Assembly: GCA_001630475.1 (NCBI GenBank)
Contig: KV419413.1
Location: forward strand, 79,429 to 143,428
Source: Sistotremastrum niveocremeum HHB9708
Taxonomy: Eukaryota; Basidiomycota; Agaricomycetes; Sistotremastrales; Sistotremastraceae
Direction: 5' to 3'
Length of the DNA: 64,000 nucleotides
The first letter of the stretch is position 1. The number at the start of each line of letters is the position of its first letter. The notes under the pieces are model-generated. The model searched no databases, was not told the DNA's origin, and saw only the letters and a list, made by a program, of their open reading frames with translations. Shown here in pieces: positions 1 to 64,000 of the stretch. The translations under genes and the position numbers were made by a program.

Positions 1-95
1 GGAAGAAGGAATAAGAGAAAAGAAAATAAACTCGCCATACGAGTGGCGCAGGTGAAACCGATCACTGAGTCTCGCCCTCGCATCTAACTCCAACA
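1..95. mobile_element. End of a diverged Copia-type LTR, cut by the window edge
   Basis: This stretch resembles, with several differences, the last 110 bases of the 450-bp LTRs found at 31499-31948 and 33777-34226. It shares the segment ACTCGCCAT-CGAGTGGCG, the GAAACCGATCA stretch and the terminal TCCAACA. The rest of the element lies outside the window. It is an old or divergent relative of the young Copia element further right. It sits directly upstream of a broken GTPase copy and may have separated that copy from its 5' half. Confidence 0.75.
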
Positions 96-154
96 GTAAC
101 TATGTCGTTTCTCTAGAAGACATGCAGACTTCTGAGCTTGTCACTGTTTCTAGA

Positions 155-1865
155 TTATGCCAAGGTCGATCCCAAAGTTTTCACAGTTTCGTCGCGAGAT
201 TACACCCGTATCACCCGTGAGTTGTCCTTCTGCTCTGATATTGACGCGACTCATAGTCTTCAAGAACAGGTGAAAGACGGAGAGCCGACCTGCTTCACGA
301 GAGTAGCAGATACGGGCATTCCGGCTTTACAGGAATGGTGCACCAGCCTTACGAAGGCTACACAAGATGAGATAGCCCGAAACTTTCTCAAACGAGAGAG
401 AGCATTTGTCATCAGAAAAAATTAGGGATCCTTTTTCAACTTTGGAGTACTTTGGAGTACTTTGAAGTACTCGAAAGTCAAAAAAGGATCCCTAATTTTT
501 TCTGATGGTCGATGGTGCATTGTCGAATCTATCACACCTGGAAGTCGACGACATGAAAGATCGGAAGGTGATGCAATCTGCGTGGCAGACTACGGACTGT
601 CAAGAAGAAGGAGTCACAAGGGACGCTCCTATTGATAGACTCCATACTTTCACTTCCCCCGCATCCACTGCGCCCACTGCAGCCTTGCTTACTAATGACG
701 TCAGCGCCCGCATGACAATTGCGGCCCGTCTTAAGAAGGTGAGTCTCGCCCTCACAAGCTGCTACTGCGTTGAACTTCGCGCGGCGCGTGTGTACAGACC
801 CTCGAGGAGGTAGTTTTTTCAGCCACCGCGGCTCTCAAAAAGAGATTCACCATCGAACTACGTCCCACTCTCTGTGTCGGCGCTAAAATGGCTGAAGACG
901 CCGCCGTCGACATCGCGGATGCATTCTACGACAGCATCGATTGGAGGACGTATCGAGCAGGTGAGTTGGAGTTCCATAGTGACAGAATTCCACGCAGTTC
1001 GCTGATTGTTAGTCAGTCCTCCGCCGAAACGGATATTTCGCGCGCAACACAAGACGTGGTAAGGACACTCTCGACCTCAACGCAGAGTTAGCAAAACCTA
1101 TGATCGAGGAGATTGCGAGGTCTTGGGCCTCTCTGTTCGAATCAAACCCCTATCAAGCCTTACATACCGCTGCTCTCGACAAACTAGATGAAATACTGAA
1201 CGAGGTTGTAGCTTCTGCACCCGACGGGATGAAAGATCGTGTCAGAGTGCAGAAGCAGAATACTGTGAAGGAAGTCTGCCACGATATTGCCGAGTTTGTG
1301 CGTCGAGCGAAATCTGCAATGACCGCTTCGCAGAAAGCTGCCACACGGTGCCTCGACCCACACATAAAATCTCAGATGCAAGAGGGATATGATGCCGCGG
1401 AGGCCGAATGTGGTCCTGGTGCCATGGCGCGCAAGAAGGTAGCTTAATGATCTTTGTTATCGGTCGATACTCAGGGACGTCCTTCTTTTCCAGGAAAGAA
1501 TTGAGGACCATCTGGCCGAGAATGGCGAAGATATTTTCTACTCGGGAGCAGATATGCTCTTCGATCACCTAAACACCGCAGCTGATGAAATTGCTGAGGA
1601 GTTGAATGAGACTCTCGCCAGCTGCATCCCAAGCAAGGTAGCCGCTCGTCTGACACTCAGAACTTCTCGACTGATAGATAGACAGGTGGAAATCTCAATG
1701 AGCGTGCTTTGGGAGAGCTCTTCGTATAGCGCCGAGGCACTCGCGGACCGCAGCGCGTTCCAGGGCAAGCTACGTGAAGTGTGCAAGCAGATCAGTGTAT
1801 GGCTCGACATCGAGGATGCTTACACCCCTGATGCCGAGGGAGACATTGCCATGAACGCGTCCTAA
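155..1865 (+). pseudogene. C-terminal part of a SLIP-GC-like nuclear GTPase gene, broken paralogue
   Basis: The region reproduces, exon by exon, the second half of the intact GTPase gene at 5924-10013. It contains VFTVSSRDYTRIT, DGEPTCF, DTGIPALQEWC, NFLKRERAF, then VDGALSNLSHLE, the helical block starting MIEEIARSWASLFES, ENGEDIFY and the final exon with ISMSVLWESS. The intron before VEISMSVLWESS is kept (about 1637-1685, GT..AG). A 97-bp MITE plus a 3-base target duplication adds 100 bp inside the exon after RERAF (411-507), shifting the frame and adding a stop. No P-loop half is present in the window, because the copy begins just after an LTR end. The last stop is TAA at 1863-1865. The neighbouring full gene lies on the same strand, so this is a decayed tandem duplicate; expression is unlikely but unknown. 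Confidence 0.8.
411..507. mobile_element. 97-bp palindromic MITE in a coding exon (family P, copy 1)
   Basis: The element begins ATCAGAAAAAATTAGGGATCC and ends with the inverted form, giving terminal inverted repeats of about 24 bp. The centre is a tandem repeat of TTTGGAGTAC units. It is flanked by a 3-bp duplication GTC (408-410 and 508-510). The empty-site reading AF-V-DGAL agrees with AF-M-DGAV in the paralogous GTPase (around 8630), so insertion and duplication are well supported. The same termini recur at 40907-41033. Confidence 0.88.
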
Positions 1866-1931
1866 ATTCTTGATCTTCTTCTTATTTTCTTCTTATTAAA
1901 CTGTAAGCTCTCTCTGTGTTGTGCCCTGGTC

Positions 1932-2682
1932 TAAGGTTCAGCACGGCTACGCGTCATCCGGCTATCCGCCGCGGCTGTATCCGTGTGACAGGATATCCGC
2001 GTGACAGGATATCCGTGACAGCGCCAGCCGCGGATGGCGGATGGAGGTCCGTGATTTTCGAGGATATCCGGATATTATATTATTATATTTATTATTATAT
2101 ATATTATTTTATATATTATATATTATTATTTTAATCATTTTTATATACATTTTCGATTATATTTATTATTTTATTCTATTTTTTCGTACCACAGCACAGC
2201 CTGCAGCCTCCATCCAGCACTACATCCATCCATCCATCAGCCAATCCATCCCTAATCCACCCATTTCCACCTCCCATAGTCTTCTGCAAGTGTACACACA
2301 CTGTCTTGAGGTTGCTGGGCGACGTTGTCGATGAGGAAGGGGGTGAAATCGTTGCTTGAGGCTGGTTGGTGGTGTTGGCGAGAGGCTGGGGACGACGTGC
2401 TGAGTTCGAAACAATCCGCGCGTCGTTCGTTGATCGTGTTTGATCAAGTTTGATCACGATCGGATCGCGGGAACACAAGTGTAAATAGAGTAAATAATAT
2501 ATATATTAATATCAATTAAAATAAATCATTTATATATTAATATCCGCGGATAATCCGGGGATCCTCGGCTATCCGGGATAATGCTCGGCTATCCGCCCTT
2601 GCACAGCCGCGGATGACGGATGGGCCTTCGGAGATTTCGGCGGATATCCGTATCCGCGGATAGGCAACCGTGGGGAACCTTA
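1932..2682. mobile_element. 751-bp non-autonomous hAT-type element (MITE)
   Basis: It is flanked by a perfect 8-bp duplication CCCTGGTC (1924-1931 and 2683-2690). The termini are TAAGGTTC at the left and GAACCTTA at the right. Both subterminal zones (about 1950-2075 and 2535-2665) are full of TATCCG/GGATATCC repeats, typical of hAT transposase binding regions, and the core is AT-rich. There is no transposase frame. It lies 67 bp beyond the stop codon of the broken GTPase copy. Confidence 0.85.
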
Positions 2683-2744
2683 CCCTGGTCTTCTTGAATA
2701 GTGATATCCGAAGCCCATCTCGTTCTTAACATTGTTGTCTTATA

Positions 2745-3081
2745 CTGTAGAAAAAGAACCATTGCGGCGGGGGTGGGGACAAGGGACACGAAAAGTACAC
2801 TGCGGCGGTAAGGCACGAGGCACAGGGACAGGGGACAAATCGTAAAAAAGCACTCTAAACCACGATAAATTGCTGTAATCTAATCAGTATTGACCTGTGA
2901 ATGTCTTGGGATAACACAGATAATGTTTCTGCACTACTGGGAATATTTTCGCGATTTTTTCGAATATTTTCATGATTTATTTATTCATTTACACCGAAAG
3001 GGACAAGGGACAATTTGAAAATATAGCGGCGCGGCGGACCCTGGGGACAGGGGACACGCCGCTATGGTCCTTTTACTACAG
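2745..3081. mobile_element. 337-bp TA-flanked MITE (family T, copy 1)
   Basis: TA dinucleotides flank both ends (2743-2744, 3082-3083). The inverted termini read CTGTAGAAAAAGAACCATTGCGG at the left and, reverse-complemented, CTGTAGTAAAAGGACCATAGCGG at the right. The inner flanks are rich in GGGGACAGGGGACA repeats. A TA target suggests mobilisation by a Tc1/mariner-type transposase, which is not encoded here. A second copy lies at 38605-38942 in opposite orientation. Confidence 0.85.
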
Positions 3082-3083
3082 TA

Positions 3084-3585
3084 CCTGTTTTTATTTCCTG
3101 CCAGTTCTGCTTAAGCTTTCTTGTACTTTTGTTGTACACCTTGCGTTCGTGCTTTTTTGGTCAGTTTTTGAAATAGCTCTTCTGTTGTTGTTCTCGAAAT
3201 TAATGTTTTGACTACTGTACTTATCGTGTGTCATCAGGTGTCATCAAGCTTGCTATGGCCGACTTCCTTCACTATCCGCGTATCCTGTCGTTTTCTTAGG
3301 GACGAATTGCTATCTTGCTCTGCCGTTTGATTCAGAGATGATATTCGCGCGTATCATGTTCTCTCAAGAAGCTGAATGCTGTCTTCGCGGTATGTCGTGT
3401 GCTAAGTGTAACACTGATCGAATGGTCATGACACGCCCTGTCACAATGTGACCAACGCGTCCGCGGTCGGACGCGGTTGAGCGGCAAGTTGTCAATCCTT
3501 AGGTTGACCATTACAATGAAGGCTTCAAAGTACAGTTCTAGCACATCTCAAACGCCTGAATTTGAATGGTCATATGAACAAATTT
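3084..3585. other. Intergenic, no gene seen
   Basis: About 500 bp between the TA-flanked MITE and the 3' end of F-box gene 1. I see no coding exon with gene-like composition, no clear repeat and no RNA gene. It should hold the 3' untranslated region of F-box gene 1, which ends at 3586 on the minus strand. Confidence 0.5.
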
Positions 3586-5358
3586 CTAGCCTCCTAGCGC
3601 GACTTGATGAACGTTCTCTACGAGACACCCAAAAGCATACCTCTCTGTCTCCGTTGCAAAACCTTCCGTGAACGTCAAATTTTGGATCGGAACACCTCGA
3701 TTCTTACGCGCCGCAAGGAACTGACCCATGGATTCCGCTTTGAATTTTGTCCTGGTGCAGTCCAAACTCTCGAGAAGAGGGCAGGGCAGACCAGGCGATA
3801 TCCTAAAAGCCTCCAAAAGCCGTTCAAAATCCTCTTCCCGAGTATGTATGCCGAGATGCACGATATTCGGCCAAAAACTGATCGTTCGAATCAGCTCGGG
3901 CACAGAGGGCAAAATCTGTATATCGAGTTTGATCACGGAGAGGTTGATAAAATATGGAGCAAGCTCCTGGAGTGAAACAATCTCCGGTCGCCCCTTTGCT
4001 TCATACCAGATGTACATGTTACAGATCGACTTTGACGACAAGGAATGCAAGAAGGGTTGGGAGGAGCCGGAAGGCCGAGCGGGGTCAATATTGTATTCGT
4101 GACATTGGAGGATATAAGGGCCGATGAAGTCCTGGAGCGATACTGACGAGTTAAACTCCCAGGTATCGAGGCGCATGTAGGCCGAGGAAGGGACTTGGAG
4201 ATGCCGGATGACATAGTCGACCGGATCCACGTGGCATTCGCTTACAGAGAACATCTTCAGTTTCTCTAATCGCACCACATCGTGGGATCCGATCAGTACG
4301 GGTTCATCGCTGCTCCCCATGACGAAGTATTCCAAACAAGGGAAATCACAGAGAAGATCGAGGACTTCGTCCGGTTGAGCATCGGTGCCGGCGAGAGACA
4401 GATCGATGATGGTGCTTGTATCCATGAATTTGGGGAAAGAGCTTATGTGACTACTGTAGTCCAAAATCTCGAGTCGCGGCATATTGAGACTGACAATAGG
4501 CTCGTCAAAGGAGTCGTAAGAGTCGATTTTGAAACAACTGAGCGTTGTGAATTCGCTGTCGCCGAATTGGTCTGACAAGAAAACATTAAGGGATTTCTCA
4601 ACATGTCGGGGGCTCCAGACCATGCGGAGAAATGAAACTCGGGCGAGGCTTTGACGGAGGGATGATCCGAGACTATCGAGCGCTTCCTTGGACGATGGCA
4701 TATCTTCAATATCAACATCAATCGACAAGGGTAGATTTCGACTACGAGAGAGGAATAAGTTGAAGATGATGGAGGACATGGGAAGAGATATGTCCGTCCA
4801 CAGGGATGGAGATTGGATGGCGATCTTCCTCCATTTTGAACATCTGTCTGACTCGTGAGCTATTTGAGTTAATTCATAGAAGAGACTCACAAGCAAAATG
4901 CCGCGGGGAAAAACATCCCTTTAGGACTAAATCGACCAGAGGGATGGTCTTTGGCGCATCGTGCCAGGATGTCAAGGATGAGTTCATCCGGCAAACGTCC
5001 TATAGGTGTGCACAAATTATGTCGCTCTTTCAGAAATTGGCTAGATTGAGCGAGCCTTCGTTCTAACTCGAGCAAAGCTGGAAGAAACAGGCTCGGTGAG
5101 CTTTGCATTGATGGAGTGGGAGACCGAAATTATTAAGTGATATACCCACTTTGTCGAGTACTACTTAGGCTGCCCGACGAACAGGGTGACGACTCGATCA
5201 GTTGCTCTCGGCTGTCGTGAATCCAGTGTTAGAGACGCCACTGCACAGCAAAAAGCCCGTAATATTATAATTGCCTACATTGCATCTGATACCTTTGACT
5301 CGAACGAACCGCAAAGCCCGGAGAGCTCAGAGACGGTAGGAATGAGGCTCACTAGCAT
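3586..5358 (-). CDS. F-box/leucine-rich protein 1
   Basis: Likely substrate receptor of an SCF ubiquitin ligase, about 515 residues. Exons on the minus strand: exon 1 at 5279-5358 from an ATG, reading PTVSELSGLCGSFESKV; a tiny exon of about 20 nt reading LSSTRQ; the F-box exon down to 4890, with ELERRLAQSS then LCTPIGRLPDELILDIL; an intron at 4844-4889; and one long exon 3586-4843. The phase-2 intron before CSKWRKIAIQSPSLW is shared with the other family members here. The long exon carries irregular leucine-rich segments and ends with the family signature PCPLLESLDCTRT then GQFLAARKNRGVP. No break seen. It is divergent from the GTPase gene at 5924 (565 bp shared upstream region). The F-box call rests on the PIGRLPDELILDIL motif; target unknown. 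Confidence 0.85.
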
Positions 5359-5923
5359 CAACGAACTGGAGCAGATCGCAGACAATCTTCAAGCTGACTT
5401 GTGCCACGTTGTGTTCATATAGCGGCGAAAGAAATGTTTCGAAAGACAAGGAAGTCGGAGAAATCCGTTGACGAGGTTGAACGTTCATCTTGAGCTTCCA
5501 GTCTGAGACTAGGACTCCCTCGCACTCCCTGTCCAGAAGGGCCAAATCTCTTTTCTTCTTGTATCCAACATCTGGCATATGCGTTCGCGACTATGGGATG
5601 TCTGTGCAGGCTTCCTTCGTCAGGTGAAATTCAGTCGCAAATTGATTGTGTAATTTGGACAGTGCGGTTTTAATCTTCTTCTCCGTCTGAGCAGTTCTGT
5701 GCAGGTGCTCAAAAAGCATAAGATTCTAAACTCGCGCTAGGGCTCATGAGTAGCGACTGATGCATGAGTGCGCTGTCGCTGTCGTTGTCGCTGCTGCCGT
5801 GGACGCATGGTCGGCCGATATAGCCGCGTTTTCCGTCTCTCCAATCGCTGCGAGGTCCTCGATCCTCAGAATCGCCAAATTCACTGGCCCTGCACATAAC
5901 ATCTACTTCGTAATCCATTCAAG
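5359..5923. promoter_or_regulatory. Divergent intergenic region, F-box 1 / GTPase
   Basis: 565 bp between two start codons on opposite strands, so it must contain the upstream control sequences of both genes. No specific binding site could be assigned. No transposon ends are visible, in contrast to most intergenic stretches of this window. Confidence 0.45.
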
Positions 5924-8900
5924 ATGGATCCAGAAACTCCAAATGAACACCCCTGCATATCATCCTTATCTCATCATCAAAAACCTGAATTCCCAAAATC
6001 TTCTCCTGAAGGAGCTCTGGAAACAGGGCTGAATGTTGCGGAACAACTGCTGGCGTCCGTTCAGAAAGTGGGGCTGGGGTCAGAGATGAGACAGCAGACG
6101 TGGTTTCGGGATATCGCAAGGTCAGGCCCTTCGACGCCATCGTACGCTTTATTCAACGATAAGCAGTTTTCGTGAGCAGAAATTACCGCAAGTCGTAATC
6201 GCCCTGTGTGGGGCTACTGGAGTTGGGAAATCATCTTTAATCAACGCTATCTTAGATGGTATGGAACCTCCCTTTATTCCATTTTTTTCCGAGTTGATCC
6301 GCAAGTAGACAACATTGTCCCAACTTCGGGCATGAAAGGTGCCAGAAATTCTACCGTCATGCCTTTCCTATCTAATCTCCCCTCTTCCACTAGCATGTAC
6401 CTCCGTGGTAGTGGAAATCTCGTACAATCCAGAAAATTCTATCAACGCGACCATTGAGTTTCTCAGCCGTCAGGGTTGGGAGCACGAATTGTCGAGTCTT
6501 TTGAGTGTCATTGCCAAGTTCGACCCCTCTGAGCCTTTCAGTATCTCAGCAACTCAAAAGGTGACCTCCGCTGAATCCGCCGGAAAAGGCATTGAATTTA
6601 TGATCGTTCCGAGTAGATCCAGGACGTTTACCCCTCACTATCCCGGGATGAGCTGAAAGAGCTTAGCGCGCAAGAGATTATCGACACTGATCCTGGTACG
6701 GAATATCCGATAGCTTTAGCTCCCAACTGACCAGAATCGCAGAGATCGCTTCTTATCTCAATAAAACCATGACTATCTCGGAGGCTGACTCGGCAGCCTT
6801 TGCTCCGAAAATCAAGAGATACATTCAAAGCACGAACGCCGACGATCCCTATAGAGGAGATTCACATCTCCAAGAACCTTCCATTAGCCCCCTTATTCGA
6901 GTTGTCAAAATCCAATGCCATGCTGCTGCCCTTGCTACAGGCGCCGTTCTCGTCGATTTACCGGGCGTAGCAGACACGAATTTGGCTAGGGCTGCTATTG
7001 CCACGGAGTATCTGCAAAAATGCAAATTCATCTGGGTCGTTGCGCCTATTACGAGGTCAGTCTCCGAAATTTGAAGTAAAGCCATACGCAAGACTGACCT
7101 GCTGCACTTGTTACCTTGAAAGGGCCACCCACGACAAGACCGCTCAAGGTTTGTCGGTCATTCTCTTGATGAAACCCGTTATTGAGCGCGCTCTCGCTAT
7201 GACCTAGACCTTTTCGGAGAAGCTTTCAAAAGACAACTGAAATGTAAGCTTATTCGGCTTGTCTGACTTGGACCTATGCTGATCCTGCATAGTGGGTCCG
7301 TCATTCTATTAAGATCTGGGGTCAGACACTTATCACTCTGGGCTGCGTTGTAGATGGAAAGTAAGGACTCTCCCTCCTTCGATCATCACGCCATGATTGA
7401 CTAACGTTTATAGCTATTCGGCGGCTTCCATCAGCTTCATAGCTACCAAAACCGAAGACGTCTCGGTGAAAGAGATAACGGATGAATTGCGATTGGACTT
7501 GAAGCCCGAGTACCGGAGTATCACGAACGATTTGGAAGCAATCTCTGCCACCATCAGCGAACACGAACATAGGCTCCGTCAGTGTGAAGCTGCAATACAA
7601 GGTAAGACTTTCAAATGGGTCTTCGTCCTTAACGTGGAGCTTACCCTTTGCAGTTCTAGATGCAGAAATCCGCCAGCTTGATGCCTCCGAAGATGATCTC
7701 GAGAAGCAGCACAAAGCTGAGAAGAAAAGCAGGAAGCGCAAACGATCGGACGGAACCGGAGCTGGGTCCCCGAAACGAATGAGACAAGGAGACGACTCAA
7801 TCAACAGTGTTGCAACTGACGTTGTCCCAGAGACTTCCGAGTCATCCGAGTCAGACAGCGACGACGACGAGCCCTTTGTGGAATCTACTTCGGACGGCCA
7901 ACCGCAAGCGTCACTAGCCGCGCGAAATTCCATAATCAAAGAACTTCAGAAAGTCAGGAAAGAGCGGAAGAAGCTTGACAAGAAACGCCAAAGAATGCAG
8001 CAAGAGTTGCAAGAGCACAGTGCAGACATCGCAAATTCGCGGCGCGAATATGTGGCAAAGGACAAAGAGAAAAATGCATATTGTACACTCGAGAGATCAA
8101 AGGTATCTGCTTTCTGTCACTCTATCTCGAATCCTTTTTAAAAATGGCAGGTCTGTGTCGAGCAGCTCAAAGCTCAATTCCGGCAAGGAATGAAAGGCTT
8201 TGAAGGTAAGCCTCTAAGACAATCCGAAGGCAGGGCGTATACTCACCGCTAACTTCAGATGAGAATACGAACGAGGACAGTGATCACGATACTGGTTCGA
8301 AGAAAGAAACTAGAGGTAAGTCATTACCCACACGTCGTACTGCAATTGATCGTACCCAACTTGGCGTGACAGATATATCAGCAGAAGATATAAGCGTTTT
8401 CACTGTTTCATCTCGTGATTATGTTCGCATAACGAGTGAGTCTCGTCGCTGTCTTCTTACATAAGTCTAGCTGACCCAACCGCAGAGCCATCGAGTGACG
8501 GAGAGCCCACCTGCTTTTCAAAGGTTGATGATACTGGGATTCCGGCTCTTCGGAAGTGGTGTGTTGACCTCACGGTCATCGTACGCAAACCTGTCGCGCG
8601 CAACTTTCTCGGTCGCGAACGGGCTTTCATGGATGGTGCCGTGGCGTATATGTCTGACCTTGAGGCTGTTGATGCCGCCGATCGAGATATGTTGCAATCA
8701 ATGTGGCAGTCGTCGGCACAGGATGAGCGAGCCACGAGCCCTACAGATTCTGATGAAGCTTCTCAATCGCCTACGTCGATTGCAATACTCAGATCTTCGC
8801 TCTCAGAGTCCGACGAATCGTCCGAAGGGTCCGAAGGGTCCGAAACGTCCACACCAGCCGAGGAACCTCGGCAGGGTATAGCTGCACAATTACTAATAGT

Positions 8901-10013
8901 CAGTCCGAACATTTATCAGCGCTTTGACACATTCTAAACATGCGAGGCAGGACTTGAAGCAAGTTGTTGCTTCTTCTAAGAGATTGCTGACGGATCGATT
9001 CCGCCGAGTGTTGGCTGATACATTCCGCGCCGCTGGGGAGAAAGCCAAGGCAACCGGTCCTGTCAAAGCGGAGGAATTTTGCGACGAACTTCATTGGAAG
9101 ACGTTACGAGCAGGTGAGCAGTAGTATCGCGGACCGCTAAGATAATAAAACTGATTTGGATTAGTCATCGTTAGAAATGGTCATTTCACGCGAGACCCAA
9201 GACGGGGTGAATTCACACGGGACCTCAATGCTGATTTGGCCCACCTAATACTTGACGAAATCTCCACGTCATGGGCTCTCTTATTCAATTCGGACCTCTT
9301 TCACGAGTTCAGAGCTTCTGTAGTCCGCGCGATAGAAGAATTGCTCAACAGAGTTGAAGATTCTGCCCCGGCTGGTCTCAAAGAGCGGGCCGAGCATCAG
9401 AGGAGAATTATCATGAAGGATACCGAGTTAATCCTCGGCGGAGCAATCGCACTTGCCAATGCATTGATCTCACAGGAGCAGAAAGGCGCTTCCCGATCTA
9501 TCGCTAGCCACGTCAAAATCAAGATGTTAGGAGGCTACAATGCTGCTATGGATATTAGTGGTGCAAACACCAAGAAGAGGCAAAAGGTATAATAAAACAA
9601 CCTCGAAGTACGTTCGCCATTGAAAAATTGCCACCAGAAAGCCATTGCGGATTATATGACGGAGAATGGCGAAGCTATTTTCTTCGTGGGAGATATGATC
9701 CTGCAGCGATTGTGCGAAGCAGTGCATGAAGCAGCGGACGAATTGACCGAGCGTGTTGTCAAAAGAATTCCCCAGAAGGTATCTCTCGTTAATAGTGAAA
9801 ATTTCTAACATCCGACTTATTTTTTGACAGACCGAAGTTTCGATGAGTGTGCTCTGGGAGAGTTCCGAGCTAACTCCCGCAGAAAAGGCAGACCGCATGG
9901 AATTCAGACAAAAGCTAAAGACTCTCCAGAAAGAACTCGATGTATGGCTTGAAGAGAAGGAACCTCTGGTAGACCATGCCGAAACGGAAAGCCACATGGA
10001 CACTTCTCCATAG
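5924..10013 (+). CDS. SLIP-GC-like nuclear large GTPase (dynamin superfamily)
   Basis: A many-exon gene, roughly 1,000-1,100 residues. The first intron (6121-6166) puts FREQKLPQVVIALC in frame before the P-loop GATGVGKS (6210-6233). G2 follows as VPTSGMK, split by an intron from ACTSVVVEI (to about 6420), the wording typical of nuclear GTPase SLIP-GC relatives. G3 is DLPGVAD (6955-6975) and G4 is TKTED (7445-7459). Next comes a basic, probably nuclear-targeting run KKSRKRKR near 7725, an acidic serine stretch, and a lysine/glutamate-rich coiled coil (about 7930-8080). The C-terminal half has FTVSSRDYVRIT, DGEPTCF, a Ser/Glu run SEGSEGSE, and helical blocks ending in MSVLWESS. The start is the ATG at 5924. 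All examined exon joins keep the frame, so the gene looks intact. Dynamin-type GTPases remodel membranes; SLIP-GC proteins are nuclear. The exact role in fungi is unknown to me. Confidence 0.85.
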
Positions 10014-10567
10014 CCGCTGCAATTTCTTTCTATTTCGATTTACCTGTCCCGCCATTGTACATGCATATTTAGAGCTCTCTTGTGATCTTAGGCCGCGGGC
10101 GTTCCTGTGTCATTCGGAGGGCTTGTTTCATGCTCATTGTCTTCTAGAGGGTAAGGCCGTCTCAGCTGTTTTTGACACATGTATTCTTATCCTGTACTGT
10201 ACTTCGCACTGTTGCTAAATTCACAAAATGAAGACGACTTGAACTTCTTGGCGTTCCCCTCTAGATATACTCCATACATCCAACGGTCATGATCAACGTT
10301 CGCCTGAGGATTCGGTAGGAATTATTGCAAGAATATTGTCTACCTATCATGGCCGAGATAACCGGAAAGACGTCATTTGGGCTGGCGCTGCGGACTTCGA
10401 AAAACTCGGAGCGCTTTGCGCGCCTATAGTCCTGGAAATTCGAGACTCAACCGGTGGCATTCCTTGTTCTCGATTGTATATAATGCAACTGCAACCCTTC
10501 ACAGGATAGATTCCTCCCACTTTCCATCCCCTGATACTGCCCGTGAATCACTCCGCAACACTGCAGA
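10014..10567. other. Intergenic, no gene seen
   Basis: About 550 bp between the GTPase stop and the start of F-box gene 2. It should include the GTPase 3' end and the promoter of gene 2. I see no repeat, hairpin or convincing reading frame. Confidence 0.45.
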
Positions 10568-12332
10568 ATGGCACACCTTCCCAGCGTATCAGGCCATCTT
10601 TCCGAAACCCAGAGCACAGTGGCATTCGAACCGTGAGACATGGTTTCAGTTACTCATCTAAATCGCACTTTTCTGATTGCCGCTCAGCCAACATATCCCA
10701 GGCCACTTCCGTTCTCTTACTGAAGATGCTACATTCAACGTACAAAATAGTAAGTTGATTATTTTCTCTTGAAACGCGTTTGTTCACCTGTGCAAATGTC
10801 TAGCACTGAATGATATCGAAGACACAGCATCTCAGTGTGATTCTTTCTTTGACTATTCTGTTAAACAACGACAGAATTTGTCCGCGCCTGTGGGCCGTCT
10901 GACGAACGAGCTAATCGTACAAATACTCAAGTACTCCTGGCATCACCAATACCCCGACCCTTATCACGGTGAACCGCGTCTCAACAAGATCCCTCCCGCA
11001 TATTCTCTGTCCGTCTCTGTCCAACCTCACCGCGAATGCTTTGACGACTGATTGATTGGATCTAGCTGCACAAGGTGGAGAAATGTGGCCCTCCAGTCTC
11101 CCTGTTTCTGGTGTACGATCTACCTCCCTGCTCCACCGGAGATGTTTCAACTTTTCCAGAGTCGTAGCCAGTCATCCAAATTGGATATCATTGTTTCCAC
11201 TGCCACAATGCCACAAGGCCGAGACGAACTAGTTGTTCTCGCAGAAATCGGAGTTAGCATCCGCAGTGTCGTCACTCGAATCAAATCGTTGGATATAAAT
11301 TGGGGGCGCTGGTGCCCGGGAGATCAGAAGCTAAACCAATTCCTGAAAAAGGAATTTTCAGGGCAGCAGTTCAGCTCCCTCAAGCTGCTTTCCATAACGA
11401 ACGAGCTTTACGATGTGGACTGCCGATCCACTCTAAACACTCCAGTTCTTGAAGACTTCAAATATTATGGAGATCTGAAAGGGATCCCTCGTGCCACCGC
11501 GCCAAATCTCTCCAAACTTCTCCTTCAGGGGACCATGTACAAACCCAAAATCATCCTTGACACGCTCTCCCTCTTCCCTGCTGTGGAGCATTTAACCATC
11601 AGAGACTGTTGCGACTCCGGATACACTCTGAGGAGACCTCAGCATGCCATAGTTTCGTTCGAGCGGCTTCGAAGCCTTGACATTGACGCCCTTCACCTGA
11701 TCGACTTACAATATGTGCTGGAGCATCTGATATACCCTCCTTCAGCAAGTATCATATTCGAGGTCCATCGAAATCCGTCAAAAAAGTCCGAAGTCGAGAA
11801 GTTTCTCGGACCTCGTATGGCTACAGCCACAGAACTCAGAGTGACTCAGGGGTGGATGCATTCTTACTCTCTCGTTTCGAGCCCCGGACAGTCGTTCCAA
11901 GTCAAACACTTCCATGCCGATGGAGATATAGCTTCTCTGCAGAAGCTCGCGGCTTATCCTACAGCGCTTTCCAGACTCGAACTGCGGTTCAAGGAGCTAC
12001 CGCCGGTGAACGAAATGGTTACCACACTGAGGCTGTGGAATCGTATCGCGCACATCTCTATCCAAACAGACGAGGAAGAGGTGAAGAAGCTCTTCATGGC
12101 CCTTCAACATGCGTCTGTTCTTTGCCCTCTCCTGGAGACCATGGATTTTAGAGGATCAAGTTTCTCCTACCCGGAAATGGTCCAGTTTCTTCGCTTTCGC
12201 AAAGATCAGGGGGCTCCACTGCGAGAGCTCACAATCACGAAACAAAATCCCGATGTTCCGATTGAGCTATTTTCAACGTTGGTGGCCAGGGTCTGTCAGT
12301 TGGAACTCCCAGAGCCTTCCCGAACACGTTGA
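10568..12332 (+). CDS. F-box/leucine-rich protein 2
   Basis: Exons: 10568-10632 from an ATG (MAHLPSVSGHLSETQS), 10688-10749, then the F-box exon from 10804. The F-box reads SAPVGRLTNELIVQIL, a slightly degenerate version of the CTPIGRLSDELI core. A phase-2 intron (about 11010-11067) leads to CTRWRNVALQSPCFW. The rest is one long exon of leucine-rich segments, including LDTLSLFPAVEHLTI and LASYPTAL-like LAAYPTALSRLEL, ending in LCPLLETMDFRGS and VQFLRFRKDQGAPLREL. The first three exon joins were checked by hand and are in frame; no break seen. It belongs with genes 3 and 4 to a subgroup marked by YLPAPPEMF after the second conserved intron. Probable SCF substrate receptor; target unknown. Confidence 0.85.
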
Positions 12333-12923
12333 AAGCAGGCGCATATTAACTTATCAAATTCTTTATGGTACGCAAACGCGTTTCCGTCAGTGAGAAAGGC
12401 GTAGAGCAGGCCTGACGCAGAGAAATGACTTTTAAAGGGGGATGTGGAAACGCGGGAGTCGTCATCCTGACTTTTTGTTTCTCATGTAACCAGTCCATAA
12501 TTCCATTATTGACAGTCAGTTCAATATCTACTGGCAGTAAAATTCGATAGTCTTCCTTTTGCTATTCGATCGCGTAGCTGCTTCAGCTACGCAGCCTCTG
12601 CTACATCGATATCCGACATGCCCGACAGCTGCGCGCCTCGCGATCGGAGGCGCGTCCCTTCTCCCTTTGCTGGACGTTGAACTATAAGCTGGACATCTGA
12701 CACGTTCCTGCTCCGCGGTTTGCCAGTGCATCTCGCCATCGACAAAGTGCCGGTTAATCAGGAGAAGGAGTCCAAATCATGTCTCATGTGCTGCATGGCG
12801 ACGTTTCGAGCCTTGACTTCTGTGTTGGGTTCAAGCACAGGGTATCAGAAAGAATGTACGCGATTTTCGACTCGCCTAGCCTTGGATACAAGCGAACACT
12901 GTTGAGAATCTAGTCAGCAACAC
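12333..12923. other. Intergenic region with two short perfect hairpins
   Basis: No coding exon recognised. Two inverted repeats stand out: GCGTAGCTG-ctt-CAGCTACGC at 12572-12592 (9-bp stem, 3-nt loop) and CGCGCCTC-7 nt-GAGGCGCG at 12632-12654 (8-bp stem). They could be transcript hairpins near the 3' end of gene 2, or the remains of a small repeat. Confidence 0.5.
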
Positions 12924-14607
12924 ATGATGAATCCCAATCCCACAAATGAAGAGATGAGCGACATTCAACATGGTGAGAGCATTTCGGCGTGTCATGAAAG
13001 TCAGGACTCTGATCAGTTCCCCCATTTCCAGCGTTACTTGACGTAGAAACCACCATCTCCGACTATCTTCCTCCACTTTCCACTTTCTTGAAACAGCAGC
13101 GTAACATGTGCGCACCAATCGGACGCTTGTCCGATGAACTCGTGATAGAGGTCCTTCACTATTCCCTATACGACATTCGTAATTGGGCAGGATGGTATCC
13201 GGGAACGAGAGTGATTCCACCGGCCTTCTATTTGTCAGTCCGCCTTCTCTGTGTTCTCAATCTTGGATAACAACCTGACGCTCAAAACTCAGATGCACTC
13301 GCTGGAGAAATATCACACTCCATTGCGCCTCCTTGTGGGAAACAGTCTACCTCCCCGCTCCTCCTGACATGTTCGAGGCCTTCAAAAGACGGGGAGGACT
13401 ACGTACGCTACGCGTCATTGTCACCACCGTATGCATGACTGGCGAAATGGAAGAAGAAGCCCCGGTTCTAGACCAACTCAGCAACAACCTACGCGACCTT
13501 GCCCCTCGAATATCAGAATTGTTCATCACTTGGGAGGAATATACCCCCGAAGATGTAGATTTGAACGATTTCCTCGAGTCCGAGTTCAAGAATGTCACCT
13601 TTAGCAGCCTGAAAGCGCTGCATATCACAGACTACCGCCATAGAGGGGAGCCTTCCTTCACTTTGGATACCCCGATACTACGGGAGCTAGAGTTCTACGG
13701 ATCACCAGATCCTCTCCCTCTCGTATCCCCTGGATGTCTCGTCAAATTGTGCCTTAGCGGGGTCAACTACGAACCCGTGGATATCCTGGATATACTGTCT
13801 CTGTATCCATACCTCGAGCATTTTTCAGTCAGTGATCCTTGTGACTGGGAGGGTTGGGAACATGAGTATAGCATTCAACCGCCAGTGTCGCTCCGAAATC
13901 TCAAGTCTTTCGAGATCAGTCGTTACCCCCTAAACTCTCTCAATCATCTGTTTACATCTCTTGACGTTCCTGCATCAGTACATTGGAAACTAAGCGGTTG
14001 TTCTCACAATGACGAGGGACTCGATTTTGCCAGCTTCCTTGGCCTGCGCATGTCTGCATATGATGGAATTAGGATAGCCGAAAACTCGCACTCCTATTAC
14101 GGGGTTGCCTTCACTCTCATGACCTGTTTAGAGCCTCGGATTGAAATTGGGTATTCGGCGTCGGCATCTCGCAATGACGCCAAACTTCCATCACTCGTCA
14201 GAATAGCCTCGTATCCATGCGATCTCAAGCGCATTGAACTCTTAACGAAATGGCTTCCCGAATCGGAGGAGCTTGTTGAGGCTTTTCGTCGTTGGGCAGG
14301 CATCACTTACATCAAGGGTTGCTCCCCCGAAGCCGATTTTGAGCGGCTCCTGAGCGCTCTCACCACAACACCCGATATCCCATGTCCACTCCTCGAGACC
14401 CTGGATTGTACAGGTATGAAATTGAACGTTCAAAGGATGAAGAAATTCTTCGAGTGCCGAATCGAAGAGGGTGTTCCGGTGCGCCAGCTCATCGTGGATC
14501 CAGGAATTTTAGGTGGTATCGATTTGGTCGAGGAGCTCGCTGGTCTTGTCGAGATTGTTCCTGCCAATGAGGCTGATCTTGAGTCAACGCGCAATCGGAA
14601 GCCCTGA
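12924..14607 (+). CDS. F-box/leucine-rich protein 3
   Basis: Begins with tandem ATGs (12924, 12927) in a short exon reading MMNPNPTNEEMSDIQH. The next exon carries LLDVETTISDYLPPLSTF and the F-box core CAPIGRLSDELVIEVL. The phase-2 intron common to the family follows VIPPAFYL, before CTRWRNITLHCASLW at about 13293. The long last exon is an array of leucine-rich stretches and closes with PCPLLETLDCTGM, MKKFFECRIEEGVP and a short charged tail ending STRNRKP. About 500 residues, no break seen. It lies head-to-tail between genes 2 and 4, its closest relatives in the window, so tandem duplication is likely. The product is probably a cytosolic or nuclear SCF adaptor; no ligand can be inferred. Confidence 0.85.
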
Positions 14608-15340
14608 CCTATATATCGTCATTGCTCTATGAATGAATGACTGTATCTCTCCCCCCACCGTCTGTGATTCGAGTTGTCCAGCGAGAACCTGAGCGGTCCT
14701 TAAGTGCTCCATGGCCGGTCTCAGAGTCTCAAAGCTCTGGCTAATCCTTCTCGGCATTTCACATCAGCCATCTTACGGAAATGTTGTGGGATTGCTGGTA
14801 GCCCCACTGAGCATCTTCTGCAGCTCTGGTGTCCTGGTGGAACCTTGCTTGAGTGGTATCTATTACATATGGCGATTCGTCACGCTCGTCCTGGCTGAAT
14901 TCCGTAGCTTGAACGGGCCCGATCAATGCACGAATTTATGACTCAACTTTGAGGATCGCGGATTGGAGCACGGCTATCGTTGTTTTCTGTGGAGAAGTAA
15001 TAAAGAATCGTTATGTGCGTGCCAATGCATGCGAGTTATGTCAGAGACTCAGAATAGGCCTCTACAAGCACCGGGCCGGTGGGCGGACCGGTCCACTCGC
15101 CTATCCAGAACAGCGACCCGAGCCTCCAGCTTATCTCTGTCGCGTCCCTTGCTTCAGTCCGACGTGTTCATCTGCCTCTCATATCCATCACACTATTCTC
15201 AAGCAATATTTACATCACCCTAGCATCCCTCGTTTTGACTCCCGACGCGCTCATTCCGTTTCGTGGCAAATCGTCACAACGGCATCTCAGATTCTCAGAC
15301 ATTTGTCCTGGATTCAAGAAAAGAGTGACCTCCGGCGTGT
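14608..15340. other. Intergenic, only weak reading frames
   Basis: Between F-box genes 3 and 4. A hydrophobic 76-codon frame (14711-14941) and a 176-codon frame (14949-15479) are open but lack family resemblance. The end of the latter overlaps the probable second exon of gene 4. The first exon of gene 4 must lie here but could not be fixed. Confidence 0.4.
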
Positions 15341-15370
15341 AAGACGCGCTCTTTTCACATATTATCGTAC

Positions 15371-17056
15371 TTTCTTAGGCCTCGACAGTCAACAGACCCT
15401 AATCGACCTTCATCTTCCGAGCGATAGCCTGCGTGATCTACGCGAGTGTGAGTTTGTGCCGCACTACTTTCAGCTCTAGAACGCGTATTTACGTGTCAAA
15501 CCCTTTTCTTAGTGTTGAGTGACATGGATGGCGCGTTATCCCATTGCGACCCATCTATTGGATACTTCATGAAGCAGCAATACAACATGTGTACTCCCCT
15601 GGGGCGTCTGACCGACGAGCTTATTGTGGAAATACTTCAATATTGCTGGCATCATCAATTCGATTACTATCGCCCTTACATACCACGTCTTACGAAAATT
15701 CCTGCTGCGTATTCTCTGTTCGTCCAGATCCTAGCTCTCGATGACAACTTACACACGCCAAACAGGTGCAAGAAATGGAGGGATGTAGCCATTCACGCCC
15801 CGATTCTGTGGTCCACAATCTACTTCCCAGCACCAGCAGAGCTCTTTGAGCTCTTTCGGGATCGCAGCGGGACTGCCCCTCTTGACATCACTATTTCGAC
15901 TGATTCCAGCAACATGCCAGACAACGAGGAAGAAGAAGCAGAAGTGCTCGACAGCATGGGGGATAACATTGTCAGTGCAATCACACGAGTCAGATCTCTC
16001 AAAATCAGTTGGGAAGATTACCGCCCCGCTGATTGGACTCTGAACCAATTTTTACAATATGAATTCGAAGAAGCAGAATTCACCTCGTTCAAGACACTTC
16101 GCATGGAATGCATGATATACGAACTGGATGACGAACCCAGAGCCACATTAGTCACCCCCGTCCTTGAAGAACTTCACTATGGTGGAGACATTCAGTGGAT
16201 GCCTTTTGTGTCCGCAACCAATCTCGTAAAATTGGTTCTTGACGGGACAATGTACCACCCAAAAACCATCTTGGATACCCTCTCCCTGTTTCCTGTGGTC
16301 GAAGATTGCACAATCAGAGACTGCAGTAAACCAAGCTTCAAACTGAAGAAACCCCGTCATCGGAAGGTGTCGCTCAAGCGACTTCGACGATTCGAGTTCG
16401 ACGCTTACCCAGTCCTCGACTTCAAATACCTCCTGGATCATATCGATCACCCCGACACGGCTACGATCAAGCTCGAAGTTCATCGAAACTGGTCCAAACC
16501 GTTGGAAATCGAGGAGTTCCTTGGCCCTCGCATGTCGTCAATTACGGAATTCACAATGAAATGCAAGACGGAAATTCGCTATTCTCTCAGCTCAAGCCCC
16601 GGCTAGGCCTTCGAAGTCCTTCATTATGATTATCACGGAAAGCCCGTGTCTCTTCCTACCCTCGCAGCATATCCCACGACGTTCTCCAGCCTCAAGTTGC
16701 ATTTTAAGACCCTACCACCGGTAGAGGAACTTGTAGCAACCCTAAGGTTGTGGCATTGTATCACCCATATCAGTATACGGACCGATGAATCTGAAGTGGA
16801 TAAACTCTTCGCGGCTCTCGAAGAGCACTCCGATCTTGTCTGTCCTCTCCTCGAGAGCATGGACTTCGAAGATACAACTTTTATCCCTTCGAGACTGGAA
16901 CAGTTCCTTCGTTATCGGGTGTCTCAAGGTGTCCGACTTCGAGAGCTCAAAATCATGAAGCAGAGCCCTGATATTCCTGTCGAGCTATTTTCGACTTTGG
17001 TCGGAAATCTCACTCAATCGGAACCACCCAAGCACTTCTCGAAATTTGGATTTTGA
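15371..17056 (+). pseudogene. F-box/leucine-rich gene 4, single in-frame stop
   Basis: A probable second exon ends at a GTGAGT donor near 15450 (LIDLHLPSDSLRDLRE). The F-box exon reads LSDMDGALSHC, then CTPLGRLTDELIVEIL, followed by the family's phase-2 intron before CKKWRDVAIHAPILW. The long exon is open to a TAG at 16604-16606, then continues in the same frame (AFEVLHYDYHGK, LPTLAAYPTTFSSL) to the natural stop at 17054-17056. It keeps the signature VCPLLESMDFEDT and EQFLRYRVSQGVRLREL. The paralogous gene 2 has CAG (SSPGQSF) where gene 4 has TAG, so one C-to-T change explains the break. All else looks conserved, suggesting a recent loss or a read error. If translated it would lack about a third of the leucine-rich region. 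The 5' start exon was not identified. Confidence 0.8.
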
Positions 17057-17485
17057 TTGATATGTATGTGAACATTCACTAATACCTACTAACAGGTTTC
17101 TCTGACTATTCCTCGTTGCTATCAAGGTTTGATACGAGGCGATGGGCTCCTTATACATGACGTCATCTTCACCCTCAACAGAGAAGGAGGATTGCATGAA
17201 GCAAGTTTAGTGGACTGCCAGATTCGAAGTGAAGTTATGGCATGCCAGACTACCAATCGCCATCTATCCCAGTTCCGACCAAGTGCTGACCACGAACTAC
17301 CGGTTTATTCATTCAATTATATTCCAAAGTGCCTTACAAATTTTGCCAGTCCTCGAACGTATGCAAACATTCCAAACCAAGTCACACAATCTACATCAAG
17401 CTACGATATTATCTATGCACTAAAGTTCTATTATACTTGCTATATCATAAGTTGTATACAAAGCCGCATCGTGATTGATACAGTT
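17057..17485. other. Convergent intergenic region, nothing seen
   Basis: 429 bp between the stop codons of F-box genes 4 (plus) and 5 (minus). It should hold two 3' untranslated regions. Composition is ordinary to AT-rich; no repeat or RNA gene recognised. Confidence 0.45.
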
Positions 17486-19323
17486 TTACCCCTGCAAAGG
17501 AACTGACTGAACAAGTTCTACGAGCGTTGAAAATGCGTCTATCTCAGGCTCTGTCTCCGTCCATTGCACCAGGTCTTTTGTGAATCTCAACTCTCGTAAA
17601 GGCACGTTTTGCCTGGTCCGGAATCTGAGAAATTGACCCATTCGCCCTGCGTTGAAACTTGTGCCTGTGCAATCCAAGCTTTCGAGAAGGGGACAGGGTA
17701 CATCTGCTGATGTTTCGAAAGCCTCAAGAAGCCGCTCGAAATCCGCATCCTCAGTACGCATCCCAAGATGAACTATCTTTGACCAGCAATTGATCACGTA
17801 AACCAGCTCGGCTGTTGATGGGAGACTGGCAACACAAAGGTCGATAAGGGACAGGTTCATTGCATAGCGGGCAAGCCTCATGATATCGATGAATTCCGAA
17901 TGCGTTTTGTGCGTAAGAACCATCTGGCGTCCGGACTTGCAGATCAGCTCGTGAGACTGTACGTAACCTCCATACGAATAGTGATCTATGGCGCGGGACA
18001 CGCATTGTCTTTCGGATAGCGTGATGAGCGGACCTAAAAAGTCTTCAAATGCTAACAAGTGTTCGTCCGGATCTGCACAAGTGTCGAGTCGCATGAAAGC
18101 GGATGGAGGAATCTCGAGGTGTTTGACCAAGTAATCCATCTGATCCACATTAAATGAAGCCAAATGTATTTTCTTCACTCTCGGGAGGAAGACTGGAGGG
18201 TGATAATCAGTGATAAGCTGGGGCTCATCATGTTCAGCAGTATCTATCATGCACGTTTCTAGCAATGGTAGCGCTGCAAGAACATCGAGGACTTCGTGAA
18301 GCTCGAACTCACGTCCGCTGAGATTCAATTCGGTGACGGTATTGTCGACGAACGAAGGCACAGAGGGCACAAAGCCGACGAAGTTGAGAGTGAGAAGTTT
18401 CGGCGCGTTGATCTTGGTGATGGGCTCATCGAAGGTGTAGATAGAGTTGATGTGAAGAACCTCGAGGGATGTAAGCTCTCGATGTCCTATGTGCTGTGCG
18501 ATGAACGTGTTCAAAGTCATCACATTTTCGGCGTTAGGAGAGGTCCATAGCAGGGAGAGGCGAGATATTCGGGGGAGGACGGGGCGAAGGGATGAGCCCA
18601 GGCTGTCGAAAGAGAAGTCTTCGTTCTCTAATAACTTGTCAACAACTTGGTCAACAATGTCAACGACGACAGCCAAAGGTACGTTCCCATTGCGACTCAT
18701 GAACAAGTCGAGAAGGTCGGAGGGCATAGGGAGAGATATATTTGACCAGAGGGTTGGCGAGCGGACGGCTATGTTTCTCCATTTCGAGCATCTATAAGGA
18801 CGGTAAATTCGATCAATTCGAGTCGTGAATTCAACAGACTGACAGAGAGAATGGCGCCGGAAGATTTGTTCCTTTCGGACTGTAATGACCAAATAGATGT
18901 TCTTTGGCGCAGTATTCCAATATCTCCAGGATGATCTCGTCCGATAATTTTCCTATCGGTGTACACATGTTCTGCCGCTGTTTGAGCAACTGACTTGATC
19001 GAGCGAGTCTTTGGTCCAATTCATGTAAAACTGCGGTGAAAGCTCTAATTGAGTGCTAATGTCTCGACAAGATGGACGTTAATGAGCGTGCACTCACTCT
19101 CTCGAGTATTGTCGAGACTGACTCCTGATGAAAAGGGGTCTACGAGCACCCTCTGGCTATGAGGACTGAGCGTCAGACGAACAAGGTCGCGTTCAAAATT
19201 CGCAAACACTTACAGTTCATCAGACACTCTGGAGTCCAGCTCATCGCAAACGAGGGATAGCTCGGACACGTTCGGAAAGCCTCTACCGCTGAAAGTGGTT
19301 CTGGGCATCTGGCTATAGGTCAT
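17486..19323 (-). CDS. F-box/leucine-rich protein 5
   Basis: Start ATG at 19323: first exon MTYSQMPRTTFSGRG, then NVSELSLVCDELDSRV. A second exon near 19090-19150 reads SQRVLVDPFSSGVSLDNTRE. The F-box exon has ELDQRLARSSQLLKQRQN followed by CTPIGKLSDEIILEIL, and after the conserved phase-2 intron the long exon starts CSKWRNIAVRSPTLW. It ends with PCPLLESLDCTGT, MGQFLRFRTRQNVPLREL and a VQWTETEPEIDAFSTL tail. About 550 residues, no break seen. The closest relative is gene 8, which shares exon structure, the NTRE exon and the VQW-ETE tail. Divergent from gene 6, with the two start codons only about 250 bp apart. Likely SCF receptor; target unknown. Confidence 0.85.
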
Positions 19324-19570
19324 CGTGAATCGACGGCAGCGATGGGAAGAGGCAAACATGTACAAATATAGCAGGGTCGTCTCACGGATAAAATCGATAA
19401 AAGCTGATAATTTATTATTCGCTTTACGAGTAAATTTCAGCGCCAGACTCTCGGCTAGACGCCAGGCACGGGCGCCCCGGAAACCCCGGTTGCAAACGAA
19501 CTCAACCTGATTTGTATATGTTTGTCCTCTGCTTTCAGTGGTGAAGTTCAACCTCAAGCTTGAAAAATCG

Positions 19571-21450
19571 ATGACACCCACCACTGGCACCAACAGGTCT
19601 GAGCTCTCAGAGATATTTACTGCTTTTGAAGCCAGAGTATCGAATGTGATGTAAGCCGCCCATCTTCCTCTGTGATGCACGAATTGATGATTTTGTTGCC
19701 TTCGTTGTGGACAGTCAGGAAGAAATGGGGGACCCGCTTTCCTCATGAGAAAGTTTGAGCAATACTCGTCAGAGTACGTAGACTATTTCTCTACCCATTC
19801 CATTATCTCACTCAACCCTTCATTTTACAGCCCTACTCGACTTTGACCGAAGGCTCGCTCGCTCGAGTCAGTTCCTCAAGGAGCGACATAACATGTGTAC
19901 ACCCATAGGACGTCTATCAGATGAGATCATCGTCCATATCATGAAGGAGAGTGATAGCTACCACTATCGTGATAGGGAGAATCCAGATGGTATTGGGTTC
20001 CGTTCTGCCTTCGCTGTGTCAGTCTCGATCTCTGCCATGAAAGATGTGACCTGGACTCTCATATTTGCTCAGATGCTCGAGATGGAGGAATATAGCGATC
20101 AATTCTCCAATATTGTGGACCAGAATCCCTCTGCCGATCACCTCCGATATTTTCAGCTTATTCGTGGAGCGCAGCCGGAACCTGCCCCTGTCGGTCTATA
20201 TCAGAACATCAAACGCTATAGCATTCGAAGGAATGCTGGATATACTCGGCTCCTCTCTTCGACGCATTCTTGCCCGGATTGTCTTTCTCTACATATCATG
20301 GAACCCTGGTTGGGGTAATACTAAAGAGGTCACCCAGTCCCTAAACAACTTTTTGGCGGAACATATAAAGGGAATGGAATTCACATCGCTCACGACCCTC
20401 CACATTGATTCCCATACACTCCACTATGATCCCAATATCGAACTCAACATGCCCGTGCTCAAAAATCTACGATATGATGGTTTACCATATTCTTTCCCTC
20501 GCTTCATCAATACAGATAGCGTCGTCAAGCTCTCTCTCAAAGGGACCCCCATCTGTCATTGGGAACTTCCCGAAATCATCGATGCTTTTTCTCATGTCAA
20601 GTATCTTAATCTCGGGGATATACAACCCCCGGACAATGACGAGGAGATGGACCCTGAAGCGAGCACATGGTTGCCGAAATTGAGGACTCTGCACCTGCAT
20701 ACAGCAAACGTCGGATATCTAGATGAGACAGTCCGATATCTCGATGTTCCTCTGATGGCTTTCATGCACCTCAAGACATGGCACGACCCAGAATCGTCAG
20801 TATCTTTCCAAGATTTCATGAGTCGCTATCTCGTCGAAGCCTACGACTGGAGTGTTGTTACAGTCCCCATAGAACCTCGATCCCCGGCGAGAATCTTCCA
20901 CCACACTGTATTATCTCAGACAAAGTGCGACTTTGACCTGAAGTTTGGTGCAGAGAGCGAGGCAATTATTCCACTCCTCGAACTCGCTCCTTACTCATCC
21001 AACCTCTCCACAATCGACCTCACTGTCCAACATCTGCCTCCTCTCCCCGACCTGATTCAAGCGATCAGTCATTGGTCGAATGTACAGTTTCTTGGAGTAC
21101 ATACGGAAGCCACAGAGTTCGAAAGGCTTCTCGAAGCTTTTTTGACTTTTGAAAGAGATTCACCGCTCCCCTGCCCTCTTCTCGAGACCTTTGACTGCAC
21201 AATGACTAAATTCCAAGGAGAATTAGTGATTCGGCTCCTCGAGGGGCGAAAGGCGCGTGGCGCACCCCTTCAAGAATTGACATACACGAAAGGTTTTCTA
21301 GATCAACCGGAGACAGATGCAAGGGAAAGTTCGTTTTCAGCTCAAGCAAGGGCTCTCGTGGAAAAGGTTGACGAAGTCGATCCCGTCGAGGGGCCTGACC
21401 CTGAAGACTACTGTGCGACAGAAATAGACCGTCGATTGCCATTCATATAA
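19571..21450 (+). pseudogene. F-box/leucine-rich gene 6, probable nonsense codon in exon 2
   Basis: Exon 1 (19571-19650) reads MTPTTGTNRSELSEIFTAF, matching the SELS first exon of relatives. The expected second exon (about 19717-19773) aligns with that of genes 5 and 8: QEEMGDPLSS then a TGA (19746-19748), then ESLSNTRQ. Gene 8 has GGA at that place. The next exon gives LLDFDRRLARSSQF and CTPIGRLSDEIIVHIM. A phase-2 intron precedes CSRWRNIAINSPILW, and the rest is one open exon ending PCPLLETFDCTMT and ARGAPLQEL. Everything after the TGA is well preserved, so either the gene is freshly inactivated, it uses a different second exon, or translation starts at the methionine before CTPIG (19893). 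I call it a probable pseudogene, but a functional short form is possible. Confidence 0.6.
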
Positions 21451-21639
21451 TTGTTCAGTGTCATAACGATTCCGAGGGATTTTATTTATATGTCAGCACA
21501 TGTACAGCGGAGTGTCCGAAACAATGTATTAGAAAGGAAAAATCACAATCTTCTTTGTAAAATTGTCCCAAGCGATAAATCGCCAACCAAACTCGAATCA
21601 ACCAAGCCTCCGAAAAGGATGACCACCTTATCAACAATC

Positions 21640-22302
21640 CTAATGGACGTTTGTGATCCCCTCCGCAATGTACCGTTTGATATCCCAATAGAGATCATGA
21701 AAACCAGACCCCTTCGTTTGCGGATCACTCATATATTCCTGCATGCAGACCCCCTCATATTCATCCGGATACCGCTCAGTCGGACTCAGTCCCAGACTCC
21801 CAGCCAACCTTCTGCATCTCCTCAATCGCCCAAATCCCCTCTTCCGTATTCTCACACACCTCTCGCCTAAGCACACCCCCATTCTTCTCAGAGGAATCGG
21901 AGGTATAGATGATGAGCGGCCAGGTATTTGTTTTGGGGGTGTGGAGGGCTGAGAGTGTGGGTAGGTTGATTTTTTGTGCTGTGATGTCGACGATGTCGTA
22001 TATTCTGGTACTTGTATGCTGAACATCCGATACGGCGACTGGGTACGACTTGGAAGAATCTATTAATGGATCTTTGACGTGGTGTAGGGAATATCGGAGC
22101 AGGTATTTGGTCGAAACTATGAATCTGGTGTGTGTACATGGAGGCTTAACAATGTATTACCATTTTTTTCGGAGTAATAAATTAATTGGGTGCGGAGAGA
22201 GGTAGGTATGATAACCTGTAGCCCACTCCTGATAAGACATTCAGGACATGGGCAGTATGGATTATTACTGATAGGCTCCCGGTCTCCGAGTTGCCCGGAC
22301 AT
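21640..22302 (-). CDS. Unrecognised protein, two or three exons
   Basis: Not recognised. A first exon from an ATG at 22302 reads MSGQLGDREPISNNPY, then CPCPECLIR. An intron with GTGGGC..ATAG would join it in frame to STKYLLRYSLHHVKDPLID and on through DIVDITAQKINLPTLSAL, TNTWPLIIYTSDSSEKNG and EEGIWAIEEMQKVGWESG. The final part RYPDEYEGVCMQEY to the TAG at 21640 is in another frame and needs a further intron or a frameshift. Two CxC/CxxC cysteine pairs in exon 1 might bind metal. It is head-to-head with ARV1. Composition is more gene-like than the opposite strand, but the model is tentative. Confidence 0.4.
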
Positions 22303-22523
22303 GTCATCGAGTGCTCCTGTTGTGGATCATCCATTAGCCTCCGAAAAATTGCGCAACAGATTTAAAGGAGAAAAATACAATGCTGATGTCGCTGTGTTCC
22401 CTATCGTTGTGACTGGACTTCAGTTAGTAGTGCACGTGCCACGTGGTCCAGCAAGATATTCCACCGATCTCCGACTCCGAAGAGGGCTACGCCTTCAACC
22501 AGCTCGTCAATCGCTGAGATGAC

Positions 22524-24237
22524 ATGCCGATCTGCATAACATGCACCAAGCCCCTTCCCTACCTCTACACGCTCTACAACACCGCCCACAACCTCCGTCT
22601 CGAATCCTGCGTACGTCCTGCCCCATCCCCTATCCCCCAATCCCTCCCCTATCCCCCAATCCCTCTCCCCAATCCCCCGATCCCTTCTTCAACCTCTTCA
22701 ACCTCTTCTTCAACCTCTTCTTCAGCCTTGGCTTCAGTCTCGGCTCCACCTTTCCAAAGAGAAAATGCTACTATTAATGATGGAATAGGAAAATTGTGGA
22801 AACTTCGCAGATCCATATATCGAGCACGACGCATTCGTGATTGTGCTTGATCTGATATTGTTGAAGAGGGGCGTTTATAGGCATTTGTTGTTTAATCGGG
22901 GGAGTGTGCCTAGGAGGGGGGATAAGCGCGATCACGATCATGATTCGGTAGAATCGTCAGAGGAGGATGACTCAAAGGATGCCAGTGGAAAAGGGAAGGG
23001 AACAGGGAAGGGAAAAGGGAAGGGTAAGATGAAGGAGAACGAGGGGAATCAGAGGAAGTTCGATAAAGTATGTTCTTGTCACGAGAAGTCAGGAGAAGGA
23101 AGAAGGCTGATGAGGGAACGTGAAGGAACGATGGGAGGTTGTGATTCAACTTGGTCTCGCGCTCGTTTTTCTCGATGCGTGTGCGTCCTCTCCCCTCCCC
23201 TGACTTCCTTATGCTAACATCCCACTAGTCATTCGATCTTCTCGAATGCGTATGTTTCCTTCCTCATCTTTCGCCGAGCTGGGGTTGAGGGAACATAATC
23301 TTAGACCCGAGGACGAGGACGAATGAAGGACCGAATGTTACTCCATTATCGACGTTCCTATACGCATTTCTAGGTTGTCTTCTCGGTTCGTCTTCTTCCT
23401 CTATCTCTTTGATGAAGGGATGGATGATTGATATTGATGGGAGTAGAAACTGTCGCGTTTCATGGAGGAATTATGGCTGCTTCCTACCTCGTCCTTTTCC
23501 TCCCTCTCTCTCTTCCTTTTACCTCCCGTTCCCTCCCTCATCCTCCCTCCTCAAACCCTTCGAACTTGAAATCCTCAAAGCCCGATCAACCGACAAAATA
23601 CGTAGCAGACATGCGTTCTCTACTCCGGTACGTCCTCTTTCCCTCAATGATAGTTCGATTCATTGACGATGAATAACAGACCATACCACATCCCACTAAC
23701 ACTCCTCTACTCCTCCCTCCCCAAACTATTCCTTCTCTTCCTCCTCACAATCTGGCCTTCCACTCCCTCCTCCCTCCCCGCCTCATCCACCTCTTCCATC
23801 TCCTCACCGACGGGAATACCTAGGTCGAGCTGGTATCCCCCGCCCCCTAATCCGATCGGTACGATACTCGATCTGTTAACGGAGGAGAAGCTCGATCGGG
23901 AGTGGGTTGTTCGGAATGTATTGGGTGGGATGGCTGTGGGCTTTGGATTACGAGGTACGTCCCTTCCTCCCCTCTTCTCCACGTCCTCTCTTCTCCCGAC
24001 CCTCTCTCTCTTCGCTCTCGGTCGCTCGCTCGTGTATCGATTTGGTGCTGACTAAGTGTAGTGGTACTCGATTGTCATTCCCTCCTAATGATGCTCATAA
24101 TCCTCGTCGGATGGAGCGTCAAAACGCTCTTCGCGAGTCTAGTCAGCTCGTGGATTCAACCTGTTTCATTGAGAGGACTCGGTGGAGCTGGTGGGGAGGG
24201 CAATGGGGATGTGTGGTTGGCTTATTCGATTCCTTGA
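22524..24237 (+). CDS. ARV1: ARV1-like ER sterol/lipid homeostasis protein
   Basis: ARV1 is an ER membrane protein needed for sterol trafficking and GPI/sphingolipid homeostasis. The N-terminal Arv1 domain is clear: MPICITCTKPLPYLY with the first CxxC, then LRLESC, and after an intron (about 22611-22789) ENCGNFADPYIEHD, giving the second CxxC pair. Next comes the hallmark FVIVLDLILLKRGVYRHLLFN. A lysine/glycine-rich insertion (KGKGTGKGKGKGKMK, about 22990-23040) follows. Later exons carry hydrophobic segments: VVIQLGLALVFLD, STFLYAFLGCLLG, IMAASYLVLFLPL, IPLTLLYSSLPKLFLL and LLMMLIILVGW, consistent with several membrane helices. TGA at 24235-24237. The first intron is unusually long and strongly pyrimidine-rich. 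This is the one widely conserved housekeeping gene within the F-box cluster. Internal exon borders are approximate. Confidence 0.85.
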
Positions 24238-25558
24238 GGTTGATATTACGAGTACGTTCATGGACGTTTTAAGGCGGTACGTTCATGAATAGCTGGCGCT
24301 GGAGCAGTAATTCACATTATCTATCGATCTCAGTTTCACATCCCACCATCTTGCCTTCAATACATCTTCTCTCGACACGCCCCGCTCGTCGCGAATCCTC
24401 GTTCATGCCGTTCATCGAACTTCATCCTCAAGCCTCGAGAAAATTCCAAGACATCTATACCGGGGTCACCGCGTCAACGCGCCAACTCTCCTTTGCGTTC
24501 AAGTTCGTCAACCTGATCCTCAACCAATCGAAACCATTCATCATGAGATTTGAACGCGCATCGGCGTGAAACGCATACATGCATATGCATTATACGGGCA
24601 ACGTTTCCATCTCAAAAGTACGACATTGCAGACTCGGAGTGAGAACTGTTCGCCGTGGACTCGCCAATTTCAGCAGCACTCGACTGACCCCAAGCATTTT
24701 TAAACGGCAAGAACGAATCGGACTGCACGTCGGCCGAGCCCAAAGATGGAGTTGCAAGATTCGCCAGCCTCGACATGAGGACGAGCGCTCGAGCGCCAGT
24801 TTTCTCAGTGATGACGCGAGGTGAGGAAATGATGGGGAGCGGATTAATATTGCTGGCTTGGCTTGGAGGGAGGGACAAGTGTGGACGAGTAGTAGTGGTT
24901 GTGGATATGAGGGAATGTGGCTCTGACTAGTCGACTGCTTTGGCGTTCTGTCCAAAGATGGCAAGACCCATGCGATGTTGAAGGATCGACTGGACTAGAC
25001 TCGACACCTGCTCTTGGTTTTCACCTCCGTTGTGGCCGGAGTACTGATGATGACGATGACTTGAAAGCACAAGGGGAGACTTTGCATTGAGCACGACTCG
25101 AGTAGAACGGGAAGAAGGATGACGCGGAAGCGAATTCAATCACCGACGATGCCACAGATCGACACTTGATCAATCAAACCTGACTAAGGATCTAAGACCA
25201 TGTATGGCCTCACAATGTACACGCTCAGCTCAGCGGACGAAACCCATCAAAGGCACGCATATCAATGAGACAGAATCGGAGTGAGGACAAGTGAAACTAG
25301 TGAAAAGTCGAATGCTCGGCTCAAGTTCTTCCCGATCCCCCGCTCACTCTCGAATTCAGCTGTGTCTGTCAATCACTCACTCGCGATCCTCATTTTTGCC
25401 TCTCATCCACTACTTCCTGCATCAGGCCGTCTGCTCGTCGATACTCCTCCGCAAATCGAGAACCACTTGACCGGACGCCTTAAACCCAAGCCGTAGAATG
25501 AGAACAATCTCCACTGTTCGCCCCCTATCATCCGAAGCACTGAGATGAGCGGGATTGC
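24238..25558. other. Intergenic, no convincing gene
   Basis: About 1.3 kb downstream of ARV1. Minus-strand frames at 24590-25140 are serine/proline-rich, begin without ATG and are interrupted, so I do not annotate them. No transposon ends or hairpins recognised. Confidence 0.4.
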
Positions 25559-25907
25559 ATGAGGCCCTTTCAAGTCGAGTATATCGAGTGGAAGGAATTC
25601 TGGGAGGATGGTATTATGAGAGACTGGGCTCGGCAGAGGTAAGCCTGCCCTCTGCTAACAGTTACGCAACTGACGCTGCTTACTCACAAGATATCATCAT
25701 CAAGGAATTGATCAAGCCAATCGCACATCTCCCGCCACCAAGTCCTCCGAAAACAGAAAGGTCGAGCCGAATTCACGAGCTCACAAACCCGCCCCCCGCC
25801 CCTCGCCTCGCAGAGCTCCGCAATCTATCATGATTAGAGAGCCGAGCATTGAAGCCGTTGCCTTCTTCGAATTCGAGAACCGATTTCACCCTCTCGCGCT
25901 ATTGTAG
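25559..25907 (+). CDS. Small two-exon protein of about 98 residues, unrecognised
   Basis: ATG at 25559 opens an exon reading MRPFQVEYIEWKEFWEDG and IMRDWARQ. An intron at 25639-25690 (GTAAGC..ACAAG, 52 nt) joins it in frame to RYHHQGIDQANRTSPATKSS. This is followed by an arginine/proline-rich basic stretch and a C-terminus IEAVAFFEFENRFHPLALL, stop TAG 25905-25907. The acidic/aromatic head and hydrophobic tail separated by a basic linker look like a real small protein rather than a chance frame. No family recognised. It would sit between ARV1 and F-box gene 7, which ends on the other strand at 26055. Transcript evidence would decide. Confidence 0.45.
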
Positions 25908-26054
25908 TTGCCGCTGCAGCTGCTGTTGCTCGACTGTCGCTCGCCTCAATATAGCGCTCGTTCCGAAATCCCATATGCCCAGGATATCAAGGCACTCTCT
26001 TCCATTCATCACTTCACCAGACCCTCAGGCATATATACGAAGACACAAGGATAA

Positions 26055-28069
26055 TCATAAGGCAACTTGGATACTATAATCCTTCGAAATCTTGACCTCC
26101 TTCAGTGGAACGCCAAGCCGTTTCCTCAAATCAAGAAATTGACAGACTCGGTCCATGTCAGGGTTGATTCCCGTACAATCGATGCTCGTCAATAAGGGGC
26201 ATAGTATCTCCGGACTTTCAAGAGCCTTGAGAAATGCGGGAAAGTCAACTCGTGACGTTGTGATGCGTATGTGAGTGAGGGATGAAGAGGAATGTAGGAA
26301 GGCGGTGAGGTGATCCATGGGAGGAAGTGGATCTAGACAGAGTGCTAGAGTGGAGAGATTGTTGGACTGCTCGGCCAGTCTGGAAAATGAGACTTCTTCG
26401 CGCCAGGATAGGCCAGGGGTGGTCGATTCAGGAAGGCTGTAAGTGATCTTCATTTGACGCCCTAATTTTGATCGCAGAGCAAACTGATAACCATCCTCAT
26501 CGTTCACAACCTCCATCTCATGTGCCCACGATATTTGGGCTTTGAGGAGTTCTTCAAATACTCCCTCTGCGGGCAAAGGTTCATTACCGTGAGTGATTTT
26601 TAATGAGAAAGAGGCCACAACCGGCATTTGCAGTTTTGTGAGAAAATCGTTGGCCGCAGAGAGATAGAGTGTGCCGATCTCGGCGCTCTTCAGCTTGTTA
26701 GCGGAGACAGCGACACAGGTGCCTGTATCTTCCACTTCCTTTGGGTCAGAATCAATTGTGCACTGCTCGAGGTTAGGAAACTTTGAAAGGAGGTTCGAAA
26801 TTTGGCTTGGGGAGTCGATCCAGAAAGTAGAATCATAAACAAGTCTTGTGACAGACTCGGCGGATACGAGGGGCATGAAAGGCAGATACCCGGCGAAACG
26901 GAATTCTTGAAGTCTTGGTGTATTCATGGCAATAAGTGATTTATCGCTCTGTTCGAAGTAATCGGTATCTTCGATCACTATGTCGAGCAACGTGAGCGAA
27001 GGCAATTCTGTTTGGTCAAAGGTATCTTCCAGAAATCGGGTCAATATCCAGGCCCTGCCGGTCCCAGTCTTCCAGATGATCTTCAGTTGGCCAATTCGAG
27101 GAATGACTCGACGAAGAGGAGCGCGCAAGTGATCATCGATTGCAGCGTCGCCCTCGTCCTCCTCGTCCTCGTCCTCCGGTATCTGGGTGTTTGAAACATT
27201 GACGTTTAGGGGTGAGTTTCCACTGCGATGGAGGAAGATATCGAAGAACTCTGGAGTTAAGGGAAGTGAGATGTCGACCCATAAAGATGGAGCGTTGATG
27301 GCCACATTTCTCCACTTTGAACAGCTGTTCCAGATGTTAGTATAGTAATGTCATTTCCAACGGAAAGGAACCCACAGAGTGAAAGCTGGGGGGATCTGAA
27401 TGGCGGAAAAAGAATGGTCCTGCAATCGGTCAAAGTCGCAGTACTGGAGGATCTCCAAGATCACGTCGTCTGTGAGACGGCCTATGGGGGTGCGCCTGTT
27501 GCGCTGTTGCTTTAGAAGGCTAGCGGTTGTCATGAGTCTTGTCTGGATTTGATCGACCGCTGCATCATTAAACGAAATCAGCATTGATCTCATAACTTGG
27601 GCTTACTTACCTCGCTCAGCGGCATCTAACTCATCGTTAGGAAGGTCAGGATTTTCAACGAGGTGTGGTTCGCTACCAGAGGCGGTCAGATAGAATGACA
27701 AAGGATAGATAGGCGGTCTCACATCTTGTCCTCTATCATGGTCTCGAGTTCCGAACATAACTCAGACAGATTGGGTTGGGTTTGCGGCTCTGTTATGCTC
27801 TCTGGTGACATTGGACGTTTTGGATCATACTGAGCGCTGTCTGAAGTATGACGCTCATCGACGGTGTGTTCACTGGCACCATCGGAATCAAAGTCGAGTC
27901 TTCGACGTTTTGTGCTTTGTCGGCGCCGCATACGCCGCATAGAAGATGGTCGAGGGATCTCTAGATCAGACTCATCGGAATCCGAGCTAATATGGACCAT
28001 TTTCTCTGATGACGGCCTTTTGATGGTGAGCTTGAGTCCAATTCTGGCGGAAGCAGGCCTGGGGCCCAT
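26055..28069 (-). CDS. F-box/leucine-rich protein 7 with nuclear-type N-terminal extension
   Basis: I chose the ATG at 28069; the frame is open further upstream but has no ATG there. The first exon (down to about 27719) is longer than in relatives: an acidic/serine stretch SSDSDESDLEIP, a strongly basic run MRRMRRRQSTKRRRLDF (likely nuclear signal), then NLSELCSELETMIEDKM, which matches the usual family exon 1. A tiny exon encodes ELDAAER. The F-box exon reads LKQQRNRRTPIGRLTDDVILEIL, with arginine replacing the usual M-C before TPIGRL. After the phase-2 intron comes CSKWRNVAINAPSLW, an acidic run EDEDEEDEGD, and leucine-rich segments ending LCPLLTSIDCTGI and CQFLDLRKRLGVPLKEV. No break seen. 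The extension suggests a nuclear substrate receptor, by inference only. Confidence 0.83.
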
Positions 28070-28529
28070 CTCAGGCGAGAACTGGTAAGAGAAGGCGTCC
28101 GTTGCGTAGGACAAACGATGAGGACGATAATATGACTATGACGGCGGTTCAGCCGAACTGCGAGAACGACACAGACACTGGATTATGACCAGAAATTAAC
28201 ACTCGAAGGGACAAGGAGTTGATGCCTTGGTTGGTGCGTTGGGCGGAGCCAGATCTAGAACAGCCGATCAACATTGAGCGGAATTGCTTTGTTTAGAATC
28301 GGATCTCGGAATCGGGCCCTCGACTTTCTTCACCGAGTGTTTCTCTCATAGGGGTGAACTTATTTTAATCTTTCTGGCAAGCAATGCCCTTTTTTGGAAA
28401 ATATTCACGAAGTCGATTCCGTCAAAGAGGTTTCCAAACTTGTCACTAGTACTACTGTTTACGAAAAAGGAAAATCACAACGCACTATTTGTGCCTGTTT
28501 GGCTTTTCCCATTGCTGCTGCCGATCGCG
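28070..28529. promoter_or_regulatory. Divergent region between F-box genes 7 and 8
   Basis: 460 bp separating two start codons on opposite strands. It should contain both promoters. I could not assign specific sites; no repeat or transposon end seen. Confidence 0.45.
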
Positions 28530-30316
28530 ATGAGCCATAGAGGCACTTTCAGCTATAGAGGCATTCCTGACGTGTCTGAACTGTCCACCGTCTGTAATGA
28601 GTTGGAATCGGGAGTGGCTCATGGACTGTGAGTTATCATGATCATCGAGGGCGACGTTGTTCGTCTGATGCCTAACAGTCAGAGGGTACTCGTGGATCCC
28701 TTTGCATCCGGAGCGAGTATCCGCAATACTCGAGAGAGTGAGAACAGCATCATACTCTCTCATATTTTCTAAGAATTTGGTTCTCAATGAGACCTTTCGT
28801 TGCAGTTCTACATGAATTAGAACAAAGGCTCGCTCGCTCAAGTCAGTTTCTAAAGCAGCGGCAGAACATGTGTACACCGATAGGAAGATTATCGGACGAA
28901 ATTATTCTGGAAATTCTGAATTATTGCGAGAGACATCACCTCCTTGGCCGTTACAGTGCGGAAGGAATTAGTTTTCCTCCGGCATACTCCCTGTCAGTCT
29001 CCCAAGGTCTGGCCCGAAATCGCGTTGAAATTGACAGATACAACAGATGCTCTAAGTGGAGAAATATAGCCATCCATTCACCAATTCTGTGGTCCCGAAT
29101 GTCTTTCCCCATCCCCCAACTTATCTTCGACTTGTTCATGAGTCGCAATGGAAGCATGCTTTTGTCTGTCTTAATTGACATAAATGAGACGACGGCGCAG
29201 AATAGGGCCTTATTTACCCTAGGATCATCTCTCCGTCTCATTCTTTCCCGAATCTCTCGACTCAGGATACAATGGGACCCGGACCCGGACTCTGTCATCC
29301 CCGCCGAACACTCTTTGAATGTCTTCCTGGCGAAGCAGATAAGAGAACAAGAATTCAAAGCCCTCAAGACTCTTGTAATTGAGTCCAGCACATATTTCGA
29401 TGAGCCTATCGTAAGGTTGAACGCGCCAAGGCTCCATACTCTCTATTTTGAGGGCTTCGCTTGTTCCGTCCCGTCTTTCTTTGAGAACACTATCCTTGAA
29501 TTGCGTCTCTGGGGATCTCAGATTGATCCAGATGAAGCGCTCAATGTTCTCTTGGAACTCCCTCGTCTGAAGATTTGCTCGATGGTCACTTGGCCAAACG
29601 ATCAGCCTGTTCCAAGGCCTCGCAGGCCGGTCTTGCTTGAGAGGTTGGAGGAACTCCACCTGTTGGCATTCAATGTCGACCAGGTGGATTTTATAGTCAA
29701 ACATCTTGACATTCCGAGGCCAGCCTTACTTCGTTTCGAGACTATGCCGAATTCCGATGAACCATCGTTAGCGTTTGAGGACTTCATTGGGCCATTCATA
29801 TTGCAGTCTGACGAACACCACATCTCCCTCGTAGAACGCGACGTCATTCATCGTTTGGTTTCCAGGTCTGGTCGTCAGATTATCGTAACGCGTGGATCAC
29901 CGTATGACATCGTTCCACTCCAAAAACTTGCCCAGTATTCAAGTAACTTGTCTCTTATCGATCTTCACACACCTATCCTCGCTTCGGTTACCGAACTACT
30001 TCACATTATCAGTGAATGGTCGAGTTTAGTCCACCTTGGGATACACACCGAGGGCGAAGATTTCGAACGGCTTCTTGAGGCTTTCGAAACTTCCCCGAAC
30101 GTCCCCTGTCCTCTTCTCGAGAGCCTGGATTGCACAGGGACAAGTTTCGATGCGGAGCGAATGGGCCGATTTCTCAGAGTGCGAAAAGATGAAAATGTGC
30201 CTCTTCGGAAGTTGGAATTCACGGCAGTCTTGGTGCAATGGCCGGAAACAGAGCTTGATGTGCATGCGTTTTCTGATATTGTGGGGCTTATTCATGAAGT
30301 TGCTTCGCTACATTAG
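28530..30316 (+). CDS. F-box/leucine-rich protein 8
   Basis: The best-preserved model of its subgroup. Exon 1 (ATG 28530) reads MSHRGTFSYRGIPDVSEL and STVCNELESGVAHGL. Exon 2 (after an acceptor near 28680) reads QRVLVDPFASGASIRNTRE. Exon 3 begins LHELEQRLARSSQFLKQRQ with the F-box CTPIGRLSDEIILEIL and ends PPAYSL. A phase-2 intron (GTCAGT..GACAG with a nearby second acceptor) leads to CSKWRNIAIHSPILW. The last exon has leucine-rich segments, FERLLEAFETSPNVPCPLL, ESLDCTGTSFDAERMGRF and a VQWPETELDVHAF tail. All joins that I checked keep the frame, giving about 560 residues. Closest to gene 5. Likely SCF receptor; target unknown. Confidence 0.87.
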
Positions 30317-31498
30317 ATTTGGCTTTGTATAGAATATTGAGGTCGTAGATACCTGCAAGTGCGACTTATGCGCATCTATGGATATAGAAAGGACAGAGAC
30401 ACAAGGCACAATAAATAAAATATGATTAACAATAATAAACTCACTTATCTCCACCCATCCCTTGGTCTACTCTTCACATAATGCGGCTGATCCACAGGAT
30501 TGACTTGTATAAGCCCTTCGACTATGTCTTCCAATCCGAAGATTTCGCTTATATCGATACGGTCCCATGTCCCAAATACACCGAGTCGTACCACACTACT
30601 CTCGGTGAGATGACCAACTTGCGTAAACCCTTGCGTCACAATGACTTCTCTCATCTTCACTCCTTTGTCTTTCCTGAATAATAAAAACTGCTTCATTCGA
30701 GCCATATCAATTATGGTTCCTGAGCAATCTAATCTCTCCAACCTCGGGCAGATGATCTCGTCTTCAACTCGACTTCTGCCTTCATCTTGAGGTGAGCGCA
30801 CAGACACTGGTCTGTTCTCGAGAGCGCTGAGAACTTTCTCGACCTCGGGCTCCTGAATGGTCACTTTAAGACACGTAAGAAGCTTCCAGGATGATAGGGC
30901 ACGTCGCAGTGAAGGTAGCGAAGGCAGTTCGAAGGAATCAATGGAGAGGGATATAAGATTCGCCGAGTATGATGCGATGACAGGGAGCGAGAGGGAGGTC
31001 AGGGGAGTGGACGTGTGGTCGTCCGCTAGATATCCGACCCTCACTATCCCATCTTTGATGACAGAGTCTGGCCCATTGGATACCAAATCAGAGGTTAATG
31101 ACGAGGTTTTCGGGAAGAGCCTGAATAGAAGTCCGTCTCGTTTGTGGTCTGGAAAAATCATAAGTCTCTCGGCACTCGCGAGCCAAGGACTCAAAAATCT
31201 TTCGAAGGGCCCAGTCACATCTGGATCTGTATCGGAAGGAGGTGGCGCGGGGGAACTATGGAGAACTCCAAGCGATAGATTCGCAGATCGTGGAATAATG
31301 AGTTGAGCAAGAAACGCATTCATGCCCTCCACATCATACAGCCCGATGCTCATCTTTTTGAGGTTCTTCAAGGAAATCACGGGACGAGGTGGGGAGATAG
31401 TTTGATGGTCCTCGGATTCATGGTCTATGATGACGATATTTTCAATCAGAGGAAACTCGGCCAGAATATCGATGAGCATCTCGAGTGGGACATAGGAC

Positions 31499-31948
31499 TG
31501 TTGAGTGTAGTGTAGACAGTAGGAAAAATAATAAAGAGAGTCTTGATCACACGAGAAGCAATTAGGGGTGAAATAATGCGATGAATTTCGAGGGGCTTAA
31601 GGCCTCCTTTTAAGCATCTAGTGTAGGCTAAATTATTCTACTTCGCATTAAGAGATCTAGAGAAGTTTTCGAGAAGATTAAGATGAAACTAGGGTAATGG
31701 CCGCCAAGAGCCCGAGTCCACATGAACAGAATATTAGGGATAAGATAGGAATCGAATGGAGCATATGGGAAATAGGAGAAAAAGAGTCTAAACGGTCTAG
31801 ACGACCTAAAAATGTCCTTGAGACATCGCAAAGAAGCATGGGAAGAAAGAATAAGAAGAGAAGAAAATAAACTCGCCATGCGAGTGGCGTGCATGAAACC
31901 GATCATGCCTTCGATCTCCGAGTCTCGACCTCACATCCAAATCCAACA
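31499..31948 (-). repeat. Copia LTR (3' LTR in element orientation)
   Basis: 450 bp, identical by eye to the copy at 33777-34226. The reverse strand begins TGTTGGATTTGG and ends CTCAACA. It should carry the transcript end signals of the element. Confidence 0.92.
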
Positions 31949-31971
31949 CACCCCCTCGAGACGAGGATTCC

Positions 31972-33528
31972 TCAAGCAAGGATGGCGAGAGATGCAACTG
32001 CCGTGATATGTGCCCTCAGCACATAGAGTGATCCGTACGCAACTCCGATTGCGATGTCAGAGCTGTCTGGTCCAAAGAATCTGACTTTTCCGTCGACGAA
32101 AGTGGTTCCATAGCCGAGCCGATCGAGCGTGCGGATAGAGATGAGATTTCCCGCACATTTGGGAGCATAGTAGACATCGCTGAGCTCGATGTCATGACTC
32201 CCTCCTTCCCAATGAAACGTTGCTTGAATTGATCCTTTGCCGAGAGCGTCGAACGACCCATGATCTGCAGTCTTGAACGCCCGAGGTGCTCCAAAGCTCG
32301 TGTACGTGCTGAACATCGAGATATCCGTGCAAATCGGATGCGTAGCCCCAGAATCAACAACCCAGAGTGAATTCGTAGTGGCACTGCCAGATGCGGCGAG
32401 AGCAGCCAGATCGGGCATGTCCAAACATGCCATCCATGCGACCCGAGCATTGGCTAGATTGAGGCCCGATGTCTTGGCTCCCGATGCCGAGCCGGCTGCC
32501 TGGATGGAGTTAAGCGAGTTCCGAGATTGAACTTCTGCGGCAACTCCGGCGCTAGCATTAGCCGATCCGACAGGGTTCGAGGGGCTAGCCGAGCTTCCGG
32601 TTTCACCAACTCCGCCACTTCTTTGTTGACGCGAGCCCTGTCCCTCAGCCCCTCCTCCTGGTGCCCAACAATTTGCTGCAATGTGTCCGTTTCGTTTGCA
32701 GTTGTGACAGATGATGCCAGGGTTTCTCAAGGTGCGTCCTCGTTGAGCATTGTATCCGTTCGACTGATGGATCGGCTGGTTGTTCGGAGGACCCTGTACA
32801 CCGGTTTGTTGGATGTATTCGTTCGTGGATGGCTGCCGTTGGGTGTAAAGGATGTGCGATGCGTTGTTCTGCATGAATATTCCTTCGGCAATGAGTGATT
32901 CTTCTTCCGCCATGAGCTTATCCGTCACTTTCTCAGGATCATTGTCTCCCCTGCAGTTCTGGACTATGCCTCTCCAGGACGAAGGAAGATATCGGATGAG
33001 ACGATTCGAATGTTGTACGTCATCAATATTTTCTCCCATATTGATTAACTTGTAACGCAGATGATTGAGTTTGTCGATGTGCTCTCTCATCGAGGTTCCT
33101 TCGATGTAGATCAGGTTGTCATAAGAATGACGGACGGCCTGAATCTTGTCGGCGTTTCTGGACTCGTAGTGATTGATGAGAGCGTTCCAGATGCCAGGTG
33201 CCTTCTTCTTTCCGTAAAGAATTGACGACTTCTCATCCGAGACACAGTGAATGATCTGCGCCTCTGCAGCATCATTCTTGTCGTCCCAGATAGCCCATTC
33301 GATAGACGATTTATCAGAGGGCTCTAACTCTTCTCCAGAGGTGAGGTTTGCGAGACCTCGGTCCTTCAACGTGGAAACCATATTCCACTTCCAGGTCACC
33401 CAATTGTCATCGGTGAGCTTCGTTATTTGCCTAAACTTGTGTACATGATGTTTCGGCGTTTTCAGGTATCCCGGCATCTCCGTCAGGGGATCCGGTTGCT
33501 TCGATCCAGAGGAAGATGTATCCGACAT
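31972..33528 (-). CDS. Copia Gag-protease polyprotein of the LTR element
   Basis: 518 residues from an ATG at 33528. The N-terminal Gag domain of the Copia (UBN2-like) type includes LTDDNWVTWKWNM, IWNALINHYESRNADK and MREHIDKLNHLRYKL. A CCHC zinc knuckle CHNCKRNGHIAANC (about residue 275) follows. The aspartic protease start WVVDSGATHPICTD (about residue 400) ends the readable domains. The frame looks whole for Gag and the start of the protease; the remaining polymerase domains of the family are not found downstream. Gag would form virus-like particles and bind RNA. Treated as an element-borne fossil, not a host gene. Confidence 0.85.
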   Translation of the reverse strand: MSDTSSSGSKQPDPLTEMPGYLKTPKHHVHKFRQITKLTDDNWVTWKWNMVSTLKDRGLANLTSGEELEPSDKSSIEWAIWDDKNDAAEAQIIHCVSDEKSSILYGKKKAPGIWNALINHYESRNADKIQAVRHSYDNLIYIEGTSMREHIDKLNHLRYKLINMGENIDDVQHSNRLIRYLPSSWRGIVQNCRGDNDPEKVTDKLMAEEESLIAEGIFMQNNASHILYTQRQPSTNEYIQQTGVQGPPNNQPIHQSNGYNAQRGRTLRNPGIICHNCKRNGHIAANCWAPGGGAEGQGSRQQRSGGVGETGSSASPSNPVGSANASAGVAAEVQSRNSLNSIQAAGSASGAKTSGLNLANARVAWMACLDMPDLAALAASGSATTNSLWVVDSGATHPICTDISMFSTYTSFGAPRAFKTADHGSFDALGKGSIQATFHWEGGSHDIELSDVYYAPKCAGNLISIRTLDRLGYGTTFVDGKVRFFGPDSSDIAIGVAYGSLYVLRAHITAVASLAILA

Positions 33529-33776
33529 CGTTCCGAGAAGACTTTAGAAGGCTTGAGACGACAGGCGGCAGCTGCAGTGGCGCGTCGGTTTTGCTTGAAG
33601 AAGACGAAGCAAGTCTAGTCCGGCCGAGACTATTTTGATGACTGTTCGCGGGATACTCAGCGTAAGTATCGTATAGTTTCGTCAACGATCAACGCTGACT
33701 TTTGGTGAGATCGATAGGGGTGATCTCTTTTTGCTACTGTCTGGTTTGTGGTTCCGAGACAGTGGTGCTGATAACG

Positions 33777-34226
33777 TGTTGAGTGTAGTGTAGACAGTAG
33801 GAAAAATAATAAAGAGAGTCTTGATCACACGAGAAGCAATTAGGGGTGAAATAATGCGATGAATTTCGAGGGGCTTAAGGCCTCCTTTTAAGCATCTAGT
33901 GTAGGCTAAATTATTCTACTTCGCATTAAGAGATCTAGAGAAGTTTTCGAGAAGATTAAGATGAAACTAGGGTAATGGCCGCCAAGAGCCCGAGTCCACA
34001 TGAACAGAATATTAGGGATAAGATAGGAATCGAATGGAGCATATGGGAAATAGGAGAAAAAGAGTCTAAACGGTCTAGACGACCTAAAAATGTCCTTGAG
34101 ACATCGCAAAGAAGCATGGGAAGAAAGAATAAGAAGAGAAGAAAATAAACTCGCCATGCGAGTGGCGTGCATGAAACCGATCATGCCTTCGATCTCCGAG
34201 TCTCGACCTCACATCCAAATCCAACA
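33777..34226 (-). repeat. Copia LTR (5' LTR in element orientation)
   Basis: 450 bp, identical by eye to 31499-31948; flanked outside by AGGAC. In element orientation this copy would supply the promoter. Confidence 0.92.
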
Positions 34227-34992
34227 AGGACCACTCCAGCTCCAGGCTCAGTAAATTCGTAGCTGGAGTTCCATCGGCAGTGAACTTTGGAAAAGTGGTT
34301 ACGTCGGCGTAAAACCTCATCTTCTGCAACAACGGTGCATTGATGCCAGGCATCCTCCCATGTGATACTCTGCCATCATCGATGTCCAAGACCTTCAGCG
34401 CAGAGAAGTCCCCTCCTTTTAGACAGACTCCGAAGAATTCAGAGAGATCGGGAACGCGCAGAATCTCCGATTCCCAAATGTAATCATCTTCACACCAGTT
34501 GATCCAGAGATATGAAATGCGGGACGCTATTTTGAGAAGGTGTTCGGCAAGGAGAGGGACGGTGCGGGTTCGGGATGTGGATGCCATGTTGATGAAGACT
34601 CGAAGAAGTGGTTTAGTGCTAACTTGGGTAGTGAGAGAAGGTGAAATGGCGCGGGATTCGAGGAGTCGAAAGAATGGATCAGGAGAGGGAAGAACGATAG
34701 TCGACCAGAGACTAGGAGTGTTTATAGCTATTCTCCGCCATCTCGAGCACCTGGAAAGGATCAAAGCTGACATTGACGGCATGGCTAAGACCGTAAAGAC
34801 ACACGTGAAGTATGCTGGATGTAAGTTGTATTTCCAATCTTCATCCCCCGACTTTGGAGATCGCCTAGTGATACCGAACTTGAAGACCTCCAAGATAAGC
34901 TCATCTGGCAATCGCCCGATGGGTATGCTGAGGTTATGCATCGTCTTCACACGCGTCAATGCATGTTGCACGTTCAACAAATCTTCAGTCAA

Positions 34993-37896
34993 ACATCACG
35001 TAAGTATTCAGAAAGGGAAATAGCAGATGAGCCTGACGAACCCTGCTGTGCACTCGCTATCTGGCAAAGCGAGCGATGTGCATCAAATTTCTGAAAAGTG
35101 CTGGAATACCGTCATCAGTATAATTTCAGTCATATGCCATGTAATTTTCCCGAGACTCACGTCTCTGCATCGGGCATTTTGCAAATAGCTCAGAAGAAAT
35201 TTTCGTCGAGGATGTCGCAGCAGTCTTAGCTGTTGCCTTGCCCCTTGCTTAGGTGACGTGGTTAGTTCAGCCAGCATCGATTTCTGCAGTACTCACAGAA
35301 TAGTCCAGTGACGTGTAGAAGAGTGCTTCAACTTATACAACTTATACGGAGGTCACTGTAGATCAGTGACACAGGCCGCCTGAGGGCCACCGTACATCGA
35401 TGATTGAAGGCATCGTCTTCTTCGGAAGCGGACTTCGGCAGGCACTAAATGTAAGCCACCCCCATACAATCCTCGCATGCTCTATCTGAAGTCACAGCTT
35501 GAATCTCTGAGTCTCTGACGAAAGAAATGTTCCAATGGGCAAGGAAGTTACCTGATCTTCTTGCATGTATTCAGCGAAAGGCAGTGGTATTGCAGTAAAT
35601 CAAGGCTCAAAGAGAGCAGATTTTTCTGATACGCCATCCAAGCTCGTCTCAGGTCATCAACTCTCTCATCGATCATGCAGGAAATATTATCTTCCTTCGA
35701 GACCATCTATGGCTCACCATTCGGTGCGATACTCGAGTAACATTCACTGGCAGACCCAAAACAATGTAATGCCGCACTCACACGCCGACTCACACGCTCA
35801 TGTATAACCGCAGCGCTCATCCTCCTGTGTCAGAAGATCATGCATCATGCGCCAAACCAGGCTTCGGATCATTGGAAATGGTATATCCGACCCAGTGCCT
35901 CACAATCTTCCTTCGAGCGCTAGAGGGACCCCTGAAGGCTCATTCAAATCTAGCTCTTGCGGGAAGGTGAAGTTCGGAACCTTATCATTTGCAATATCGA
36001 AAGCGGTCGATTGATTTGTGTCGTATCTCTGATCCATGAGCAATGAGATCAGGCGGTCAAGTCAACCCTGAGAGCGTTTACTGAGATTTCGAGCTGATTA
36101 TACAAAGTAGGGGATCTCGCACACCATTGACTGTTATAGGGCAAATTAGATGGCTCGGAAGCGAATAGGACCATACCCGATGCTTCGCACGTCGGCTTTC
36201 ATTAAGATCTCAGAAGCCTCTTCCTTGCGCCCTACCCGAATCTCCGAATTATCTCCACCCTTCAACGCTCTTCAAACTGAAAATTTATTAAGCTCTGTTT
36301 TTTCATATGGTCTGTAGATCTGTAAACTTGGCTCTGTATTGTCGTGGAGCGAGTGAATCCTCAGGGATCGTCCGGTGGTGAGAATTAAGAGGGGTCGAAG
36401 CGCTAAGAGAGGTACGGTGACCCCTTTGGGACCTCAATCTATCTAAATTCAGAAGACTCACATCCACCAATCCAGACTGATGAACATCGAAGTGTAATGT
36501 ATTAGCCCACGTTCGCTTCTCGTTCCTTTCATTGCACTGAGGAAACACTTAAGTACCGTTGCTGCTGACAGGCCTAGGACCCACAAATTAACCAGGATAA
36601 CCGCTCGTGGTGTTGAACCAAAGATATGGCTGTCAAAAATCACGAAAAAATCAACAGTGCTTGTCGTTGAGTCTGGATGTTTGGGGGGCGTCCCTGAAAC
36701 TCCGCTGGTCTCAGGCTTGTCATTGGCGTAACCCCGTAGGCTCAGCTGTCAAGATCTCTTCTCGTTTCCCGACCAAGAATCTTTGAGTGCGGAGGCCCGA
36801 GAAATCGACGAATCTCTTGACATTGCTGTCCTCCTGTCTCTATAATGTGTAACCTGGTTCTGCTTCGTTTCGCTTCAGCCACATCCTTTTCCTCTGTAAA
36901 ATTGCCACTCACTCGTCGGGCTCTCTCGAAGCCTCTCTCTGTCTTTTGATCAATCCCGCGTAACGCAAGAGGAGACCCGGATCACTCTTCCCGATATCCT
37001 TGCTCCGAGTCTGATGCACTCTCTTTCACGTCTTCTTGATTGGTGAGGGAATCTATTTCTGTACAAACCTCATGAGACTGCTTTGATGATGCGCCTGGTC
37101 GTTAATTTGTCGAATTCAACGAATCAGTATGGACATCCTCTCGTCCATTTTCCTTCTATGCCGGCTGCCCGACGCTGGCATCACAGGCCTGATGGCCGGC
37201 CTTCCCCTCTTTCAAACCGCGTCTCCTGCAGACTTGTACGCACCAACTATGCTGTCCAACCTCCCGATGGCTTAGGGTCCCATGGACCTTTGATGAGTCG
37301 CTGTGATTCAACCCTATTATTGACTGTGGCTCGTCTTACCTCAAGGCCCAACCAAATACCTCATCCTGAGGTGTCTACTGTAAGAGTACGATCCGTCACA
37401 TGCACGTGACTCATTCAATCAGATCTATCACAGGTGAGTTTGTAATATAAATCATTTAGTATTCGCGGTCGATCCCTGCTCACCGCTGTCCGTCCATGCA
37501 CCACTCGAGAACTCAATTCTGGAGCATCCGTTACCGAAGCTACTCTCTGGATCGGGTCCACATCCTCCAAGTGTCCCTCGACTCTGACTGCCTCATTGAC
37601 TTGCGCCAGAGCTGCAAATGAATATAATAATTGGATTTCGCTGCTGGCGAGTGCCGACGCCTCACCATCAGTCACTCCTCATCGCCACGCACATCCCCCG
37701 CATACAAAGCCTTCTTGAACTATGTTTTCTGGAGGTGTGTCCACCGTTCTCTCTGCCTCAGCAACACCTCTGATGCCTTTATGTTCACAAAGATGTGGAC
37801 CACCCAACAGCTGAGGTATGTAGCACCCGCCGACTCGATCACCTCTTTCATCTTCAACCCACACACTGGAAGGCAAACAACCCCGCATTGGCTGGT
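34993..37896. other. Gene-poor stretch of 2.9 kb
   Basis: Only short frames without recognisable composition or splice support. It should contain the missing first exon(s) of F-box gene 9 at its left edge and the promoter of the small gene at 37897 at its right edge. A pyrimidine-rich tract near 36880-36950 could mark a transcription start, but this is weak. No transposon ends seen. Confidence 0.4.
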
Positions 37897-38383
37897 ATGT
37901 CGAACGCTGCCCGCGCCCAACGATTGTCGGAGATTAGGTCTCGACAAAAAGCGTCCCTTGCGACCGAAAATTTGAAGGGAGAGCTCAGCAATCATCTGCC
38001 ACCTAATGAGATGTCTTCCATTCGTGGTAGAGGAGATCTCATGAATAAAGCTGCCGAGGTAATTCAGTAAGTGTCTCGTTCACTGATGGCCTGGATTTTC
38101 GCTAAAGGATGCCTGAACGCCAGTTCTCTTGGTGATGCCAAGTGAGTCTCTGGGCCCTTTCACTACTCAATTTCCCCTCTCATGCTGCGTCTGCAGTTCG
38201 GTACAGCTAGCAAATCATACAGCTACGATCGCTCATCTTGAAAACGAAGTCCACCGTCTCTATGATCTTAATAATGCACTCGTCCATGAAAACGCCTATT
38301 TAAGAGGGGATCACATAGCCCATCCGGCTGTAGTTCACCGCCATGAGGCACATGTCAACAATCCGGATCCTCGAGTCGGTTAA
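37897..38383 (+). CDS. Small coiled-coil protein, unrecognised
   Basis: ATG at 37897 opens an exon reading MSNAARAQRLSEIRSRQKAS and later GRGDLMNKAAEVI. A strong donor A|GTAAGTG (38067) and an acceptor CTGCAG (38196) join it in frame to SVQLANHTATIAHLENEVHR, LYDLNNALVHENAYL and a histidine-containing tail ending PDPRVG. About 119 residues; the leucine/hydrophobic spacing from TIAHLENEV to ENAYLRG predicts a coiled coil. A further small exon may lie in the 130-nt intron (GTGAGT near 38139). No family recognised. The splice fit and coiled-coil regularity make it more likely real than chance. Confidence 0.5.
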
Positions 38384-38604
38384 TGGGGCGATGAGCAAGC
38401 TAGGTGGACCCTATGTTTTTTTCTCTTGTAGTGAACAATATGGCTCCACCTGATCAGTGGACTGGCGAGGCGATTCAATGCTACGTTTGTATCTTCCTCA
38501 TCTTATAGGGTGCGATGGACTTGGTCGCACGAGGTTGATTGTCACGCATGTCACTGTAGGGGGTCTGTGGGCGGCCCCTATCTCGATAGCATCTAGTACA
38601 TGTA

Positions 38605-38942
38605 CTGTAGAAAAACGACCATAGCGGCGTGTCCCCTGTCCCCAGGGTCCGCCGCGCCGCTATATTTTCAAATTGTCCCCTGTCCCTTTCGCTGTAAATT
38701 AATAAATAAATCATTAAAATATTCCGGAAAATCTCGAAAATATTCCTAGGCAGGCGGAATCATTATATGTGTTGGCCCGAGACACTTGCAGCGCAAAATT
38801 CAATAGATTACAACGAGTTATTGTACTTTAAAGCCATTTTTTATCCTTTGTCCCCTGTCCCCGGACCCTGTTGCCGCAGCGCCGCAGTGTAGTTTCCCTG
38901 TCCCCTGTCCCCACCCCCGCCGCAATGGTCGATTTGCTACAG
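38605..38942. mobile_element. 338-bp TA-flanked MITE (family T, copy 2)
   Basis: Same family as 2745-3081 but in inverted orientation. Flanked by TA (38603-38604, 38943-38944), with left terminus CTGTAGAAAAACGACCATAGCGG and right terminus CCGCAATGGTCGATTTGCTACAG. Runs of TGTCCCCTGTCCCC lie inside both ends, and the AT-rich core differs between the two copies more than the ends do. Confidence 0.87.
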
Positions 38943-39105
38943 TATCCGACCCTGATCTGTGTCTCCAAACAAAAAACTTCTTCTCTCTACTCATTCTTGC
39001 TGACAGTTATCAATACTGAAAGACGTTTGAGTGGGCCGATGAAGGTTGATTTCTATAATCTTACAAAGATTCCCTGGGAACAGTAGATGGAGCGCTTCAG
39101 AACTA

Positions 39106-39744
39106 AGGCTCCACTGTATCCATATATATATGGTATATATAGGGGGTATATATATGATATACGGTGTATAATATACAAGCTTCCCGGTATATGTATAGTA
39201 TATGTATAGTATATGGTATACAGTTGTAATATAATAAGAGGGTCAAGCTGGGGTTAAGGTGACATTGACCCATGAGATATCTGTTTTAAAGTGTTTAAAA
39301 CAGCACCATAGCACTCAAATAATTTTAATCATTATTTATATTAATAAATTGCAGATTATTCCTATCCAGGGGGGTGGACAGACACATTATTGAAAACTGG
39401 GAGTGATGTGAGAGGTCTTCTCACAAGTACAACAGTGTTTGGACAATGATTATTGCTATTAGGTTAGTCAAAATCAAGGCACAACTAATAAGAACCATGT
39501 GGAGAACACCCAAAATAAATTTTAAATAAAGAATTTAATTAGATATACACACCCAGGTATGTAGGCAGATGATTCTAGTAGTACCACAGTGATTGTAATA
39601 CTCCTCTAGTACTGTAATGCTCTTAGTAATTTATTAAGTCAAATATACGGTATATACTGTATATATATGGATATATATATGTTATATACCCTATACTGTA
39701 TCAAATACAAAATTTTGTATATGGATACGGATACAGTGGAGCCC
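39106..39744. mobile_element. 639-bp TA-flanked element with short inverted ends
   Basis: Flanked by TA (39104-39105, 39745-39746). Termini AGGCTCCACTGTATCC and, reverse-complemented, GGGCTCCACTGTATCC. Both subterminal zones are made of TATA-type repeats (ATATATGGTATA, GTATATGT). No transposase frame. Consistent with a Tc1/mariner-type non-autonomous element, distinct from family T. Confidence 0.78.
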
Positions 39745-40066
39745 TATTCAGAACGTATATGGTATCACAACGACCAGGATATTATCGCTGTCTCTAGACT
39801 TCTTCTTCAAAATATTCCGCTCTCATGTGAACTCCATTTGGTGTCGGGTGCCTCCTGTCTAGTGATGGCCGGGCCGGGCTTGGGCTCAAAGCCCTGGCTA
39901 GGGCCGGGCTACGAGGGCTCAGGGCTCACAATTTCTTGAGCCCGGCCGTGAGCCCTTGTTTGGGCTGGGCTTGGGCTTGGCCGGGCTTGAGCCGCGGCTT
40001 GCACTTGAACATAAACAGGTCTCGAGCACATTAGTAGACGTGTATTATACTATATTCAATACTGTA

Positions 40067-43000
40067 TCACTCGTCCTCCAACTCGAAGTCAGGGATTGCA
40101 CCCTTTTCTTTAGGGTTGACTTCAACAACTTCTTCCTCTTCCTTATGAGTTTCCGTCTCTGCAGCCTCCTCGGTATCAAGACATTGAGGCGGATCTGCAA
40201 AAAGAACATTGTTAGACATTGCAGATTTGAGTCCTACCAAAGCTTCGACGATATCAGGCTTGAGTTTGTTGCGACGTTTGGATATGGTGATTCCGGCACT
40301 CGAGAACGCTCTTTCGCTGGCAACGGACGAAGCCATGATGGCCAAATAGTCCAGGGCGAGACTCCTCCAAACAGGATAGCGGTGGCCATTATGCTAGACA
40401 AGGTACGAGTCAGTGTAACCAACAAGAGGATAAGGAACAGGTACTTACACCCCACCATTCAATGATGTTCGCCTTCTCCGGTAAGACCTCGATCGTATTC
40501 AGGTATAAATCGAACTCTTGCTTCCAGTTTGATGCCGAAGAGGCGGAGGTTGAGGCGATGGGGGTCGTGTCGTCTTCGTCGTCGGAATAGTCGAGAGCCC
40601 GACGTCGTTGAGCGGTGTCGGCGAAGCGAGGAGTGGTGGTGGCGGCGACACCGTTTTCGGTTTGCATCTTCGAGAATCGTGCACGAAACTGGGAGGTGAA
40701 TAAACGTGAGCAAACAGTGAGTGAACGAGAAGTGTTAGGTATAGACGTACCTGCTTCTCTGCGAGCGCCTTAGCCTGTCGTAACAACTGGTCGTCCCATT
40801 TGCACTTCAAGTTGTCTTTGAGGAAGGCCAACTTGTAGCCTGGATGAAGGACTACAATCGAAGTGCTTAGCGTAGCTAATGTTTGAAGACTAAAATTACT
40901 TACGAACTTCAGAAAAAATTAGCTGCTATTTCTGCTATTTCTTGCTATTTTTCAGCTATTTAGCAGAAAAATATCCAAAAAATAGGCTATTTATGCTATT
41001 TAGGCTATAAAACCTGGCCTAATTTTTTCTGAAGAATGGCCATCACGTATGCCGAGCTATTTCCCGTGAGATCGTTATATTTGGCGATCTTGTCTTTCGC
41101 AACTTCGAGAGCGGGGTGAAATTCTGCGTAGGTTGCCTTGGTGCTGAAATTGTTCCATTCAGCATGCATTTGTTCGAATCGAGGAATAACATGGTGGAGG
41201 GTGTTGTGAGCGTCGGACGAAAAGGTTTGTTGACAGTCATCGGAAACCTAGAGCGCAGCGATCAGATGCAGATTCTCATTGAAAGAACATAGGGTACACT
41301 GTACACACCTGCAACAGCCGAACGAACCGCTTGAGCTTCGTCCATTCCTCTTCCGTCACTTGCATGTTGAGGAGCTTGGACCTCTTGGAGAGATCCGGTT
41401 CTTGACTGGCCATTTGGAATATGAAGTTGTTGAAGTGCTGAAATGTGGTCAGTTATAATTGCGCACCGATATCGAAGCACTTACCGAACGTAGATTGTAG
41501 GCTCGGATTAGCATGAAGAATGTGGAGGACCATCGAACCTTCATGTCAACGATGAGCATGAGAGGTTGTGCCACGCCAGTGGTCCGCTGAATTGTGAGCC
41601 ATATTTCCTTTCTTTTACTGGATGATCGTGCCTACGTAGAACAATGTCAATGTCTTGCACGTTTGTAGTATAATCGATGCGTACTCACCTTCACTGAGAT
41701 AGCCCGGACAATGGCGACGACATCTCGATTCTCCGCGAGGGCATCGATGAGCTCGGACTCGGGAGCGTGGACGTCGTAGTGAGGGGAATCAGTGTAAGTT
41801 GATATGAGGTCTTGAGTTGCGAGATTGACTGCGTGAGCGCTACATCTATGAAGACTATGAGTGCCGCAATGATACCATGTGTCTGTAGGGGCAACGTACC
41901 GAATCCGATGCTCATCAGCATCATACTTGATACCCGTCTCCTTCTCGATGCAACGTGCGAGTTCCTTCATCATGGTGGTGTTCGTGTCGACGTTATCCGA
42001 AGTCACATAGCCAACCTTCAAAGAGAAATCAATCAGCGGGAGACTGCCAAAATACGAGATAGAGTCACTGACCTTCTTTTCTACCCCAATTCTCTTGATG
42101 ACCTGCCACAGCGCTTGGCCCAGTCGACGGCCAGAGTGAGCTTTCTTGATGTTAACGAAACCGACGATGCAGCCACGCAACGTCCACACCCCGAGATCAC
42201 TGAACTGGATGTAATGGGCCGTGACGACCGAGTATCCATCCGTATTGGATGCCTGCCATCCGTCTGTCGTGAAGGAGATCTTGCCTGGCACTCTGTCGCT
42301 CTGTGAAAGTCGAGGAGAAGGACTACGTGTGAGCGCTTATCGGAGTTCGTTACTGACGAACTTACATTCAGGTCTTGCTCCATCTGATGGAGAAAGTCGT
42401 CCCATCTCCTCAGTATCGCTTTTCGAGCTTGTTTGCGGCTGGGCAGTTTCACCGGCTTGGGGGACTCTTGACAGCGTTTGACGAATTCGTGGAAAGTTTC
42501 TCGATCGCACGTTTGGAGGGGCTTGGTCATCCGGTGAGTGCGCCATTCACGAAGAAATGATAATTGGATCACTTACTTGATTCGTGTCAATCATCCAGGC
42601 ATACAATGCTTCTTCAAGGCGCTTTTGACTCCACGGGATATGCACTGGCTCGGCGGGTTTTGGAGGTGCTGGTGGAAAGTGACCAGTGAGCGCGGACTGC
42701 TTTGCGATGGCCTGCTCGTGGGCTTGGAGTTCGGCGGCTTTCTTTGCAGCACGATCGGTGGGGAGCATGCTCTCAAAATTGTTTTCTTCACACCAATCGG
42801 TGTACAATTTCTGCGGGAGGTGAGTGTTCGCTNNNNNNNNNNNNNNNNNNNNNNNNNNNNNNNNNNNNNNNNNNNNNNNNNNNNNNNNNNNNNNNNNNNN
42901 NNNNNNNNNNNNNNNNNNNNNNNNNNNNNNNNNNNNNNNNNNNNNNNNNNNNNNNNNNNNNNNNNNNNNNNNNNNNNNNNNNNNNNNNNNNNNNNNNNNN

Positions 43001-44313
43001 NNNNNNNNNNNNNNNNNNNNNNNNNNNNNNNNNNNNNNNNNNNNNNNNNNNNNNNNNNNNNNNNNNNNNNNNNNNNNNNNNNNNNNNNNNNNNNNNNNNN
43101 NNNNNNNNNNNNNNNNNNNNNNNNNNNNNNNNNNNNNNNNNNNNNNNNNNNNNNNNNNNNNNNNNNNNNNNNNNNNNNNNNNNNNNNNNNNNNNNNNNNN
43201 NNNNNNNNNNNNNNNNNNNNNNNNNNNNNNNNNNNNNNNNNNNNNNNNNNNNNNNNNNNNNNNNNNNNNNNNNNNNNNNNNNNNNNNNNNNNNNNNNNNN
43301 NNNNNNNNNNNNNNNNNNNNNNNNNNNNNNNNNNNNNNNNNNNNNNNNNNNNNNNNNNNNNNNNNNNNNNNNNNNNNNNNNNNNNNNNNNNNNNNNNNNN
43401 NNTATGCCGACGACAAGTAGTAGGATCTTTGACGTAGGAAATTCTACGCACTTTCAGTACATTAAGTTGAGTATTATTTGATCACTCACGGGCAGTTCTT
43501 GCACTGACGACGGCCAGGGTCGTTTGGTACCGGGTCAAAGAAATGAAGAACGTCTCGAGTAGCTCCGTCATCCCTGTTTGACCTTGTGCGTGTAACGGTC
43601 TTTGGTGCTATAGTTCGCATATCCAACAGCATACCATCTCCATCGACCTCTTCGACTTCTAGATTGAACAGAGTGTCAAATAGCAGCTTAGCGGTGCGTA
43701 ACTTGAATTACCTTTCTCTTTTCCCTTTTTTGACTTTTTACGCTTCTTTTTCGCTGGTGGGGCATCTTCAAGCTCCTCAACCTCCTGCTCCGACACTGCG
43801 GCAGAACTTGGCGGTGGCTCATCTACTTCATCTTCCTCATCATCCCCATCCGCAACATAATCATCATCGCCCTCTGCATCCCCTTCTTCCTCCGACATTG
43901 TGACCGGGCGAGTAGCAGCTCTTTGAGCACGACTTTGCTCAGCAATGGCATCCTCCTCGTCTTGAGTTAGATCAACACCTGTAAGACATGTGCAGTGAGT
44001 ACCTTTTACCAAAATACTCCGCATATGATCGCTTACCATCACGCCGGACAGGCTCGGCGCCTGAGCGGCGCCTTTTGAGAGAAGCGCTAGAAGCACTTGG
44101 AGTGACTGTCGTAGCGGATGGACCGTTGGACACATTAGGAGTAGCTGTAACAGGGGTAGGTGGTCCATCCTTTCTGACTTGTCTGGGCTGAGGTCCGCTG
44201 CGACGAGGTATGATTGAAGCGGCCTCTGAATTATTGTTGTCGGTGAGCCGCTTGGAGGCGGTGATTGTGCGCGAGCTTCTGGGTACGGATTGCCCGTCTG
44301 GCTCAGAAGCCAT
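40067..44313 (-). CDS. hAT transposase, multi-exon
   Basis: Start ATG at 44313 (MASEPDGQSVPRSSRTIT). The N-terminal exons are disordered, with a basic run PPAKKKRKKSKKGKEK. A BED-like zinc finger begins RDVLHFFDPVPNDPGRRQ with CKNC before the assembly gap. After the gap come AILRRWDDFLHQME, FTTDGWQASNTDGYS (first catalytic aspartate region), GYVTSDNVDTNTTMM (second), CSAHAVNLATQDLI, MLIVDMKVRWSSTFFML, LHPGYKLAFLKDN and the C-terminal dimerisation block LAIMASSVASERAFSSAG, ISKRRNKLKPDIVEALV. It ends with an acidic tail at 40067. The order of motifs matches complete hAT transposases. One exon carries a MITE at its 3' border, and the sequence within the gap is unknown. The enzyme cuts and pastes the element through its inverted ends. 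Confidence 0.85.
40907..41033. mobile_element. 127-bp palindromic MITE inside the hAT transposase gene (family P, copy 2)
   Basis: Ends CTTCAGAAAAAATTAG and the inverted form (16-bp perfect inverted repeat, 40907-40922 and 41019-41034). Flanked by 3-bp copies GAA (40904-40906, 41034-41036). The interior has repeated GCTATTT units. On the coding strand it lies in the last codons of the exon reading AYVMAI, just before a GTAAGT donor; the next exon starts LHPGYK. Confidence 0.87.
42833..43402. other. Assembly gap (570 N)
   Basis: A run of N inside the hAT transposase region. True length and content are unknown; it should contain transposase sequence following the BED-like zinc finger. Confidence 0.99.
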
Positions 44314-44734
44314 CAGGTCGAAGGGTCTTCGGTGGGAGAGGAGTGGAAGAGAAGGGGAGATAAGGTTTGTGGGTTTGGTGAAATAAAGATATTCAAAACT
44401 CCGCTGAACAACTGTACAGTTCAAGTATTGGGCCTCAAGCTCTCAAAAAGGAGAAGACGACAATATTGGCATGGAATTTCGGCCGGTTTAAGGGGACTTT
44501 GAAGCGAAAAGGTCACAAATGGAGGTTTCTCGGTGCAATAGAATATATCAAAAAATAAAAATAAATTATTTGTAAGCCGCGGCTCAAGCCCGGGCTCAGG
44601 GCCTGTCGATCATCAAAGCCCGGCCGTCGGCCTGGTGGAGCGTTGGCTAAGGCCAGGCTTGGCTTGGGTGAGCCAGGGCCAGGCTCAGGGCTTGCCGGGC
44701 TCAGAGCCCTGGCCATGCCATCACTACTCCTGTC

Positions 44735-45892
44735 AAGTAGGTGCTATCGAACGACCGCAGACCGTTAATCCCGTCCGACAAATTCACTCCCACGACATGA
44801 TCAAAGATGATTTTACCACTTCGTCTCCACTTGACCGCCAATACCTAATCGAGACACCACTGTGGCCGACAACGTAATCCTGCGCCACTCGACTTTTGAT
44901 TTGTGGACCTATATTTCCCAACTCCCTCGATGTTTTATCTTATTTGATATTGAGATCCGCGTAGATCAAAGCGGTTCTGTATGGGTTCTGTCTCATTGGC
45001 TCATACTATTGCTTGCATTTCTCGACTAAATTCGCTGCAAGCCGTTACAAAGCGTTCTCTCGGAGGTTCGGGGTCGGACTTCGGTTGGAACATCTGTCAC
45101 GATGTATCCATGATCATCGTACTCTATCATCCTAACCATGACTTTCACATAACTTTCACATAGCTCGACATAAATCGCTCTGAATAAACTCTTTGTGAAA
45201 ATTTAGGCGGACGCAGGGCCCGGTTTTCAGGTCCAACGGAAGTTCACACCCCGGCCAGATCGCAATCGCTTGGCTAGGTTAAAGGAAGGGTACTAGGGAA
45301 AAAACTGTCTCGACAATATCAAGTCAAAGAAGATAGAGATTCGCGATTTGTGTAGGTTCAAGATCGCGAGGCTACTACTAAGTAGTACCTGACTCTGCCC
45401 TGGTCAATTTTTTAAGCGCACGTGCTCAAGCAAGAATTCGATATACGGGAGCGTATCGCCGGTCAGGCCGGTCAGGCACCGTCGGCCCGAGTCTTCCCAT
45501 CTCGGAAATTCTCCAGATAAATCTGCGCAAGGCGAAAACGGATACAATATCACTGGATGTATTGGAAGTCATTAACCCCGTCGAGCTGTCTTATGTCAAG
45601 GATCGTGAGAAGGAAGGTTGGAGAAGTCAACATTTAGCAGGTCAAAGGCATTGCTTTATTAGTTTAAGTGCTAGACAACCCAACCCGGTGTTATCATTTG
45701 CTTTTCTGCTGTGCAGGTGACAACAATATCCATAAGGGGAGATAAATAAGAAACACCAAGCGATCTGTACGAGAGATAAGGCTTTCTCGCTCCAAAAGAT
45801 GCCATGCGAGTACGGCATAAGCTCAACACAGAGGTATCCAAGAACAAATACATGCGGCAATGCCACGTCATCTCCAATCTGGTTCCCACAAT
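44735..45892. other. Intergenic, no gene seen
   Basis: About 1.15 kb between the hAT element and the 3' end of F-box gene 10. No coding exon or repeat recognised; the right part should be the 3' untranslated region of gene 10. Confidence 0.4.
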
Positions 45893-47644
45893 TCAGATGT
45901 TCAGACTCTGCGCAGAATCGACTTCAGAGACCCTGTCTAGCAAGTATCTCAATCCATCTAGACCCGAAGTCGAATATCCCTTCGAGGCCCTGAGCTCCTC
46001 AAGACGAACACCTTTCTGCTGTCGGAACTCTAGGAATCTCTTCATTCGCACACTGCTGAATCTCGTCCCCACACAGTCGATGGTCCTTAGCAGAGGACAC
46101 ACGATGTCCGACGTTTCCTCGAGGGCCGTCAAGAGTCTCTCGAAGTCGAGTTCCTGGGTACATACACGAATGCATGTGATGCTGCACCAGATGGTCAGGG
46201 CTTGAATTAGGTCAGCGAGGGAGGGCAAATTCCGGAATTGAATGTCGAGAACAGAGAGCTGCTTCGCGCGAGAAGCGAGTAGAGGCAATTCTCTGATTTC
46301 TGTGAATGACATCCGAGAGGGAGCGTAGTTAACGCTGACTGCACCTCGCAATTTGGACCTGGCGGAATATTTGATCTTCCTGGAGTCTCCATCAATCGTC
46401 AGTTGCACGGACTCTGAGAGACAGAGGCCCAGAAGGTCATGGAGTGAGTGATCCGCGAGCGTGTCCTCGCAAGTTCCTAAAGATAGAACAGCAGAAGGAG
46501 GGACTTCGAGATGTCTTAGTAAAATGTGCATGGCGGATGTCGTGAGCACATCAACGGAGAGCACTTGCAGTTTGTCGAGCAAAATCACGGGATGATCTAC
46601 GTGGATGCGATCATCAGGATCGGCTTCATGATTGATGATGGCACATTTCTCCAGGAGGGGAAAATCTCCGAGAAGGCTCAAAATCTCATGGATCGGAAGT
46701 AGACACCAATTAAATTCGACCTGAGTCAAATGGTTGAATGCCCGGGGAATGCGATGAGCGGGTCCGCAGAAATACATGGCACGAAGCAGCGGCGCGTTCA
46801 TGTTCAACCCAAGAGCAGGGCCATCAAAGACCGCGGCGTCGGACAACCGTAATACTTTGAGCGCACTGAACTCTTTCCATGCCAAATCAGTGGATAATAG
46901 AACTTCCAGAAGAGGGGAGTCCTCGCTCGGCTCTACGTGCCAGGTGATATCCAGATGTACGATACGGGGGATGATCTGACGAAGAGCTTCTCCGAGAAAT
47001 CCCATGTTGATGGCAGAGGCGCTCTCGATGTTGGCAACATATGTCTTCAGGAGGAGATTGTCGCTTCGATCACGGACCAGTCTGAAAAGATTTGGAGAAC
47101 ATGGCAATACGACTCTGGACCACAACGACGGAGTATGGATCGCGATTTGCCTCCATCGCGTGCACCTGTTGGAGTGAGAACAGGAATCTACGAGTAGACA
47201 AGGACTCACAGGGAGTATGCTGGGAAAATGTGGGGGTTTCCCGTGATTAAGTTTGGGTGCTGAGCCTCGATTCCGTATTGCAATATCGCTGTGATCAGTT
47301 CGTCTGGTAACCTGCCCAACGGTGTGCAGAGATTATGCTGCTCTTTCAGCACACGTGCAATATTTCGTTGAGCCACAGCAAGATCTTGATAACGTGCTCT
47401 TCATCAGCACTTCGACTCTGAACGAATGGGACAGCCCCGCAATGAAGACTCACCTCCTTGTAAAATCTCCAGCTCTGGGCTCGGGTCATTCAGATTGACC
47501 CTTTGACTATCACAGAGGCTCTGGTTAGTAATAAATACAAGAGTCGGCCTCGTCCAATGCTTACATCACCTCTATCGCTTTCGTTTCGAAGCTGGAGCAG
47601 AGTTCGGATAACGCTTTCGACAGTTTTGAGGGAGTCGCCTTCAT
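45893..47644 (-). CDS. F-box/leucine-rich protein 10
   Basis: Start ATG at 47644: short first exon MKATPSKLSKALSEL then CSSFETKAIE with the GTGATG donor. The F-box exon (about 47390-47215) has ARVLKEQHN and LCTPLGRLPDELITAIL, ending FPAYSL. After the family intron the long exon begins CTRWRQIAIHTPSLW and has LPCSPNLFRLVRDRS, the mark of the subgroup with genes 12 and 14. It ends FERLLTALEETSDIVCPLL, RTIDCVGT, MKRFLEFRQQKGVRLEEL and DSAQSLNI. About 500 residues, no break seen. A Harbinger element is inserted 217 bp upstream of the start codon, which may alter its promoter. Likely SCF receptor; target unknown. Confidence 0.85.
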
Positions 47645-48102
47645 GCTGTACCGCGAACGCCGCAGTCTCAGAGTGAGCAGATGGAGAACAGAAAATATTG
47701 GAAGTGAGAATTAGGTGCTCGCTGGGTTGGATGTAGCGTAAGTACAATATATCCAACGAGGATGACACTCAACGGCCTTGCCAAGGGAGAATGGCCTGAG
47801 ATATCCGGGCACCGATTCCGAACTTCGAAATAGTGCAGTAAAATAGCAAGAGGCAAGTTAGAGCCCGTTCGGCGCGTTGCGAACTTTTGGCCGCGCCCAC
47901 CAAAAAAGTTCGCAACATGTCGCGTCAGTCTTCTTTCGCAATAGTTCGTAGATTTTCGCAATGTACCTGTTCGGCGCACCATTCGCAACACCCAGTTGCA
48001 ACTCGGAATGTTCGCAACACTATCAAAATCGTACTTGGGCTCTGAGTAGAAGTCCGTTTTGCCCCAACCCAACCCCAACTTGAACCGCGCTCACCTCAAT
48101 CC

Positions 48103-49850
48103 ATGGCCCCAAAGGCTTCTAAGGCTCTCCCAAAAGCTGATGCTTCTCAAGAAAGCAATGAAGAAGATAATATGGAAAATAATTCAGCAGAGAAAGCTTC
48201 GAGAGCTGTATGGACTAGTGCTGAAGAAGCCAAGCTTGTTGATGTCCTCATGGATAACACTGCACTTCAAGCAGAATCCGGATGGAAGAAATCAGTTTGG
48301 ACTACTTGTACTACTGCTTTGAAGGAGGGATTCCCGGAAATCAAGCCAGCAAAGGGCTGTACACAGTGCAAAAATCGCTGGGAAAGGGTTTGTTTCGTTC
48401 GAAAATCAATTCAAAAATAGTGCACATGACTCGTCTATCTAGATGAAAGGGGAATATAAACTCATAAAGTGGTTGCGAAACCAATCAGGCTTTGGCTGGA
48501 ACGCCGGAAAGCAGACTGTCACTGCCGACGATGAAGTATGGGCAGCACTTATGAAGCCAATGCCTCTGGTACATCTCCATTCCAATCTACGCTGCCAGAT
48601 TATAACCATCCAGCAGGCCAAGAAAAAGAAATTACAACCGTTCCAGAAGAAGGCGTTCCCTCTGTTCGACACGCTTGGAGCTCTCGTTGACGGTGTCATG
48701 GCTCAAGGTTCAAGGGCCTTGATTCCGGGAAATATTGGAGGCAACGAGGCAAGGGCAGCAGCGGAGAGAGATGCGATGACGGCGCTGGCAAGCAAGCCTG
48801 CTGAAGTTGAAGAGGAAGAAGAAGACGATGAAGATCACGATGACGATGAAGGCAACACAGACTCACTCGAAACCAACACCATTATCAAATCTTCTGACAT
48901 CGATCCGTCCTTGAGGAACACCAGTACAGCATCGTCAGCTACCCCCACTCCTCGCTCTGGTACTCCAGCGTCCAGCTCCAGAATCCCAACAAAGCGAAAG
49001 CGGGCTACTGCTGCTGGTTCGCTTGACGACATGACGGCAGTGCTGTCGAAGATCGGGGAGACATATTCTCAAGAGAGGTTGGCGGAGGAGAAAGCGTCTG
49101 GCGTAGAGTTCCAAGGTCCAGTCCACGTGACTGGTCGTATTGGGCAACCGGACCAAAGTCGCGACTGGACTGCAGTTGCCAGTTGCCTTGGTTTCTGAAA
49201 ATCAGGCAACTGGCAACTGCAGTCATGACCAGTCGTGACCACGGTCGCGACCGCTGCTCAGGGAAGACCCTTAAGGGTCCCCAACCAGGGTGTTCAGAGG
49301 GTTATGTAGTGGTATTTTCCCCATGTATGAGCATGTATTCATGGTATATGATATATATACAGTATATATGTGATCAATAGACACTAATAGACTATATATA
49401 AGAGGGTAAAACAATATATTAATCATTAAAATATTATATTTATAGGGCAGGCAACTGGTCGTGACTGGTCATTTGATGACTGGTTGCCGGACCGTGACTG
49501 CAGTTGCAGTTGCCAGTCATGGACATTTTGGAATTTGGCAACCAGTCGCAGTTGCCAGTCACGAGGAATTTTGGAAAAAGTCCAGTCACGACTGGACTTT
49601 GGAACTCTAGTCTGGCGAGATTCCACCCAGCCCAGTCAGGCGCAAAACAGCGATCCAGCAAGTCGAGAAGGATGGATGTACGGATCAACAAGTGGCGATA
49701 GCGGGTGTGATATTCAAGGATGTGATAGAGGCAGACATGTACATGTCAATGTCCCGAGAGACTGCACGAAAGATATGGCTTGGGATACAAATCGATGAAT
49801 ATGAGGCAAGCGCTGCAGCACGGCGTCGGGCTCAGAGTGGGATTTCTTAG
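48103..49850 (+). pseudogene. Harbinger Myb/SANT-like protein, disrupted by a MITE
   Basis: Start ATG 48103. The Myb/SANT-like domain runs from RAVWTSAEEAKLVDVL through ESGWKKSVWTTCTTAL, GCTQCKNRWE and, after an intron (about 48389-48442), GEYKLIKWLRNQSGFGWNA with DDEVWAALMK. A long acidic stretch (EEEEEDDEDHDDDE) and a basic TKRKRA run follow, then LSKIGETYSQERLAEEK. At 49104 a 506-bp MITE interrupts the codons after KASG. Beyond the second target copy (49618 onward) the frame resumes as IPPSPVRRKTAIQQVEKDG and EADMYMSMSRETARKIW to TAG at 49848-49850. The partner normally helps the nuclease enter the nucleus and bind DNA. Translation into the MITE would replace the last 75-80 residues. Confidence 0.82.
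49104..49609. mobile_element. 506-bp hAT-type MITE nested in the Harbinger element
   Basis: Perfect 8-bp duplication GTCTGGCG (49096-49103, 49610-49617). Termini TAGAGTTCCAAGGTCCAGTC and, reverse-complemented, TAGAGTTCCAAAGTCCAGTC. Subterminal repeats of CAACTGG / GACTGGTCGTGAC type occur on both sides, and the core is AT-rich. No coding capacity. Confidence 0.92.
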
Positions 49851-49884
49851 GTAGACTCGGTAGCAAGATGTATTACAGCACAAG

Positions 49885-51237
49885 CTATATAATACGAGCC
49901 GGCAATCGTCGTCGAGAGCTTTGTGATAGCACAGATTGATAGTTCATCCACATTGCCTCAGCTATGGCATCCCTCCGATCATCTGCTGTGTCCAATCCCA
50001 TGTCCTCACCTGCACCTCCAGCTTCGTATCGAGCCTGATTCTCCGCTGCATCTCGTTCCTTCTCGAGTGCATCTGCATCTTCTGGATCAAACGTTTTGAC
50101 AAAATTTGAAAGTGCACAGCACGCCGGAACAATGCATGCTTGGGCTTCTGTGCTGTAGTCATTGTGCTCCCGCAAGATCTTCCAGCGCTTCTTCAATACC
50201 CCAAAAATCCTCTCAACGACATTACGCAGAGATGAATGTCGGAGGTTGTATAACTCCTTGGCATTTTGTGGTCTGATGTATAATATCAGAAAATACAGCC
50301 AATAAAAGAAGCTCAGAAAAGATCGTTACCGTTCATTGCCCACAGCCCACTCTCGGAGATGATATCGCACACCTCTATAGGGTGTGAGGAGCATCGGAGA
50401 GGATCCAAATCCAGCATCAGCAAGGAAATATTTGCCTTCTGGTAACTGAAATCCCTTTGCGACGGCATCCTGGAATACAAGACTGTCGTGCGCACTCCCT
50501 TCCCAGCCGCTCATCAAAAAGACGAATCTCATGTCGAATGAGCATGCGGCGAGGACATTCTGTGTGACGTCTCCCTTTCGATTGCGATAGCGCGGTCGTT
50601 CGCTTGACGTTGGATGTGCTAGGATGTGTGTACCATCAATTGCGCCAACGGCATCCTTGAAATATGGATAGAACTTGGGGGACTCATAGACTTCGGGTGG
50701 GGTGGAGGCAGTAGGAAGGGTGACATAGGTGTTATAAAAGGAGCCACATAGAAATTCTAAAACCCGATGAAATGAGCTGTCATAGAGATTGGCACTTGCG
50801 GCTTCAAAGAACGAGATAATATCGCACCGAGAAATTGTATCCCCACTTCTTTGAAACCTCTCTGCCACTTTTCGATTTGACAGATTCGTGACGCAAATGT
50901 ACAGGAAGATTGCTACCTGCTCTTCTGTCGAGACTGATCGGCTGTTGTCGAGGCCACGGAGACGTAGATCACGAGTGAGTTGACAGAATACATGCTTATG
51001 CATGCCGAGATTGTTGTACATCCTTGAAGGATGACCATCCAAGAGCTCCACGATCCAAGCATCGCCTCGTAGGATGGAGTTGTGGACTGGCTTGACTCCT
51101 AGGATCGATTGTGCAACTGTAGCTGCTGCGCACCCTGCTATCAAGGATCCCAATATTATGACAAGCTTCTTTCGTCTTTTGATGGCTTTCTTTCGTATCT
51201 TTTGTAGTTGGAGAGAAGTTGGGGAGATAATAGCCAT
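49885..51237 (-). CDS. Harbinger DDE nuclease (HARBI1-like transposase)
   Basis: Two exons: 51237 down to about 50330 and about 50280 down to 49885. An N-terminal basic/hydrophobic region is followed by a helical DNA-binding part (VSTEEQVAIFLYICV, RKVAERFQRSGDTISR). The catalytic triad is visible as VGAIDGTHI (first Asp), KYFLADAGFGSS (second Asp) and, in the second exon, NVVERIFGVLKKRW (Glu). About 430 residues, the usual length for the family, with a C-terminal acidic tail. No break seen, so this half of the element appears functional. The product cuts the element at its TTA-flanked ends, normally together with the Myb-like partner encoded at 48103. Confidence 0.88.
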
Positions 51238-52091
51238 TACTACTGATGTCAGGTACTATCGAACAGCAAGTCATATGTTGCGAATGAAATTCGCGCAATG
51301 CGGTTTCTGCGAATTCCGCGCGACGGAAACCGCAGTTTATTTTCGCCACAATATTTTGGCGCAACGTGCCGAACGGGCTCTTAATGAAGCTTGAATCTAT
51401 CTAGCAATCTTATTGATTGTTAATATCATGTAAGATACCAGTAAGATAGTCGGTCAGTCCTCAAGTCCCTCATTTCCTCGAAAAATGCCTGTAAATCTAG
51501 TGGGTGAGTATAGTCTTGCTATATTACTGGCAGGTCGAGCTCGCCACCATACGATCGCCTAGCAAAGCGATACGCACTTTGAGAAAGGGATGCGACCGTG
51601 TCAGATCCTGTTGGTAATCTAGTTTAGCCGGACTGAAGGGGAAATGGAGTGAGGATAAGGTCCGAGCGATCCAGTGCCCGACAGGCTGGTCATCGGCTCG
51701 GCTTCGTGAAGTCGGCATAGGTGACCGCACGTACCCGTGGAGTAACCGACCGACTGAGACGAAGTAGGCCGCATATAGTGTAGTATTTTAGTATACACGG
51801 TTTCAGGACTAGCATAAAATTGTAGGAAAAGTTGTATGTAAGGACTCGCTATTCTAGTGATAAATACATCTTTATATCTACCAAATAACCTGCGCGACAA
51901 CAGATCCAACGAGCCCTAGGCCTGTGGGTGACGAATGATCGCAGGTCCATTGGCACATGCGAACTTTGGAACAAATCATTAGAGTGTTTGCGATGTGGAG
52001 CCAGCTCTAAATTTACATTGCGGAGTTCAAAAATGGCATTGCGTGTCGCCAATTCAAGGGGCCTTTTTTTTTTTTTTTTGTATATCAGGTC

Positions 52092-52135
52092 TTTTTTTTT
52101 ATTAAGGCCCTCGGCGACTACCCACCTCGGCGATT
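52092..52135 (-). repeat. SINE/LINE-like 3' end, copy 1
   Basis: On the minus strand the segment reads GAGGTGGGTAGTCGCCGAGG then GCCTTAATAAAAAAAAA, an A-tailed end like that of a retroposon. The same end, with several differences, occurs at 52392-52435. Confidence 0.4.
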
Positions 52136-52391
52136 AGCCTATTTAGGAGGCCTTATCTCCGTAGCCGACGGTTATGTCCGGTTATGTCCTTTATCTCCGA
52201 GATGCCGTCGGAGATTGAAAATCTGCCGATCCCGGATCCTTGGTTTATCGCCACCCGATGATCCAAATAAGGGTCAATCCAGGTGCCTACGACTGTGGAC
52301 ATGACGAGAGGGCGCAAAACATGTTGGATTGACTCATGTATAGTACCAAACCTAGTTATAAGCCTGTAGAAACAATTAAAAAAATCGTTAC

Positions 52392-52560
52392 TTTTTTTTA
52401 TTTAAGGACCTCTTCGACAACCCACCACACCTACCTGATATACCGGCATTTGCCGATGACGTACCCTTGCGCCAATTGGCTCTTTAGACATCGCAATGAG
52501 GCTTGAACCTCAAGTAAATTTGACTTAAATTTGACGAATCACTGCAGAATCAGTGTTAAA
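52392..52560 (-). mobile_element. Candidate tRNA-derived SINE, copy 2
   Basis: Read on the minus strand, a tRNA-type B box GGTTCAAGCC (52500-52509) is followed by about 90 nt and then GGTGGGTTGTCGAAGAGG, TCCTTAAATAAAAAAAA. This is the layout of a Pol III-driven SINE with an A-rich tail. The 5' limit and an A box were not fixed. Related pieces lie at 52038-52054 and 52818-52846. Confidence 0.4.
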
Positions 52561-52837
52561 TCATATACCTGACCTGTGCCAATGAAACGAACCAAGAGAA
52601 ATGACTTGACGGCGATCGACGTCATGGAGAACTTTCATTTTGGAGAAGCCGGATCGGAACTCGGGGGTTTAGTTTTTCACCACATGCACGAAATAAATCT
52701 GTGAGGACCAGAGGCAGGCAGCTGAAGACCAGTGTGATGCTTGAATAGCACCCAATATTCATCATCAAAGCTCCCAAAGACATTCAACCGGATGGTGAAT
52801 GCTTTCATATTTTTGTCGTCTAAAGAGCCAATTGGCG
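52470..52837. repeat. 20-bp perfect inverted repeat
   Basis: CGCCAATTGGCTCTTTAGAC at 52470-52489 recurs inverted at 52818-52837. A further 17-bp inverted match (52038-52054 with 52830-52846) overlaps the right copy. These most likely mark oppositely oriented pieces of one repeat family rather than one element, as no target duplication is seen. Confidence 0.6.
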
Positions 52838-52918
52838 ACACGCAATCACTTTTCGGCTACTGCAACGGATTTAAGGAGCTAACTCCATACCGCAAGCTCT
52901 CTATTGCTCCGGATGCCT

Positions 52919-54682
52919 CTATCCTGAAGATTGAAGCACGACCACACAATCCGAGGCAATCCTCAATTCGCCGAGAGGAGCACACATCTGCTTTCGAAGG
53001 GCGAGAAAGGGTGCGATCCGAGTGCTACAGACTTTGGTACCTGTGCAATCGAGGGTCTTGAGAAGCGGGCAGATCAGCTCTGGGACATTTTCGAGAGCCG
53101 CCAATAATTTCTCAAAATTAGATTCGTCGGTTTGGACACGGAGGGAGGATATGAGGGGCCAAGAATTGAGAGACCGGATTAGATCGTGTGTAGATGGAAG
53201 TGAATCGGTCTGGAGATGGATATGCGATAGATTGGAGGGATATGAGGCAAGTGTTGGGAGATTAAGAGCGGTAAGTTTGAGGGCCGCAGGGTCCGACCAG
53301 GCAAAAGGAATCACGTTCAAGTGCGTGATTTCAATTTGACGTCCGGTCTTTGAAGTCAAAGTATAGACAGCCTGGTCGTCGCGTTTCACAATCTTGAATT
53401 CGTCGCTCGTGGACATATATGGGCCGAGGAAATCCGCAAGCGCGACCGCTCCGGGATCCGCTTTGTAGATCTTTGCAGATATGCTTAAAGAGTCTGGACA
53501 ACCGAGACGGACAATCGTGTCCCGAAGTTGAGACAGGTATATGATACTCAAGGAAAACCTTTTTAGGTTCTTCAATGAGAGGTTGGGAATGCCTGAAGCA
53601 ACGGCGCTAGTCAGGGGATGACCAATGACGTCACACTGTTCAATCGAAGGAAAGTGTGATAGCATCTTGAACAGGGTTGTAAACGATAATGTGTTCCCGT
53701 TTGTGTTCCATCGCAGAGTTGTGAGACTCTCAACGGGAGACGAAGGGGCAAACTGAAAGGGTCCGGCCAGGACTAACGTTCTAAGCTGCGGGGTGTTAAG
53801 AGTATAGATCTCTTCCTTTCGTCCCCAGGAGGCACTGGTAGCTCGAATATGAAGCGTCTTCAGGGTACTAAATTCTGCTTCCCCGGCATATTGCACCAAG
53901 AAGTCGCCAAGTCCTCGAGTGTGCTTGGACTCCCAATCAAGGTGCAGTTGGGAGATCCGAGGAATGACTTGTCGAAGAGCATTCCCAGCTGTGCCAATAG
54001 TTGGATCTCTATCGCTCAATATCTCTTTATTAGTGACGTGGACGTGGATCTGGAGAGCAGACTGCTTGCTGCGCTCAAGGAAGAGAGCGAATAGATTCGC
54101 TGGCATGGGGAGCGATATCTCGGACCACAAGCAGGAGGCGTTGGTCGCAACGGCTCGCCACCTTGTACATCTGTGTTCCCATGTAATGAGCAACTAGATA
54201 CTGGATACGACACAAACTGACATGCTCACAATAAGTATGCATGAGGAATCCTGACACCTTTTCGGGAAGATTTGGATAAATCGTCATCCACCAATGACTT
54301 GCAGTACCGAAGAATCTCCACGATCAACTCATCGGTCAAGCGTCCAATCGGCGTACATATGTTCAGTTGTCGTTTGACTGCAAAGTTGGCGCGGATCAGC
54401 CTCTGCTCCGTTTCGAGCAAGTCTAATGGAAAATCATCCTTCAATTTGTCTGTCTCAGAAAAAAAACGATTATACTCACGGCGGCGGACACTCTCTGTTG
54501 TATTACCTGGGTGGTGTGGATCCAGATTCATAAGTCGTTCAGGACTATCCAGGCGAATCTTTGAGCATTGAGCTTCATTTAAGAGAAACCGTATACCCTC
54601 CGGTCGTGACCTCGGCTTCGAGGTCTGAACAGAGAGCAGAGAGCTCTACTGCTGTCGATTTCGCAGTAGCTTCGGTTTCCAT
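52919..54682 (-). CDS. F-box/leucine-rich protein 11
   Basis: I chose the ATG at 54682 (METEATAKSTAVELSALC, SDLEAEVT); the frame is open upstream but without ATG. The F-box exon (about 54500-54226) has LETEQRLIRANFAVKRQLN and CTPIGRLTDELIVEIL. The following exon begins CTRWRAVATNASCLW and SLPMPANLFALFLERS. Leucine-rich segments follow, such as LPTLASYPSNLSHIHL and FEKLLAALENVPELICPLL, then KTLDCTGTKVCSTRIAPFL and MCAPLGELRIAS. About 520 residues, no break seen. Somewhat diverged from all other members. Divergent from the DUF6535 gene at 54971, with 288 bp between the start codons. Likely SCF receptor; target unknown. Confidence 0.83.
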
Positions 54683-54970
54683 CAGGCCTACAGGTCTCTC
54701 TTCTGGTCTCTCCGCTAGTTGAGGGATTGGATGGAAGAAATTCGGAAGCGTTGGCACTGGAGGTGAACGTTGAACGTTGAACGGAGACGCGGAATGAGAG
54801 CGAGACTCGGAGGTCTCAAGTACACCAGCAAAGCAGCCTATCCCATACGATGAGCGTCCATATCTCGGTCGTTGGACTCGCTATGGTTAGCTCTGGCGGT
54901 CAACTTCAAGTTTGGGACAAGTCTCACGCTGTGGCATGGATATTGCTACTCGCTCTTGGATTGCCCCATT
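54683..54970. promoter_or_regulatory. Divergent region, F-box 11 / DUF6535 gene A
   Basis: 288 bp between opposite start codons; should hold both promoters. No specific site recognised. Confidence 0.4.
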
Positions 54971-57163
54971 ATGCCTGGCTCTCCAGTTTCGGTGCACATC
55001 AACGATATCGAGCTCAATTCACCCCACGATACATCAACCCCATCCCATGATCTATTCAACAGTCCTATTTTCCATCGGCTTTTGACTTTGGTAGCCGAGC
55101 AGACTGCGATTCTCAGAGAGCAGAAAGAGACCCTCCTGGACCACGGAAAGAAATTGGAAACTCTGGCCCATGATGCAGTAAGCAGTGAGATATATCAAAA
55201 GTCTGCGTGCGTACTCCTCTGATCTCCATGTTGTTAGATGACCAGCCATACGATGCTGACCCCGAGCCTATGAAGAACGAGCAAACGTGGAGTGCAGTCT
55301 ACGAGATCGCAACGGCAAAAATGAAAGAGGAAGCGGACGAATGGAAGGGCCTGATGGATGTGTCGCTAGTCTTCGTGAGCATTAATATTCTTATGTTCGC
55401 TCATATACATTCGTTGACTCAGGTCAGATAGCCATTTTCTTGACAGTGCTCACGGCTTTTCTTGTCCCCGCTGCGCAAATTCTACTTCCAGATTCTCCAC
55501 CTTCAGAAAGCTTTGTGGACGGTTCAACTTTGCCTCCTTTGCCGCCAAGCTCTGACGAGAATGTCTGTGCATTATATTATCTGGCATTGATCACGGCTGT
55601 AGGTCTCATTCCAACTGTGCTTCTTAAATTACTCAAAAGAAGGGACAGATGTGCAACGCCGTTCTCTGTGTGATCGGACGTCAGTGGGTTGCAAAACTCT
55701 TGAGCCGACCAAGTGGCAGAACACATCGAGAGAGAACGATACGGTTCGAAGAGCGAAAACGTTTAGCAAACGGCTGGATCAAACCTCTCGTCACTGTCCT
55801 CTATTGGTCACTACTCCTTTCCATCGGTCTCTTCGTCGCAGGCCTTCTATACCGGCTCCAAAATCTATCAAAGTCTTTTGACGAGAATGCGGCCAGCTTG
55901 CAAGCGACTTGGTCGCTAGGCGTCGCAATGGTGGCAATAATCATTGCGGGCATCACGGCCACGACCGTCCATGCCATCCGATTCGAAAGCTCTCCATTTG
56001 ATGGATTATCAAGCAGGATTGGCGTCAAGATTGTCGATTTAGCGGCGAGACGATGGAAATCGATTGGGAGCTGGAGAATCAGAGTGGACTGCGAGTCTCC
56101 GAGCACACTTCTCAGGGCCTATATGAGCCTCATTGCAGATGCGCACGACCGAAAGCTCCTCGATCGTGCCGTCGCATCGTTCTCGTATGCTGCCTCAGTC
56201 AACTCTGGAGAACACATGATGGACCTCGTGCGAGAAGCCTACGAGCGTTTCATGGCAACAGACAGCTCACTTCGCGTCCGCGAAACAGTCAAAGCTCAGA
56301 TCTCACGCTTCTCTCGCGACTGCCACAAAGTTCTATGGGAAGCAGGTGCTGTTACATCGGAGCCTAACACTGAACTTATCGACTTCCTCCTCAAACGTTG
56401 TCACTTCCCTAACGACTTCCCCGCATACGCTACATTTATGTCCTACACAGAGAAGAACCGGGATCTCCGCAAACTCGGGACGCTCTCTGTGGACGAATGC
56501 ATCGCCAAGGTCTTATGCACGTATGACCAGAATGGGCGCTTAGGCGATCGGAATCAGATCTTCAATCAGGCTGTCTTCTACAGCCAATCGCTTCTTCGTG
56601 AAAGGAGGGAGAATGATGTCGCCCGCATCCTGCTTCATGTCGACCCCTTATCAGTCATCCGATCCTTCATGCGATGCCAGTACGAATCCAGCTTTCTCTC
56701 CCTGAAGCATCTCCTCTCTTTCATCGTTCGGAACCGCGAATTTGAGGCTCTACACTGCGTCAATAAATTCCTGAAGAATCCTCCAAGCAATATCAGATAC
56801 GACGTCGTCTCAAGAGTCCTCCACGACATCGCTTTCTCTCAGATTCCGTTCCCCGATGACTTTGATCCTTCACCGATCATTCGCTTCGCCTCTCAATATT
56901 CGTATCCGGATCCCACAAATTTGGAGATAGGGCTCATCTATCTCAATCGTTCTGAGCCCTCGAACCTATCTGATCCAGCTGCTGTCTTCGACTTCGTCCG
57001 CCTCTGTTTGGAGACGGAATTTCCAGCTCAATATCATTTGACATATTCGAGAAAGGATATTCGTGAACAAGCAGAAGAGGCTTTGCAGCGTCTCTCTTGT
57101 CTTGAACACGGGCCTCTTCCTCCATTTCCCTTATTGCCTGTAAATATGACATCGGCCGAATAG
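54971..57163 (+). CDS. DUF6535-type membrane protein A
   Basis: Fungal multi-pass membrane protein of unknown function. Exons: from ATG 54971, FNSPIFHRLLTLVAEQTAIL with a coiled-coil stretch LREQKETLLDHGKKLETL; then YDADPEPMKNEQTWSAVYE; the DUF6535 hallmark KEEADEWKGLMDVSLVF leading into the first helix (IAIFLTVLTAFLVPAAQ); CALYYLALITA; and a long exon from about 55649 with MCNAVLCVIGRQWVAKLL, VLYWSLLLSIGLFVAGLLY and a further helix VAMVAIIIAGITATTVH. The last 330 residues are soluble and helical (LLDRAVASFSYAASV, AYERFMATDSSLRVRETV). About 680 residues, no break seen. It is a paralogue of 59851-62211 in opposite orientation. Topology predicts membrane helices in the first half and a cytosolic tail. 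Confidence 0.82.
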
Positions 57164-57375
57164 TCATCTACCTCCACTGCTGTGTCTTTCTTGGGAAGTT
57201 CGACCACAAATCCTACAACGTCGCCTTGATAATCATCGAAGCTGTTTACAAGCTACCATTCTTTTCCATGCAAACATCAACAAGCACATCGTCCTGATCG
57301 GACTCCGAGGCTCCTGCCGACATCGTAAGGATTAGGGAGATTTTAATCGGTCAGAAAAGGACAATGAAGCCTAAC
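57164..57375. other. Convergent spacer
   Basis: About 210 bp between the stop codons of DUF6535 gene A and F-box gene 12; contains two 3' ends, nothing else recognised. Confidence 0.4.
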
Positions 57376-59165
57376 TCAAGTCTCAGTTGAGTTATCAACT
57401 TGGTGCTCCACAGGATCGGATTGAACAATTGTCGTCGTCGCCGACGAGAGGAGTTCATCCAGTCCACAATGCGCAAATCCACGAGTAAATTTGAGAGTTT
57501 GAATGCATACGCCTTTCTTCTCTCGGAAATCCAAAAACTGCTTCATCCGTAGGCTGCTGAACCTGGTTCCGGTGCAATCCAAAATTCTCAGAAGCGGACA
57601 AAGGACAGTCGGAGTATCTTCGAGAGCGGTCAAAAGTCTTTCGAATCCAAGTTCTTCCGTACAGACGCGAATGTGAGCGATTTTCGACCAGGCAGTGAAC
57701 GCGAGGATGATATCGCCCAAGGAGGGCAAAATCGAATACCGGATGTCAAGGAGAGAGATGTTGGTAGAATATGATGAGAGTGTTGGGAATGAGTGAATTT
57801 CCTCAGGTGGCCCGTCATGGAAACCATATGCATGAGCTACTGAGATAGGCCCTCTCGACTGGTAAGTCATGGAGAAAATGATATTATACTCGTCATTGCT
57901 GATCTTCAGTTCGTTGGATTCCATAAGATAAAGACCCAAAAACTCGTAGAGCTCGTCATCGTCACGTTCATCTAAAAAGGTCCCTAGCGTCAAGCTAGCA
58001 GACACGGGCAGCGTAAGATGCTTGAGTATGATCTGCATCTCGGAGACGAGAACAAAGTCGATGACGAGGCTTTCAAGTTGGTCAAGGTAACGAGTTCGTG
58101 GTCATCTTCGTCATCTCCATAGCACTCCGTGTTCGTGATGGAACAGGTCTTCAATTGCGGGTAGTATGAAAGAAAGTCGAGAATTTCGTTGATTTCGAGT
58201 CGAAACCCTCCTTTGATTACAAGGTGGACGAGAGACACGATAGGTCGGGGAATGATTCTAGGGACGCCTTTGAATCTCATAGTAGAAAGTGCCGGCATAT
58301 TCAAAACGATGGGCCTGCGTTGAGGGTCCTCTTCAAAGGCGTCCATCACATCTAGAGTCTGCAAAACGCTGAACTCCTTGTGCCCCATGTGATCAGATAG
58401 AAAATCTTCCAGCCTCGGTATATCATGCTGAGTTGCGACTTTCGACCAGCGAACCTGCAGCTGACGTATCCGCGGTGCAAGCTGGCGCAAGGATTCTCCG
58501 AGTAGCGTGGTGTTCAGCACGCCGCAACCAGAGTTACTGCGAAGACAAACATGCACAGAATTATTTCTGCCGCGATCTCGAATGAGCCGAAACAGATGTT
58601 GAGGGCACGGTAGAGGGATTCTGTACCACAAAGACGGAGAATTGATGGCTACGTTTCTCCATTTTGTGCAGCTAGGAAATGTGGGAGAGAGTGAGATGAT
58701 CATAGTGCTTGAGCCCTGAAAACTTACATGGAGTAAGTTGGAAATAGTGGGAAACCTTTGGTAAGAAAAGAATGTCCACAACCTGGGTCTATCCCGTATT
58801 GCAGAATCTCCCTGATGAGCTCGTCGGACAGCCGGCCGATCGGGGTACAGAAATTATGTTTGAGCTTCATAGAGCGCTCGATTTTGTCCTTCATCAAAGA
58901 GAATCCTTTAGGCATGCATCACCCGGGTTAGGAGGGTAGGTGGCATAATGTTTCACTCACTATTTTCCAAGTTCAGCATCTCCTCACTCAGACTCGCCGC
59001 ATTAGTGAGTTGACGCTGGCTAGATGAATCAAGATCATTGAGAAATGATGGGGAACGAGTTATGAATCGCTTCGCTCACATTGAATCTGCTGCCCTCGAC
59101 TCAAATCCCGCACAAAGCTCAGAAAGCTCCCTCGACAACTCGGAGTCGACTTGACTCCCGCTCAT
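57376..59165 (-). pseudogene. F-box/leucine-rich gene 12, single frameshift
   Basis: ATG at 59165 begins MSGSQVDSELSRELSELC. The F-box exon (about 58915-58732) reads MKLKHNFCTPIGRLSDELIR and EILQYG. After the family intron come CTKWRNVAINSPSLW and IPLPCPQHLFRLIRDRGRN. The frame runs to DDEDDHELVTL (about 58085), after which the family text continues in another frame: LESLVIDFVLVSEMQIIL and on to VLCPLLRILDCTGT, MKQFLDFREKKGVCI and VDNSTET. Gene 14 has VSLDRLQSFEIDM at the break, so one missing base near 58085-58090 explains it. This may be a true loss or a sequencing error. Otherwise conserved; same subgroup as genes 10 and 14. Confidence 0.8.
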
Positions 59166-59463
59166 CGCGATGAGCTGCGCGTTCCAGAGGAGGCCTAGAC
59201 TGCTTCTTGAAAAATCGGTATGGCAATGAAGATAGCCAGAGGTGGCAGGACTTTTGGTGCAGTGCACTGAGGGGGAGATGCCATCCGGCAACCGACAGCC
59301 CATCCGATGAAGCCATTGCCTTCATCGCAGTCAACTGGCGAAGCAGGATTTATTTTCCATGTGCCTTTGGATATAAGTGCCGCAGCATTAACGGCTCCAA
59401 CTCCTACAAGATCAAAGCTGGGTATTTGGCCCGCTCACCAAAACTACTTCTAGTGGTTATTCT
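59166..59463. other. Spacer containing the start of a duplicated segment
   Basis: From about 59250 the sequence (CTTTTGGTGCA, GATGCCATCCGGCAACC, TTTGGCCCGCTCACC) closely matches 62430-62640, the 3' flank of F-box gene 14. It is the non-coding half of a duplication of about 510 bp. Confidence 0.65.
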
Positions 59464-59755
59464 TTACACGCATAGATCGTCTATATCAATAAGCACATTA
59501 TCCAGCCTTCCAGCTCCGAGACTCCGGCCGGCATAGAAAGAGTCAGGCAGGACTCGAGTTATTACGAGAAGAGACTGGAGTTCCCGGGCGCGAATTTTCG
59601 GCAGAGTCCTCAACCTCCACAGGATCCAAATTGAATAATTGTCGTTGACGTCGTCGAGATGAGTCATCTACACAGAATGTGCAAACCCACGAGTGGATTT
59701 CAGGGTATGGATGCACAAGCCTTTCTTCTCTCGGAAATCCAAGAATTGCTGCATC
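59250..59755. repeat. Duplicated segment, copy 1 (partner 62430-62935)
   Basis: About 500 bp aligned by eye with 62430-62935 in the same orientation, clearly similar but with many substitutions and small gaps. It includes the 3' flank and C-terminal codons of an F-box gene. Confidence 0.7.
59464..59755 (-). pseudogene. F-box gene remnant 13 (C-terminal fragment)
   Basis: Short minus-strand remnant matching the last ~90 codons of gene 14: FLDFREKKGL, KSTRGFAHS-like codons, QLFNLDPVEVEDSAE, NSRPGTPVSS. It stops abruptly near 59755 and runs into unrelated sequence just before the end of DUF6535 gene B. No F-box or upstream exon. It is the coding half of the duplicated segment and must be non-functional. 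Confidence 0.75.
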
Positions 59756-59850
59756 GTCACTTTGTAACGCAAAGCCAGAACGAAAGCAACAAGCCACTGA
59801 AAGCCTCATATCAAAAGCGTAGGACTTGACTGCACCGTCAACAACTCCCA

Positions 59851-62211
59851 TCAGTCGGCGGCTTCTATCTGGAGATGCAGAGAAGAAGCTGCAGGAGATC
59901 GCGAGGTGTCGGGCTCCTCAAAGCTCAGACTGATGGTCCGAGGACTATCAGAGCCATTACGCGGTCTCTGCTCGAATGCAGAAGAATCCCCGAAAGGTGG
60001 TCGTGCATATGGAGGAAGCGGAATATGACCGAGAGCTGCCATGCGAGCAACAATCTGGCGTGCCCTTTCGCAGGTTTCCTCATCGTTAGAAAGGACCGTG
60101 CGCTCCATAAGGAAGTAGTAGGGACTCAGGCGGGAGGCAATGAAAGAAAGAACTCCAGAAGGATTTGAAAGGGAAGATAAGTTACATCCCTCCAAATAGT
60201 CCAATATCTTCCCGCGTAGTGTGAGGATTATAGTTAAGTTTGTTGTTTTGGATATATGTTGGATGACGGGAGAGAAGTCAGCATTCAAAGGGAAGCAAAG
60301 GTCAAGAGGACTGATGAGGTAAAGGAAATTTTCAGTATACGAAGGACAGAGAGTCCGGCGGGGGGGATTGCCGAGGAACTCGTTGATCCAGACAAGGACG
60401 TCCTGCTGATGATCCCGCACAATAAATCGGGGCATGGACACGTAGTGATACAGTACGGGAGTGTCCTCTTGGCAACCCAGGAAAGACCTCACAATGGAGC
60501 GACGTTCAACATGTGAGAAGATGCGTGCGACGACATCTTGCTTCCCGGCGTTGAGTAATTCGTTACAATGGTCAAAAGCTTTTCGGTAGATATCAATGCG
60601 GTCTCCGACGGGCCCACTCCGGTCATATGCGCAGAGCATTTGGGCAATACACTTCTCAAGTGAGTCACGCCGTAAGTTCCCTATGCCTCGGAGATCGTCA
60701 TTGTGCTCCCGGTACGAAGTGAGGGTGATTTCGGCAGGAAAATGAGGAAATTCCACAGCCTCGGGAGCTTGTTTGAGGAGGAATTCAACCAACTCGCTTG
60801 GAGGAGGTTTGAAGGCGGGGTAGTCCTGCATAAGCGCCAGTATGAACATATCTCTGTGAGGATATGAGCGTTTGGGGCTACCAAGCGCAAAGCGAGGGGT
60901 CTGTGCTCGAACTGTCTCTCGGACGCGCATGGACGTGTCTGTTGCCATCAAGCGATCATACACTCTCTTCAGCAGATCCACCTTTGTATCTCCATAGTTG
61001 ACCCAAGCTGCGTACGAAAAGGATGGCACAGCTCGATCAAGCAGCTTTGGGTCATTCGCGTCTACGATCAATTCCAGATAAGTCTTGAGGAGCTTTGAGC
61101 GCGACGTCCAGTCCACCTCGACCCTCCACTTTGCAATGGCGTCGCATTTCTGAGCTAGCAAACCCATCATCTTCACCATCAGCTTGCTCAAGAGCCCTTC
61201 GAACGGCGAAGTGTCAAAACGAATGGCATGAAGAGCGGTAGCAGAGATTAAGGCAATGATTCCGGAGGCCAGACAGATACCCAGACTCCACGTGGCCTCG
61301 AGGATCGTGGCGGTCTGATCAAATGAAGTCGAAAGGTTACGGAGTTGATAGAGTAGACCGGCGATGAAGAGGCCTATGGATAGCAGGAGAGACCAGTAGA
61401 GGAGCGAGACTAGAGGCTTGATCCAGCCGTATGCTAGACGCTTTCGCTCCTCGTGACGTATTGTTCGTTCTCGGTGCGTTTTGCCTATTGGTCGACTCAG
61501 GAGCTTGCTAACCCATTGTCGGCCAACGACGCACAGAACCGCGTTACACATCTGTGTTATCGTTCAGTATTGTTCGGCAAGATATTATGGCACACAACTC
61601 ACAGCCATGATCAGAGCGAGATAATACAGAGCACATACGTTTTCGTCCGATTGTGGTGGAAGAGGAGGTGGGGAGCTCGTTGCATTGCTCACAGCGCTCG
61701 TGGATGACGGAGGAGGGAGCAGATTCTGCGCTGCTGGTACAAGAAACGCCGTCAGGACGGCCAAGAAAATAGCGATCTAGGGAACATCGAGGTGTTCAGA
61801 ATAAATGGACACCCTCAAAGGAGATTGACGTACAAAGACTAAGGAGACGTCCATCAGACCCTTCCACTCGTCCGCTTCTTCTTTCATCTTCGTTGTGGCG
61901 ACCTCGTAAACGGCGCTCCACATTTGTTCACTCTCCAGTGGATTTGGTTCTTCGTCGTACGGCTGCTCATCTGATCGACGTGATCAGAGACCAGACTGAT
62001 TGCAGCGACGAAAGACTTCACCTTTCATGGCATCCTTGACCAGTGTATCTAGTTTTTCGCTGTGAGACGACAGTGTTGCACCCTGCTCTTTGATGGCAGC
62101 GGTCTGCTCGGCGATCAAATTGAGCAGACGATGAAAGATTGGGGTGTCGAACTGGTCGGGAGCGAGAGCAGCCGGAGGAGGGAGAACCTCGTTGGGTGGA
62201 TTGGTCGACAT
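59851..62211 (-). CDS. DUF6535-type membrane protein B
   Basis: I chose the ATG at 62211 (MSTNPPNEVLPPPAAL). Exon order as in paralogue A: FDTPIFHRLLNLIAEQTAAI with a coiled coil; YDEEPNPLESEQMWSAVYE; KEEADEWKGLMDVSLVF; IAIFLAVLTAFLVPAAQ; CALYYLALIMA. The long exon (61551 down to 59851) starts MCNAVLCVVGRQWVSKLL and includes helices LLYWSLLLSIGLFIAGLLY and GICLASGIIALISATALH. The soluble half includes LLDRAVPSFSYAAWV, YDRLMATDTSMRVRETV and a longer serine/proline-rich C-terminal tail (PRTISLSFEEPDTSRSP) absent in A. About 725 residues, no break seen. Its 3' end abuts the F-box remnant, marking a duplication breakpoint. Function unknown; membrane topology as for A. Confidence 0.82.
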
Positions 62212-62716
62212 GAGAGACTCTTGACGGGGTAGAATGGGGAGTGCTGGCACGAACGATGGCACTTTATCTGTGCCATGCGTCGCCGAGATCGCCGATCAGC
62301 GTGTGAGAGTTCATGCACTGGAAGATTTCCATTCCTAGATTCCTTGTTCTCAGTATAGGTGACGATGTACTGCTCAAGCAGGAGTCAGAGATATCTTACA
62401 AGCACAGCGTTCAGCCTGTATCGTAGCAACTTTTGGTGCACCTGAGGGGAAGATGCCATCCGGCAACCGACAGCCCATCCGATGAAGGCGATGGCTTCAT
62501 CGGAATCGACTAGCGGGCTGAATTTATTTCACATGCCTTTGCGTATCAAGTTGCCACAGTATTAACGACTCGAGATCTTACAGGATCGAAACTCGGTATT
62601 TGGCCCGCTCACCAAAACTAACTTTAGTGGCCATTCTCTACATGCATAAATATCAATAAGCACGTTGTTCTGAATCCAGCCTTCCAGCTTCGAGACTCCG
62701 GTCTGCATGAGAAGAA
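62212..62716. other. Spacer with duplicated 3' flank
   Basis: The left part should be the promoter of DUF6535 gene B. From about 62430 it is the non-coding half of the duplicated segment, shared with 59250-59460. Confidence 0.55.
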
Positions 62717-62935
62717 TCAGGGAGCATTCGAGTCACTGCGAAGAGAGACTGGAGTTCCTGAGCGCGAACTTTCGGCAGAGTCCTCCACCTCAACAGGATC
62801 CAATTGAACAATCGTCGTCGTCGTCGTCGAGATGAGCTCATCTACCCCAGAATGTGCATATCCACGAGTGAATTTCAGCGTCTGTATGCGTGCTCCTTTA
62901 TTCTCTCGAAACTCCAGGAAATTCTTCATCCGTAA
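62430..62935. repeat. Duplicated segment, copy 2 (partner 59250-59755)
   Basis: Same-orientation partner of copy 1. Here the coding half is still attached to a complete-looking F-box gene (14), so this copy is probably the source. Confidence 0.7.
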
Positions 62936-64000
62936 GCTGCTAAACTCTGTCTCTGCACAGTCCAGAATCTTGAGAAGCGGGCAGACGATGTTCGGCGTCT
63001 CTTCGAGAGCGTTCAATAGCCTTTCAAATTCGAGTTCTTGCGTGCTGACGCGAATGTTTTCAATGTCATCCCAGAGGGAGAAGGCTAATATGAGATTGCT
63101 GAGAGAGGGTAAAACCGAATATTCAATGTCGATAAGGGAGAGATCGGATGAATGTGATGCGAGCGTTGGCAACAATGCGATTCCCGGGGGCGGTCCGTCG
63201 TGAGTGCGATGCGTGATCGTGATAGGGCCTCTTGATTTGTATGTCATAGAGTAGATGATATTCTTCTCGTCGCTGGTGATCTTCAGCTCGTCGGCTTTCA
63301 ACAGATAAGGACCGAGAAATCTGTGGAATAAGTGATAATCGGGATCAGGCAGATAGGTTCCCAAAGTCAAGCGAGCAGACGCAGGCAGCGTGAGATGGGC
63401 GAGTAAAATCTCCATTTCGGAGACATGCATCATGTCTATTTCGAAGCTTTGAAGTCGGTCCAAGGATACGATATCGTGGTCATCTTCAAGATCTCCGCAG
63501 GACTCCGTGTTGATGATAGAGCATATTTCCAGTTGAGTGTAATAGGAGAGTAGGTCAAGAATCTCGTTGATCTCAAGCTGGGACCCTCTGAACTCCAGCT
63601 CGATAAGGGAGGGTATGGGGCGAGGAATGGTGCTCGGTAGACCCTCAAAACCCATTATGCGAAGCGCCGGAGTGTTCAAAACGACAGGTTTGCGTGTAGG
63701 ATCTTCGTTGAATGTGTCCGTCAAGTCTATCTCCCGCAGAGCGCTGAACTCCTTTTGGCCCACATGATCAGAAAAGAAGACATCTAAAAATGGCATATTG
63801 GGTTGAGTTTCGAACCAAGCCCATGAAATCCGTAGTTGAGATATCCGTGGAGCGAGTTGGCGCAAGGACTCTCCAAGGGTGACGGTATCCAGCGGGTCGG
63901 GATCAGAGGCATTGACGACGGATACTTGGAGCAAGTTGCTTCTACTGCGGTCGCGGATGAGCCTGAAGAGATTTGGGTGGCATGGCAAAGAGATTCTGGA
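62717..64000 (-). CDS. F-box/leucine-rich protein 14, cut by the window edge
   Basis: Only the long last exon is inside the window; the F-box exon lies to the right of 64000. The visible text runs LPCHPNLFRLIRDRSRSN, LGESLRQLAPRISQLRISW, leucine-rich segments (INEILDLLSYYTQLEI, LPTLASHSSDLSLI), FERLLNALEETPNIVCPLL, KILDCAETEFSSLRMKNF and a tail with a TTTTT run (from a CGT/CGA trinucleotide repeat near 62815) and DPVEVEDSAESSRSGTP. About 425 codons visible, no break. Subgroup of genes 10 and 12. The family assignment is safe although its F-box cannot be seen here. Confidence 0.8.
   Translation of the reverse strand, partial: SRISLPCHPNLFRLIRDRSRSNLLQVSVVNASDPDPLDTVTLGESLRQLAPRISQLRISWAWFETQPNMPFLDVFFSDHVGQKEFSALREIDLTDTFNEDPTRKPVVLNTPALRIMGFEGLPSTIPRPIPSLIELEFRGSQLEINEILDLLSYYTQLEICSIINTESCGDLEDDHDIVSLDRLQSFEIDMMHVSEMEILLAHLTLPASARLTLGTYLPDPDYHLFHRFLGPYLLKADELKITSDEKNIIYSMTYKSRGPITITHRTHDGPPPGIALLPTLASHSSDLSLIDIEYSVLPSLSNLILAFSLWDDIENIRVSTQELEFERLLNALEETPNIVCPLLKILDCAETEFSSLRMKNFLEFRENKGARIQTLKFTRGYAHSGVDELISTTTTTIVQLDPVEVEDSAESSRSGTPVSLRSDSNAP

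Follow-up and report, generated by a model that had tools for sequence, protein, structure and literature searches.

A dense array of divergent F-box genes with a leucine-rich long exon in Sistotremastrum niveocremeum, consistent with birth and death under relaxed purifying selection

A stretch of 64,000 nucleotides from the genome of Sistotremastrum niveocremeum HHB9708 (C20:79429-143428, hereafter the window) lies within a dense array of genes of one family, in which a divergent F-box is followed by a long leucine-rich exon. F-box proteins are anchored to Skp1 by the F-box itself and present a substrate to a cullin-bound E2 with their tail. We consider it probable, at roughly two chances in three, that the genes encode substrate adaptors of SCF ubiquitin ligases whose number grew through tandem and inverted block duplications and which evolve under relaxed purifying selection.

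A profile hidden Markov model of the long exon, seeded with nine open long exons, was utilized in order to locate members. It matched 13 genes and one remnant on mixed strands between positions 3,598 and 64,000 of the window, which bears out the content given in a preliminary description of this DNA. The pieces of the genes scored E-values of 2.6e-175 to 2.4e-31 and the remnant 0.008. The features, in window coordinates, are as follows.

3586..4842, strand -, long (fourth) exon of member 1, open; profile match 3598-4842
about 4890-5360, strand -, F-box exon and first exon of member 1, upstream of its long exon
11067..12332, strand +, long exon of member 2, open; profile match 11067-12317
13294..14607, strand +, long exon of member 3, open; profile match 13294-14574
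15767..17026, strand +, long exon of member 4, broken by an in-frame TAG at 16604-16606; profile match in two pieces
17486..18790, strand -, long exon of member 5, open; profile match 17498-18790
20074..21450, strand +, long exon of member 6, open; profile match 20074-21393
26055..27323, strand -, long exon of member 7, open with an early end; profile match 26064-27323
29048..30316, strand +, long exon of member 8, open; profile match 29048-30310
30613..34749, strand -, long exon of member 9, split by an LTR element; profile pieces 34225-34749 and 30613-31494
31499..34226, strand - (that of its gag-like ORF), Copia-type LTR element in member 9
31499-31948 and 33777-34226, strand -, LTRs of the element, identical over 450 bp, with TG...CA ends
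45893..47164, strand -, long exon of member 10, open; profile match 45905-47164
52919..54169, strand -, long exon of member 11, open; profile match 52934-54169
57445..58670, strand -, long exon of member 12, broken by a frameshift near 58062-58089; profile match in two pieces
59680..59757, strand -, remnant of 26 residues, C-terminal block only
62735..64000, strand -, long exon of member 13, open; profile match 62795-64000

The long exon of member 13 extends to C20:143473, 45 bases past the window edge. Member 4 shares 51% identity with member 2, the same value that was found between member 8 and its nearest relative, member 5. Genome searches with three different members (34.7 Mb in 111 contigs) showed that the array runs beyond the window to C20:251,549; the member counts obtained from these searches are lower bounds. 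With pieces merged, C20 holds 34 members across 168.5 kb, or 2.6 times the length of the window, where simple arithmetic would predict 0.3 members if the genes were evenly spread. A further 22 members were found on C34 (5), C6 (6), C9 (4), C52 (3) and on C12, C29, C45 and C4 (1 each). This brings the genome total to 56 counted members, including C45:109451, C4:786087 and C6:140671-142179 that were counted on search matches alone. The start of the long exon was retrieved for 53 members and the exon is open in 47 of these, open being defined by us as at least 380 residues.

Other content of the window was screened as well. Rfam at gathering thresholds returned nothing in the window and Pfam returned nothing at E ≤ 0.001 on six other window ORFs. 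A link between the array and the DUF6535 genes of the window was considered and rejected as not specific, there being at least 151 DUF6535 exon matches genome-wide, with three of those listed on C20.

Members follow a four-exon pattern; in member 10 (strand -) its exon boundaries are plain from the sequence. The shared layout with an F-box exon was confirmed in the retrieved members, all 53 of which have this exon upstream of the long exon, at 20.8-92.7 bits with an F-box exon profile that was itself seeded with 21 of the same 53. The phase-2 intron before CxxWR was also borne out. A candidate phase-2 GT donor follows the F-box exon in 53 of 53 members, as found by a script that searched phase-2 GTs only and with some weak donors among them (e.g. 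GTCTCC), and by eye an AG was seen immediately 5' of the partial codon that precedes CxxWR or the corresponding motif, likewise in 53 of 53. The short first exon, said to occur in all members, exceeded 8 bits in 37 of the 53, where it lies 388-477 nt upstream, and did not exceed this score in the remaining 16, the profile in this case having been built from 18 of these very peptides. The NTR(E/Q) ending, described as frequent for a small exon, was noted in some members only.

The F-box is recognisable but divergent. When 32 hand-picked F-box segments out of the 53 were scanned, PF12937 matched 21 at E ≤ 0.01 (best 1.7e-9), and the spliced protein of member 10 passed the Pfam F-box-like cut-off at 25.0 against 24.3 bits. 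The other 11 segments gave no Pfam match at E ≤ 0.01 and Skp1 binding may therefore have been lost in some members. The sole solved structure found with the F-box profile was 1fs1_A (E 0.9), labelled Cyclin A/CDK2-associated p19, which we take to be the F-box of Skp2. A six-frame search of the genome with PF12937, in which 150 of 263 candidates were scored, listed 58 matches with none on C20, where the F-boxes were missed because the intron cuts the domain; domain-based F-box counts may miss the family. The genome gave one Skp1 match and three cullin loci. As a single Skp1 is detectable, all members would share one docking hub.

No Pfam domain, LRR models included, passed its cut-off in the long exon when 10 window exons or ORFs and 5 spliced window proteins were scanned. 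LxxLxL-type column patterns numbered 12 against 5.8 in shuffles, with 34 out of 5000 shuffles reaching as many, and 11 strands that were placed by eye lie 20-34 residues apart except for one gap of 82. Matches of the long exon to solved structures were weak, the best being the LRR protein U2A' (E 0.12) and the next a kinesin-like protein (E 0.6). The preliminary view of one family with an F-box and a leucine-rich tail is supported, the spacing within the tail being LRR-like. According to a survey with Pfam LRR models, fungi lack LRR receptors almost completely (PMC2939053); surveys of that kind would not pick up repeats so divergent.

The protein would be predicted to have a short N-terminus, an F-box split by the conserved phase-2 intron and about 11-12 irregular leucine-rich repeats arranged as a solenoid, with a conserved block at its C-terminal end. 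Docking on the single detectable Skp1 would fall to the F-box, and the leucine-rich middle would select the protein to be ubiquitinated. The C-terminal block also aligns in several more distant F-box genes on C5, C10, C22 and C51, several of these alignments extending to residues 390-416 of the query members, and the block is therefore not private to the family. The last three repeats are strongly conserved at outward positions too (rates of 0.53-0.58 as compared to 0.89-1.26 in the others), which suggests that they probably serve as the solenoid's cap or as a shared contact.

Selection along the long exon was evaluated by a joint fit to 13 subclades, covering 33 of the 47 open exons and 424 columns, a design chosen because the saturated deep branches are thereby left out. 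The global omega was near 0.3 (best grid value 0.32) and omega in the 14 closest pairs spanned 0.17–0.43. Along the exon, values of 0.19-0.26 were obtained in residues 1-40 and 341-420 and of 0.27-0.45 between these, with 0.34 in the last 20 residues. The mean site rate was 0.47 in the F-box and C-terminal parts and 1.10 in the middle. Both measures agree with the conserved ends and variable middle that had been described, and the uniform purifying selection that would have refuted the preliminary interpretation was not seen either, since constraint differs along the exon.

Positive selection, which the preliminary description expected of diversifying recognition proteins, did not appear. In a grid mixture of synonymous and nonsynonymous rates the class of sites with dN>dS received zero weight, took up none of the 424 columns and gave a log-likelihood gain of 0.00. 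Simulations on the same trees, with ten replicates each, resulted in gains of 1.4-9.2 (mean 5.3) when 5% of sites evolved at omega 2.5, and of at most 1.4 under the null. When the share of sites at omega 2.5 was cut to 2%, or omega was lowered to 1.5 for 5% of sites, the mean gains were only 1.6 and 1.9 and such selection would often be missed, so that power is moderate. Set against the real gain, the simulated ones make strong positive selection shared across the family unlikely, while weak or subclade-specific positive selection may be present. Predicted solvent-facing strand positions evolved at 0.93 and other polar positions at 1.19 (p=0.015), which is opposite to hypervariability; the strand-face mean is lowered by the three conserved last strands and the other eight average about 1.07. 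On these estimates the pattern is one of loosened constraint rather than clear positive selection.

These results bear on the view that the genes encode diversifying recognition receptors, in which the leucine-rich middle binds variable non-self ligands such as alleles of another mycelium, viruses, parasites or transposon proteins and marks them for ubiquitination, and in which balancing or positive selection keeps the array large. We regard this as rather unlikely. The variable middle between conserved ends is what such receptors would present, and several copies are broken as well; the zero weight of the dN>dS class, the low omega of the closest pairs and the absence of hypervariability at strand-face positions speak against it.

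Further evidence on the same question was sought in the divergence of close pairs. In the closest pair, both members of which lie on C52, identity is 87-93% over a stretch of exons and introns that starts 400 nt before the long exon and stops 25 nt before it, and falls to 73% and 69% in two windows located 125-275 nt inside that exon. In this pair dS was 0.79 at residues 36-130 as compared to 0.14-0.19 at the ends. Across ten close pairs the C-terminal part showed less silent divergence than the middle did (stratified z -4.87), for regions that were picked after viewing the data and with five of the ten pairs individually null (p=0.873, 0.773, 0.771, 0.523 and 0.249). Both the dip in the C52 pair and the lower silent divergence are in favor of recognition, and they are hints of exchange of middles or of homogenised ends. 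Against this, the second-closest pair (C20:142223 and 144426), which is among the five null pairs, shows no drop in the middle, no donor for the divergent C52 middle was found among the 53 long exons compared, and a silent-codon scan for gene conversion resulted in 0 of 45 pairs below p=0.05 (pairs at ≥36% identity). Homogenised 3' ends were also considered for the closest pair and rejected, as its 3' flank is 83% identical compared to 90% in the 5' part and no clear 3' tract is seen. The most far-reaching form of the idea, an adaptive allorecognition or antiviral locus of a mushroom-type fungus in which leucine-rich middles are recombined between conserved ends and each sends a different non-self protein to the proteasome, seems to us very unlikely. 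Were this true, the locus would play, by way of ubiquitin, the part that resistance-gene clusters play in plants.

Damage was less extensive than the four or more broken genes that had been claimed. Three of the 13 window genes are clearly damaged, by a stop (member 4), a frameshift (member 12) and an LTR insertion (member 9), whereas the second stop is equivocal: member 7 stops early at a TGA with nothing recognisable 3' of it, and the exon of member 11 (52919-54169) stops close to the same place in the alignment. The frameshift could be an assembly error. Over the genome the long exon is broken in 6 of the 53 retrieved members, the three outside the window being C20:244359, C34:202805-204078 and C9:699390 among 40 other members. 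Besides member 9, four of the broken copies carry one visible long-exon lesion each and the C34 copy carries two. One further copy, on C6, is seen in two pieces in search matches only.

The LTR element in member 9 is very young and is the best-dated lesion. In addition to its identical LTRs it has the 5-bp target repeat AGGAC on both flanks and a gag-like ORF of 523 aa (31972-33543). Member 9 was full-length until recently because its halves meet at model position 157, with positions 1-157 on one side of the element and 157-400 on the other.

The broken copies, together with the relaxed constraint in the middle, could also be read as signs of a mostly decaying expansion, in which genomic drift has left behind copies that for the most part are not expressed and individually do little. 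Lineage-specific F-box genes of plants, for which Hua et al. (2011, PMC3030570) describe relaxed selection, numerous pseudogenes and low expression, offer a parallel. We find this quite unlikely given that 47 of 53 long exons are open despite divergence to about 30% identity, that acceptor sites are present in every retrieved member and that omega stays well under 1 in every one of the 14 closest pairs.

The copies are old: the 47 open long exons have a median pairwise identity of 30%, and comparisons of window members gave 28-51%. The lowest dS, calculated for the 14 most similar open pairs only, was 0.33 in the closest pair on C52, and the other pairs were at 0.48 and above. Of the rapid turnover that had been proposed, birth and death with recent breakage is thus retained, but the births are not very recent. 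Adjacent open members on C20 were more alike than in shuffled order (0.350 vs 0.308, 0 of 5000 shuffles, 30 of the 34 members used), and the C34 group and the C52 group each fall on one well-supported branch of the tree. The 30 open C20 genes in the tree need at least 5 label changes, indicating that movement between contigs has happened. Two nested arrangements of inverted pairs were seen on C20. In the first, 181 kb (+) and 208 kb (-) form the inner pair, enclosed by 177 kb (+) and its partners at 214/216 kb (-); in the second, 228 kb (-) and 248 kb (+) are enclosed by 225 kb (-) and 250 kb (+). Judged from their nesting in the tree, these suggest inverted block duplications.

Under the preferred reading of SCF substrate adaptors, growth would have come from old tandem and inverted block duplications inside a single region, and a few copies would have been carried to other sites. 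Pruning by stops, frameshifts and transposon insertions goes on while purifying selection is relaxed in the middle, and drift rather than adaptation would presumably set copy number. Birth and death under relaxed purifying selection fits at least as well as diversifying recognition does.

Swollen F-box families are already known in fungi and plants. Proteins of the FBXL type (Skp2, Grr1 and plant TIR1/COI1) carry an F-box N-terminal to leucine-rich repeats. The present family likewise has its F-box N-terminal to an exon of LRR-like spacing, and differs in that no Pfam LRR passes the cut-off. F-box proteins with LRR are reported at 0-1 each in Phanerochaete, Serpula and Laccaria in a domain count (PMC7991009), which repeats as divergent as those described here may escape. 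The F-box-like proteins of mushroom-forming fungi (PF12937) likewise have an F-box and then a long tail and form large families. As presented in the respective sources, PF12937 is enriched in Ganoderma australe (PMC8955403), F-box genes are among the developmental orthogroups of complex multicellular fungi (PMC8893723), and 60 F-box proteins are counted for Phanerochaete chrysosporium against 95 for Laccaria bicolor (PMC7991009). In contrast to the families as described there, the F-box is here divergent and split by an intron, and the density of the array does not feature in those accounts. A description of an equally dense fungal F-box array was not found in the open literature searched, although one may exist.

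Fungal NLR and HET allorecognition genes form large families with a repeat-rich variable part. NACHT, NB-ARC and HET domains were absent from the Pfam scans of the 10 window exons or ORFs and 5 spliced window proteins. The likeness to the NLR/HET genes treated in PMC12881547 lies in family size and the repeat-rich variable part; leucine-rich repeats were not found in the fungal NLRs analysed there, unlike the repeats of the present family. Lineage-specific plant FBX genes, characterized by Hua et al. (2011, PMC3030570) as under genomic drift, likewise evolve by birth and death with pseudogenes and relaxed purifying selection, a likeness in mode of evolution. The array provides a gene-by-gene record of a fungal F-box family expanding and being pruned in place, and such families can be overlooked, since the F-box is interrupted by an intron and reaches about the Pfam gathering score in only 6 of the 32 spliced segments. 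Current models of basidiomycete somatic incompatibility are described as resting on ascomycete research (PMC8229728); should the leucine-rich middle prove to carry balanced alleles among strains, the array would be a candidate basidiomycete non-self recognition locus.

The closest pair of F-box/leucine-rich genes was found on another contig of the same genome:

C52:107162-108400, first member of the closest pair
C52:143337-144569, second member of the closest pair

The upstream exon/intron stretch of these two genes was 87–93% identical and a portion of the leucine-rich coding sequence just 69–73%, with the low similarity in that portion extending to silent sites. In the part of the array on C20, the contig under study, that lies outside the window, divergent members form nested inverted repeats, seen as tree pairs at C20:177232-217707 and C20:225283-251549, which suggests old inverted block duplications. 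Genome searches with three members also returned another set of genes of the F-box type, more remote from the family, on C5, C10, C22, C24 and C51; these too lie in clusters, and several could be aligned to the family across almost the entire long exon.

Other features were located within the window:

31499-34226, very young Copia-type LTR element in member 9 of the family (2.7 kb; 450-bp LTRs; 523-aa ORF)
41647-42336, ORF resembling a portion of a hAT-type transposase, adjoining a stretch reading N
48443-51255, Myb/SANT-like ORF (+) and DDE_Tnp_4 ORF (-), close together (Pfam scan)
55628-57163, DUF6535 family gene
59851-61563, DUF6535 family gene

The two DUF6535 genes are 48% identical to each other. 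At least 151 DUF6535 exon matches were obtained genome-wide, many of them on contigs such as C8, C38, C39 and C41, and C20 carries three among the matches listed. Matches at C19:551118-552608 and C91:27394-28884 had identical scores and lengths; C91 is a small contig and could represent an alternate haplotype of C19.

The Pfam matches of the 523-aa ORF were gag and Pol_BBD, and the Copia-type element is probably non-autonomous, because scant space remains for reverse transcriptase. The ORF at 41647-42336, for which a resemblance to a portion of a hAT-type transposase is noted above, gave no match in the Pfam scan. The ORF couple at 48443-51255 resembles a PIF/Harbinger-type DNA transposon.
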